DNA of 64,000 nucleotides, taken from positions 62,001 to 126,000 of the forward strand of contig JBAWUJ010000105.1 of NCBI GenBank assembly GCA_037176705.1, in the 5' to 3' direction. This document shows positions 1 through 64,000 of this stretch, in pieces (the stretch's first letter is position 1; every line of letters starts with the position of its first letter). The notes beneath the pieces are model-generated. The model saw nothing but the letters and a program-made list of their open reading frames with translations, was not told the origin of the DNA and did no database searches. The stretch is from Molossus alvarezi. Taxonomy: Eukaryota; Chordata; Mammalia; Chiroptera; Molossidae. The position numbers were made by a program, and so were the translations under genes.

Positions 1-410
1 TCTCATTCACAGAGATGTTCAATGTGAAAAACCCTTGGTATTGTCAGTGTCTTCCAATTCATGGATTTACTCCTTGCATGGAGACAACCAATGTTTCAAC
101 TACATCACTTTAGATGTGTTCAGTTTCACTGCTTCAAGAATGCACATATGTGACACCAGTAGTTATCAATCTTTCCATTGATTCAGTCTTGGCCATACGC
201 TGGTTCACTGTTCTGAGTAAGAATCATGTGAAACCAACTGCTACAGCAGAAACCAAACTTTTTCCAAGTATCGCCTTCAAAAATAGGCTTCAAGACGATC
301 CAATCTTTGAAACCATGAACAACACAGAACACAAAAAGGGATAACTTTTGATGCTACACATAAGTGTGCTCTGTCCTAGTTGTTCTTTCCATGATATGAC
401 TGGATCTCCC

Positions 411-417
411 TATAAAA
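411..417 (+). promoter_or_regulatory. TATA-box-like motif (unit 1 copy), weak
   Basis: TATAAAA at offset 411-417 matches the core TATA element and recurs in each unit. Satellite arrays are often transcribed at low level, but a 7-mer of this kind is common by chance in A+T-rich DNA and no initiator or downstream gene is visible. Confidence 0.15.
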
Positions 418-764
418 CGAGGAGAATGTACGTTAAAGTGTTCATGTTCCTCAAGATCTGTGCATTCACTTAACCCAAATGGAAATATTCATTCATTCCA
501 ACAGTTGTTTGACTAGAACATGTTTGTTCACACCTTCCCTGCAAAGGTACTTAACTTCCCAGGGAAAAACATGCCACTGAGTGAATGTGGCCCCTGGCTC
601 TCACAGAGTTTTGCCCATCGTTCAGTGTATCCAAGACTGCACCAGCAAGTCTTGTGTCTCTTTGTCTGGAACAAGGGAAAGAAACTTACACTGCGAAGTT
701 TCAGTGTGATTCCACCTTTACAAATGGACATTTCTTAAACACTTAACCAAAACAACATATGCTT

Positions 765-776
765 TGAGGATCCTCA
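765..776. repeat. 12-bp perfect palindrome in each unit (unit 1 copy)
   Basis: TGAGGATCCTCA reads the same on both strands and includes the only GGATCC site I see in the unit. It appears unchanged in all units, so BamHI should cut genomic DNA of this array into 1,962-bp steps. No protein-binding role is known to me. Confidence 0.7.
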
Positions 777-1005
777 CGCTCTAGGCTTCATGGAAGTGAC
801 TTTGGTGCCACTGAAGTGAAGAGTTCTAACACAGTTCATTTGGAATAGGTTTGCTTTGTATACACTCTCCTACAATCAAACTAGAGTGAAAAGTATATCT
901 AAGGACCTATCAAGAGTCAGGTTGCCACATTTCCTTAAATCAATACTTTCCACAACTGTACTAAGAACACGTAATCTGAAAAACAGTACAACAGTGGTGG
1001 TTCCA

Positions 1006-1022
1006 TTTCGTGTGAAGCGGGT
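1006..1022 (+). other. CENP-B box, unit 1
   Basis: The 17 bases TTTCGTGTGAAGCGGGT match the CENP-B box. Known requirement: N-TTCG-NNNN-A-NN-CGGG-N for binding by the CENP-B DNA-binding domain; all nine fixed bases are present. Against the longer primate/mouse consensus YTTCGTTGGAARCGGGA, 14 of 17 agree, with mismatches only at positions 7, 8 and 17, which are not essential. It contains two CpG. Function: binds the centromere protein CENP-B, which supports centromere chromatin assembly. Binding here is inferred from the motif. Confidence 0.9.
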
Positions 1023-1236
1023 ATAGCCCTAGAATCTTTTTCTCAATATTTGGATATTATTTGAAGAAGGTTGTCTATTGGAACACAGTTCTTTGAACAG
1101 GGAGCCACTGAACAGTCCATTGGACACTGCAACCGTACAAAGGTTTCCATTCTGCTCTTGAACTGAATGTTATTCTATTATTCTGCATAGAAAGAACACC
1201 AGTCATGAACACTTTTGACTATGCCTGTGTATTCCC

Positions 1237-1297
1237 ATAGGTTCTTCGGGGAAATAGTCTTGAAACAAGTGAATCCATGACCATTGTTCCAAGACTG
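1237..1297 (+). repeat. Internal degenerate subrepeat, left copy (unit 1)
   Basis: Begins ATAGGTT, then CGGG, AGTC, TG, AACAAG, CCA and CATT in the same order as the segment at 1410-1465, with small gaps. By eye roughly 40 of 55 aligned bases agree. Suggests the long unit contains relics of an older, shorter repeat about 170 bp long. Confidence 0.45.
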
Positions 1298-1409
1298 ACA
1301 CTCCCTCTTTTAAATTGATCCCTTTTTTGTTCTAATGGCTGGAATAAGGGGATTGAGTACTTGTCAGTTATCAAGAAATAGGCTGAATTTGTCACAGGGA
1401 ATTAGAAAG

Positions 1410-1465
1410 ATAGGTTCGGGAGATTCCAGTCATGAACAAGGTACAATTCCAGCATTTCACAATGA
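1410..1465 (+). repeat. Internal degenerate subrepeat, right copy (unit 1)
   Basis: Partner of the segment starting at 1237, lying about 170 bp downstream. It also shares the 13-mer ccagtcatgaaca (1426-1438) with 1199-1211. Confidence 0.45.
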
Positions 1466-1865
1466 TGGAATGCGTTTACTTTGAATTCTCAGGAGAAAAC
1501 AGGTATCTACTCCTTATGCTTTTTGAGGAAATCGGTACAAACAGTGAAATGTATGATGGTTCCTAGAATGACACTGATTCATTCGGTCATAACTTTAAAG
1601 AATGTGTGTAGAACTGAATAGGGTATAGATTTCCATGACCTGAACATTGCCCTAACCAATGTGTTTGATTTCTGCAGCCCAGCCTTTGTTGGATATCAAG
1701 ATGACTCATAGACACTTCCAGGCAAACAACACATATGCAGGGCTAAAAGGTAGTATGTGGAAAGGCTGCCTCATCAACTAGTACAGGTTGACTTTCCTGG
1801 TCACATAGGAAAGAAGGTAGACACCTGCATTTACTTACAACACTGTTTGACACTCCAATGTAAAG

Positions 1866-1887
1866 TATGCCCTGCACACCGGGCATA
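1866..1887. other. Stem-loop, 7-bp stem and 8-base loop (unit 1 copy)
   Basis: TATGCCC at 1866-1872 pairs with GGGCATA at 1881-1887 around the loop tgcacacc. It occurs at the same offset in all complete units except unit 20, where G to A in the right arm (ccggAcat) breaks one pair. Could form a hairpin in single-stranded DNA or satellite RNA; no evidence of function. Confidence 0.5.
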
Positions 1888-1962
1888 GTTAGTGTGTAAG
1901 TAATTGAAATGGATACCCAGGTCCACTGCACAAGTGCATTTTCTCTAGAACACTCCTCTTGT

Positions 1963-3924
1963 TCTCATTCACAGAGATGTTCAATGTGAAAAACCCTTGG
2001 TATTGTCAGTGTCTTCCAATTCATGGATTTACTCCTTGCATGGAGACAACCAATGTTTCAACTACATCACTTTAGATGTGTTCAGTTTCACTGCTTCAAG
2101 AATGCACATATGTGACACCAGTAGTTATCAATCTTTCCATTGATTCAGTCTTGGCCATACGCTGGTTCACTGTTCTGAGTAAGAATCATGTGAAACCAAC
2201 TGCTACAGCAGAAACCAAACTTTTTCCAAGTATCGCCTTCAAAAATAGGCGTCAAGACAATCCAATCTTTGAAACCATGAACAACACAGAACACAAAAAG
2301 GGATAACTTTTGATGCTACACATAAGTGTGCTCTGACCTAGTTGTTCTTTCCATGATATGACTGGATCTCCCTATAAAACGAGGAGAATGTACGTTAAAG
2401 TGTTCATGTTCCTCAAGATCTGTGCATTCACTTAACCCAAATGGAAATATTCATTCATTCCAACAGTTGTTTGACTAGAACATGTTTGTTCACACTTTCC
2501 CTGCAAAGGTACTTAACTTCCCAGGGAAAAACATGCCACTGAGTGAATGTGGCCCCTGGCTCTCACAGAGTTTTGCCCATAGTTCAGTATATCCAAGACT
2601 GCACCAGCAAGTCTTGAGTCTCTTTGTCTGGAACAAGGGAAAGAAACTTACACTGCGAAGTTTCAGTGTGATTCCACCTTTACAAATGGACATTTCTTAA
2701 ACACTTAACCAAAACAACATATGCTTTGAGGATCCTCACGCTCTAGGCTTCATGGAAGTGACTTTGGTGCCACTGAAGTGAAGAGTTCTAACACAGTTCA
2801 TTTGGAATAGGTTTGCTTTGTATACACTCTCCTACAATCAAACTAGAGTGAAAAGTATATCTAAGGACCTATCAAGAGTCAGGTTGCCACATTTCCTTAA
2901 ATCAATACTTTCCACAACTGTACTAAGAACACGTAATCTGAAAAACAGTACAACAGTGGTGGTTCCATTTCGTGTGAAGCGGGTATAGCCCTAGAATCTT
3001 TTTGTCAATATTTGGATATTATTTGAAGAAGGTTGTCTATTGGAACACAGTTCTTTGAACAGGGAGCCACTGAACAGTCCATTGGACACTGCAACCGTAC
3101 AAAGGTTTCCATTCTGCTCTTGAACTGAATGTTATTCTATTATTCTGCACAGAAAGAACACCAGTCATGAACACTTTTGACTATGCCTGTGTATTCCCAT
3201 AGGTTCTTCGGGGAAATAGTCTTGAAACAAGTGAATCCATGACCATTGTTCCAAGACTGACACTCCCTCTTTTAAATTGATCCCTTTTTTGTTCTAATGG
3301 CTGGAATAAGGGGATTGAGTACTTGTCAGTTATCAAGAAATAGGCTGAATTTGTCACAGGGAATTAGAAAGATAGGTTCGGGAGATTCCAGTCATGAACA
3401 AGGTACAATTCCAGCATTTCACAATGATGGAATGCGTTTACTTTGAATTCTCAGGAGAAAACAGGTATCTACTCCTTATGTTTTTTGAGGAAATCGGTAC
3501 AAACAGTGAAATGTATGATGGTTCCTAGAATGACACTGATTCATTCGGTCACAACTTTAAAGAATGTGTGTAGAACTGAATAGGGTATAGATTTCCATGA
3601 CCTGAACATTGCCCTAACCAATGTGTTTGATTTCTGCAGCCCAGCCTTTGTTGGATATCAAGATGACTCATAGACACTTCCAGGCAAACAACACGTATGC
3701 AGGGCTAAAAGGTAGTATGTGGAAAGGCTGCCTCATCAACTAGTACAGGTTGACTTTCCTGGTCACATAGGAAAGAAGGTAGACACCTGCATTTACTTAC
3801 AACACTGTTTGACACTCCAATGTAAAGTATGCCCTGCACACCGGGCATAGTTAGTGTGTAAGTAATTGAAATGGATACCCAGGTCCACTGCACAAGTGCA
3901 TTTTCTCTAGAACACTCCTCTTGT
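1963..3924 (+). repeat. Satellite unit 2
   Basis: Full-length copy with about 12 substitutions relative to unit 1. It has G in aggcGtcaag (also in units 31 and 32) and a private A that turns gacgatcc into gacaatcc, losing a CpG. It shares the rare tttttGtcaat variant (offset about 1042) only with unit 4, part of the two-unit alternation in units 2-5. Confidence 0.97.
2968..2984 (+). other. CENP-B box, unit 2
   Basis: All 17 bases identical to the unit 1 box. Confidence 0.9.
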
Positions 3925-5886
3925 TCTCATTCACAGAGATGTTCAATGTGAAAAACCCTTGGTATTGTCAGTGTCTTCCAATTCATGGATTTACTCCTTG
4001 CATGGAGACAACCAATGTTTCAACTACATCACTTTAGATGTGTTCAGTTTCACTGCTTCAAGAATGCACATATGTGACACCAGTAGTTATCAATCTTTCC
4101 ATTGATTCAGTCTTGGCCATACGCTGGTTCACTGTTCTGAGTAAGAATCATGTGAAACCAACTGCTACAGCAGAAACCAAACTTTTTCCAAGTATCGCCT
4201 TCAAAAATAGGCTTCAAGACGATCCAATCTTTGAAACCATGAACAACACAGAACACAAAAAGGGATAACTTTTGATGCTACACATAAGTGTGCTCTGACC
4301 TAGTTGTTCTTTCCATGATATGACTGGATCTCCCTATAAAACGAGGAGAATGTACGTTAAAGTGTTCATGTTCCTCAAGATCTGTGCATTCACTTAACCC
4401 AAATGGAAATATTCATTCATTCCAACAGTTGTTTGACTAGAACATGTTTGTTCACACTTTCCCTGCAAAGGTACTTAACTTCCCAGGGAAAAACATGCCA
4501 CTGAGTGAATGTGGCCCCTGGCTCTCACAGAGTTTTGCCCATAGTTCAGTATATCCAAGACTGCACCAGCAAGTCTTGAGTCTCTTTGTCTGGAACAAGG
4601 GAAAGAAACTTACACTGCGAAGTTTCAGTGTGATTCCACCTTTACAAATGGACATTTCTTAAACACTTAACCAAAACAACATATGCTTTGAGGATCCTCA
4701 CGCTCTAGGCTTCATGGAAGTGACTTTGGTGCCACTGAAGTGAAGAGTTCTAACACAGTTCATTTGGAATAGGTTTCCTTTGTATACACTCTCCTACAAT
4801 CAAACTAGAGTGAAAAGTATATCTAAGGACCTATCAAGAGTCAGGTTGCCACATTTCCTTAAATCAATACTTTCCACAACTGTACTAAGAACACGTAATC
4901 TGAAAAACAGTACAACAGTGGTGGTTCCATTTCGTGTGAAGCGGGTATAGCCCTAGAATCTTTTTCTCAATATTTGGATATTATTTGAAGAAGGTTGTCT
5001 ATTGGAACACAGTTCTTTGAACAGGGAGCCACTGAACAGTCCATTGGACACTGCAACCGTACAAAGGTTTCCATTCTGCTCTTGAACTGAATGTTATTCT
5101 ATTATTCTGCACAGAAAGAACACCAGTCATGAACACTATTGACTATGCCTGTGTATGCCCATAGGTTCTTCGGGGAAATAGTCTTGAAACAAGTGAATCC
5201 ATGACCATTGTTCCAAGACTGACACTCCCTCTTTTAAATTGATCCCTTTTTTGTTCTAATGGCTGGAATAAGGGGATTGAGTACTTGTCAGTTATCAAGA
5301 AATAGGCTGAATTTGTCACAGGGAATTAGAAAGATAGGTTTGGGAGATTCCAGTCATGAACAAGGTACAATTCCAGCATTTCACAATGATGGAATGCGTT
5401 TACTTTGAATTCTCAGGAGAAAACAGGTATCTACTCCTTATGTTTTTTGAGGAAATCGGTACAAACAGTGAAATGTATGATGGTTCCTAGAATGACACTG
5501 ATTCATTCGGTCACAACTTTAAAGAATGTGTGTAGAACTGAATAGGGTATAGATTTCCATGACCTGAACATTGCCCTAACCAATGTGTTTGATTTCTGCA
5601 GCCCAGCCTTTGTTGGATATCAAGATGACTCATAGACACTTCCAGGCAAACAACACGTATGCAGGGCTAAAAGGTAGTATGTGGAAAGGCTGCCTCATCA
5701 ACTAGTACAGGTTGACTTTCCTGGTCACATAGGAAAGAAGGTAGACACCTGCATTTACTTACAACACTGTTTGACACTCCAATGTAAAGTATGCCCTGCA
5801 CACCGGGCATAGTTAGTGTGTAAGTAATTGAAATGCATACCCAGGTCCACTGCACAAGTGCATTTTCTCTAGAACACTCCTCTTGT
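3925..5886 (+). repeat. Satellite unit 3
   Basis: Full-length copy. It carries tttCcttt near offset 862, shared with units 5, 9, 12, 15 and 17. Private changes are cactAttgac near offset 1213 and taggtTtggg at offset 1417. Near its end it has aaatgCatac (offset 1912), the base otherwise found in units 8, 11, 12 and 14-16. Confidence 0.97.
4930..4946 (+). other. CENP-B box, unit 3
   Basis: All 17 bases identical to the unit 1 box. Confidence 0.9.
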
Positions 5887-7848
5887 TCTCATTCACAGAG
5901 ATGTTCAATGTGAAAAACCCTTGGTATTGTCAGTGTCTTCCAATTCATGGATTTACTCCTTGCATGGAGACAACCAATGTTTCAACTACATCACTTTAGA
6001 TGTGTTCAGTTTCACTGCTTCAAGAATGCACATATGTGACACCAGTAGTTATCAATCTTTCCATTGATTCAGTCTTGGCCATACGCTGGTTCACTGTTCT
6101 GAGTAAGAATCATGTGAAACCAACTGCTACAGCAGAAACCAAACTTTTTCCAAGTATCGCCTTCAAAAATAGGCTTCAAGACGATCCAATCTTTGAAACC
6201 ATGAACAACACAGAACACAAAAAGGGATAACTTTTGATGCTACACATAAGTGTGCTCTGTCCTAGTTGTTCTTTCCATGATATGACTGGATCTCCCTATA
6301 AAACGAGGAGAATGTACGTTAAAGTGTTCATGTTCCTCAAGATCTGTGCATTCACTTAACCCAAATGGAAATATTCATTCATTCCAACAGTTGTTTGACT
6401 AGAACATGTTTGTTCACACTTTCCCTGCAAAGGTACTTAACTTCCCAGGGAAAAACATGCCACTGAGTGAATGTGGCCCCTGGCTCTCACAGAGTTTTGC
6501 CCATAGTTCAGTATATCCAAGACTGCACCAGCAAGTCTTGAGTCTCTTTGTCTGGAACAAGGGAAAGAAACTTACACTGCGAAGTTTCAGTGTGATTCCA
6601 CCTTTACAAATGGACATTTCTTAAACACTTAACCAAAACAACATATGCTTTGAGGATCCTCACGCTCTAGGCTTCATGGAAGTGACTTTGGTGCCACTGA
6701 AGTGAAGAGTTCTAACACAGTTCATTTGGAATAGGTTTGCTTTGTATACACTCTCCTACAATCAAACTAGAGTGAAAAGTATATCTAAGGACCTATCAAG
6801 AGTCAGGTTGCCACATTTCCTTAAATCAATACTTTCCACAACTGTACTAAGAACACGTAATCTGAAAAACAGTACAACAGTGGTGGTTCCATTTCGTGTG
6901 AAGCGGGTATAGCCCTGGAATCTTTTTGTCAATATTTGGATATTATTTGAAGAAGGTTGTCTATTGGAACACAGTTCTTTGAACAGGGAGCCACTGAACA
7001 GTCCATTGGACACTGCAACCGTACAAAGGTTTCCATTCTGCTCTTGAACTGAATGTTATTCTATTATTCTGCACAGAAAGAACACCAGTCATGAACACTT
7101 TTGACTATGCCTGTGTATTCCCATAGGTTCTTCGGGGAAATAGTCTTGAAACAAGTGAATCCATGACCATTGTTCCAAGACTGACACTCCCTCTTTTAAA
7201 TTGATCCCTTTTTTGTTCTAATGGCTGGAATAAGGGGATTGAGTACTTGTCAGTTATCAAGAAATAGGCTGAATTTGTCACAGGGAATTAGAAAGATAGG
7301 TTCGGGAGATTCCAGTCATGAACAAGGTACAATTCCAGCATTTCACAATGATGGAATGCGTTTACTTTGAATTCTCAGGAGAAAACAGGTATCTACTCCT
7401 TATGTTTTTTGAGGAAATCGGTACAAACAGTGAAATGTATGATGGTTCCTAGAATGACACTGATTCATTCGGTCACAACTTTAAAGAATGTGTGTAGAAC
7501 TGAATAGGGTATAGATTTCCATGACCTGAACATTGCCCTAACCAATGTGTTTGATTTCTGCAGCCCAGCCTTTGTTGGATATCAAGATGACTCATAGACA
7601 CTTCCAGGCAAACAACACGTATGCAGGGCTAAAAGGTAGTATGTGGAAAGGCTGCCTCATCAACTAGTACAGGTTGACTTTCCTGGTCACATAGGAAAGA
7701 AGGTAGACACCTGCATTTACTTACAACACTGTTTGACACTCCAATGTAAAGTATGCCCTGCACACCGGGCATAGTTAGTGTGTAAGTAATTGAAATGGAT
7801 ACCCAGGTCCACTGCACAAGTGCATTTTCTCTAGAACACTCCTCTTGT
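5887..7848 (+). repeat. Satellite unit 4
   Basis: Full-length copy. It shares tttttGtcaat with unit 2 and has ccctGgaatc (offset 1031), which removes an in-frame TAG on the complementary-strand reading and lengthens a chance open frame there to 83 codons. T at offset 374 is shared with unit 1. Confidence 0.97.
6892..6908 (+). other. CENP-B box, unit 4
   Basis: Identical 17-mer; the base G eight positions downstream (ccctGgaatc) differs from unit 1. Confidence 0.9.
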
Positions 7849-9810
7849 TCTCATTCACAGAGATGTTCAATGTGAAAAACCCTTGGTATTGTCAGTGTCT
7901 TCCAATTCATGGATTTACTCCTTGCATGGAGACAACCAATGTTTCAACTACATCACTTTAGATGTGTTCAGTTTCACTGCTTCAAGAATGCACATATGTG
8001 ACACCAGTAGTTATCAATCTTTCCATTGATTCAGTCTTGGCCATACGCTGGTTCACTGTTCTGAGTAAGAATCATGTGAAACCAACTGCTACAGCAGAAA
8101 CCAAACTTTTTCCAAGTATCGCCTTCAAAAATAGGCTTCAAGACGATCCAATCTTTGAAACCATGAACAACACAGAACACAAAAAGGGATAACTTTTGAT
8201 GCTACACATAAGTGTGCTCTGACCTAGTTGTTCTTTCCATGATATGACTGGATCTCCCTATAAAACGAGGAGAATGTACGTTAAAGTGTTCATGTTCCTC
8301 AAGATCTGTGCATTCACTTAACCCAAATGGAAATATTCATTCATTCCAACAGTTGTTTGACTAGAACATGTTTGTTCACACTTTCCCTGCAAAGGTACTT
8401 AACTTCCCAGGGAAAAACATGCCACTGAGTGAATGTGGCCCCTGGCTCTCACAGAGTTTTGCCCATAGTTCAGTATATCCAAGACTGCACCAGCAAGTCT
8501 TGAGTCTCTTTGTCTGGAACAAGGGAAAGAAACTTACACTGCGAAGTTTCAGTGTGATTCCACCTTTACAAATGGACATTTCTTAAACACTTAACCAAAA
8601 CAACATATGCTTTGAGGATCCTCACGCTCTAGGCTTCATGGAAGTGACTTTGGTGCCACTGAAGTGAAGAGTTCTAACACAGTTCATTTGGAATAGGTTT
8701 CCTTTGTATACACTCTCCTACAATCAAACTAGAGTGAAAAGTATATCTAAGGACCTATCAAGAGTCAGGTTGCCACATTTCCTTAAATCAATACTTTCCA
8801 CAACTGTACTAAGAACACGTAATCTGAAAAACAGTACAACAGTGGTCGTTCCATTTCGTGTGAAGCGGGTATAGCCCTAGAATCTTTTTCTCAATATTTG
8901 GATATTATTTGAAGAAGGTTGTCTATTGGAACACAGTTCTTTGAACAGGGAGCCACTGAACAGTCCATTGGACACTGCAACCGTACAAAGGTTTCCATTC
9001 TGCTCTTGAACTGAATGTTATTCTATTATTCTGCACAGAAAGAACACCAGTCATGAACACTTTTGACTATGCCTGTGTATTCCCATAGGTTCTTCGGGGA
9101 AATAGTCTTGAAACAAGTGAATCCATGACCATTGTTCCAAGACTGACACTCCCTCTTTTAAATTGATCCCTTTTTTGTTCTAATGGCTGGAATAAGGGGA
9201 TTGAGTACTTGTCAGTTATCAAGAAATAGGCTGAATTTGTCACAGGGAAATAGAAAGATAGGTTCGGGAGATTCCAGTCATGAACAAGGTACAATTCCAG
9301 CATTTCACAATGATGGAATGCGTTTACTTTGAATTCTCAGGAGAAAACAGGTATCTACTCCTTATGTGTTTTGAGGAAATCAGTACAAACAGTGAAATGT
9401 ATGATGGTTCCTAGAATGACACTGATTCATTCGGTCACAACTTTAAAGAATGTGTGTAGAACTGAATAGGGTATAGATTTCCATGACCTGAACATTGCCC
9501 TAACCAATGTGTTTGATTTCTGCAGCCCAGCCTTTGTTGGATATCAAGATGACTCATAGACACTTCCAGGCAAACAACACGTATGCAGGGCTAAAAGGTA
9601 GTATGTGGAAAGGCTGCCTCATCAACTAGTACAGGTTGACTTTCCTGGTCACATAGGAAAGAAGGTAGACACCTGCATTTACTTACAACACTGTTTGACA
9701 CTCCAATGTAAAGTATGCCCTGCACACCGGGCATAGTTAGTGTGTAAGTAATTGAAATGGATACCCAGGTCCACTGCACAAGTGCATTTTCTCTAGAACA
9801 CTCCTCTTGT
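7849..9810 (+). repeat. Satellite unit 5
   Basis: Full-length copy resembling unit 3 in tttCcttt near offset 862. Private changes: agtggtCgttcc just upstream of the CENP-B box, gggaAatag near offset 1400, tatgtGtttt near 1522 and atcAgtac near 1535, the last removing a CpG. Confidence 0.97.
8854..8870 (+). other. CENP-B box, unit 5
   Basis: Identical 17-mer although the flank just upstream has a private change (gtggtCgttcc). Confidence 0.9.
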
Positions 9811-11772
9811 TCTCATTCACAGAGATGTTCAATGTGAAAAACCCTTGGTATTGTCAGTGTCTTCCAATTCATGGATTTACTCCTTGCATGGAGACAACCA
9901 ATGTTTCAACTACATCACTTTAGATGTGTTCAGTTTCACTGCTTCAAGAATGCACATATGTGACACCAGTAGTTATCAATCTTTCCATTGATTCAGTCTT
10001 GGCCATACGCTGGTTCACTGTTCTGAGTAAGAATCATGTGAAACCAACTGCTACAGCAGAAACCAAACTTTTTCCAAGTATCGCCTTCAAAAATAGGCTT
10101 CAAGACGATCCAATCTTTGAAACCATGAACAACACAGAACACAAAAAGGGATAACTTTTGATGCTACACATAAGTGTGCTCTGACCTAGTTGTTCTTTCC
10201 ATGATATGACTGGATCTCCCTATAAAACGAGGAGAATGTACGTTAAAGTGTTCATGTTCCTCAAGATCTGTGCATTCACTTAACCCAAATGGAAATATTC
10301 ATTCATTCCAACAGTTGTTTGACTAGAACATGTTTGTTCACACCTTCCCTGCAAAGGTACTTAATTTCCCAGGGAAAAACATGCCACTGAGTGAATGTGG
10401 CCCCTGGCTCTCACAGAGTTTTGCCCATCGTTCAGTGTATCCAAGACTGCACCAGCAAGTCTTGAGTCTCTTTGTCTGGAACAAGGGAAAGAAACTTACA
10501 CTGCGAAGTTTCAGTGTGATTCCACCTTTACAAATGGACATTTCTTAAACACTTAACCAAAACAACATATGCTTTGAGGATCCTCACGCTCTAGGCTTCA
10601 TGGAAGTGACTTTGGTGCCACTGAAGTGAAGAGTTCTAACACAGTTCATTTGGAATAGGTTTGCTTTGTATACACTCTCCTACAATCAAACTAGAGTGAA
10701 AAGTATATCTAACGACCTATCAAGAGTCAGGTTGCCACATTTCCTTAAATCAATACTTTCCACAACTGTACTAAGAACACGTAATCTGAAAAACAGTACA
10801 ACAGTGGTGGTTCCATTTCGTGTGAAGCGGGTATAGCCCTAGAATCTTTTTCTCAATATTTGGATATTATTTGAAGAAGGTTGTCTATTGGAACACAGTT
10901 CTTTGAACAGGGAGCCACTGAACAGTCCATTGGACACTGCAACCGTACAAAGGTTTCCATTCTACTCTTGAACTGAATGTTATTCTATTATTCTGCACAG
11001 AAAGAACACCAGTCATGAACACTTTTGACTATGCCTGTGTATTCCCATAGGTTCTTCGGGGAAATAGTCTTGAAACAAGTGAATCCATGACCATTGTTCC
11101 AAGACTGACACTCCCTCTTTTAAATTGATCCCTTTTTTGTTCTAATGGCTGGAATAAGGGAATTGAGTACTTGTCAGTTATCAAGAAATAGGCTGAATTT
11201 GTCACAGGGAATTAGAAAGATAGGTTCGGGAGATTCCAGTCATGAACAAGGTACAATTCCAGCATTTCACAATGATGGAATGCGTTTACTTTGAATTCTC
11301 AGGAGAAAACAGGTATCTACTCCTTATGTTTTTTGAGGAAATCGGTACAAACAGTGAAATGTATGATGGTTCCTAGAATGACACTGATTCATTCGGTCAC
11401 AACTTTAAAGAATGTGTGTAGAACTGAATAGGGTATAGATTTCCATGACCTGAACATTGCCCTAACCAATGTGTTTGATTTCTGCAGCCCAGCCTTTGTT
11501 GGATATCAAGATGACTCATAGACACTTCCAGGCAAACAACACGTATACAGGGCTAAAAGGTAGTATGTGGAAAGGCTGCCTCATCAACTAGTACAGGTTG
11601 ACTTTCCTGGTCACATAGGAAAGAAGGTAGACACCTGCATTTACTTACAACACTGTTTGACACTCCAATGTAAAGTATGCCCTGCACACCGGGCATAGTT
11701 AGTGTGTAAGTAATTGAAATGGATACCCAGGTCCACTGCACAAGTGCATTTTCTCTAGAACACTCCTCTTGT
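9811..11772 (+). repeat. Satellite unit 6 (type B-like right half)
   Basis: Full-length copy. It shares two rare variants with unit 9, three units away: A at offset 1154 (ctActc) and A at 1737 (gtatAcag). It also has C at offset 903 (taaCgacc), a type C marker shared with units 7, 10 and 13. Private changes include ttaaTttccc near 556 and aagggAattg near 1341. Confidence 0.97.
10816..10832 (+). other. CENP-B box, unit 6
   Basis: Identical 17-mer. Confidence 0.9.
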
Positions 11773-13734
11773 TCTCATTCACAGAGATGTTCAATGTGAA
11801 AAACCCTTGGTATTGTCAGTGTCTTCCAATTCATGGATTTACTCCTTGCATGGAGACAACCAATGTTTCAACTACATCACTTTAGATGTGTTCAGTTTCA
11901 CTGCTTCAAGAATGCACATATGTGACACCAGTAGTTATCAATCTTTCCATTGATTCAGTCTTGGCCATACGCTGGTTCACTGTTCTGAGTAAGAATCATG
12001 TGAAACCAACTGCTACAGCAGAAACCAAACTTTTTCCAAGTATCGCCTTCAAAAATAGGCTTCAAGACGATCCAATCTTTGAAACCATGAACAACACAGA
12101 ACACAAAAAGGGATAACTTTTGATGCTACACATACGTGTGCTCTGACCTAGTTGTTCTTTCCATGATATGACTGGATCTCCCTATAAAACGAGGAGAATG
12201 TACGTTAAAGTGTTCATGTTCCTCAAGATCTGTGCATTCACTTAACCCAAATGGAAATATTCATTCATTCCAACAGTTGTTTGACTAGAACATGTTTGTT
12301 CACACCTTCCCTGCAAAGGTACTTAACTTCCCAGGGAAACACATGCCACTGAGTGAATGTGGCCCCTGGCTCTCACAGAGTTTTGCCCATAGTTCAGTAT
12401 ATCCAAGACTGCACCAGCAAGTCTTGAGTCTCTTTGTCTGGAACAAGGGAAAGAAACTTACACTGCGAAGTTTCAGTGTGATTCCACCTTTACAAATGGA
12501 CATTTCTTAAACACTTAACCAAAACAACATATGCTTTGAGGATCCTCACGCTCTAGGCTTCATGGAAGTGACTTTGGTGCCACTGAAGTGAAGAGTTCTA
12601 ACACAGTTCATTTGGAATAGGTTTGCTTTGTATACACTCTCCTACAATCAAACTAGAGTGAAAAGTATATCTAACGACCTATCAAGAGTCAGGTTGCCAC
12701 ATTTCCTTAAATCAATACTTTCCACAACTGTACTAAGAACACGTAATCTGAAAAACAGTACAACAGTGGTGGTTCCATTTCGTGTGAAGCGGGTATAGCC
12801 CTAGAATCTTTTTCTCAATATTTGGATATTATTTGAAGAAGGTTGTCTATTGGAAAACAGTTCTTTGAACAGGGAGCCACTGAACAGTCCATTGGACACT
12901 GCAACCGTACAAAGGTTTCCATTCTGCTCTTGAACTGAATGTTATTCTATTATTCTGCACAGAAAGAACACCAGTCATGAACACTTTTGACTATGCCTGT
13001 GTATGCCCATAGGTTCTTCGGGGAAATAATCTTGAAACAAGTGAATCCATGACCATTGTCCCAAGACTGACACTCCCTCTTTTAAATTGATCCCTTTTTT
13101 GTTCTAATGGCTGGAATAAGGGGATTGAGTACTTGTCAGTTATCAAGAAATAGGCTGAATTTGTCACAGGGAATTAGAAAGATAGGTTCGGGAGATTCCA
13201 GTCATGAACAAGGTACAATTCCAGCATTTCACAATGATGGAATGCGTTTACTTTGAATTCTCAGGAGAAAACAGGTATCTACTCCTTATGTTTTTTGAGG
13301 AAATCGGTACAAACAGTGAAATGTATGATGGTTCCTAGAATGACACTGATTCATTCGGTCACAACTTTAAAGAATGTGTGTAGAACTGAATAGGGTATAG
13401 ATTTCCATGACCTGAACATTGCCCTAACCAATGTGTTTGATTTCTGCAGCCCAGCCTTTGTTGGATATCAAGATGACTCATAGACACTTCCAGGCAAACA
13501 ACACGTATGCAGGGCTAAAAGGTAGTATGTGGAAAGGCTGCCTCATCAACTAGTACAGGTTGACTTTCCTGGTCACATAGGAAAGAAGGTAGACACCTGC
13601 ATTTACTTACATCACTGTTTGACACTCCAATGTAAAGTATGCCCTGCACACCGGGCATAGTTAGTGTGTAAGTAATTGAAATGGATACCCAGGTCCACTG
13701 CACAAGTGCATTTTCTCTAGAACACTCCTCTTGT
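11773..13734 (+). repeat. Satellite unit 7 (type C)
   Basis: Full-length copy with type C markers C at offset 903, G at 1233 (gtatGccc) and C at 1288 (cattgtCcc), shared with units 10 and 13. It lacks the offset-285 G of those units. Private changes: catacGtgtg region near 363, gggaaaCacatg near 567, ggaaAacag near 1084, gaaataAtc near 1257 and acaTcactg near 1832. Confidence 0.97.
12778..12794 (+). other. CENP-B box, unit 7
   Basis: Identical 17-mer. Confidence 0.9.
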
Positions 13735-15696
13735 TCTCATTCACAGAGATGTTCAATGTGAAAAACCCTTGGTATTGTCAGTGTCTTCCAATTCATGGAT
13801 TTACTCCTTGCATGGAGACAACCAATGTTTCAACTACATCACTTTAGATGTGTTCAGTTTCACTGCTTCAAGAATGCACATATGTGACACCAGTAGTTAT
13901 CAATCTTTCCATTGATTCAGTCTTGGCCATACGCTGGTTCACTGTTCTGAGTAAGTATCATGTGAAACCAACTGCTACAGCAGAAACCAAACTTTTTCCA
14001 AGTATCGCCTTCAAAAATAGGCTTCAAGACGATCCAATCTTTGAAACCATGAACAACACAGAACACAAAAAGGGATAACTTTTGATGCTACACATAAGTG
14101 TGCTCTGACCTAGTTGTTCTTTCCATGATATGACTGGATCTCCCTATAAAACGAGGAGAATGTACGTTAAAGTGTCCATGTTCCTCAAGATCTGTGCATT
14201 CACTTAACCCAAATGGAAATATTCATTCATTCCAACAGTTGTTTGACTAGAACATGTTTGTTCACACTTTCCCTGCAAAGGTACTTAACTTCCCAGGGAA
14301 AAACATGCCACTGAGTGATTTTGGCCCCTGGCTCTCACAGAGTTTTGCCCATAGTTCAGTGTATCCAAGACTGCACCAGCAAGTCTTGAGTCTCTTTGTC
14401 TGGAACAAGGGAAAGAAACTTACACTGCGAAGTTTCAGTGTGATTCCACCTTTACAAATGGACATTTCTTAAACACTTAACCAAAACAACATATGCTTTG
14501 AGGATCCTCACGCTCTAGGCTTCATGGAAGTGACTTTGGTGCCACTGAAGTGAAGAGTTCTAACACAGTTCATTTGGAATAGGTTTGCTTTGTATACACT
14601 CTCCTACAATCAAACTAGAGTGAAAAGTATATCTAAGGACCTATCAAGAGTCAGGTTGCCACATTACCTTAAATCAATACTTTCCACAACTGTACTAAGA
14701 ACACGTAATCTGAAAAACAGTACAACAGTCGTGGTTCCATTTCGTGTGAAGCGGGTATAGCCCTGGAATCTTTTTCTCAATATTTGGATATTATTTGAAG
14801 AAGGTTGTCTATTGGAACACAGTTCTTTGAACAGGGAGCCACTGAACAGTCCATTGGACACTGCAACCGTACAAAGGTTTCCATTCTGCTCTTGAACTGA
14901 ATGTTATTCTATTATTCTGCACAGAAAGAACACCAGTCATGAACACTTTTGACTATGCCTGTGTATTCCCATAGGTTCTTCGGGGAAATAGTCTTGAAAC
15001 AAGTGAATCCATGACCATTGTTCCAAGACTGACACTCCCTCTTTTAAATTGATCCCTTTTTTGTTCTAATGGCTGGAATAAGGGGATTGAGTACTTGTCA
15101 GTTATCAAGAAATAGGCTGAATTTGTCACAGGGAATTAGAAAGATAGGTTTTGGAGATTCCAGTCATGAACAAGGTACAATTCCAGCATTTCACAATGAT
15201 GGAATGCGTTTACTTTGAATTCTCAGGAGAAAACAGGTATCTACTCCTTATGTTTTTTGAGGAAATCGGTACAAACAGTGAAATGTATGATGGTTCCTAG
15301 AATGACACTGATTCATTCGGTCACAACTTTAAAGAATGTGTGTAGAACTGAATAGGGTATAGATTTCCATGACCTGAACATTGCCCTAACCAATGTGTTT
15401 GATTTCTGCAGCCCAGCCTTTGTTGGATATCAAGATGACTCATAGACACTTCCAGGCAAACAACACGTATGCAGGGCTAAAAGGTAGTATGTGGAAAGGC
15501 TGCCTCATCAACTAGTACAGGTTGACTTTCCTGGTCACATAGGAAAGAAGGTAGACACCTGCATTTACTTACAACACTGTTTGACACTCCAATGTAAAGT
15601 ATGCCCTGCACACCGGGCATAGTTAGTGTGTAAGTAATTGAAATGCATACCCAGGTCCACTGCACAAGTGCATTTTCTCTAGAACACTCCTCTTGT
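13735..15696 (+). repeat. Satellite unit 8 (type A, trimer copy 1)
   Basis: Full-length copy defining type A: T at offsets 585 and 587 (gtgaTtTtgg, seen at 14319 and 14321) and TT at 1417-1418 (15151-15152), which destroys a CpG. It differs from units 11 and 14 mainly by a private aagTatcatg near offset 223. Confidence 0.97.
14740..14756 (+). other. CENP-B box, unit 8
   Basis: Identical 17-mer; upstream flank has C at offset 996. Confidence 0.9.
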
Positions 15697-17658
15697 TCTC
15701 ATTCACAGAGATGTTCAATGTGAAAAACCCTTGGTATTGTCAGTGTCTTCCAATTCATGGATTTACTCCTTGCATGGAGACAACCAATGTTTCAACTGCA
15801 TCACTTTAGATGTGTTCAGTTTCACTGCTTCAAGAATGCACATATGTGACACCAGTAGTTATCAATCTTTCCATTGATTCAGTCTTGGCCATACGCTGGT
15901 TCACTGTTCTGAGTAAGAATCATGTGAAACCAACTGCTACAGCAGAAACCAAACTTTTTCCAAGTATCGCCTTCAAAAATAGGCTTCAAGACGATCCAAT
16001 CTTTGAAACCATGAACAACACAGAACACAAAAAGGGATAACTTTTGATGCTACACAAAAGTGTGCTCTGACCTAGTTGTTCTTTCCATGATATGACTGGA
16101 TCTCCCTATAAAACGAGGAGAATGTACGTTAATGTGTCCATGTTCCTCAAGATCTGTGCATTCACTTAACCCAAATGGAAATATTCATTCATTCCAACAG
16201 TTGTTTGACTAGAACATGTTTGTTCACACTTTCCCTGCAAAGGTACTTAACTTCCCAGGGAAAAACATGCCACTGAGTGAATGTGGCCCCTGGCTCTCAC
16301 AGAGTTTTGCCCATAGTTCAGTATATCCAAGACTGCACCAGCAAGTCTTGAGTCTCTTTGTCTGGAACAAGGGAAAGAAACTTACACTGCGAAGTTTCAG
16401 TGTGATTCCACCTTTACAAATGGACATTTCTTAAACACTTAACCAAAACAACATATGCTTTGAGGATCCTCACGCTCTAGGCTTCATGGAAGTGACTTTG
16501 GTGCCACTGAAGTGAAGAGATCTAACACAGTTCATTTGGAATAGGTTTCCTTTGTATACACTCTCCTACAATCAAACTAGAGTGAAAAGTATATCTAAGG
16601 ACCTATCAAGAGTCAGGTTGCCACATTACCTTAAATCAATACTTTCCACAACTGTACTAAGAACACGTAATCTGAAAAACAGTACAACAGTGGTGGTTCC
16701 ATTTCGTGTGAAGCGGGTATAGCCCTAGAATCTTTTTCTCAATATTTGGATATTATTTGAAGAAGGTTGTCTATTGGAACACAGTTCTTTGAACAGGGAG
16801 CCACTGAACAGTCCATTGGACACTGCAACCGTACAAAGGTTTCCATTCTACTCTTGAACTGAATGTTATTCTATTATTCTGCACAGAAAGAACACCAGTC
16901 ATGAACACTTTTGACTATGCCTGTGTATTCCCATAGGTTCTTCGGGGAAATAGTCTTGAAACAAGTGAATCCATGACCATTGTTCCAAGACTGACACTCC
17001 CTCTTTTAAATTGATCCCTTTTTTGTTCTAATGGCTGGAATAAGGGGATTGAGTACTTGTCAGTTATCAAGAAATAGGCTGAATTTGTCACAGGGAATTA
17101 GAAAGATAGGTTCGGGAGATTCCAGTCATGAACAAGGTACAATTCCAGCATTTCACAATGATGGAATGCGTTTACTTTGAATTCTCAGGAGAAAACAGGT
17201 ATCTACTCCTTATGTTTTTTGAGGAAATCGGTACAAACAGTGAAATGTATGATGGTTCCTAGAATGACACTGATTCATTCGGTCACAACTTTAAAGAATG
17301 TGTGTAGAACTGAATAGGGTATAGATTTCCATGACCTGAACATTGCCCTAACCAATGTGTTTGATTTCTGCAGCCCAGCCTTTGTTGGATATCAAGATGA
17401 CTCATAGACACTTCCAGGCAAACAACACGTATACAGGGCTAAAAGGTAGTATGTGGAAAGGCTGCCTCATCAACTAGTACAGGTTGACTTTCCTGGTCAC
17501 ATAGGAAAGAAGGTAGACACCTGCATTTACTTACAACACTGTTTGACACTCCAATGTAAAGTATGCCCTGCACACCGGGCATAGTTAGTGTGTAAGTAAT
17601 TGAAATGGATACCCAGGTCCACTGCACAAGTGCATTTTCTCTAGAACACTCCTCTTGT
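15697..17658 (+). repeat. Satellite unit 9 (type B left, unit 6-like right)
   Basis: Full-length mosaic. Left part has type B markers G at offset 102 (15798), A at 361 (16057), A at 824 (16520) and A at 932. From offset 996 onward it instead carries the bases of unit 6 (A at 1154, A at 1737). Private ttaaTgtgtcc near offset 436. Confidence 0.97.
16702..16718 (+). other. CENP-B box, unit 9
   Basis: Identical 17-mer, lying just right of the haplotype switch of this mosaic unit. Confidence 0.9.
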
Positions 17659-19620
17659 TCTCATTCACAGAGATGTTCAATGTGAAAAACCCTTGGTATT
17701 GTCAGTGTCTTCCAATTCATGGATTTACTCCTTGCATGGAGACAACCAATGTTTCAACTACATCACTTTAGATGTGTTCAGTTTCACTGCTTCAAGAATG
17801 CACATATGTGACACCAGTAGTTATCAATCTTTCCATTGATTCAGTCTTGGCCATACGCTGGTTCACTGTTCTGAGTAAGAATCATGTGAAACCAACTGCT
17901 ACAGCAGAAACCAAACTTTTTCCAAGTATCGCCTTCAAAAATGGGCTTCAAGACGATCCAATCTTTGAAACCATGAACAACACAGAACACAAAAAGGGAT
18001 AACTTTTGATGCTACACATAAGTGTGCTCTGACCTAGTTGTTCTTTCCATGATATGACTGGATCTCCCTATAAAACGAGGAGAATGTACGTTAAAGTGTT
18101 CATGTTCCTCAAGATCTGTGCATTCACTTAACCCAAATGGAAATATTCATTCATTCCAACAGTTGTTTGACTAGAACATGTTTGTTCACACCTTCCCTGC
18201 AAAGGTACTTAACTTCCCAGGGAAAAACATGCCACTGAGTGAATGTGGCCCCTGGCTCTCACAGAGTTTTGCCCATAGTTCAGTATATCCAAGACTGCAC
18301 CAGCAAGTCTTGAGTCTCTTTGTCTGGAACAAGGGAAAGAAACTTACACTGCGAAGTTTCAGTGTGATTCCACCTTTACAAATGGACATTTCTTAAACAC
18401 TTAACCAAAACAACATATGCTTTGAGGATCCTCACGCTCTAGGCTTCATGGAAGTGACTTTGGTGCCACTGAAGTGAAGAGTTCTAACACAGTTCATTTG
18501 GAATAGGTTTGCTTTGTATACACTCTCCTACAATCAAACTAGAGTGAAAAGTATATCTAACGACCTATCAAGAGTCAGGTTGCCACATTTCCTTAAATCA
18601 ATACTTTCCACAACTGTACTAAGAACACGTAATCTGAAAAACAGTACAACAGTGGTGGTTCCATTTCGTGTGAAGCGGGTATAGCCCTAGAATCTTTTTC
18701 TCAATATTTGGATATTATTTGAAGAAGGTTGTCTATTGGAACACAGTTCTTTGAACAGGGAGCCACTGAACAGTCCATTGGACACTGCAACCGTACAAAG
18801 GTTTCCATTCTGCTCTTGAACTGAATGTTATTCTATTATTCTGCACAGAAAGAACACCAGTCATGAACACTTTTGACTATGCCTGTGTATGCCCATAGGT
18901 TCTTCGGGGAAATAGTCTTGAAACAAGTGAATCCATGACCATTGTCCCAAGACTGACACTCCCTCTTTTAAATTGATCCCTTTTTTGTTCTAATGGCTGG
19001 AATAAGGGGATTGAGTACTTGTCAGTTATCAAGAAATAGGCTGAATTTGTCACAGGGAATTAGAAAGATAGGTTCGGGAGATTCCAGTCATGAACAAGGT
19101 ACAATTCCAGCATTTCACAATGATGGAATGCGTTTACTTTGAATTCTCAGGAGAAAACAGGTATCTACTCCTTATGTTTTTTGAGGAAATCGGTACAAAC
19201 AGTGAAATGTATGATGGTTCCTAGAATGACACTGATTCATTCGGTCACAACTTTAAAGAATGTGTGTAGAACTGAATAGGGTATAGATTTCCATGACCTG
19301 AACATTGCCCTAACCAATGTGTTTGATTTCTGCAGCCCAGCCTTTGTTGGATATCAAGATGACTCATAGACACTTCCAGGCAAACAACACGTATGCAGGG
19401 CTAAAAGGTAGTATGTGGAAAGGCTGCCTCATCAACTAGTACAGGTTGACTTTCCTGGTCACATAGGAAAGAAGGTAGACACCTGCATTTACTTACAACA
19501 CTGTTTGACACTCCAATGTAAAGTATGCCCTGCACACCGGGCATAGTTAGTGTGTAAGTAATTGAAATGGATACCCAGGTCCACTGCACAAGTGCATTTT
19601 CTCTAGAACACTCCTCTTGT
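17659..19620 (+). repeat. Satellite unit 10 (type C, trimer copy 1)
   Basis: Full-length copy with all type C markers: G at offset 285 (17943), C at 903, G at 1233 and C at 1288. By eye it differs from unit 13 only at offset 418. Confidence 0.97.
18664..18680 (+). other. CENP-B box, unit 10
   Basis: Identical 17-mer. Confidence 0.9.
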
Positions 19621-21582
19621 TCTCATTCACAGAGATGTTCAATGTGAAAAACCCTTGGTATTGTCAGTGTCTTCCAATTCATGGATTTACTCCTTGCATG
19701 GAGACAACCAATGTTTCAACTACATCACTTTAGATGTGTTCAGTTTCACTGCTTCAAGAATGCACATATGTGACACGAGTAGTTATCAATCTTTCCATTG
19801 ATTCAGTCTTGGCCATACGCTGGTTCACTGTTCTGAGTAAGAATCATGTGAAACCAACTGCTACAGCAGAAACCAAACTTTTTCCAAGTATCGCCTTCAA
19901 AAATAGGCTTCAAGACGATCCAATCTTTGAAACCATGAACAACACAGAACACAAAAAGGGATAACTTTTGATGCTACACATAAGTGTGCTCTGACCTAGT
20001 TGTTCTTTCCATGATATGACTGGATCTCCCTATAAAACGAGGAGAATGTACGTTAAAGTGTCCATGTTCCTCAAGATCTGTGCATTCACTTAACCCAAAT
20101 GGAAATATTCATTCATTCCAACAGTTGTTTGACTAGAACATGTTTGTTCACACTTTCCCTGCAAAGGTACTTAACTTCCCAGGGAAAAACATGCCACTGA
20201 GTGATTTTGGCCCCTGGCTCTCACAGAGTTTTGCCCATAGTTCAGTGTATCCAAGACTGCACCAGCAAGTCTTGAGTCTCTTTGTCTGGAACAAGGGAAA
20301 GAAACTTACACTGCGAAGTTTCAGTGTGATTCCACCTTTACAAATGGACATTTCTTAAACACTTAACCAAAACAACATATGCTTTGAGGATCCTCACGCT
20401 CTAGGCTTCATGGAAGTGACTTTGGTGCCACTGAAGTGAAGAGTTCTAACACAGTTCATTTGGAATAGGTTTGCTTTGTATACACTCTCCTACAATCAAA
20501 CTAGAGTGAAAAGTATATCTAAGGACCTATCAAGAGTCAGGTTGCCACATTACCTTAAATCAATACTTTCCACAACTGTACTAAGAACACGTAATCTGAA
20601 AAACAGTACAACAGTCGTGGTTCCATTTCGTGTGAAGCGGGTATAGCCCTGGAATCTTTTTCTCAATATTTGGATATTATTTGAAGAAGGTTGTCTATTG
20701 GAACACAGTTCTTTGAACAGGGAGCCACTGAACAGTCCATTGGACACTGCAACCGTACAAAGGTTTCCATTCTGCTCTTGAACTGAATGTTATTCTATTA
20801 TTCTGCACAGAAAGAACACCAGTCATGAACACTTTTGACTATGCCTGTGTATTCCCATAGGTTCTTCGGGGAAATAGTCTTGAAACAAGTGAATCCATGA
20901 CCATTGTTCCAAGACTGACACTCCCTCTTTTAAATTGATCCCTTTTTTGTTCTAATGGCTGGAATAAGGGGATTGAGTACTTGTCAGTTATCAAGAAATA
21001 GGCTGAATTTGTCACAGGGAATTAGAAAGATAGGTTTTGGAGATTCCAGTCATGAACAAGGTACAATTCCAGCATTTCACAATGATGGAATGCGTTTACT
21101 TTGAATTCTCAGGAGAAAACAGGTATCTACTCCTTATGTTTTTTGAGGAAATCGGTACAAACAGTGAAATGTATGATGGTTCCTAGAATGACACTGATTC
21201 ATTCGGTCACAACTTTAAAGAATGTGTGTAGAACTGAATAGGGTATAGATTTCCATGACCTGAACATTGCCCTAACCAATGTGTTTGATTTCTGCAGCCC
21301 AGCCTTTGTTGGATATCAAGATGACTCATAGACACTTCCAGGCAAACAACACGTATGCAGGGCTAAAAGGTAGTATGTGGAAAGGCTGCCTCATCAACTA
21401 GTACAGGTTGACTTTCCTGGTCACATAGGAAAGAAGGTAGACACCTGCATTTACTTACAACACTGTTTGACACTCCAATGTAAAGTATGCCCTGCACACC
21501 GGGCATAGTTAGTGTGTAAGTAATTGAAATGCATACCCAGGTCCACTGCACAAGTGCATTTTCTCTAGAACACTCCTCTTGT
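19621..21582 (+). repeat. Satellite unit 11 (type A, trimer copy 2)
   Basis: Full-length type A copy (T at 585 and 587, TT at 1417-1418). The only difference from unit 14 that I can find is G at offset 157 (gacacGagt). Confidence 0.97.
20626..20642 (+). other. CENP-B box, unit 11
   Basis: Identical 17-mer. Confidence 0.9.
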
Positions 21583-23544
21583 TCTCATTCACAGAGATGT
21601 TCAATGTGAAAAACCCTTGGTATTGTCAGTGTCTTCCAATTCATGGATTTACTCCTTGCATGGAGACAACCAATGTTTCAACTGCATCACTTTAGATGTG
21701 TTCAGTTTCACTGCTTCAAGAATGCACATATGTGACACCAGTAGTTATCAATCTTTCCATTGATTCAGTCTTGGCCATACGCTGGTTCACTGTTCTGAGT
21801 AAGAATCATGTGAAACCAACTGCTACAGCAGAAACCAAACTTTTTCCAAGTATCGCCTTCAAAAATAGGCTTCAAGACGATCCAATCTTTGAAACCATGA
21901 ACAACACAGAACACAAAAAGGGATAACTTTTGATGCTACACAAAAGTGTGCTCTGACCTAGTTGTTCTTTCCATGATATGACTGGATCTCCCTATAAAAC
22001 GAGGAGAATGTACGTTAAAGTGTCCATGTTCCTCAAGATCTGTGCATTCACTTAACCCAAATGGAAATATTCATTCATTCCAACAGTTGTTTGACTAGAA
22101 CATGTTTGTTCACACTTTCCCTGCAAAGGTACTTAACTTCCCAGGGAAAAACATGCCACTGAGTGAATGTGGCCCCTGGCTCTCACAGAGTTTTGCCCAT
22201 AGTTCAGTATATCCAAGACTGCACCAGCAAGTCTTGAGTCTCTTTGTCTGGAACAAGGGAAAGAAACTTACACTGCGAAGTTTCAGTGTGATTCCACCTT
22301 TACAAATGGACATTTCTTAAACACTTAACCAAAACAACATATGCTTTGAGGATCCTCACGCTCTAGGCTTCATGGAAGTGACTTTGGTGCCACTGAAGTG
22401 AAGAGATCTAACACAGTTCATTTGGAATAGGTTTCCTTTGTATACACTCTCCTACAATCAAACTAGAGTGAAAAGTATATCTAAGGACCTATCAAGAGTC
22501 AGGTTGCCACATTACCTTAAATCAATACTTTCCACAACTGTACTAAGAACACGTAATCTGAAAAACAGTACAACAGTCGTGGTTCCATTTCGTGTGAAGC
22601 GGGTATAGCCCTGGAATCTTTTTCTCAATATTTGGATATTATTTGAAGAAGGTTGTCTATTGGAACACAGTTCTTTGAACAGGGAGCCACTGAACAGTCC
22701 ATTGGACACTGCAACCGTACAAAGGTTTCCATTCTGCTCTTGAACTGAATGTTATTCTATTATTCTGCACAGAAAGAACACCAGTCATGAACACTTTTGA
22801 CTATGCCTGTGTATTCCCATAGGTTCTTCGGGGAAATAGTCTTGAAACAAGTGAATCCATGACCATTGTTCCAAGACTGACACTCCCTCTTTTAAATTGA
22901 TCCCTTTTTTGTTCTAATGGCTGGAATAAGGGGATTGAGTACTTGTCAGTTATCAAGAAATAGGCTGAATTTGTCACAGGGAATTAGAAAGATAGGTTCG
23001 GGAGATTCTAGTCATGAACAAGGTACAATTCCAGCATTTCACAATGATGGAATGCGTTTACTTTGAATTCTCAGGAGAAAACAGGTATCTACTCCTTATG
23101 TTTTTTGAGGAAATCGGTACAAACAGTGAAATGTATGATGGTTCCTAGAATGACACTGATTCATTCGGTCACAACTTTAAAGAATGTGTGTAGAACTGAA
23201 TAGGGTATAGATTTCCATGACCTGAACATTGCCCTAACCAATGTGTTTGATTTCTGCAGCCCAGCCTTTGTTGGATATCAAGATGACTCATAGACACTTC
23301 CAGGCAAACAACACGTATGCAGGGCTAAAAGGTAGTATGTGGAAAGGCTGCCTCATCAACTAGTACAGGTTGACTTTCCTGGTCACATAGGAAAGAAGGT
23401 AGACACCTGCATTTACTTACAACACTGTTTGACACTCCAATGTAAAGTATGCCCTGCACACCGGGCATAGTTAGTGTGTAAGTAATTGAAATGCATACCC
23501 AGGTCCACTGCACAAGTGCATTTTCTCTAGAACACTCCTCTTGT
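21583..23544 (+). repeat. Satellite unit 12 (type B, trimer copy 2)
   Basis: Full-length type B copy with G at 102, A at 361, A at 824 and A at 932. Unlike unit 9 it stays in a different haplotype on the right: C at 996, G at 1031, gattcTagtc near 1427 and C at 1912, all shared with unit 15. Confidence 0.97.
22588..22604 (+). other. CENP-B box, unit 12
   Basis: Identical 17-mer. Confidence 0.9.
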
Positions 23545-25506
23545 TCTCATTCACAGAGATGTTCAATGTGAAAAACCCTTGGTATTGTCAGTGTCTTCCA
23601 ATTCATGGATTTACTCCTTGCATGGAGACAACCAATGTTTCAACTACATCACTTTAGATGTGTTCAGTTTCACTGCTTCAAGAATGCACATATGTGACAC
23701 CAGTAGTTATCAATCTTTCCATTGATTCAGTCTTGGCCATACGCTGGTTCACTGTTCTGAGTAAGAATCATGTGAAACCAACTGCTACAGCAGAAACCAA
23801 ACTTTTTCCAAGTATCGCCTTCAAAAATGGGCTTCAAGACGATCCAATCTTTGAAACCATGAACAACACAGAACACAAAAAGGGATAACTTTTGATGCTA
23901 CACATAAGTGTGCTCTGACCTAGTTGTTCTTTCCATGATATGACTGGATCTCCCTATAAAAGGAGGAGAATGTACGTTAAAGTGTTCATGTTCCTCAAGA
24001 TCTGTGCATTCACTTAACCCAAATGGAAATATTCATTCATTCCAACAGTTGTTTGACTAGAACATGTTTGTTCACACCTTCCCTGCAAAGGTACTTAACT
24101 TCCCAGGGAAAAACATGCCACTGAGTGAATGTGGCCCCTGGCTCTCACAGAGTTTTGCCCATAGTTCAGTATATCCAAGACTGCACCAGCAAGTCTTGAG
24201 TCTCTTTGTCTGGAACAAGGGAAAGAAACTTACACTGCGAAGTTTCAGTGTGATTCCACCTTTACAAATGGACATTTCTTAAACACTTAACCAAAACAAC
24301 ATATGCTTTGAGGATCCTCACGCTCTAGGCTTCATGGAAGTGACTTTGGTGCCACTGAAGTGAAGAGTTCTAACACAGTTCATTTGGAATAGGTTTGCTT
24401 TGTATACACTCTCCTACAATCAAACTAGAGTGAAAAGTATATCTAACGACCTATCAAGAGTCAGGTTGCCACATTTCCTTAAATCAATACTTTCCACAAC
24501 TGTACTAAGAACACGTAATCTGAAAAACAGTACAACAGTGGTGGTTCCATTTCGTGTGAAGCGGGTATAGCCCTAGAATCTTTTTCTCAATATTTGGATA
24601 TTATTTGAAGAAGGTTGTCTATTGGAACACAGTTCTTTGAACAGGGAGCCACTGAACAGTCCATTGGACACTGCAACCGTACAAAGGTTTCCATTCTGCT
24701 CTTGAACTGAATGTTATTCTATTATTCTGCACAGAAAGAACACCAGTCATGAACACTTTTGACTATGCCTGTGTATGCCCATAGGTTCTTCGGGGAAATA
24801 GTCTTGAAACAAGTGAATCCATGACCATTGTCCCAAGACTGACACTCCCTCTTTTAAATTGATCCCTTTTTTGTTCTAATGGCTGGAATAAGGGGATTGA
24901 GTACTTGTCAGTTATCAAGAAATAGGCTGAATTTGTCACAGGGAATTAGAAAGATAGGTTCGGGAGATTCCAGTCATGAACAAGGTACAATTCCAGCATT
25001 TCACAATGATGGAATGCGTTTACTTTGAATTCTCAGGAGAAAACAGGTATCTACTCCTTATGTTTTTTGAGGAAATCGGTACAAACAGTGAAATGTATGA
25101 TGGTTCCTAGAATGACACTGATTCATTCGGTCACAACTTTAAAGAATGTGTGTAGAACTGAATAGGGTATAGATTTCCATGACCTGAACATTGCCCTAAC
25201 CAATGTGTTTGATTTCTGCAGCCCAGCCTTTGTTGGATATCAAGATGACTCATAGACACTTCCAGGCAAACAACACGTATGCAGGGCTAAAAGGTAGTAT
25301 GTGGAAAGGCTGCCTCATCAACTAGTACAGGTTGACTTTCCTGGTCACATAGGAAAGAAGGTAGACACCTGCATTTACTTACAACACTGTTTGACACTCC
25401 AATGTAAAGTATGCCCTGCACACCGGGCATAGTTAGTGTGTAAGTAATTGAAATGGATACCCAGGTCCACTGCACAAGTGCATTTTCTCTAGAACACTCC
25501 TCTTGT
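23545..25506 (+). repeat. Satellite unit 13 (type C, trimer copy 2)
   Basis: Full-length type C copy. It has aaaaGgagg at offset 418, which removes a CpG next to the TATAAAA motif; unit 17, four units on, has the same change. Confidence 0.97.
24550..24566 (+). other. CENP-B box, unit 13
   Basis: Identical 17-mer. Confidence 0.9.
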
Positions 25507-27468
25507 TCTCATTCACAGAGATGTTCAATGTGAAAAACCCTTGGTATTGTCAGTGTCTTCCAATTCATGGATTTACTCCTTGCATGGAGACAACCAATGT
25601 TTCAACTACATCACTTTAGATGTGTTCAGTTTCACTGCTTCAAGAATGCACATATGTGACACCAGTAGTTATCAATCTTTCCATTGATTCAGTCTTGGCC
25701 ATACGCTGGTTCACTGTTCTGAGTAAGAATCATGTGAAACCAACTGCTACAGCAGAAACCAAACTTTTTCCAAGTATCGCCTTCAAAAATAGGCTTCAAG
25801 ACGATCCAATCTTTGAAACCATGAACAACACAGAACACAAAAAGGGATAACTTTTGATGCTACACATAAGTGTGCTCTGACCTAGTTGTTCTTTCCATGA
25901 TATGACTGGATCTCCCTATAAAACGAGGAGAATGTACGTTAAAGTGTCCATGTTCCTCAAGATCTGTGCATTCACTTAACCCAAATGGAAATATTCATTC
26001 ATTCCAACAGTTGTTTGACTAGAACATGTTTGTTCACACTTTCCCTGCAAAGGTACTTAACTTCCCAGGGAAAAACATGCCACTGAGTGATTTTGGCCCC
26101 TGGCTCTCACAGAGTTTTGCCCATAGTTCAGTGTATCCAAGACTGCACCAGCAAGTCTTGAGTCTCTTTGTCTGGAACAAGGGAAAGAAACTTACACTGC
26201 GAAGTTTCAGTGTGATTCCACCTTTACAAATGGACATTTCTTAAACACTTAACCAAAACAACATATGCTTTGAGGATCCTCACGCTCTAGGCTTCATGGA
26301 AGTGACTTTGGTGCCACTGAAGTGAAGAGTTCTAACACAGTTCATTTGGAATAGGTTTGCTTTGTATACACTCTCCTACAATCAAACTAGAGTGAAAAGT
26401 ATATCTAAGGACCTATCAAGAGTCAGGTTGCCACATTACCTTAAATCAATACTTTCCACAACTGTACTAAGAACACGTAATCTGAAAAACAGTACAACAG
26501 TCGTGGTTCCATTTCGTGTGAAGCGGGTATAGCCCTGGAATCTTTTTCTCAATATTTGGATATTATTTGAAGAAGGTTGTCTATTGGAACACAGTTCTTT
26601 GAACAGGGAGCCACTGAACAGTCCATTGGACACTGCAACCGTACAAAGGTTTCCATTCTGCTCTTGAACTGAATGTTATTCTATTATTCTGCACAGAAAG
26701 AACACCAGTCATGAACACTTTTGACTATGCCTGTGTATTCCCATAGGTTCTTCGGGGAAATAGTCTTGAAACAAGTGAATCCATGACCATTGTTCCAAGA
26801 CTGACACTCCCTCTTTTAAATTGATCCCTTTTTTGTTCTAATGGCTGGAATAAGGGGATTGAGTACTTGTCAGTTATCAAGAAATAGGCTGAATTTGTCA
26901 CAGGGAATTAGAAAGATAGGTTTTGGAGATTCCAGTCATGAACAAGGTACAATTCCAGCATTTCACAATGATGGAATGCGTTTACTTTGAATTCTCAGGA
27001 GAAAACAGGTATCTACTCCTTATGTTTTTTGAGGAAATCGGTACAAACAGTGAAATGTATGATGGTTCCTAGAATGACACTGATTCATTCGGTCACAACT
27101 TTAAAGAATGTGTGTAGAACTGAATAGGGTATAGATTTCCATGACCTGAACATTGCCCTAACCAATGTGTTTGATTTCTGCAGCCCAGCCTTTGTTGGAT
27201 ATCAAGATGACTCATAGACACTTCCAGGCAAACAACACGTATGCAGGGCTAAAAGGTAGTATGTGGAAAGGCTGCCTCATCAACTAGTACAGGTTGACTT
27301 TCCTGGTCACATAGGAAAGAAGGTAGACACCTGCATTTACTTACAACACTGTTTGACACTCCAATGTAAAGTATGCCCTGCACACCGGGCATAGTTAGTG
27401 TGTAAGTAATTGAAATGCATACCCAGGTCCACTGCACAAGTGCATTTTCTCTAGAACACTCCTCTTGT
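25507..27468 (+). repeat. Satellite unit 14 (type A, trimer copy 3)
   Basis: Full-length type A copy with no private change that I can find, so it serves as the clean version of type A. Confidence 0.97.
26512..26528 (+). other. CENP-B box, unit 14
   Basis: Identical 17-mer. Confidence 0.9.
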
Positions 27469-29429
27469 TCTCATTCACAGAGATGTTCAATGTGAAAAAC
27501 CCTTGGGATTGTCAGTGTCTTCCAATTCATGGATTTACTCCTTGCATGGAGACAACCAATGTTTCAACTGCATCACTTTAGATGTGTTCAGTTTCACTGC
27601 TTCAAGAATGCACATATGTGACACCAGTAGTTATCAATCTTTCCATTGATTCAGTCTTGGCCATACGCTGGTTCACTGTTCTGAGTAAGAATCATGTGAA
27701 ACCAACTGCTACAGCAGAAACCAAACTTTTTCCAAGTATCGCCTTCAAAAATAGGCTTCAAGACGATCCAATCTTTGAAACCATGAACAACACAGAACAC
27801 AAAAAGGGATAACTTTTGATGCTACACAAAAGTGTGCTCTGACCTAGTTGTTCTTTCCATGATATGACTGGATCTCCCTATAAAACGAGGAGAATGTACG
27901 TTAAAGTGTCCATGTTCCTCAAGATCTGTGCATTCACTTAACCCAAATGGAAATATTCATTCATTCCAACAGTTGTTTGACTAGAACATGTTTGTTCACA
28001 CTTTCCCTGCAAAGGTACTTAACTTCCCAGGGAAAAACATGCCACTGAGTGAATGTGGCCCCTGGCTCTCACAGAGTTTTGCCCATAGTTCAGTATATCC
28101 AAGACTGCACCAGCAAGTCTTGAGTCTCTTTGTCTGGAACAAGGGAAAGAAACTTACACTGCGAAGTTTCAGTGTGATTCCACCTTTACCAATGGACATT
28201 TCTTAAACACTTAACCAAAACAACATATGCTTTGAGGATCCTCACGCTCTAGGCTTCATGGAAGTGACTTTGGTGCACTGAAGTGAAGAGATCTAACACA
28301 GTTCATTTGGAATAGGTTTCCTTTGTATACACTCTCCTACAATCAAACTAGAGTGAAAAGTATATCTAAGGACCTATCAAGAGTCAGGTTGCCACATTAC
28401 CTTAAATCAATACTTTCCACAACTGTACTAAGAACACGTAATCTGAAAAACAGTACAACAGTCGTGGTTCCATTTCGTGTGAAGCGGGTATAGCCCTGGA
28501 ATCTTTTTCTCAATATTTGGATATTATTTGAAGAAGGTTGTCTATTGGAACACAGTTCTTTGAACAGGGAGCCACTGAACAGTCCATTGGACACTGCAAC
28601 CGTACAAAGGTTTCCATTCTGCTCTTGAACTGAATGTTATTCTATTATTCTGCACAGAAAGAACACCAGTCATGAACACTTTTGACTATGCCTGTGTATT
28701 CCCATAGGTTCTTCGGGGAAATAGTCTTGAAACAAGTGAATCCATGACCATTGTTCCAAGACTGACACTCCCTCTTTTAAATTGATCCCTTTTTTGTTCT
28801 AATGGCTGGAATAAGGGGATTGAGTACTTGTCAGTTATCAAGAAATAGGCTGAATTTGTCACAGGGAATTAGAAAGATAGGTTCGGGAGATTCTAGTCAT
28901 GAACAAGGTACAATTCCAGCATTTCACAATGATGGAATGCGTTTACTTTGAATTCTCAGGAGAAAACAGGTATCTACTCCTTATGTTTTTTGAGGAAATC
29001 GGTACAAACAGTGAAATGTATGATGGTTCCTAGAATGACACTGATTCATTCGGTCACAACTTTAAAGAATGTGTGTAGAACTGAATAGGGTATAGATTTC
29101 CATGACCTGAACATTGCCCTAACCAATGTGTTTGATTTCTGCAGCCCAGCCTTTGTTGGATATCAAGATGACTCATAGACACTTCCAGGCAAACAACACG
29201 TATGCAGGGCTAAAAGGTAGTATGTGGAAAGGCTGCCTCATCAACTAGTACAGGTTGACTTTCCTGGTCACATAGGAAAGAAGGTAGACACCTGCATTTA
29301 CTTACAACACTGTTTGACACTCCAATGTAAAGTATGCCCTGCACACCGGGCATAGTTAGTGTGTAAGTAATTGAAATGCATACCCAGGTCCACTGCACAA
29401 GTGCATTTTCTCTAGAACACTCCTCTTGT
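27469..29429 (+). repeat. Satellite unit 15 (type B, trimer copy 3, 1,961 bp)
   Basis: Type B copy matching unit 12 across its length. Private changes: ttggGattg at offset 41, tttacCaatgg near 721, and loss of one C in ggtgcactg near 28276, which makes the unit 1 bp short. Confidence 0.97.
28473..28489 (+). other. CENP-B box, unit 15
   Basis: Identical 17-mer, shifted one base left in the unit by the deletion near 28276. Confidence 0.9.
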
Positions 29430-31389
29430 TCTCATTCACAGAGATGTTCAATGTGAAAAACCCTTGGTATTGTCAGTGTCTTCCAATTCATGGATTTACT
29501 CCTTGCATGGAGACAACCAATGTTTCAACTACATCACTTTAGATGTGTTCAGTTTCACTGCTTCAAGAATGCACATATGTGACACCAGTAGTTATCAATC
29601 TTTCCATTGATTCAGTCTTGGCCATACGCTGGTTCACTGTTCTGAGTAAGAATCATGTGAAACCAACTGCTACAGCAGAAACCAAACTTTTTCCAAGTAT
29701 CGCCTTCAAAAATGGGCTTCAAGACGATCCAATCTTTGAAACCATGAACAACACAGAACACAAAAAGGGATAACTTTTGATGCTACACATAAGTGTGCTC
29801 TGACCTAGTTGTTCTTTCCATGATATGACTGGATCTCCCTATAAAACGAGGAGAATGTACGTTAAAGTGTCCATGTTCCTCAAGATCTGTGCATTCACTT
29901 AACCCAAATGGAAATATTCATTCATTCCAACAGTTGTTTGACTAGAACATGTTTGTTCACACTTTCCCTGCAAAGGTACTTAACTTCCCAGGGAAAAACA
30001 TGCCACTGAGTGAATGTGGCCCCTGGCTCTCACAGAGTTTTGCCCATAGTTCAGTGTATCCAAGACTGCACCAGCAAGTCTTGTGTCTCTTTGTCTGGAA
30101 CAAGGGAAAGAAACTTACACTGCGAAGTTTCAGTGTGATTCCACCTTTACAAATGGACATTTCTTAAACACTTAACGAAAACAACATATGCTTTGAGGAT
30201 CCTCACGCTCTAGGCTTCATGGAAGTGACTTTGGTGCCACTGAAGTGAAGAGTTCTAACACAGTTCATTTGGAATAGGTTTGCTTTGTATACACTCTCCT
30301 ACAATCAAACTAGAGTGAAAAGTATATCTAAGGACCTATCAAGAGTCAGGTTGCCACATTACCTTAAATCAATACTTTCCACAACTGTACTAAGAGCACG
30401 TAATCTGAAAAACAGTACAACAGTCGTGGTTCCATTTCGTGTGAAGCGGGTATAGCCCTGGAATCTTTTTCTCAATATTTGGATATTATTTGAAGAAGGT
30501 TGTCTATTGGAACACAGTTCTTTGAACAGGGAGCCACTGAACAGTCCATTGGACACTGCAACCGTACAAAGGTTTCCATTCTGCTCTTGAACTGAATGTT
30601 ATTCTATTATTCTGCACAGAAAGAACACCAGTCATGAACACTTTTGACTATGCCTGTGTATGCCCATAGGTTCTTCGGGGAAAAGTCTTGAAACAAGTGA
30701 ATCCATGACCATTGTTCCAAGACTGACCCTCCCTCTTTTAATTGATCCCTTTTTTGTTCTAATGGCTGGAATAAGGGGATTGAGTACTTGTCAGTTATCA
30801 AGAAATAGGCTGAATTTGTCACAGGGAATTAGAAAGATAGGTTCGGGAAATTCCAGTCATGAACAAGGTACAATTCCAGCATTTCACAATGATGGAATGC
30901 GTTTACTTTGAATTCTCAGGAGAAAACAGGTATCTACTCCTTATGTTTTTTGAGGAAATCGGTACAAACAGTGAAATGTATGATGGTTCCTAGAATGACA
31001 CTGATTCATTCGGTCACAACTTTAAAGAATGTGTGTAGAACTGAATAGGGTATAGATTTCCATGACCTGAACATTGCCCTAACCAATGTGTTTGATTTCT
31101 GCAGCCCAGCCTTTGTTGGATATCAAGATGACTCATAGACACTTCCAGGCAAACAACACGTATGCAGGGCTAAAAGGTAGTATGTGGAAAGGCTGCCTCA
31201 TCAACTAGTACAGGTTGACTTTCCTGGTCACATAGGAAAGAAGGTAGACACCTGCATTTACTTACAACACTGTTTGACACTCCAATGTAAAGTATGCCCT
31301 GCACACCGGGCATAGTTAGTGTGTAAGTAATTGAAATGCATACCCAGGTCCACTGCACAAGTGCATTTTCTCTAGAACACTCCTCTTGT
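29430..31389 (+). repeat. Satellite unit 16 (mosaic type C/A, 1,960 bp)
   Basis: Begins as type C (G at offset 285), then has type A-like bases (gtgtCcatg near 442, A at 932, C at 996, G at 1031) but without the type A TT. It returns to G at 1233 as in type C. Two single-base losses, near 30684 (gaaaagtc) and 30740 (tttaattg), make it the shortest unit. It shares A at 1422 (gggaAatt) with unit 17 only. The deletions open a spurious 83-codon frame at 30660-30911. Confidence 0.97.
30435..30451 (+). other. CENP-B box, unit 16
   Basis: Identical 17-mer; both deletions of this unit lie to its right. Confidence 0.9.
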
Positions 31390-33351
31390 TCTCATTCACA
31401 GAGATGTTCAATGTGAAAAACCCTTGGTATTGTCAGTGTCTTCCAATTCATGGATTTACTCCTTGCATGGAGACAACCAATGTTTCAACTACATCACTTT
31501 AGATGTGTTCAGTTTCACTGCTTCAAGAATGCACATATGTGACACCAGTAGTTATCAATCTTTCCATTGATTCAGTCTTGGCCATACGCTGGTTCACTGT
31601 TCTGAGTAAGAATCATGTGAAACCAACTGCTACAGCAGAAACCAAACTTTTTCCAAGTATCGCCTTCAAAAATAGGCTTCAAGACGATCCAATCTTTGAA
31701 ACCATGAACAACACAGAACACAAAAAGGGATAACTTTTGATGCTACACATAAGTGTGCTCTGTCCTAGTTGTTCTTTCCATGATATGACTGGATCTCCCT
31801 ATAAAAGGAGGAGAATGTACGTTAAAGTGTTCATGTTCCTCAAGATCTGTGCATTCACTTAACCCAAATGGAAATATTCATTCATTCCAACAGTTGTTTG
31901 ACTAGAACATGTTTGTTCACACTTTCCGTGCAAAGGTACTTAACTTCCCAGGGAAAAACATGCCACTGAGTGAATGTGGCCCCTGGCTCTCACAGAGTTT
32001 TGCCCATAGTTCAGTATATCCAAGACTGCACCAGCAAGTCTTGAGTCTCTTTGTCTGGAACAAGGGAAAGAAACTTACACTGCGAAGTTTCAGTGTGATT
32101 CCACCTTTACAAATGGACATTTCTTAAACACTTAACCAAAACAACATATGCTTTGAGGATCCTCACGCTCTAGGCTTCATGGAAGTGACTTTGGTGCCAC
32201 TGAAGTGAAGAGTTCTAACACAGTTCATTTGGAATAGGTTTCCTTTGTATACACTCTCCTACAATCAAACTAGAGTGAAAAGTATATCTAAGGACCTATC
32301 AAGAGTCAGGTTGCCACATTTCCTTAAATCAATACTTTCCACAACTGTACTAAGAACACGTAATCTGAAAAACAGTACAACAGTGGTGGTTCCATTTCGT
32401 GTGAAGCGGGTATAGCCCTAGAATCTTTTTCTCAATATTTGGATATTATTTGAAGAAGGTTGTCTATTGGAACACAGTTCTCTGAACAGGGAGCCACTGA
32501 ACAGTCCATTGGACACTGCAACCGTACAAAGGTTTCCATTCTGCTCTTGAACTGAATGTTATTCTATTATTCTGCACAGAAAGAACACCAGTCATGAACA
32601 CTTTTGACTATGCCTGTGTATGCCCATAGGTTCTTCGGGGAAATAGTCTTGAAACAAGTGAATCCATGACCATTGTTCCAAGACTGACACTCCCTCTTTT
32701 AAATTGATCCCTTTTTTGTTCTAATGGCTGGAATAAGGGGATTGAGTACTTGTCAGTTATCAAGAAATAGGCTGAATTTGTCACAGGGAATTAGAAAGGT
32801 AGGTTCGGGAAATTCCAGTCATGAACAAGGTACAATTCCAGCATTTCACAATGATGGAATGCGTTTACTTTGAATTCTCAGGAGAAAACAGGTATCTACT
32901 CCTTATGTTTTTTGAGGAAATCGGTACAAACAGTGAAATGTATGATGGTTCCTAGAATGACACTGATTCATTCGGTCACAACTTTAAAGAATGTGTGTAG
33001 AACTGAATAGGGTATAGATTTCCATGACCTGAACATTGCCCTAACCAATGTGTTTGATTTCTGCAGCCCAGCCTTTGTTGGATATCAAGATGACTCATAG
33101 ACACTTCCAGGCAAACAACACGTATGCAGGGCTAAAAGGTAGTATGTGGAAAGGCTGCCTCATCAACTAGTACAGGTTGACTTTCCTGGTCACATAGGAA
33201 AGAAGGTAGACACCTGCATTTACTTACAACACTGTTTGACACTCCAATGTAAAGTATGCCCTGCACACCGGGCATAGTTAGTGTGTAAGTAATTGAAATG
33301 GATACCCAGGTCCACTGCACAAGTGCATTTTCTCTAGAACACTCCTCTTGT
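31390..33351 (+). repeat. Satellite unit 17
   Basis: Full-length copy. It shares A at offset 1422 with unit 16, G at 418 with unit 13, and T at 374 with units 1 and 4. Private changes: ctttccGtg near 536, ttctCtgaac near 1092 and aaagGtagg near 1410. Confidence 0.97.
32395..32411 (+). other. CENP-B box, unit 17
   Basis: Identical 17-mer. Confidence 0.9.
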
Positions 33352-35313
33352 TCTCATTCACAGAGATGTTCAATGTGAAAAACCCTTGGTATTGTCAGTG
33401 TCTTCCAATTCATGGATTTACTCCTTGCATGGAGACAACCAATGTTTCAACTACATCACTTTAGATGTGTTCAGTTTCACTGCTTCAAGAATGCACATAT
33501 GTGACACCAGTAGTTATCAATCTTTCCATTGATTCAGTCTTGGCCATACGCTGGTTCACTGTTCTGAGTAAGAATCATGTGAAACCAACTGCTACAGCAG
33601 AAACCAAACTTTTGCCAAGTATCGCCTTCAAAAATAGGCTTCAAGACGATCCAATCTTTGAAACCATGAACAACACAGAACACAAAAAGGGATAACTTTT
33701 GATGCTACACATATGTGTGCTCTGACCTAGTTGTTCTTTCCATGATATGACTGGATCTCCCTATAAAACGAGGAGAATGTACGTTAAAGTGTTCATGTTC
33801 CTCAAGATCTGTGCATTCACTTAACCCAAATGGAAATATTCATTCATTCCAACAGTTGTTTGACTAGAACATGTTTGTTCACACTTTCCCTGCAAAGGTA
33901 CTTAACTTCCCAGGGAAAAACATGCCACTGAGTGAATGTGGCCCCTGGCTCTCACAGAGTTTTGCCCATCGTTCAGTGTATCCAAGACTGCACCAGCAAG
34001 TCTTGTGTCTCTTTGTCTGGAACAAGGGAAAGAAACTTACACTGCGAAGTTTCAGTGTGATTCCACCTTTACAAATGGACATTTCTTAAACACTTAACCA
34101 AAACAACATATGCTTTGAGGATCCTCACGCTCTAGGCTTCATGGAAGTGACTTTGGTGCCACTGAAGTGAAGAGTTCTAACACAGTTCATTTGGAATAGG
34201 TTTGCTTTGTATACACTCTCCTACAATCAAACTAGAGTGAAAAGTATATCTAAGGACCAATCAAGAGTCAGGTTGCCACATTTCCTTAAATCAATACTTT
34301 CCACAACTGTACTAAGAACACGTAATCTGAAAAACAGTAAAACAGTGGTGGTTCCATTTCGTGTGAAGCGGGTATAGCCCTGGAATCGTTTTCTCAATAT
34401 TTGGATATTATTTGAAGAAGGTTGTCTATTGGAACACAGTTCTTTGAACAGGGAGCCACTGAACAGTCCATTGGACACTGCAACCGTACAAAGGTTTCCA
34501 TTCTGCTCTTGAACTGAATGTTATTCTATTATTCTGCACAGAAAGAACACCAGTCATGAACACTTTTGACTATGCCTGTGTATGCCCATAGGTTCTTCGG
34601 GGAAATAGTCTTGAAACAAGTGAATCCATGACCATTGTTCCAAGACTGACACTCCCTCTTTTAAATTGATCCCTTTTTTGTTCTAATGGCTGGAATAAGG
34701 GGATTGAGTACTTGTCAGTTATCAAGAAATAGGCTGAATTTGTCACAGGGAATTAGAAAGATAGGTTCGGGAGATTCCAGTCATGAACAAGGTACAATTC
34801 CAGCATTTCACAATGATGGAATGCGTTTACTTTGAATTCTCAGGAGAAAACAGGTATCTACTCCTTATGTTTTTTGAGGAAATCGGTACAAACAGTGAAA
34901 TGTATGATGGTTCCTAGAATGACACTGATTCATTCGGTCACAACTTTAAAGAATGTGTGTAGAACTTAATAGGGTATAGATTTCCATGACCTGAACATTG
35001 CCCTAACCAATGTGTTTGATTTCTGCAGCCCAGCCTTTGTTGGATATCAAGATGACTCATAGACACTTCCAGGCAAACAACACGTATGCAGGGCTAAAAG
35101 GTAGTATGTGGAAAGGCTGCCTCATCAACTAGTACAGGTTGACTTTCCTGGTCACATAGGAAAGAAGGTAGACACCTGCATTTACTTACAACACTGTTTG
35201 ACACTCCAATGTAAAGTATGCCCTGCACACCGGGCATAGTTAGTGTGTAAGTAATTGAAATGGATACCCAGGTCCACTGCACAAGTGCATTTTCTCTAGA
35301 ACACTCCTCTTGT
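33352..35313 (+). repeat. Satellite unit 18
   Basis: Full-length copy. cttttGcc near offset 261 is shared with units 21 and 22. Private changes: cataTgtgtg near 363, gaccAatc near 908, cagtaAaac near 989, atcGttttc near 1036 and gaactTaatag near 1617. Confidence 0.97.
34357..34373 (+). other. CENP-B box, unit 18
   Basis: Identical 17-mer, despite private substitutions on both sides (cagtaAaac and atcGtttt). Confidence 0.9.
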
Positions 35314-37275
35314 TCTCATTCACAGAGATGTTCAATGTGAAAAACCCTTGGTATTGTCAGTGTCTTCCAATTCATGGATTTACTCCTTGCATGGAGACAA
35401 CCAATGTTTCAACTACATCACTTTAGATGTGTTCAGTTTCACTGCTTCAAGAATGCACATATGTGACACCAGTAGTTATCAATCTTTCCATTGATTCAGT
35501 CGTGGCCATACGCTGGTTCACTGTTCTGAGTAAGAATCATGTGAAACCAACTGCTACAGCAGAAACCAAACTTTTTCCAAGTATCGCCTTCAAAAATAGG
35601 CTTCAAGACGATCCAATCTTTGAAACCATGAACAACACAGAACACAAAAAGGGATAACTTTTGATGCTACACATAAGTGTGCTCTGACCTAGTTGTTCTT
35701 TCCATGATATGACTGGATCTCCCTATAAAACGAGGAGAATGTACGTTAAAGTGTTCATGTTCCTCAAGATCTGTGCATTCACTTAACCCAAATGGAAATA
35801 TTCATTCATTCCAACAGTTGTTTGACTAGAACATGTTTGTTCACACTTTCCCTGCAAAGGTACTTAACTTCCCAGGGAAAAACATGCCACTGAGTGAATG
35901 TGGCCCCTGGCTCTCACAGAGTTTTGCCCATCGTTCAGTATATCCAAGACTGCACCAGCAAGTCTTGAGTCTCTTTGTCTGGAACAAGGGAAAGAAACTT
36001 ACACTGCGAAGTTTCAGTGTGATTCCACCTTTACAAATGGACATTTCTTAAACACTTAACCAAAACAACATATGCTTTGAGGATCCTCACGCTCTAGGCT
36101 TCATGGAAGTGACTTTGGTGCCACTGAAGTGAAGAGTTCTAACACAGTTCATTTGGAATAGGTTTGCTTTGTATACACTCTCCTACAATCAAACTAGAGT
36201 GAAAAGTATATCTAAGGACCTATCAAGAGTCAGGTTGCCACATTTCCTTAAATCAATACTTTCCACCACTGTACTAAGAACACGTAATCTGAAAAACAGT
36301 ACAACAGTGGTGGTTCCATTTCGTGTGAAGCGGGTATAGCCCTGGAATCTTTTTCTCAATATTTGGATATTATTTGAAGAAGGTTGTCTATTGGAACACA
36401 GTTCTTTGAACAGGGAGCCACTGAACAGGCCATTGGACACTGCAACCGTACAAAGGTTTCCATTCTGCTCTTGAACTGAATGTTATTCTATTATTCTGCA
36501 CAGAAAGAACACCAGTCATGAACACTTTTGACTATGCCTGTGTATTCCCATAGGTTCTTCGGGGAAATAGTCTTGAAACAAGTGAATCCATGACCATTGT
36601 TCCAAGACTGACACTCCCTCTTTTAAATTGATCCCTTTTTTGTTCTAATGGCTGGAATAAGGGGATTGAGTACTTGTCAGTTATCAAGAAATAGGCTGAA
36701 TTTGTCACAGGGAATTAGAAAGATAGGTTCGGGAGATTCCAGTCATGAACAAGGTACAATTCCAGCATTTCACAATGATGGAATGCGTTTACTTTGAATT
36801 CTCAGGAGAAAACAGGTATCTACTCCTTATGTTTTTTGAGGAAATCGGTACAAACAGTGAAATGTATGATGGTTCCTAGAATGACACTGATTCATTCGGT
36901 CACAACTTTAAAGAATGTGTGTAGAACTGAATAGGGTATAGATTTCCATGACCTGAACATTGCCCTAACCAATGTATTTGATTTCTGCAGCCCAGCCTTT
37001 GTTGGATATCAAGATGACTCATAGACACTTCCAGGCAAACAACACGTATGCAGGGCTAAAAGGTAGTATGTGGAAAGGCTGCCTCATCAACTAGTACAGG
37101 TTGACTTTCCTGGTCACATAGGAAAGAAGGTAGACACCTGCATTTACTTACAACACTGTTTGACACTCCAATGTAAAGTATGCCCTGCACACCGGGCATA
37201 GTTAGTGTGTAAGTAATTGAAATGGATACCCAGGTCCACTGCACAAGTGCATTTTCTCTAGAACACTCCTCTTGT
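35314..37275 (+). repeat. Satellite unit 19
   Basis: Full-length copy. It has ccacCactg near offset 955, a base otherwise confined to units 24-32, and agGccat near 1117 shared with units 21, 22, 26, 29 and 33. Private changes: cagtcGtgg near 188 and aatgtAtttg near 1662. Confidence 0.97.
36319..36335 (+). other. CENP-B box, unit 19
   Basis: Identical 17-mer. Confidence 0.9.
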
Positions 37276-39237
37276 TCTCATTCACAGAGATGTTCAATGT
37301 GAAAAACCCTTGGTATTGTCAGTGTCTTCCAATTCATGGATTTACTCCTTGCATGGAGACAACCAATGTTTCAACTACATCACTTTAGATGTGTTCATTT
37401 TCACTGCTTCAAGAATGCACATATGTGACACCAGTAGTTATCAATATTTCCATTGATTCAGTCTTGGCCATACGCTGGTTCACTGTTCTGAGTAAGAATC
37501 ATGTGAAACCAACTGCTACAGCAGAAACCAAACTTTTTCCAAGTATCGCCTTCAAAAATAAGCTTCAAGACTATCCAATCTTTGAAACCATGAACAATAC
37601 AGAACACAAAAAGGGATAACTTTTGATGCTACACATAAGTGTGCTCTGACCTAGTTGTTCTTTCCATGATATGACTGGATCTCCCTATAAAACGAGGAGA
37701 ATGTACGTTAAAGTGTTCATGTTCCTCAAGATCTGTGCATTCACTTAACCCAAATGGAAATATTCATTCATTCCAACAGTAGTTTGACTAGAACATGTTT
37801 GTTCACACCTTCCCTGCAAAGGTACTTAACTTCCCAGGGAAAAACATGCCACTGAGTGAATGTGGCCCCTGGCTCTCAAAGAGATTTGCCCATCGTTAAG
37901 TGTATCCAAGACTGCACCAGCAAGTCTTGTGTCTCTTTGTCTGGAACAAGGGAAAGAAACTTACACTGCGAAGTTTCAGTGTGATTCCACCTTTACAAAT
38001 GGACATTTCTTAAACACTTAACCAAAACAACATATGCTTTGAGGATCCTCACGCTCTAGGCTTCATGGAAGTGACTTTGGTGCCACTGAAGTGAAGAGTT
38101 CTAACACAGTTCATTTGGAATAGGTTTGCTTTGTATACACTCTCTTACAATCAAACTAGAGTGAAAAGTATATCTAAGGACCTATCAAGAGTCAGGTTGC
38201 CACATTTCCTTAAATCAATACTTTCCACAACTGTACTAAGAACACGTAATCTGAAAAACAGTACAACAGTGGTGGTTCCATTTCGTGTGAAGCGGGTATA
38301 GCCCTAGAATCTTTTTCTCAATATTTGGATATTATTTGAAGAAGGTTGTCTATTGGAACACAGTTCTTTGAACAGGGAGCCACTGAACAGTCCATTGGAC
38401 ACTGCAACCGTACAAAGGTTTCCATTCTGCTCTTGAACTGAATGTTATTCTATTATTCTGCACAGAAAGAACACCAGTCATGAACACTTTTGACTATGCC
38501 TGTGTATTCCCATAGGTTCTTCGGGGAAATAGTCTTGAAACAAGTGAATCCATGACCATTGTTCCAAGACTGACACTCCCTCTTTTAAATTGATCCCTTT
38601 TTTGTTCTAATGGCTGGAATAAGGGGATTGAGTACTTGTCAGTTATCAAGAAATAGGCTGAATTTGTCACAGGGAATTAGAAAGATAGGTTCGGGAGATT
38701 CCAGTCATGAACAAGGTACAATTCCAGCATTTCACAATGATGGAATGCGTTTACTTTGAATTCTCAGGAGAAAACAGGTATCTACTCCTTATGTTTTTTG
38801 AGGAAATCGGTACAAACAGTGAAATGTATGATGGTTCCTAGAATGACACTGATTCATTCGGTCACAACTTTAAAGAATGTGTGTAGAACTGAATAGGGTA
38901 TAGATTTCCATGACCTGAACATTGCCCTAACCAATGTGTTTGATTTCTGCAGCCCAGCCTTTGTTGGATATCAAGATGACACATAGACACTTCCAGGCAA
39001 ACAACACGTATGCAGGGCTAAAAGGTAGTATGTGGAAAGGCTGCCTCATCAACTAGTACAGGTTGACTTTCCTGGTCACATAGGAAAGAAGGTAGACACC
39101 TGCATTTACTTACAACACTGTTTGACACTCCAATGTAAAGTATGCCCTGCACACCGGACATAGTTAGTGTGTAAGTAATTGAAATGGATACCCAGGTCCA
39201 CTGCACAAGTGCATTTTCTCTAGAACACTCCTCTTGT
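37276..39237 (+). repeat. Satellite unit 20 (most divergent unit)
   Basis: Full-length copy with about a dozen private substitutions, more than any other unit. Examples: gttcaTttt near offset 118, caatAttt near 170, aataAgctt (a HindIII site found in no other unit), gactAtcc, aacaaTacag, cagtAgtttg, ctcaAagagAttt, cgttAag, ctctTtac, gatgacAcat and ccggAcat. Two of them introduce a stop or remove the frame of chance ORFs present in the neighbours. The CENP-B box is intact. Confidence 0.97.
38281..38297 (+). other. CENP-B box, unit 20
   Basis: Identical 17-mer even in the most divergent unit. Confidence 0.9.
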
Positions 39238-41199
39238 TCTCATTCACAGAGATGTTCAATGTGAAAAACCCTTGGTATTGTCAGTGTCTTCCAATTCATG
39301 GATTTACTCCTTGCATGGAGACAACCAATGTTTCAACTACATCACTTTAGATGTGTTCAGTTTCACTGCTTCAAGAATGCACATATGTGACACCAGTAGT
39401 TATCAATCTTTCCATTGATTCAGTCTTGGCCATACGCTGGTTCACTGTTCTGAGTAAGAATCATGTGAAACCAACTGCTACAGCAGAAACCAAACTTTTG
39501 CCAAGTATCGCCTTCAAAAATAGGCTTCAAGACGATCCAATCTTTGAAACCATGAACAACACAGAACACAAAAAGGGATAACTTTTGATGCTACACATAA
39601 GTGTGCTCTGACCTAGTTGTTCTTTCCATGATATGACTGGATCTCCCTATAAAACGAGGAGAATGTACGTTAAAGTGTTCATGTTCCTCAAGATCTGTGC
39701 ATTCACTTAACCCAAATGGAAATATTCATTCATTCCAACAGTTGTTTGACTAGAACATGTTTGTTCACACTTTCCCTGCAAAGGTACTTAACTTCCCAGG
39801 GAAAAACATGCCACTGAGTGAATGTGGCCCCTGGCTCTCACAGAGTTTTGCCCATCGTTCAGTATATCCAAGACTGCACCAGCAAATCTTGAGTCTCTTT
39901 GTCTGGAACAAGGGAAAGAAACTTACACTGCGAAGTTTCAGTGTGATTCCACCTTTACAAATGGACATTTCTTAAACACTTAACCAAAACAACATATGCT
40001 TTGAGGATCCTCACGCTCTAGGCTTCATGGGAGTGACTTTGGTGCCACTGAAGTGAAGAGTTCTAACACAGTTCATTTGGAATAGGTTTGCTTTGTATAC
40101 ACTCTCCTACAATCAAACTAGAGTGAAAAGTATATCTAAGGACCTATCAAGAGTCAGGTTGCCACATTTCCTTAAATCAATACTTTCCACAACTGTACTA
40201 AGAACACGTAATCTGAAAAACAGTACAACAGTGGTGGTTCCATTTCGTGTGAAGCGGGTATAGCCCTGGAATCTTTTTCTCAATATTTGGATATTATTTG
40301 AAGAAGGTTGTCTATTGGAACACAGTTCTTTGAACAGGGAGCCACTGAACAGGCCATTGGACACTGCAACCGTACAAAGGTTTCCATTCTGCTCTTGAAC
40401 TGAATGTTATTCTATTATTCTGCACAGAAAGAACACCAGTCATGAACACTTTTGACTATGCCTGTGTATTCCCATAGGTTCTTCGGGGAAATAGTCTTGA
40501 AACAAGTGAATCCATGACCATTGTTCCAAGACTGACACTCCCTCTTTTAAATTGATCCCTTTTTTGTTCTAATGGCTGGAATAAGGGGATTGAGTACTTG
40601 TCAGTTATCAAGAAATAGGCTGAATTTGTCACAGGGAATTAGAAAGATAGGTTCGGGAGATTCCAGTCATGAACAAGGTACAATTCCAGCATTTCACAAT
40701 GATGGAATGCGTTTACTTTGAATTCTCAGGAGAAAACAGGTATCTACTCCTTATGTTTTTTGAGGAAATCGGTACAAACAGTGAAATGTATGATGGTTCC
40801 TAGAATGACACTGATTCATTCGGTCACAACTTTAAAGAATGTGTGTAGAACTGAATAGGGTATAGATTTCCATGACCTGAACATTGCCCTAACCAATGTG
40901 TTTGATTTCTGCAGCCCAGCCTTTGTTGGATATCAAGATGACTCATAGACACTTCCAGGCAAACAACACGTATGCAGGGCTAAAAGGTAGTATGTGGAAA
41001 GGCTGCCTCATCAACTAGTACAGGTTGACTTTCCTGGTCACATAGGAAAGAAGGTAGACACCTGCATTTACTTACAACACTGTTTGACACTCCAATGTAA
41101 AGTATGCCCTGCACACCGGGCATAGTTAGTGTGTAAGTAATTGAAATGGATACCCAGGTCCACTGCACAAGTGCATTTTCTCTAGAACACTCCTCTTGT
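39238..41199 (+). repeat. Satellite unit 21 (pair with unit 22)
   Basis: Full-length copy. With unit 22 it shares cttttGcc near offset 261, caaAtcttgag near 650, catgGgagtg near 791 and agGccat near 1117. I can find no difference between the two units. Confidence 0.97.
40243..40259 (+). other. CENP-B box, unit 21
   Basis: Identical 17-mer. Confidence 0.9.
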
Positions 41200-43161
41200 T
41201 CTCATTCACAGAGATGTTCAATGTGAAAAACCCTTGGTATTGTCAGTGTCTTCCAATTCATGGATTTACTCCTTGCATGGAGACAACCAATGTTTCAACT
41301 ACATCACTTTAGATGTGTTCAGTTTCACTGCTTCAAGAATGCACATATGTGACACCAGTAGTTATCAATCTTTCCATTGATTCAGTCTTGGCCATACGCT
41401 GGTTCACTGTTCTGAGTAAGAATCATGTGAAACCAACTGCTACAGCAGAAACCAAACTTTTGCCAAGTATCGCCTTCAAAAATAGGCTTCAAGACGATCC
41501 AATCTTTGAAACCATGAACAACACAGAACACAAAAAGGGATAACTTTTGATGCTACACATAAGTGTGCTCTGACCTAGTTGTTCTTTCCATGATATGACT
41601 GGATCTCCCTATAAAACGAGGAGAATGTACGTTAAAGTGTTCATGTTCCTCAAGATCTGTGCATTCACTTAACCCAAATGGAAATATTCATTCATTCCAA
41701 CAGTTGTTTGACTAGAACATGTTTGTTCACACTTTCCCTGCAAAGGTACTTAACTTCCCAGGGAAAAACATGCCACTGAGTGAATGTGGCCCCTGGCTCT
41801 CACAGAGTTTTGCCCATCGTTCAGTATATCCAAGACTGCACCAGCAAATCTTGAGTCTCTTTGTCTGGAACAAGGGAAAGAAACTTACACTGCGAAGTTT
41901 CAGTGTGATTCCACCTTTACAAATGGACATTTCTTAAACACTTAACCAAAACAACATATGCTTTGAGGATCCTCACGCTCTAGGCTTCATGGGAGTGACT
42001 TTGGTGCCACTGAAGTGAAGAGTTCTAACACAGTTCATTTGGAATAGGTTTGCTTTGTATACACTCTCCTACAATCAAACTAGAGTGAAAAGTATATCTA
42101 AGGACCTATCAAGAGTCAGGTTGCCACATTTCCTTAAATCAATACTTTCCACAACTGTACTAAGAACACGTAATCTGAAAAACAGTACAACAGTGGTGGT
42201 TCCATTTCGTGTGAAGCGGGTATAGCCCTGGAATCTTTTTCTCAATATTTGGATATTATTTGAAGAAGGTTGTCTATTGGAACACAGTTCTTTGAACAGG
42301 GAGCCACTGAACAGGCCATTGGACACTGCAACCGTACAAAGGTTTCCATTCTGCTCTTGAACTGAATGTTATTCTATTATTCTGCACAGAAAGAACACCA
42401 GTCATGAACACTTTTGACTATGCCTGTGTATTCCCATAGGTTCTTCGGGGAAATAGTCTTGAAACAAGTGAATCCATGACCATTGTTCCAAGACTGACAC
42501 TCCCTCTTTTAAATTGATCCCTTTTTTGTTCTAATGGCTGGAATAAGGGGATTGAGTACTTGTCAGTTATCAAGAAATAGGCTGAATTTGTCACAGGGAA
42601 TTAGAAAGATAGGTTCGGGAGATTCCAGTCATGAACAAGGTACAATTCCAGCATTTCACAATGATGGAATGCGTTTACTTTGAATTCTCAGGAGAAAACA
42701 GGTATCTACTCCTTATGTTTTTTGAGGAAATCGGTACAAACAGTGAAATGTATGATGGTTCCTAGAATGACACTGATTCATTCGGTCACAACTTTAAAGA
42801 ATGTGTGTAGAACTGAATAGGGTATAGATTTCCATGACCTGAACATTGCCCTAACCAATGTGTTTGATTTCTGCAGCCCAGCCTTTGTTGGATATCAAGA
42901 TGACTCATAGACACTTCCAGGCAAACAACACGTATGCAGGGCTAAAAGGTAGTATGTGGAAAGGCTGCCTCATCAACTAGTACAGGTTGACTTTCCTGGT
43001 CACATAGGAAAGAAGGTAGACACCTGCATTTACTTACAACACTGTTTGACACTCCAATGTAAAGTATGCCCTGCACACCGGGCATAGTTAGTGTGTAAGT
43101 AATTGAAATGGATACCCAGGTCCACTGCACAAGTGCATTTTCTCTAGAACACTCCTCTTGT
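41200..43161 (+). repeat. Satellite unit 22 (pair with unit 21)
   Basis: Full-length copy, apparently identical to the preceding unit including caaAtcttgag, which occurs in no other unit of the window. Confidence 0.97.
42205..42221 (+). other. CENP-B box, unit 22
   Basis: Identical 17-mer. Confidence 0.9.
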
Positions 43162-45122
43162 TCTCATTCACAGAGATGTTCAATGTGAAAAACCCTTGGT
43201 ATTGTCAGTGTCTTCCAATTCATGGATTTACTCCTTGCATGGAGACAACCAATGTTTCAACTACATCACTTTAGATGTGTTCAGTTTCACTGCTTCAAGA
43301 ATGCACATATGTGACACCAGTAGTTATCAATCTTTCCATTGATTCAGTCTTGGCCATACGCTGGTTCACTGTTCTGAGTAAGAATCATGTGAAACCAACT
43401 GCTACAGCAGAAACCAAACTTTTTCCAAGTATCGCCTTCAAAAATAGGCTTCAAGACGATCCAATCTTTGAAACCATGAACAACACAGAACACAAAAAGG
43501 GATAACTTTTGATGCTACACATAAGTGTGCTCTGACCTAGTTGTTCTTTCCATGATATGACTGGATCTCCCTATAAAACGAGGAGAATGTACGTTAAAGT
43601 GTTCATGTTCCTCAAGATCTGTGCATTCACTTAACCCAAATGGAAATATTCATTCATTCCAACAGTTGTTTGACTAGAACATGTTTGTTCACACTTTCCC
43701 TGCAAAGGTACTTAACTTCCCAGGGAAAAACATGCCACTGAGTGAATGTGGCCCCTGGATCTCACAGAGTTTTGCCCATCGTTCAGTATATCCAAGACTG
43801 CACCAGCAAGTCTTGAGTCTCTTTGTCTGGAACAAGGGAAAGAAACTTACACTGCGAAGTTTCAGTGTGATTCCACCTTTACAAATGGACATTTCTTAAA
43901 CACTTAACCAAAACAACATATGCTTTGAGGATCCTCACGCTCTAGGCTTCATGGAAGTGACTTTGGTGCCACTGAAGTGAAGAGTTCTAACACAGTTCAT
44001 TTGGAATAGGTTTGCTTTGTATACACTCTCCTACAATCAAACTAGAGTGAAAAGTATATCTAAGGACCTATCAAGAGTCAGGTTGCCACATTTCCTTAAA
44101 TCAATACTTTCCACAACTGTACTAAGAACACGTAATCTGAAAAACAGTACAACAGTGGTGGTTCCATTTCGTGTGAAGCGGGTATAGCCCTGGAATCTTT
44201 TTCTCAATATTTGGATATTATTTGAAGAAGGTTGTCTATTGGAACACAGTTCTTTGAACAGGGAGCCACTGAACAGTCCATTGGACACTGCAACCGTACA
44301 AAGGTTTCCATTCTGCTCTTGAACTGAATGTTATTCTATTATTCTGCACAGAAAGAACACCAGTCATGAACACTTTTGACTATGCCTGTGTATTCCCATA
44401 GGTTCTTCGGGGAAATAGTCTTGAAACAAGTGAATCCATGACCATTGTTCCAAGACTGACACTCCCTCTTTTAAATTGATCCCTTTTTTGTTCTAATGAC
44501 TGGAATAAGGGATTGAGTACTTGTCAGTTATCAAGAAATAGGCTGAATTTGTCACATGGAATTAGAAAGATAGGTTCGGGAGATTCCAGTCATGAACAAG
44601 GTACAATTCCAGCATTTCACAATGATGGAATGCGTTTACTTTGAATTCTCAGGAGAAAACAGGTATCTACTCCTTATGTTTTTTGAGGAAATCGGTACAA
44701 ACAGTGAAATGTATGATGGTTCCTAGAATGACACTGATTCATTCGGTCACAACTTTAAAGAATGTGTGTAGAACTGAATAGGGTATAGATTTCCATGACC
44801 TGAACATTGCCCTAACCAATGTGTTTGATTTCTGCAGCCCAGCCTTTGTTGGATATCAAGATGACTCATAGACACTTCCAGGCAAACAACACGTATGCAG
44901 GGCTAAAAGGTAGTATGTGGAAAGGCTGCCTCATCAACTAGTACAGGTTGACTTTCCTGGTCACATAGGAAAGAAGGTAGACACCTGCATTTACTTACAA
45001 CACTGTTTGACACTCCAATGTAAAGTATGCCCTGCACACCGGGCATAGTTAGTGTGTAAGTAATTGAAATGATTACCCAGGTCCACTGCACAAGTGCATT
45101 TTCTCTAGAACACTCCTCTTGT
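43162..45122 (+). repeat. Satellite unit 23 (type F-like, 1,961 bp)
   Basis: Shares ctggAtctc near offset 597 with units 26 and 29, and gaTTac-type end (aaatgATtac, offsets 1912-1913) with unit 26. Private: atgActggaa near 1337, one G lost near 44511, and cacaTgga near 1396. Confidence 0.97.
44167..44183 (+). other. CENP-B box, unit 23
   Basis: Identical 17-mer. Confidence 0.9.
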
Positions 45123-47084
45123 TCTCATTCACAGAGATGTTCAATGTGAAAAACCCTTGGTATTGTCAGTGTCTTCCAATTCATGGATTTACTCCTTGCA
45201 TGGAGACAACCAATGTTTCAACTACATCACTTTAGATGTGTTCAGTTTCACTGCTTCAAGAATGCACATATGTGACACCAGTAGTTAACAATCTTTCCAT
45301 TGATTCAGTCTTGGCCATACGCTGGTTCACTGTTCTGAGTAAGAATCATGTGAAACCAAGTGCTACAGCAGAAACCAAACTTTTTCCAAGTATCGCCTTC
45401 AAAAATAGGCTTCAAGACGATCCAATCTTTGAAACCATGAACAACACAGAACACAAAAAGGGATAACTTTTGATGCTACACATAAGTGTGCTCTGACCTA
45501 GTTGTTCTTTCCATGATATGACTGGATCTCCCTATAAAACGAGGAGAATGTACGTTAAAGTGTTCATGTTCCTCAAGATCTGTGCATTCACTTAACCCAA
45601 ATGGAAATATTCATTCATTCCAACAGTTGTTTGACTAGAACATGTTTGTTCACACCTTCCCTGCAAAGGTACTTAACTTCCCAGGGAAAAACATGCCACT
45701 GAGTGAATGTGGCCCCTGGCTCTCACAGAGTTTTGCCCATCGTTCAGTGTATCCAAGACTGCACCAGCAAGTCTTGTGTCTCTTTGTCTGGAACAAGGGA
45801 AAGAAACTTACACTGCGAAGTTTCAGTGTGATTCCACCTTTACAAATGGACATTTCTTAAACACTTAACCAAAACAACATATGCTTTGAGGATCCTCACG
45901 CTCTAGGCTTCATGGAAGTGACTTTGGTGCCACTGAAGTGAAGAGTTCTAACACAGTTCATTTGGAATAGGTTTGCTTTGTATACACTCTCCTACAATCA
46001 AACTAGAGTGAAAAGTATATCTAAGGACCTATCAAGAGTCAGGTTGCCACATTTCCTTAAATGAATACTTTCCACCACTGTACTAAGAACACGTAATCTG
46101 AAAAACAGTACAACAGTGGTGGTTCCATTTCGTGTGAAGCGGGTATAGCCCTAGAATCTTTTTCTCAATATTTGGATATTATTTGAAGAAGGTTGTCTAT
46201 TGGAACACAGTTCTTTGAACAGGGAGCCACTGAACAGTCCATTGGACACTGCAACCGTACAAAGGTTTCCATTCTGCTCTTGAACTGAATGTTATTCTTT
46301 TATTCTGCACAGAAAGAACACCAGTCATGAACACTTTTGACTATGCCTGTGTATTCCCATAGGTTCTTCGGGGAAATAGTCTTGAAACAAGTGAATCCAT
46401 GACCATTGTTCCAAGACTGACACTCCCTCTTTTAAATTGATCCCTTTTTTGTTCTAATGGCTGGAATAAGGGGGTTGAGTACTTGTCAGTTATCAAGAAA
46501 TAGGCTGAATTTGTCACAGGGAATTAGAAAGATAGGTTCGGGAGATTCCAGTCATGAACAAGGTACAATTCCAGCATTTCACAATGATGGAATGCGTTTA
46601 CTTTGAATTCCCAGGAGAAAACAGGTATCTACTCCTTATGTTTTTTGAGGAAATCGGTACAAACAGTGAAATGTATGATGGTTCCTAGAATGACACTGAT
46701 TCATTCGGTCACAACTTTAAAGAATGTGTGTAGAACTGAATAGGGTATAGATTTCCATGACCTGAACATTGCCCTAACCAATGTGTTTGATTTCTGCAGC
46801 CCAGCCTTTGTTGGATATCAAGATGACTCATAGACACTTCCAGGCAAACAACACGTATGCAGGGCTAAAAGGTAGTATGTGGAAAGGCTGCCTCATCAAC
46901 TAGTACAGGTTGACTTTCCTGGTCACATAGGAAAGAAGGTAGACACCTGCATTTACTTACAACACTGTTTGACACTCCAATGTAAAGTATGCCCTGCACA
47001 CCGGGCATAGTTAGTGTGTAAGTAATTGAAATGGATACCCAGGTCCACTGCACAAGTGCATTTTCTCTAGAACACTCCTCTTGT
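45123..47084 (+). repeat. Satellite unit 24 (type D, first copy)
   Basis: Full-length copy with markers shared only with unit 27: gttaAcaatc at offset 166 (45288, creating GTTAAC), accaaGtgc near 240, aaatGaatac at 941, ttcTtttatt at 1177, agggGgttg near 1342 and attcCcagg at 1489. Confidence 0.97.
46128..46144 (+). other. CENP-B box, unit 24
   Basis: Identical 17-mer. Confidence 0.9.
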
Positions 47085-47085
47085 T
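47085..47085. other. Start of E-type segment shared with units 28 and 30
   Basis: Reference point for the type E haplotype. Units 25 and 28 carry C at offset 11 and unit 30 carries the common A, so the unit 30 copy does not begin at this boundary. Confidence 0.5.
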
Positions 47086-48089
47086 CTCATTCACCGAGAT
47101 GTTCAATGTGAAAAACCCTTGGTATTGTCAGTGTCTTCCAATTCATGGATTTACTCCTTGCATGGAGACAACCAATGTTTCAACTACATCACTTTAGATG
47201 TGTTCAGTTTCACTGCTTCAAGAATGCACATATGTGACACCAGTAGTTATCAATCTTTCCATTGATTCAGTCTTGGCCATACGCTGGTTCACTGTTCTGA
47301 GTAAGAATCATGTGAAACCAACTGCTACAGCAGAAACCAAACTTTTTCCAAGTATCGCCTTCAAAAATGGGCTTCAAGACGATCCAATCTTTGAAACCAT
47401 GAACAACACAGAACACAAAAAGGGATAACTTTTGATGCTACACATAAGTGTGCTCTGTCCTAGTTGTTCTTTCCATGATATGACTGGATCTCCCTATAAA
47501 ACGAGGAGAATGTACGTTAAAGTGTTCATGTTCCTCAAGATCTGTGCATTCACTTAACCCAAATGGAAATATTCATTCATTCCCACAGTTGTTTGACTAG
47601 AACATGTTTGTTCACACTTTCCCTGCAAAGGTACTTAACTTCCCAGGGAAAAACATGCCACTGAGTGAATGTGGTCCCTGGCTCTCACAGAGTTTTGCCC
47701 ATAGTTCAGTATATCCAAGACTGCACCAGCAAGTCTTGTGTCTCTTTGTCTGGAACAAGGGAAAGAAACTTACACTGCGAAGTTTCAGTGTGATTCCACC
47801 TTTACAAATGGACATTTCTTAAACACTTAACCAAAATAATATATGCTTTGAGGATCCTCACGCTCTAGGCTTCATGGAAGTGACTTTGGTGCCACTGAAG
47901 TGAAGAGTTCTAACACAGTTCATTTGGAATAGGTTTGCTTTGTATACACTCTCCTACAATCAAACTAGAGTGAAAAGTATATCTAAGGACCTATCAAGAG
48001 TCAGGTTGCCACATTTCCTTAAATCAATACTTTCCACCACTGTACTAAGAACACGTAATCTGAAAAACAGTACAACAGTGGTGGTTCCA

Positions 48090-48106
48090 TTTCGTGTGAA
48101 GCGGGT
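48090..48106 (+). other. CENP-B box, unit 25
   Basis: Identical 17-mer. Confidence 0.9.
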
Positions 48107-49046
48107 ATAGCCCTAGAATCTTTTTCTCAATATTTGGATATTATTTGAAGAAGGTTGTCTATTGGAACACAGTTCTTTGAACAGGGAGCCACTGAACAGT
48201 CCATTGGACACTGCAACCGTACAAAGGTTTCCATTCTGCTCTTGAACTGAATGTTATTCTATTATTCTGCACAGAAAGAACACCAGTCATGAACACTTTT
48301 GACTATGCCTGTGTATTCCCATAGGTTCTTCGGGGAAATAGTCTTGAAACAAGTGAATCCATGACCATTGTTCCAAGACTGACACTCCCTCTTTTAAATT
48401 GATCCTTTTTTTGTTCTAATGGCTGGAATAAGGGGATTGAGTACTTGTCAGTTATCAAGAAATAGGCTGAATTTGTCACAGGGAATTAGAAAGATAGGTT
48501 CGGGAGATTCCAGTCATGAACAAGGTACAATTCCAGCATTTCACAATGATGGAATGCGTTTACTTTGAATTCTCAGGAGAAAACAGGTATCTACTCCTTA
48601 TGTTTTTTGAGGAAATCGGTACAACCAGTGAAGTGTATGATGGTTCCTAGAATGACACTGATTCATTCGGTCACAACTTTAAAGAATGTGTGTAGAACTT
48701 TATAGGGTATAGATTTCCATGACCTGAACATTGCCCTAACCAATGTGTTTGATTTCTGCAGCCCAGCCTTTGTTGGACATCAAGATGACTCATAGACACT
48801 TCCAGGCAAACAACACGTATGCCGGGCTAAAAGGTAGTATGTGGAAAGGCTGCCTCATCAACTAGTACAGGTTGACTTTCCTGGTCACATAGGAAAGAAG
48901 GTAGACACCTGCATTTACTTACAACACTGTTTGACACTCCAATGTAAAGTATGCCCTGCACACCGGGCATAGTTAGTGTGTAAGTAATTGAAATGGATAC
49001 CCAGGTCCACTGCACAAGTGCATTTTCTCTAGAACACTCCTCTTGT

Positions 49047-51008
49047 TCTCATTCACAGAGATGTTCAATGTGAAAAACCCTTGGTATTGTCAGTGTCTTC
49101 CAATTCATGGATTTACTCCTTGCATGGAGACAACCAATGTTTCAACTACATCACTTTAGATGTGTTCAGTTTCACTGCTTCAAGAATGCACATATGTGAC
49201 ACCAGTAGTTATCAATCTTTCCATTGATTCAGTCTTGGCCATACGCTGGTTCACTGTTCTGAGTAAGAATCATGTGAAACCAACTGCTACAACAGAAACC
49301 AAACTTTTTCCAAGTATCGCCTTCAAAAATAGGCTTCAAGACGATCCAATCTTTGAAACCATGAACAACACAGAACACAAAAAGGGATAACTTTTGATGC
49401 TACACATAAGTGTGCTCTGTCCTAGTTGTTCTTTCCATGATATGACTGGATCTCCCTATAAAACGAGGAGAATGTACGTTAAAGTGTTCATGTTCCTCAA
49501 GATCTGTGCATTCACTTAACCCAAATGGAAATATTCATTCATTCCAACAGTTGTTTGACTAGAACATGTTTGTTCACACTTTCCCTGCAAAGGTACTTAA
49601 CTTCCCAGGGAAAAACATGCCACTGAGTGAATGTGGCCCCTGGATCTCACAGAGTTTTGCCCATCGTTCAGTATATCCAAGACTGCACCAGCAAGTCTTG
49701 AGTCTCTTTGTCTGGAACAAGGGAAAGAAACTTACACTGCGAAGTTTCAGTGTGATTCCACCTTTACAAATGGACATTTCTTAAACACTTAACCAAAACA
49801 ACATATGCTTTGAGGATCCTCACGCTCTAGGCTTCATGGAAGTGACTTTGGTGCCACTGAAGTGAAGAGTTCTAACACAGTTCATTTGGAATAGGTTTGC
49901 TTTGTATACACTCTCCTACAATCAAACTAGAGTGAAAAGTATATCTAAGGACCTATCAAGAGTCAGGTTGCCACATTTCCTTAAATCAATACTTTCCACC
50001 ACTGTACTAAGAACACGTAATCTGAAAAACAGTACAACAGTGGTGGTTCCATTTCGTGTGAAGCGGGTATAGCCCTGGAATCTTTTTCTCAATATTTGGA
50101 TATTATTTGAAGAAGGTTGTCTATTGGAACACAGTTCTTTGAACAGGGAGCCACTGAACAGGCCATTGGACACTGCAACCGTACAAAGGTTTCCATTCTG
50201 CTCTTGAACTGAATGTTATTCTATTATTCTGCACAGAAAGAACACCAGTCATGAACACTTTTGACTATGCCTGTGTATTCCCATAGGTTCTTCGGGGAAA
50301 TAGTCTTGAAACAAGTGAATCCATGACCATTGTTCCAAGACTGACACTCCCTCTTTTAAATTGATCCCTTTTTTGTTCTAATGGCTGGAATAAGGGGATT
50401 GAGTACTTGTCAGTTATCAAGAAATAGGCTGAATTTGTCACAAGGAATTAGAAAGATAGGTTCGGGAGATTCCAGTCATGAACAAGGTACAATTCCAGCA
50501 TTTCACAATGATGGAATGCGTTTACTTTGAATTCTCAGGAGAAAACAGGTATCTACTCCTTATGTTTTTTGAGGAAATCGGTACAAACAGTGAAATGTAT
50601 GATGGTTCCTAGAATGACACTGATTCATTCGGTCACAACTTTAAAGAATGTGTGTAGAACTGAATAGGGTATAGATTTCCATGACCTGAACATTGCCCTA
50701 ACCAATGTGTTTGATTTCTGCAGCCCAGCCTTTGTTGGATATCAAGATGACTCATAGACACTTCCAGGCAAACAACACGTATGCAGGGCTAAAAGGTAGT
50801 ATGTGGAAAGGCTGCCTCATCAACTAGTACAGGTTGACTTTCCTGGTCACATAGGAAAGAAGGTAGACACCTGCATTTACTTACAACACTGTTTGACACT
50901 CCAATGTAAAGTATGCCCTGCACACCGGGCATAGTTAGTGTGTAAGTAATTGAAATGATTACCCAGGTCCACTGCACAAGTGCATTTTCTCTAGAACACT
51001 CCTCTTGT
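49047..51008 (+). repeat. Satellite unit 26 (type F, first copy)
   Basis: Full-length copy. Markers: acaAcag near offset 248 (also units 29, 31, 32), ctggAtctc near 597, agGccat near 1117, cacaAgga near 1396. It ends with aaatgATtac like unit 23. Confidence 0.97.
50052..50068 (+). other. CENP-B box, unit 26
   Basis: Identical 17-mer. Confidence 0.9.
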
Positions 51009-52970
51009 TCTCATTCACAGAGATGTTCAATGTGAAAAACCCTTGGTATTGTCAGTGTCTTCCAATTCATGGATTTACTCCTTGCATGGAGACAACCAAT
51101 GTTTCAACTACATCACTTTAGATGTGTTCAGTTTCACTGCTTCAAGAATGCACATATGTGACACCAGTAGTTAACAATCTTTCCATTGATTCAGTCTTGG
51201 CCATACGCTGGTTCACTGTTCTGAGTAAGAATCATGTGAAACCAAGTGCTACAGCAGAAACCAAACTTTTTCCAAGTATCGCCTTCAAAAATAGGCTTCA
51301 AGACGATCCAATCTTTGAAACCATGAACAACACAGAACACAAAAAGGGATAACTTTTGATGCTACACATAAGTGTGCTCTGACCTAGTTGTTCTTTCCAT
51401 GATATGACTGGATCTCCCTATAAAACGAGGAGAATGTACGTTAAAGTGTTCATGTTCCTCAAGATCTGTGCATTCACTTAACCCAAATGGAAATATTCAT
51501 TCATTCCAACAGTTGTTTGACTAGAACATGTTTGTTCACACCTTCCCTGCAAAGGTACTTAACTTCCCAGGGAAAAACATGCCACTGAGTGAATGTGGCC
51601 CCTGGCTCTCACAGAGTTTTGCCCATCGTTCAGTGTATCCAAGACTGCACCAGCAAGTCTTGTGTCTCTTTGTCTGGAACAAGGGAAAGAAACTTACACT
51701 GCGAAGTTTCAGTGTGATTCCACCTTTACAAATGGACATTTCTTAAACACTTAACCAAAACAACATATGCTTTGAGGATCCTCACGCTCTAGGCTTCATG
51801 GAAGTGACTTTGGTGCCACTGAAGTGAAGAGTTCTAACACAGTTCATTTGGAATAGGTTTGCTTTGTATACACTCTCCTACAATCAAACTAGAGTGAAAA
51901 GTATATCTAAGGACCTATCAAGAGTCAGGTTGCCACATTTCCTTAAATGAATACTTTCCACCACTGTACTAAGAACACGTAATCTGAAAAACAGTACAAC
52001 AGTGGTGGTTCCATTTCGTGTGAAGCGGGTATAGCCCTAGAATCTTTTTCTCAATATTTGGATATTATTTGAAGAAGGTTGTCTATTGGAACACAGTTCT
52101 TTGAACAGGGAGCCACTGAACAGTCCATTGGACACTGCAACCGTACAAAGGTTTCCATTCTGCTCTTGAACTGAATGTTATTCTTTTATTCTGCACAGAA
52201 AGAACACCAGTCATGAACACTTTTGACTATGCCTGTGTATTCCCATAGGTTCTTCGGGGAAATAGTCTTGAAACAAGTGAATCCATGACCATTGTTCCAA
52301 GACTGACACTCCCTCTTTTAAATTGATCCCTTTTTTGTTCTAATGGCTGGAATAAGGGGGTTGAGTACTTGTCAGTTATCAAGAAATAGGCTGAATTTGT
52401 CACAGGGAATTAGAAAGATAGGTTCGGGAGATTCCAGTCATGAACAAGGTACAATTCCAGCATTTCACAATGATGGAATGCGTTTACTTTGAATTCCCAG
52501 GAGAAAACAGGTATCTACTCCTTATGTTTTTTGAGGAAATCGGTACAAACAGTGAAATGTATGATGGTTCCTAGAATGACACTGATTCATTCGGTCACAA
52601 CTTTAAAGAATGTGTGTAGAACTGAATAGGGTATAGATTTCCATGACCTGAACATTGCCCTAACCAATGTGTTTGATTTCTGCAGCCCAGCCTTTGTTGG
52701 ATATCAAGATGACTCATAGACACTTCCAGGCAAACAACACGTATGCAGGGCTAAAAGGTAGTATGTGGAAAGGCTGCCTCATCAACTAGTACAGGTTGAC
52801 TTTCCTGGTCACATAGGAAAGAAGGTAGACACCTGCATTTACTTACAACACTGTTTGACACTCCAATGTAAAGTATGCCCTGCACACCGGGCATAGTTAG
52901 TGTGTAAGTAATTGAAATGGATACCCAGGTCCACTGCACAAGTGCATTTTCTCTAGAACACTCCTCTTGT
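51009..52970 (+). repeat. Satellite unit 27 (type D, second copy)
   Basis: Carries every marker of unit 24 at the same offsets (166, 941, 1177, 1489 and others). I can find no difference between the two copies. Confidence 0.97.
52014..52030 (+). other. CENP-B box, unit 27
   Basis: Identical 17-mer. Confidence 0.9.
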
Positions 52971-54932
52971 TCTCATTCACCGAGATGTTCAATGTGAAAA
53001 ACCCTTGGTATTGTCAGTGTCTTCCAATTCATGGATTTACTCCTTGCATGGAGACAACCAATGTTTCAACTACATCACTTTAGATGTGTTCAGTTTCACT
53101 GCTTCAAGAATGCACATATGTGACACCAGTAGTTATCAATCTTTCCATTGATTCAGTCTTGGCCATACGCTGGTTCACTGTTCTGAGTAAGAATCATGTG
53201 AAACCAACTGCTACAGCAGAAACCAAACTTTTTCCAAGTATCGCCTTCAAAAATGGGCTTCAAGACGATCCAATCTTTGAAACCATGAACAACACAGAAC
53301 ACAAAAAGGGATAACTTTTGATGCTACACATAAGTGTGCTCTGTCCTAGTTGTTCTTTCCATGATATGACTGGATCTCCCTATAAAACGAGGAGAATGTA
53401 CGTTAAAGTGTTCATGTTCCTCAAGATCTGTGCATTCACTTAACCCAAATGGAAATATTCATTCATTCCCACAGTTGTTTGACTAGAACATGTTTGTTCA
53501 CACTTTCCCTGCAAAGGTACTTAACTTCCCAGGGAAAAACATGCCACTGAGTGAATGTGGTCCCTGGCTCTCACAGAGTTTTGCCCATAGTTCAGTATAT
53601 CCAAGACTGCACCAGCAAGTCTTGTGTCTCTTTGTCTGGAACAAGGGAAAGAAACTTACACTGCGAAGTTTCAGTGTGATTCCACCTTTACAAATGGACA
53701 TTTCTTAAACACTTAACCAAAATAATATATGCTTTGAGGATCCTCACGCTCTAGGCTTCATGGAAGTGACTTTGGTGCCACTGAAGTGAAGAGTTCTAAC
53801 ACAGTTCATTTGGAATAGGTTTGCTTTGTATACACTCTCCTACAATCAAACTAGAGTGAAAAGTATATCTAAGGACCTATCAAGAGTCAGGTTGCCACAT
53901 TTCCTTAAATCAATACTTTCCACCACTGTACTAAGAACACGTAAACTGAAAAACAGTACAACAGTGGTGGTTCCATTTCGTGTGAAGCGGGTATAGCCCT
54001 AGAATCTTTTTCTCAATATTTGGATATTATTTGAAGAAGGTTGTCTATTGGAACACAGTTCTTTGAACAGGGAGCCACTGAACAGTCCATTGGACACTGC
54101 AACCGTACAAAGGTTTCCATTCTGCTCTTGAACTGAATGTTATTCTATTATTCTGCACAGAAAGAACACCAGTCATGAACACTTTTGACTATGCCTGTGT
54201 ATTCCCATAGGTTCTTCGGGGAAATAGTCTTGAAACAAGTGAATCCATGACCATTGTTCCAAGACTGACACTCCCTCTTTTAAATTGATCCTTTTTTTGT
54301 TCTAATGGCTGGAATAAGGGGATTGAGTACTTGTCAGTTATCAAGAAATAGGCTGAATTTGTCACAGGGAATTAGAAAGATAGGTTCGGGAGATTCCAGT
54401 CATGAACAAGGTACAATTCCAGCATTTCACAATGATGGAATGCGTTTACTTTGAATTCTCAGGAGAAAACAGGTATCTACTCCTTATGTTTTTTGAGGAA
54501 ATCGGTACAACCAGTGAAGTGTATGATGGTTCCTAGAATGACACTGATTCATTCGGTCACAACTTTAAAGAATGTGTGTAGAACTTTATAGGGTATAGAT
54601 TTCCATGACCTGAACATTGCCCTAACCAATGTGTTTGATTTCTGCAGCCCAGCCTTTGTTGGACATCAAGATGACTCATAGACACTTCCAGGCAAACAAC
54701 ACGTATGCCGGGCTAAAAGGTAGTATGTGGAAAGGCTGCCTCATCAACTAGTACAGGTTGACTTTCCTGGTCACATAGGAAAGAAGGTAGACACCTGCAT
54801 TTACTTACAACACTGTTTGACACTCCAATGTAAAGTATGCCCTGCACACCGGGCATAGTTAGTGTGTAAGTAATTGAAATGGATACCCAGGTCCACTGCA
54901 CAAGTGCATTTTCTCTAGAACACTCCTCTTGT
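52971..54932 (+). repeat. Satellite unit 28 (type E, second copy)
   Basis: Matches unit 25 throughout, including C at offset 11 (52981). The one difference I find is A at offset 975 (53945, cgtaaActg). Confidence 0.97.
53976..53992 (+). other. CENP-B box, unit 28
   Basis: Identical 17-mer; private A lies 31 bases upstream. Confidence 0.9.
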
Positions 54933-56894
54933 TCTCATTCACAGAGATGTTCAATGTGAAAAACCCTTGGTATTGTCAGTGTCTTCCAATTCATGGATTT
55001 ACTCCTTGCATGGAGACAACCAATGTTTCAACTACATCACTTTAGATGTGTTCAGTTTCACTGCTTCAAGAATGCACATATGTGACACCAGTAGTTATCA
55101 ATCTTTCCATTGATTCAGTCTTGGCCATACGCTGGTTCACTGTTCTGAGTAAGAATCATGTGAAACCAACTGCTACAACAGAAACCAAACTTTTTCCAAG
55201 TATCGCCTTCAAAAATAGGCTTCAAGACGATCCAATCTTTGAAACCATGAACAACACAGAACACAAAAAGGGATAACTTTTGATGCTACACATAAGTGTG
55301 CTCTGTCCTAGTTGTTCTTTCCATGATATGACTGGATCTCCCTATAAAACGAGGAGAATGTACGTTAAAGTGTTCATGTTCCTCAAGATCTGTGCATTCA
55401 CTTAACCCAAATGGAAATATTCATTCATTCCAACAGTTGTTTGACTAGAACATGTTTGTTCACACTTTCCCTGCAAAGGTACTTAACTTCCCAGGGAAAA
55501 ACATGCCACTGAGTGAATGTGGCCCCTGGATCTCACAGAGTTTTGCCCATCGTTCAGTATATCCAAGACTGCACCAGCAAGTCTTGAGTCTCTTTGTCTG
55601 GAACAAGGGAAAGAAACTTACACTGCGAAGTTTCAGTGTGATTCCACCTTTACAAATGGACATTTCTTAAACACTTAACCAAAACAACATATGCTTTGAG
55701 GATCCTCACGCTCTAGGCTTCATGGAAGTGACTTTGGTGCCACTGAAGTGAAGAGTTCTAACACAGTTCATTTGGAATAGGTTTGCTTTGTATACACTCT
55801 CCTACAATCAAACTAGAGTGAAAAGTATATCTAAGGACCTATCAAGAGTCAGGTTGCCACATTTCCTTAAATCAATACTTTCCACCACTGTACTAAGAAC
55901 ACGTAATCTGAAAAACAGTACAACAGTGGTGGTTCCATTTCGTGTGAAGCGGGTATAGCCCTGGAATCTTTTTCTCAATATTTGGATATTATTTGAAGAA
56001 GGTTGTCTATTGGAACACAGTTCTTTGAACAGGGAGCCACTGAACAGGCCATTGGACACTGCAACCGTACAAAGGTTTCCATTCTGCTCTTGAACTGAAT
56101 GTTATTCTATTATTCTGCACAGAAAGAACACCAGTCATGAACACTTTTGACTATGCCTGTGTATTCCCATAGGTTCTTCGGGGAAATAGTCTTGAAACAA
56201 GTGAATCCATGACCATTGTTCCAAGACTGACACTCCCTCTTTTAAATTGATCCCTTTTTTGTTCTAATGGCTGGAATAAGGGGATTGAGTACTTGTCAGT
56301 TATCAAGAAATAGGCTGAATTTGTCACAAGGAATTAGAAAGATAGGTTCGGGAGATTCCAGTCATGAACAAGGTACAATTCCAGCATTTCACAATGATGG
56401 AATGCGTTTACTTTGAATTCTCAGGAGAAAACAGGTATCTACTCCTTATGTTTTTTGAGGAAATCGGTACAAACAGTGAAATGTATGATGGTTCCTAGAA
56501 TGACACTGATTCATTCGGTCACAACTTTAAAGAATGTGTGTAGAACTGAATAGGGTATAGATTTCCATGACCTGAACATTGCCCTAACCAATGTGTTTGA
56601 TTTCTGCAGCCCAGCCTTTGTTGGATATCAAGATGACTCATAGACACTTCCAGGCAAACAACACGTATGCAGGGCTAAAAGGTAGTATGTGGAAAGGCTG
56701 CCTCATCAACTAGTACAGGTTGACTTTCCTGGTCACATAGGAAAGAAGGTAGACACCTGCATTTACTTACAACACTGTTTGACACTCCAATGTAAAGTAT
56801 GCCCTGCACACCGGGCATAGTTAGTGTGTAAGTAATTGAAATGGATACCCAGGTCCACTGCACAAGTGCATTTTCTCTAGAACACTCCTCTTGT
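54933..56894 (+). repeat. Satellite unit 29 (type F, second copy)
   Basis: Matches unit 26 except at offsets 1912-1913, where it has the common ggatac instead of gattac. That switch sits just before the junction with unit 30, where the order of types changes. Confidence 0.97.
55938..55954 (+). other. CENP-B box, unit 29
   Basis: Identical 17-mer. Confidence 0.9.
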
Positions 56895-58856
56895 TCTCAT
56901 TCACAGAGATGTTCAATGTGAAAAACCCTTGGTATTGTCAGTGTCTTCCAATTCATGGATTTACTCCTTGCATGGAGACAACCAATGTTTCAACTACATC
57001 ACTTTAGATGTGTTCAGTTTCACTGCTTCAAGAATGCACATATGTGACACCAGTAGTTATCAATCTTTCCATTGATTCAGTCTTGGCCATACGCTGGTTC
57101 ACTGTTCTGAGTAAGAATCATGTGAAACCAACTGCTACAGCAGAAACCAAACTTTTTCCAAGTATCGCCTTCAAAAATGGGCTTCAAGACGATCCAATCT
57201 TTGAAACCATGAACAACACAGAACACAAAAAGGGATAACTTTTGATGCTACACATAAGTGTGCTCTGTCCTAGTTGTTCTTTCCATGATATGACTGGATC
57301 TCCCTATAAAACGAGGAGAATGTACGTTAAAGTGTTCATGTTCCTCAAGATCTGTGCATTCACTTAACCCAAATGGAAATATTCATTCATTCCCACAGTT
57401 GTTTGACTAGAACATGTTTGTTCACACTTTCCCTGCAAAGGTACTTAACTTCCCAGGGAAAAACATGCCACTGAGTGAATGTGGTCCCTGGCTCTCACAG
57501 AGTTTTGCCCATAGTTCAGTATATCCAAGACTGCACCAGCAAGTCTTGTGTCTCTTTGTCTGGAACAAGGGAAAGAAACTTACACTGCGAAGTTTCAGTG
57601 TGATTCCACCTTTACAAATGGACATTTCTTAAACACTTAACCAAAATAATATATGCTTTGAGGATCCTCACGCTCTAGGCTTCATGGAAGTGACTTTGGT
57701 GCCACTGAAGTGAAGAGTTCTAACACAGTTCATTTGGAATAGGTTTGCTTTGTATACACTCTCCTACAATCAAACTAGAGTGAAAAGTATATCTAAGGAC
57801 CTATCAAGAGTCAGGTTGCCACATTTCCTTAAATCAATACTTTCCACCACTGTACTAAGAACACGTAATCTGAAAAACAGTACAACAGTGGTGGTTCCAT
57901 TTCGTGTGAAGCGGGTATAGCCCTAGAATCTTTTTCTCAATATTTGGATATTATTTGAAGAAGGTTGTCTATTGGAACACAGTTCTTTGAACAGGGAGCC
58001 ACTGAACAGTCCATTGGACACTGCAACCGTACAAAGGTTTCCATTCTGCTCTTGAACTGAATGTTATTCTATTATTCTGCACAGAAAGAACACCAGTCAT
58101 GAACACTTTTGACTATGCCTGTGTATTCCCATAGGTTCTTCGGGGAAATAGTCTTGAAACAAGTGAATCCATGACCATTGTTCCAAGACTGACACTCCCT
58201 CTTTTAAATTGATCCTTTTTTTGTTCTAATGGCTGGAATAAGGGGATTGAGTACTTGTCAGTTATCAAGAAATAGGCTGAATTTGTCACAGGGAATTAGA
58301 AAGATAGGTTCGGGAGATTCCAGTCATGAACAAGGTACAATTCCAGCATTTCACAATGATGGAATGCGTTTACTTTGAATTCTCAGGAGAAAACAGGTAT
58401 CTACTCCTTATGTTTTTTGAGGAAATCGGTACAACCAGTGAAATGTATGATGGTTCCTAGAATGACACTGATTCATTCGGTCACAACTTTAAAGAATGTG
58501 TGTAGAACTGAATAGGGTATAGATTTCCATGACCTGAACATTGCCCTAACCAATGTGTTTGATTTCTGCAGCCCAGCCTTTGTTGGATATCAAGATGACT
58601 CATAGACACTTCCAGGCAAACAACACGTATGCCGGGCTAAAAGGTAGTATGTGGAAAGGCTGCCTCATCAACTAGTACAGGTTGACTTTCCTGGTCACAT
58701 AGGAAAGAAGGTAGACACCTGCATTTACTTACAACACTGTTTGACACTCCAATGTAAAGTATGCCCTGCACACCGGGCATAGTTAGTGTGTAAGTAATTG
58801 AAATGGATACCCAGGTCCACTGCACAAGTGCATTTTCTCTAGAACACTCCTCTTGT
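56895..58856 (+). repeat. Satellite unit 30 (type E, mosaic extra copy)
   Basis: Type E in the middle (aatGggctt, cattccCacag, ggTccctgg, aaaaTaaTatatg, T7 tract, acaaCcagtg, atgcCggg) but with common bases at offset 11 and at gaaAtgtat, gaactGAatag and ggaTatc near offsets 1547-1693. It follows a type F unit where a type D unit would be expected. Confidence 0.97.
57900..57916 (+). other. CENP-B box, unit 30
   Basis: Identical 17-mer. Confidence 0.9.
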
Positions 58857-60817
58857 TCTCATTCACAGAGATGTTCAATGTGAAAAACCCTTGGTATTGT
58901 CAGTGTCTTCCAATTCATGGATTTACTCCTTGCATGGAGACAACCAATGTTTCAACTACATCACTTTAGATGTGTTCAGTTTCACTGCTTCAAAAATGCA
59001 CATATGTGACACCAGTAGTTATCAATCTTTCCATTGATTCAGTCTTGGCCATACGCTGGTTCACTGTTCTGAGTAAGAATCATGTGAAACCAACTGCTAC
59101 AACAGAAACCAAACTTTTTCCAAGTATCGCCTTCAAAAATAGGCGTCAAGACGATCCAATCTTTGAAACCATGAACAACACAGAACACAAAAAGGGATAA
59201 CTTTTGATGCTACACATAAGTGTGCTCTGTCCTAGTTGTTCTTTCCATGATATGACTGGATCTCCCTATAAAACGAGGAGAATGTACGTTAAAGTGTTCA
59301 TGTTCCTCAAGATCTGTGCATTCACTTAACCCAAATGGAAATATTCATTCATTCCAACAGTTGTTTGACTAGAACATGTTTGTTCACACTTTCCCTGCAA
59401 AGGTACTTAACTTCCCAGGGAAAAACATGCCACTGAGTGAATGTGGCCCCTGGCTCTCACAGAGTTTTGCCCATCGTTCAGTGTATCCAAGACTGCACCA
59501 GCAAGTCTTGAGTCTCTTTGTCTGGAACAAGGGAAAGAAACTTACACTGCGAAGTTTCAGTGTGATTCCACCTTTACAAATGGACATTTCTTAAACACTT
59601 AACCAAAACAACATATGCTTTGAGGATCCTCACGCTCTAGGCTTCATGGAAGTGACTTTGGTGCCACTGAAGTGAAGAGTTCTAACACAGTTCATTTGGA
59701 ATAGGTTTGCTTTGTATACACTCTCCTACAATCAAACTAGAGTGAAAAGTATATCTAAGGACCTATCAAGAGTCAGGTTGCCACATTTCCTTAAATCAAT
59801 ACTTTCCACCACTGTACTAAGAACACGTAATCTGAAAAACAGTACAACAGTGGTGGTTCCATTTCGTGTGAAGCGGGTATAGCCCTGGAATCTTTTTCTC
59901 AATATTTGGATATTATTTGAAGAAGGTTGTCTATTGGAACACAGTTCTTTGAACAGGGAGCCACTGAACAGTCCATTGGACACTGCAACCGTACAAAGGT
60001 TTCCATTCTGCTCTTGAACTGAATGTTATTCTATTATTCTGCACAGAAAGAACACCAGTCATGAACACTTTTGACTATGCCTGTGTATTCCCATAGGTTC
60101 TTCGGGGAAATAGTCTTGAAACAAGTGAATCCATGACCATTGTTCCAAGACTGACACTCCCTCTTTTAAATTGATCCTTTTTTGTTCTAATGGCTGGAAT
60201 TAGGGGATTGAGTACTTGTCAGTTATCAAGAAATAGGCTGAATTTGTCACAGGGAATTAGAAAGATAGGTTCGGGAGATTCCAGTCATGAACAAGGTACA
60301 ATTCCAGCATTTCACAATGATTTAATGCGTTTACTTTGAATTCTCAGGAGAAAACAGGTATCTACTCCTTATGTTTTTTGAGGAAATCTGTACAAACAGT
60401 GAAATGTATGATGGTTCCTAGAATGACACTGATTCATTCGGTCACAACTTTAAAGAATGTGTGTAGAACTGAATAGGGTATAGATTTCCATGACCTGAAC
60501 ATTGCCCTAACCAATGTGTTTGATTTCTGCAGCCCAGCCTTTGTTGGATATCAAGATGACTCATAGACACTTCCAGGCAAACAACACGTATGCAGGGCTA
60601 AAAGGTAGTATGTGGAAAGGCTGCCTCATCAACTAGTACAGGTTGACTTTCCTGGTCACATAGGAAAGAAGGTAGACACCTGCATTTACTTACAACACTG
60701 TTTGACACTCCAATGTAAAGTATGCCCTGCACACCGGGCATAGTTAGTGTGTAAGTAATTGAAATGGATACCCAGGTCCACTGCACAAGTGCATTTTCTC
60801 TAGAACACTCCTCTTGT
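58857..60817 (+). repeat. Satellite unit 31 (pair with unit 32, 1,961 bp)
   Basis: Markers shared only with unit 32: cttcaaAaatg near offset 137, ggaatTagggg near 1338, tgatTTaatg near 1465, atcTgtac near 1535, and loss of one C before the T-run near 60177. Also aggcGtcaag and acaAcag. These make it clearly distinct from unit 30. Confidence 0.97.
59862..59878 (+). other. CENP-B box, unit 31
   Basis: Identical 17-mer. Confidence 0.9.
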
Positions 60818-62778
60818 TCTCATTCACAGAGATGTTCAATGTGAAAAACCCTTGGTATTGTCAGTGTCTTCCAATTCATGGATTTACTCCTTGCATGGAG
60901 ACAACCAATGTTTCAACTACATCACTTTAGATGTGTTCAGTTTCACTGCTTCAAAAATGCACATATGTGACACCAGTAGTTATCAATCTTTCCATTGATT
61001 CAGTCTTGGCCATACGCTGGTTCACTGTTCTGAGTAAGAATCATGTGAAACCAACTGCTACAACAGAAACCAAACTTTTTCCAAGTATCGCCTTCAAAAA
61101 TAGGCGTCAAGACGATCCAATCTTTGAAACCATGAACAACACAGAACACAAAAAGGGATAACTTTTGATGCTACACATAAGTGTGCTCTGTCCTAGTTGT
61201 TCTTTCCATGATATGACTGGATCTCCCTATAAAACGAGGAGAATGTACGTTAAAGTGTTCATGTTCCTCAAGATCTGTGCATTCACTTAACCCAAATGGA
61301 AATATTCATTCATTCCAACAGTTGTTTGACTAGAACATGTTTGTTCACACTTTCCCTGCAAAGGTACTTAACTTCCCAGGGAAAAACATGCCACTGAGTG
61401 AATGTGGCCCCTGGCTCTCACAGAGTTTTGCCCATCGTTCAGTGTATCCAAGACTGCACCAGCAAGTCTTGAGTCTCTTTGTCTGGAACAAGGGAAAGAA
61501 ACTTACACTGCGAAGTTTCAGTGTGATTCCACCTTTACAAATGGACATTTCTTAAACACTTAACCAAAACAACATATGCTTTGAGGATCCTCACGCTCTA
61601 GGCTTCATGGAAGTGACTTTGGTGCCACTGAAGTGAAGAGTTCTAACACAGTTCATTTGGAATAGGTTTGCTTTGTATACACTCTCCTACAATCAAACTA
61701 GAGTGAAAAGTATATCTAAGGACCTATCAAGAGTCAGGTTGCCACATTTCCTTAAATCAATACTTTCCACCACTGTACTAAGAACACGTAATCTGAAAAA
61801 CAGTACAACAGTGGTGGTTCCATTTCGTGTGAAGCGGGTATAGCCCTGGAATCTTTTTCTCAATATTTGGATATTATTTGAAGAAGGTTGTCTATTGGAA
61901 CACAGTTCTTTGAACAGGGAGCCACTGAACAGTCCATTGGACACTGCAACCGTACAAAGGTTTCCATTCTGCTCTTGAACTGAATGTTATTCTATTATTC
62001 TGCACAGAAAGAACACCAGTCATGAACACTTTTGACTATGCCTGTGTATTCCCATAGGTTCTTCGGGGAAATAGTCTTGAAACAAGTGAATCCATGACCA
62101 TTGTTCCAAGACTGACACTCCCTCTTTTAAATTGATCCTTTTTTGTTCTAATGGCTGGAATTAGGGGATTGAGTACTTGTCAGTTATCAAGAAATAGGCT
62201 GAATTTGTCACAGGGAATTAGAAAGATAGGTTCGGGAGATTCCAGTCATGAACAAGGTACAATTCCAGCATTTCACAATGATTTAATGCGTTTACTTTGA
62301 ATTCTCAGGAGAAAACAGGTATCTACTCCTTATGTTTTTTGAGGAAATCTGTACAAACAGTGAAATGTATGATGGTTCCTAGAATGACACTGATTCATTC
62401 GGTCACAACTTTAAAGAATGTGTGTAGAACTGAATAGGGTATAGATTTCCATGACCTGAACATTGCCCTAACCAATGTGTTTGATTTCTGCAGCCCAGCC
62501 TTTGTTGGATATCAAGATGACTCATAGACACTTCCAGGCAAACAACACGTATGCAGGGCTAAAAGGTAGTATGTGGAAAGGCTGCCTCATCAACTAGTAC
62601 AGGTTGACTTTCCTGGTCACATAGGAAAGAAGGTAGACACCTGCATTTACTTACAACACTGTTTGACACTCCAATGTAAAGTATGCCCTGCACACCGGGC
62701 ATAGTTAGTGTGTAAGTAATTGAAATGGATACCCAGGTCCACTACACAAGTGCATTTTTTCTAGAACACTCCTCTTGT
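60818..62778 (+). repeat. Satellite unit 32 (pair with unit 31, 1,961 bp)
   Basis: Same as unit 31, including the lost C (near 62138), except for two changes close to its right end: actAcacaag and tgcattttTtctag (62744 and about 62759). The first breaks the small TGCAC/GTGCA inverted repeat. Confidence 0.97.
61823..61839 (+). other. CENP-B box, unit 32
   Basis: Identical 17-mer. Confidence 0.9.
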
Positions 62779-64000
62779 TCTCATTCACAGAGATGTTCAA
62801 TGTGAAAAACCCTTGGTATTGTCAGTGTCTTCCAATTCATGGATTTACTCCTTGCATGGAGACAACCAATGTTTCAACTACATCACTTTAGATGTGTTCA
62901 ATTTCACTGCTTCAAGAATGCACATATGTGACACCAGTAGTTATCAATCTTTCCATTGATTCAGTCTTGGCCATACGCTGGTTCACGGTTCTGAGTAAGA
63001 ATCATGTGAAACCAACTGCTACAGCAGAAACCAAACTTTTTCCAAGTATCGCCTTCAAAAATAGGCTTCAAGACGATCCAATCTTTGAAACCATGAACAA
63101 CACAGAACACAAAAAGGGATAACTTTTGATGCTACACATAAGTGTGCTCTGACCTAGTTGTTCTTTCCATGATATGACTGGATCTCCCTATAAAACGAGG
63201 AGAATGTACGTTAAAGTGTTCATGTTCCTCAAGATCTGTGCATTCACTTAACCCAAATGGAAATATTCATTCATTCCAACAGTTGTTTGACTAGAACATG
63301 TTTGTTCACACTTTCCCTGCAAAGGTACTTAACTTCCCAGGGAAAAACATGCCACTGAGTGAATGTGGCCCCTGGCTCTCACAGAGTTTTTCCCATCGTT
63401 CAGTATATCCAAGACTGCACCAGCAAGTCTTGAGTCTCTTTGTCTGGAACAAGGGAAAGAAACTTACACTGCGAAGTTTCAGTGTGATTCCACCTTTACA
63501 AATGGACATTTCTTAAACACTTAACCAAAACAACATATGCTTTGAGGATCCTCACGCTCTAGGCTTCATGGGAGTGACTTTGGTGCCACTGAAGTGAAGA
63601 GTTCTAACACAGTTCATTTGGAATAGGTTTGCTTTGTATACACTCTCCTACAATCAAACTAGAGTGAAAAGTATATCTAAGGACCTATCAAGAGTCAGGT
63701 TGCCACATTTCCTTAAATCAATACTTTCCACAACTGTACTAAGAACACGTAATCTGAAAAACAGTACAACAGTGGTGGTTCCATTTCGTGTGAAGCGGGT
63801 ATAGCCCTGGAATCTTTTTCTCAATATTTGGATATTATTTGAAGAAGGTTGTCTATTGGAACACAGTTCTTTGAACAGGGAGCCACTGAACAGGCCATTG
63901 GACACTGCAACCGTACAAAGGTTTCCATTCTGCTCTTGAACTGAATGTTATTCTATTATTCTGCACAGAAAGAACACCAGTCATGAACACTTTTGACTAT
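62779..64000 (+). repeat. Satellite unit 33 (partial, 1,222 bp, cut by window end)
   Basis: Left 62% of a unit. It shares catgGgagtg near offset 791 and agGccat near 1117 with units 21 and 22, but not their cttttGcc or caaAtc. Private: gttcaAttt near 118, tcacGgttctg near 211 and ttttTcccatc near 612. Confidence 0.96.
63784..63800 (+). other. CENP-B box, unit 33
   Basis: Identical 17-mer in the partial last unit. Confidence 0.9.

Follow-up and report, generated by a model that had tools for sequence, protein, structure and literature searches.

A 1,962-bp satellite with a predicted CENP-B box in nearly every sampled unit

Satellites with CENP-B boxes

Functional CENP-B boxes have been described for apes and some New World monkeys (PMC4904201), and also for mice. 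The alpha satellite of these primates is a tandem satellite with the same nine-base core as the satellite analyzed here, and its boxes can arise at differing positions of the unit (PMC4904201). However, the alpha satellite unit is about 171 or 340 bp long, whereas ours measures 1,962 bp and has no detectable internal repeats. Alpha satellite boxes occur about once per 340 bp, compared with once per ~2 kb here (PMC4904201), in keeping with a preliminary description of this DNA, which had called the boxes sparser than those of alpha satellite.

SATCHO2, whose unit measures 2,292 bp in two-toed sloths, is another mammalian satellite that lies at centromeres and has a repeat of ~2 kb. About 140 bp separate the parts of its CENP-B-like motif, whereas our satellite has an uninterrupted 9/9 core, and its copies differ by ~24%, compared with 0.84% among the 1,962-bp units of our window (PMC7644632). 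TMAsat of manatees (~684 bp) is another long-unit centromeric satellite with a CENP-B-like motif, but one with 5-6/9 core bases rather than 9/9 (PMC8421680). Phyllostomid bat satellites have units of more than 1 kb, up to 1,681 bp, and several lie in (peri)centromeric heterochromatin; the account in PMC12467311 is set against our satellite by description only, and no CENP-B box is reported for them in the passages considered. A 2005 study cited in PMC13003292 is similar by title alone, which names a CENP-B motif in a bat satellite. A CENP-B-motif satellite in bats has thus already been reported, at least by that title.

The 17-mer that forms the box was not found in the open-licence PMC papers searched. 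Among the titles and abstracts listed from those papers that concern 1962 bp or ~2-kb centromeric satellites, mammalian boxes, or bats, none names the satellite, which is no proof that it is unpublished.

A CENP-B-type box in a homogeneous array

The window, meaning the whole stretch of 64,000 nucleotides analyzed here (G000:C102:62001-126000), is part of a 216,963-bp contig, C102, in a 2.5-Gb assembly. With a long period limit, TRF returns a single array of period 1,962 bp and 99% matches that fills the window (Table 1). Satellite was also present at all three places (10 kb each) sampled elsewhere on C102.

The core pattern NTTCGNNNNANNCGGGN has 33 matches on the forward strand of the window and none on the reverse strand, and every match is the same 17-mer, TTTCGTGTGAAGCGGGT. 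This 17-mer has all nine core bases of the CENP-B box in the broad sense defined in PMC4904201. Compared with the canonical 17-bp sequence YTTCGTTGGAARCGGGA, it agrees at 14 of 17 positions and differs at positions 7, 8, and 17, short of a full match. All 33 units were thus found to carry the single motif, with nine essential bases and 14/17 agreement, that the preliminary description had assigned to them. Measured from box to box, 32 units are complete; 27 are 1,962 bp long, four are 1,961 bp, and one is 1,960 bp. Their mean pairwise difference of 0.84% agrees with the divergence of less than 1% claimed earlier.

Table 1. Satellite array, CENP-B-type boxes, and block copies in the window
Feature	Position	Strand	Remarks
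Satellite tandem array, 1,962-bp unit	1..64000	+	32.6 copies; fills window
CENP-B-type box 1, TTTCGTGTGAAGCGGGT	1006..1022	+	9/9 core, 14/17 consensus
CENP-B-type box 33, last in window	63784..63800	+	core-pattern match
33 boxes, 17 bp each	1006..63800	+	starts, first part: 1006, 2968, 4930, 6892, 8854, 10816, 12778, 14740, 16702, 18664, 20626
33 boxes, starts, second part		+	22588, 24550, 26512, 28473, 30435, 32395, 34357, 36319, 38281, 40243, 42205
33 boxes, starts, third part		+	44167, 46128, 48090, 50052, 52014, 53976, 55938, 57900, 59862, 61823, 63784
Period-3 block copies (about 5,886 bp), units 6-14	10816..28472	+	column differences between units
3-unit block in two copies, units 23-28	44167..55937	+	column differences between units

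The unit is not a higher-order repeat of the alpha-satellite type, which is built from diverged ~171-bp monomers. CpG dinucleotides in the satellite occur at 0.23 of expectation, TG/CA at 1.4, and CAG/CTG is not depleted; these figures fit vertebrate rather than plant methylation. The host would be a placental mammal, probably a bat, to which SINE-like fragments may point. Dyad symmetry, a possible sign of a CENP-B-independent centromere, is not enriched (at arm lengths of 5-8, the count was matched or exceeded by 10-38 of 60 shuffles). Periodicity of AA/TT/TA/AT at the nucleosome scale is not significant relative to mononucleotide shuffles (P 0.25).

Column differences between units reveal copied blocks. 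Within units 6-14, units 7, 10, and 13 differ from one another by 1-5 columns and units 8, 11, and 14 by 2-5, while the pairs 6/9 and 9/12 differ by 4 and 6. Within units 23-28, the differences are 0 for 25/28, 1 for 24/27, and 4 for 23/26. The recent copies in the window are of three-unit blocks and those on a second contig, C11, are of four-unit blocks; all are local and consist of whole 1,962-bp units. Mutations in the satellite arrays have almost no transition bias, hinting that the arrays are copied by an error-prone process. Adjacent double substitutions are not in excess (7 observed versus 6.7 expected).

Position in the genome

C11, a contig of 117 Mb, starts in the satellite, which fills or occupies part of every one of the 16 pieces (10 kb each) read from 1 bp to 1.01 Mb. 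Samples of 700 bp contain it at 1.15, 1.3, 1.5, and 2.5 Mb and lack it at 2.0, 3.0, and 4.0 Mb. The far end of C11 consists of TTAGGG repeats; contig C9 likewise starts in the satellite and ends in a telomere. Compared with the window consensus, the window, the C102 samples, and the C11 pieces up to 440 kb are 98.6-99.7% identical (98.6-99.6% for those C11 pieces), and identity on C11 is 96.8% at 450 kb and about 95-96% from 500 kb. When window positions 1-1962 are compared with three C11 copies, 7 of 1,962 bases differ, so that an identity given as 100% reflects rounding. In the pieces sampled, this layering from young to old resembles a centromere flank, and the homogeneous array at the non-telomeric end of C11 is probably megabase-sized.

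A genome-wide DNA search with the satellite, in which 3 of 1,048 candidates were scored, listed C11 alone. Of the 50 contigs whose starts were read (five starts are all N), 14 enter the satellite in their first 450 bp. Among contigs of more than 50 Mb, C11 alone has it in 17 starts read, three of them all N, and it is absent from the nine far ends read. Four such contigs have telomere repeats at both ends; their centromeres are therefore internal, outside the sampled parts. Three chromosome-scale contigs start in another repeat, which is GC-rich and bears 5S rRNA.

We favor, with moderate confidence, a (peri)centromeric satellite whose unit carries a predicted box that CENP-B could bind once per ~2 kb. 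The array might instead be pericentromeric, short-arm, or other heterochromatin beside a centromere made of another repeat, with CENP-B serving heterochromatin and not the kinetochore. Persistence of the C11 satellite to 2.5 Mb, broken up by other DNA, is consistent with such a location, as are the three contigs that begin in the 5S-rRNA-bearing repeat and reports that CENP-B favors HP1/H3K9me3 besides CENP-A (PMC9105310, PMC7438015). However, the youngest and most homogenized part of the array, with its recent block copies, is what would be expected of an active core, and we regard a purely flanking array as rather doubtful. This alternative overlaps the favored reading, which spans both flank and core.

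Weight and retention of the box

With equal base use, 0.015 cores are expected per unit on both strands, which reproduces an earlier estimate; at the composition of the unit, the expectation is 0.0067. As anticipated in the preliminary description for CpG-poor DNA, nulls that respect dinucleotides give still lower values, 3e-4 cores per unit in 20,000 dinucleotide-preserving shuffles and 4.6e-4 in a first-order Markov model. None of the 20,000 shuffles contained a core with at least 14/17 agreement. Because the array is homogenized, the 33 box copies amount to one independent observation. Invariance of the box, previously taken as mild extra evidence, carries no weight, because 35% of the 17-mers in the unit show no change across the 32 units either.

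The genome encodes CENP-B; a source genome without it had been named as grounds for rejecting a centromeric role. The CENP-B dimerization domain (PF09026) matches one locus at 192.5 bits (E 2.9e-54), above the curated cut-off. The domain sits in a 751-aa stop-free frame; part of this frame, on the N-terminal side and including the DNA-binding part, reads N in the locus sequence analyzed.

Beyond the window, units with all nine core bases number 70/71 in the young, 5/5 in the intermediate, and 25/28 in the old layers. Old units keep the box 17-mer at a rate of 0.857 (24/28), a level that 30.5% of unit 17-mers equal or better; on a spaced nine-base template, 55% of unit positions equal or beat the box. 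The corresponding figures in the young layers are 32% of 17-mers and 35% on the spaced template. Three old units have lost the core, each by a CpG transition, as in decaying methylated DNA; a CGGG-to-CAGG variant occurs among the old units. Many 17-mers elsewhere in the unit persist at least as well as the box, so there is no sign of selection on the box itself, and such selection is not supported.

These data bear on the possibility that the satellite is (peri)centromeric but that its box is a chance founder motif, passively copied and put to no meaningful use by CENP-B. The ordinary nature of the core losses, the lack of excess conservation in old layers, the invariance expected in the window, and the sparseness of the box, one per 1,962 bp, would all agree with such an origin. 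However, we judge it unlikely, given a core expected just 3-5e-4 times per unit at the same dinucleotide make-up, the shuffles without a comparable motif, and the presence of CENP-B in the genome.

CENP-B is related to Tigger transposases. An origin of the motif from one end of a captured pogo/Tigger-type DNA transposon, box-like because CENP-B descends from such transposases, is disfavored and very improbable on the sequence of the unit, which has no second, inverted box (the top match on the minus strand, with 6/9 core bases, overlaps the box), no direct repeat (no self-match at E<1), and a single self-complementary stretch that is weak (34 bp, E 0.02). A macrosatellite or transcribed gene array with no centromere relation, to which a ~2-kb unit would be suited, is hardly credible for a unit that is CpG-poor rather than CpG-rich, that recurs in samples across 2.5 Mb of C11, and that has no ORF longer than 76 aa in window positions 1-4500 and no Rfam match in positions 1-6000.

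Plasmid and phage sequences yielded no match to the 1,962-bp unit, GTDB genomes yielded no confirmed relative, and viral contigs yielded no match to a 30-mer that includes the box. One viral contig, L001, was rejected as a relative; its 38% match to a spurious 76-aa ORF is due to chance, and its DNA matches are scattered and 11-41 bp long (best E 0.04). Two small proteins in JGI data match the satellite (P0001, 61/64 identical; P0002, 87% over 62 aa), and a third ORF gave no match. The longest contig is 1,712 bp for both proteins, which show that metagenome data contain the satellite.

A possible low-density CENP-B centromere

The 1,962-bp repeat is most likely a satellite of the centromere region, ordinary and known in type, in which the motifs are unusually sparse. 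The proposal that it is a functional or recent centromeric satellite gains from the CENP-B gene, from the homogeneous, layered array at the non-telomeric end of C11, and from a core kept beyond the window; it finds no backing in conservation of the box, which in older layers is no better than that of much of the unit.

Under the favored (peri)centromeric reading, the unit would have been amplified into long arrays through repeated local block duplication, leaving the newest and most homogeneous part at the assembly break and older, diverged layers toward the chromosome arm. The box would have spread mainly via array homogenization. The CENP-B of this genome most likely binds the predicted box, which would give one site for roughly every ten nucleosomes, and bound CENP-B may help to keep CENP-A/CENP-C chromatin or neighboring heterochromatin in place. 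From sequence, we infer that binding in vivo may coincide with CENP-A chromatin and may benefit segregation.

A more specific and tentative proposal is a natural low-density CENP-B centromere, in which the young 1,962-bp array might form the CENP-A core on one or more chromosomes and work with one box per ~2 kb, several-fold fewer than human alpha satellite has. If so, the smallest number of boxes that CENP-B needs for its role could readily be tested on it. A single chromosome holds young and old layers side by side, with a few units that lack the core. A 9/9 core on a ~2-kb mammalian unit may thus provide a natural low-density setting for the effect of CENP-B on CENP-A/CENP-C loading and on centromere drive.

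Array structure and the CENP-B-type box

The whole 64-kb window (1-64000) is reported by TRF as one tandem array with a period of 1,962 bp, 32.6 copies and 99% matches. The 32 complete units, counted from box to box, are 1,960-1,962 bp long and differ by 0.84% on average. Self-comparison of the unit at E<1 gives no direct repeats within it, and the one self-complementary segment, of 34 bp, is weak; no ORF exceeds 76 aa in window 1-4500, and no Rfam match occurs in window 1-6000. The unit has the dinucleotide profile seen in vertebrate DNA (CpG observed/expected 0.23, TG/CA 1.4, CAG/CTG not depleted).

The motif TTTCGTGTGAAGCGGGT occurs once per unit, always on the + strand, and matches the CENP-B box at 9/9 core bases and 14/17 positions of the full consensus, as scored by the definition in an excerpt of PMC4904201. 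The preliminary description had claimed a perfect-core box in all units, which holds for 33/33 in the window. It had also put the chance expectation at 0.015 cores per unit, which is correct under equal base use, and argued that cores should be rarer in CpG-poor DNA. Indeed, the expectation is 0.0067 with the real composition, 4.6e-4 under a first-order Markov model, and 3e-4 in 20,000 shuffles that keep dinucleotides, none of which produced a core with 14/17 matches. A sample of non-satellite DNA from the same genome (36.6 kb, including telomere repeats) contains no core, but is too small to be informative.

Because the array is homogenised, the 33 boxes count as one event, not 33. Across the window units, variation touches 115 of the 1,962 columns, and 35% of all 17-mers of the unit are the same in every copy. 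Therefore, the invariance of the box, previously offered as mild extra evidence, is uninformative within the window and adds nothing.

Chromosomal location and layering

The window corresponds to 62001-126000 of C102, a 216,963-bp contig in an assembly of 2,504,496,771 bases and 285 contigs. The location of the satellite comes from samples at chosen places. C11 alone was among the matches listed in a DNA search of the genome, in which 3 of 1,048 candidates were scored. This contig (117.2 Mb) begins within the satellite, which covers 97-100% of 16/16 10-kb pieces between 1 bp and 1.01 Mb in a single orientation. Samples of 700 bp contain it at 1.15, 1.3, 1.5 and 2.5 Mb and lack it at 2.0, 3.0 and 4.0 Mb; the opposite end consists of TTAGGG repeats. 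In C9 (3.9 Mb), the first 937 bases are satellite and the remainder of the first 4 kb is other DNA; the satellite is present at 1.0 Mb and absent at 2.5 Mb, and the contig ends in telomere.

The satellite lies within the first 450 bp of 14 of the 50 contigs sampled at their starts; of the 50 starts, 7 carry telomere repeats and 5 are all N. Among the 17 of these 50 contigs that are longer than 50 Mb, C11 is the only one that starts in satellite, and three starts are all N. Of nine far ends sampled from >50-Mb contigs, none has satellite and eight are telomeric. C10, C12, C14 and C16 are telomeric at either end, and their centromeres are therefore internal, outside the sampled DNA. A 700-bp sample from the end of C8, a satellite-bearing contig, contains retroelement-like sequence (L062).

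Along C11, which starts in the youngest layer, sampled pieces up to 440 kb are 98.6-99.6% identical to the window consensus; identity falls to 96.8% at 450 kb and stays at 95-96% from 500 kb onward. Nascent higher-order blocks within the young part vary in size, comprising three units in the window and four on C11 (see table). Window 1-1962 has 7 differences from three satellite copies on C11. Older layers armward of a young zone that amplifies locally are a known pattern of centromeres.

Coordinates of amplified blocks and of samples bearing 5S sequence
Feature	Location	Strand	Remarks
3-unit block copies	window 10816-28472 (units 6-14)	+	corresponding units nearly identical
3-unit block copies	window 44167-55937 (units 23-28)	+	corresponding units identical or nearly so
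4-unit, 7,850-bp block, three copies	C11 393,748-417,298 (L020-L022)		0-4 columns different
5S-bearing repeat	C7:1-800 (L037)		
5S-bearing repeat	C15:1-800 (L044)		
5S-bearing repeat	C30:1-400 (L084)		
5S-bearing repeat	C31:1-400 (L085)		

Retention of the box outside the window

All nine core bases are intact in 70/71 young, 5/5 intermediate and 25/28 old units. The exact box 17-mer persists in 24/28 old units (0.857), the mean of all 17-mers being 0.48. However, 30.5% of the unit's 17-mers are retained at least as well as the box in the old layer and 32% in the young layer (55% and 35% with a spaced nine-base template), so retention of the box is unremarkable. The three old units without the core lost it by CpG transitions, two by CGGG to CAGG and one by TTCG to TTCA. 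This pattern neither supports nor excludes a function, because a box used in the young core alone would decay passively in old flanks.

Substitution spectrum and other repeats

Satellite variants have almost no transition bias. Transitions and transversions number 47 and 69 in the window (1-64000), 130:236 in young units, 152:229 in old units and 27:42 among old-layer fixed differences (C11 and C102 samples L011-L024; old samples L026-L029, L071-L075 and others). The usual mammalian ratio is about 2. Four presumed interspersed-repeat pairs from the same genome, which have members in common and thus are not independent, give 176:108 (68:54, 40:29, 29:15, 39:10). For the remaining 22 non-satellite pairs, most of them GC-rich repeats with 5S sequence, the count is 56:69; thus, the low ratio may be general to tandem repeats of this genome rather than satellite-specific.

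Three chromosome-scale contigs (C7, C15 and C30) and a smaller one, C31, open with a 76% GC repeat that includes 5S rRNA sequence (RF00001), and a sample from C250 (L103) is similar. It would be unusual for a 5S-bearing repeat to occupy several chromosome ends. C21, of 841 kb, starts with an AT-rich short tandem repeat whose motif resembles AGTGTTCCATGGAAGAAACTACTT (L050, C21:1-800). Two other non-satellite samples, L033 and L057, resemble the VES SINE of bats and its A-rich tail, which points to a bat as the probable source.

Known relatives

Judging by a title cited in PMC13003292, a CENP-B motif has already been described in a bat satellite. Mammalian satellites with a unit of ~2 kb are known too, such as the sloth satellite of PMC7644632. 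The CENP-B-like motifs described for sloth and manatee satellites are either split or match only 5-6 of the 9 core bases, whereas the 1,962-bp satellite matches 9/9. It is a cleaner, sparser case of a known kind, with a box once per ~2 kb. Titles and abstracts in the open-licence literature searched gave no family name or publication for it.

In the JGI metagenome data, spurious satellite ORFs appear as two "hypothetical proteins", P0001 and P0002, each with a longest contig of 1,712 bp, so that satellite sequence has been given gene annotation there. Of the three differences of P0001, one recurs in 6/32 window ORFs.

Possible role in the centromere

The source genome has CENP-B: the dimerisation domain PF09026 matches one locus, on C12, with 192.5 bits, inside a 751-aa stop-free frame, part of which, on the N-terminal side, is N in the fetched locus. 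Given a rare intact core, this gene and a centromere-like array, CENP-B is predicted to bind the box, with the balance of probability in favor. The preliminary description had argued that the array is a functional or recent centromeric satellite. The layered structure of the array and the CENP-B gene lend weight to that claim; box retention, no better than that of many 17-mers, does not.

The array could be the flank rather than the core of a centromere, a minority possibility that overlaps with a (peri)centromeric satellite having a usable box. Somewhat less likely still, the box is passively present, as its ordinary retention would allow; the rarity of an intact core by chance and the presence of CENP-B weigh toward binding. 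According to PMC9105310 and PMC7438015, the context decides whether CENP-B boxes promote chromatin with CENP-A or heterochromatin with HP1/H3K9me3. We consider that the 1,962-bp repeat is probably a centromeric or pericentromeric satellite with a usable box.
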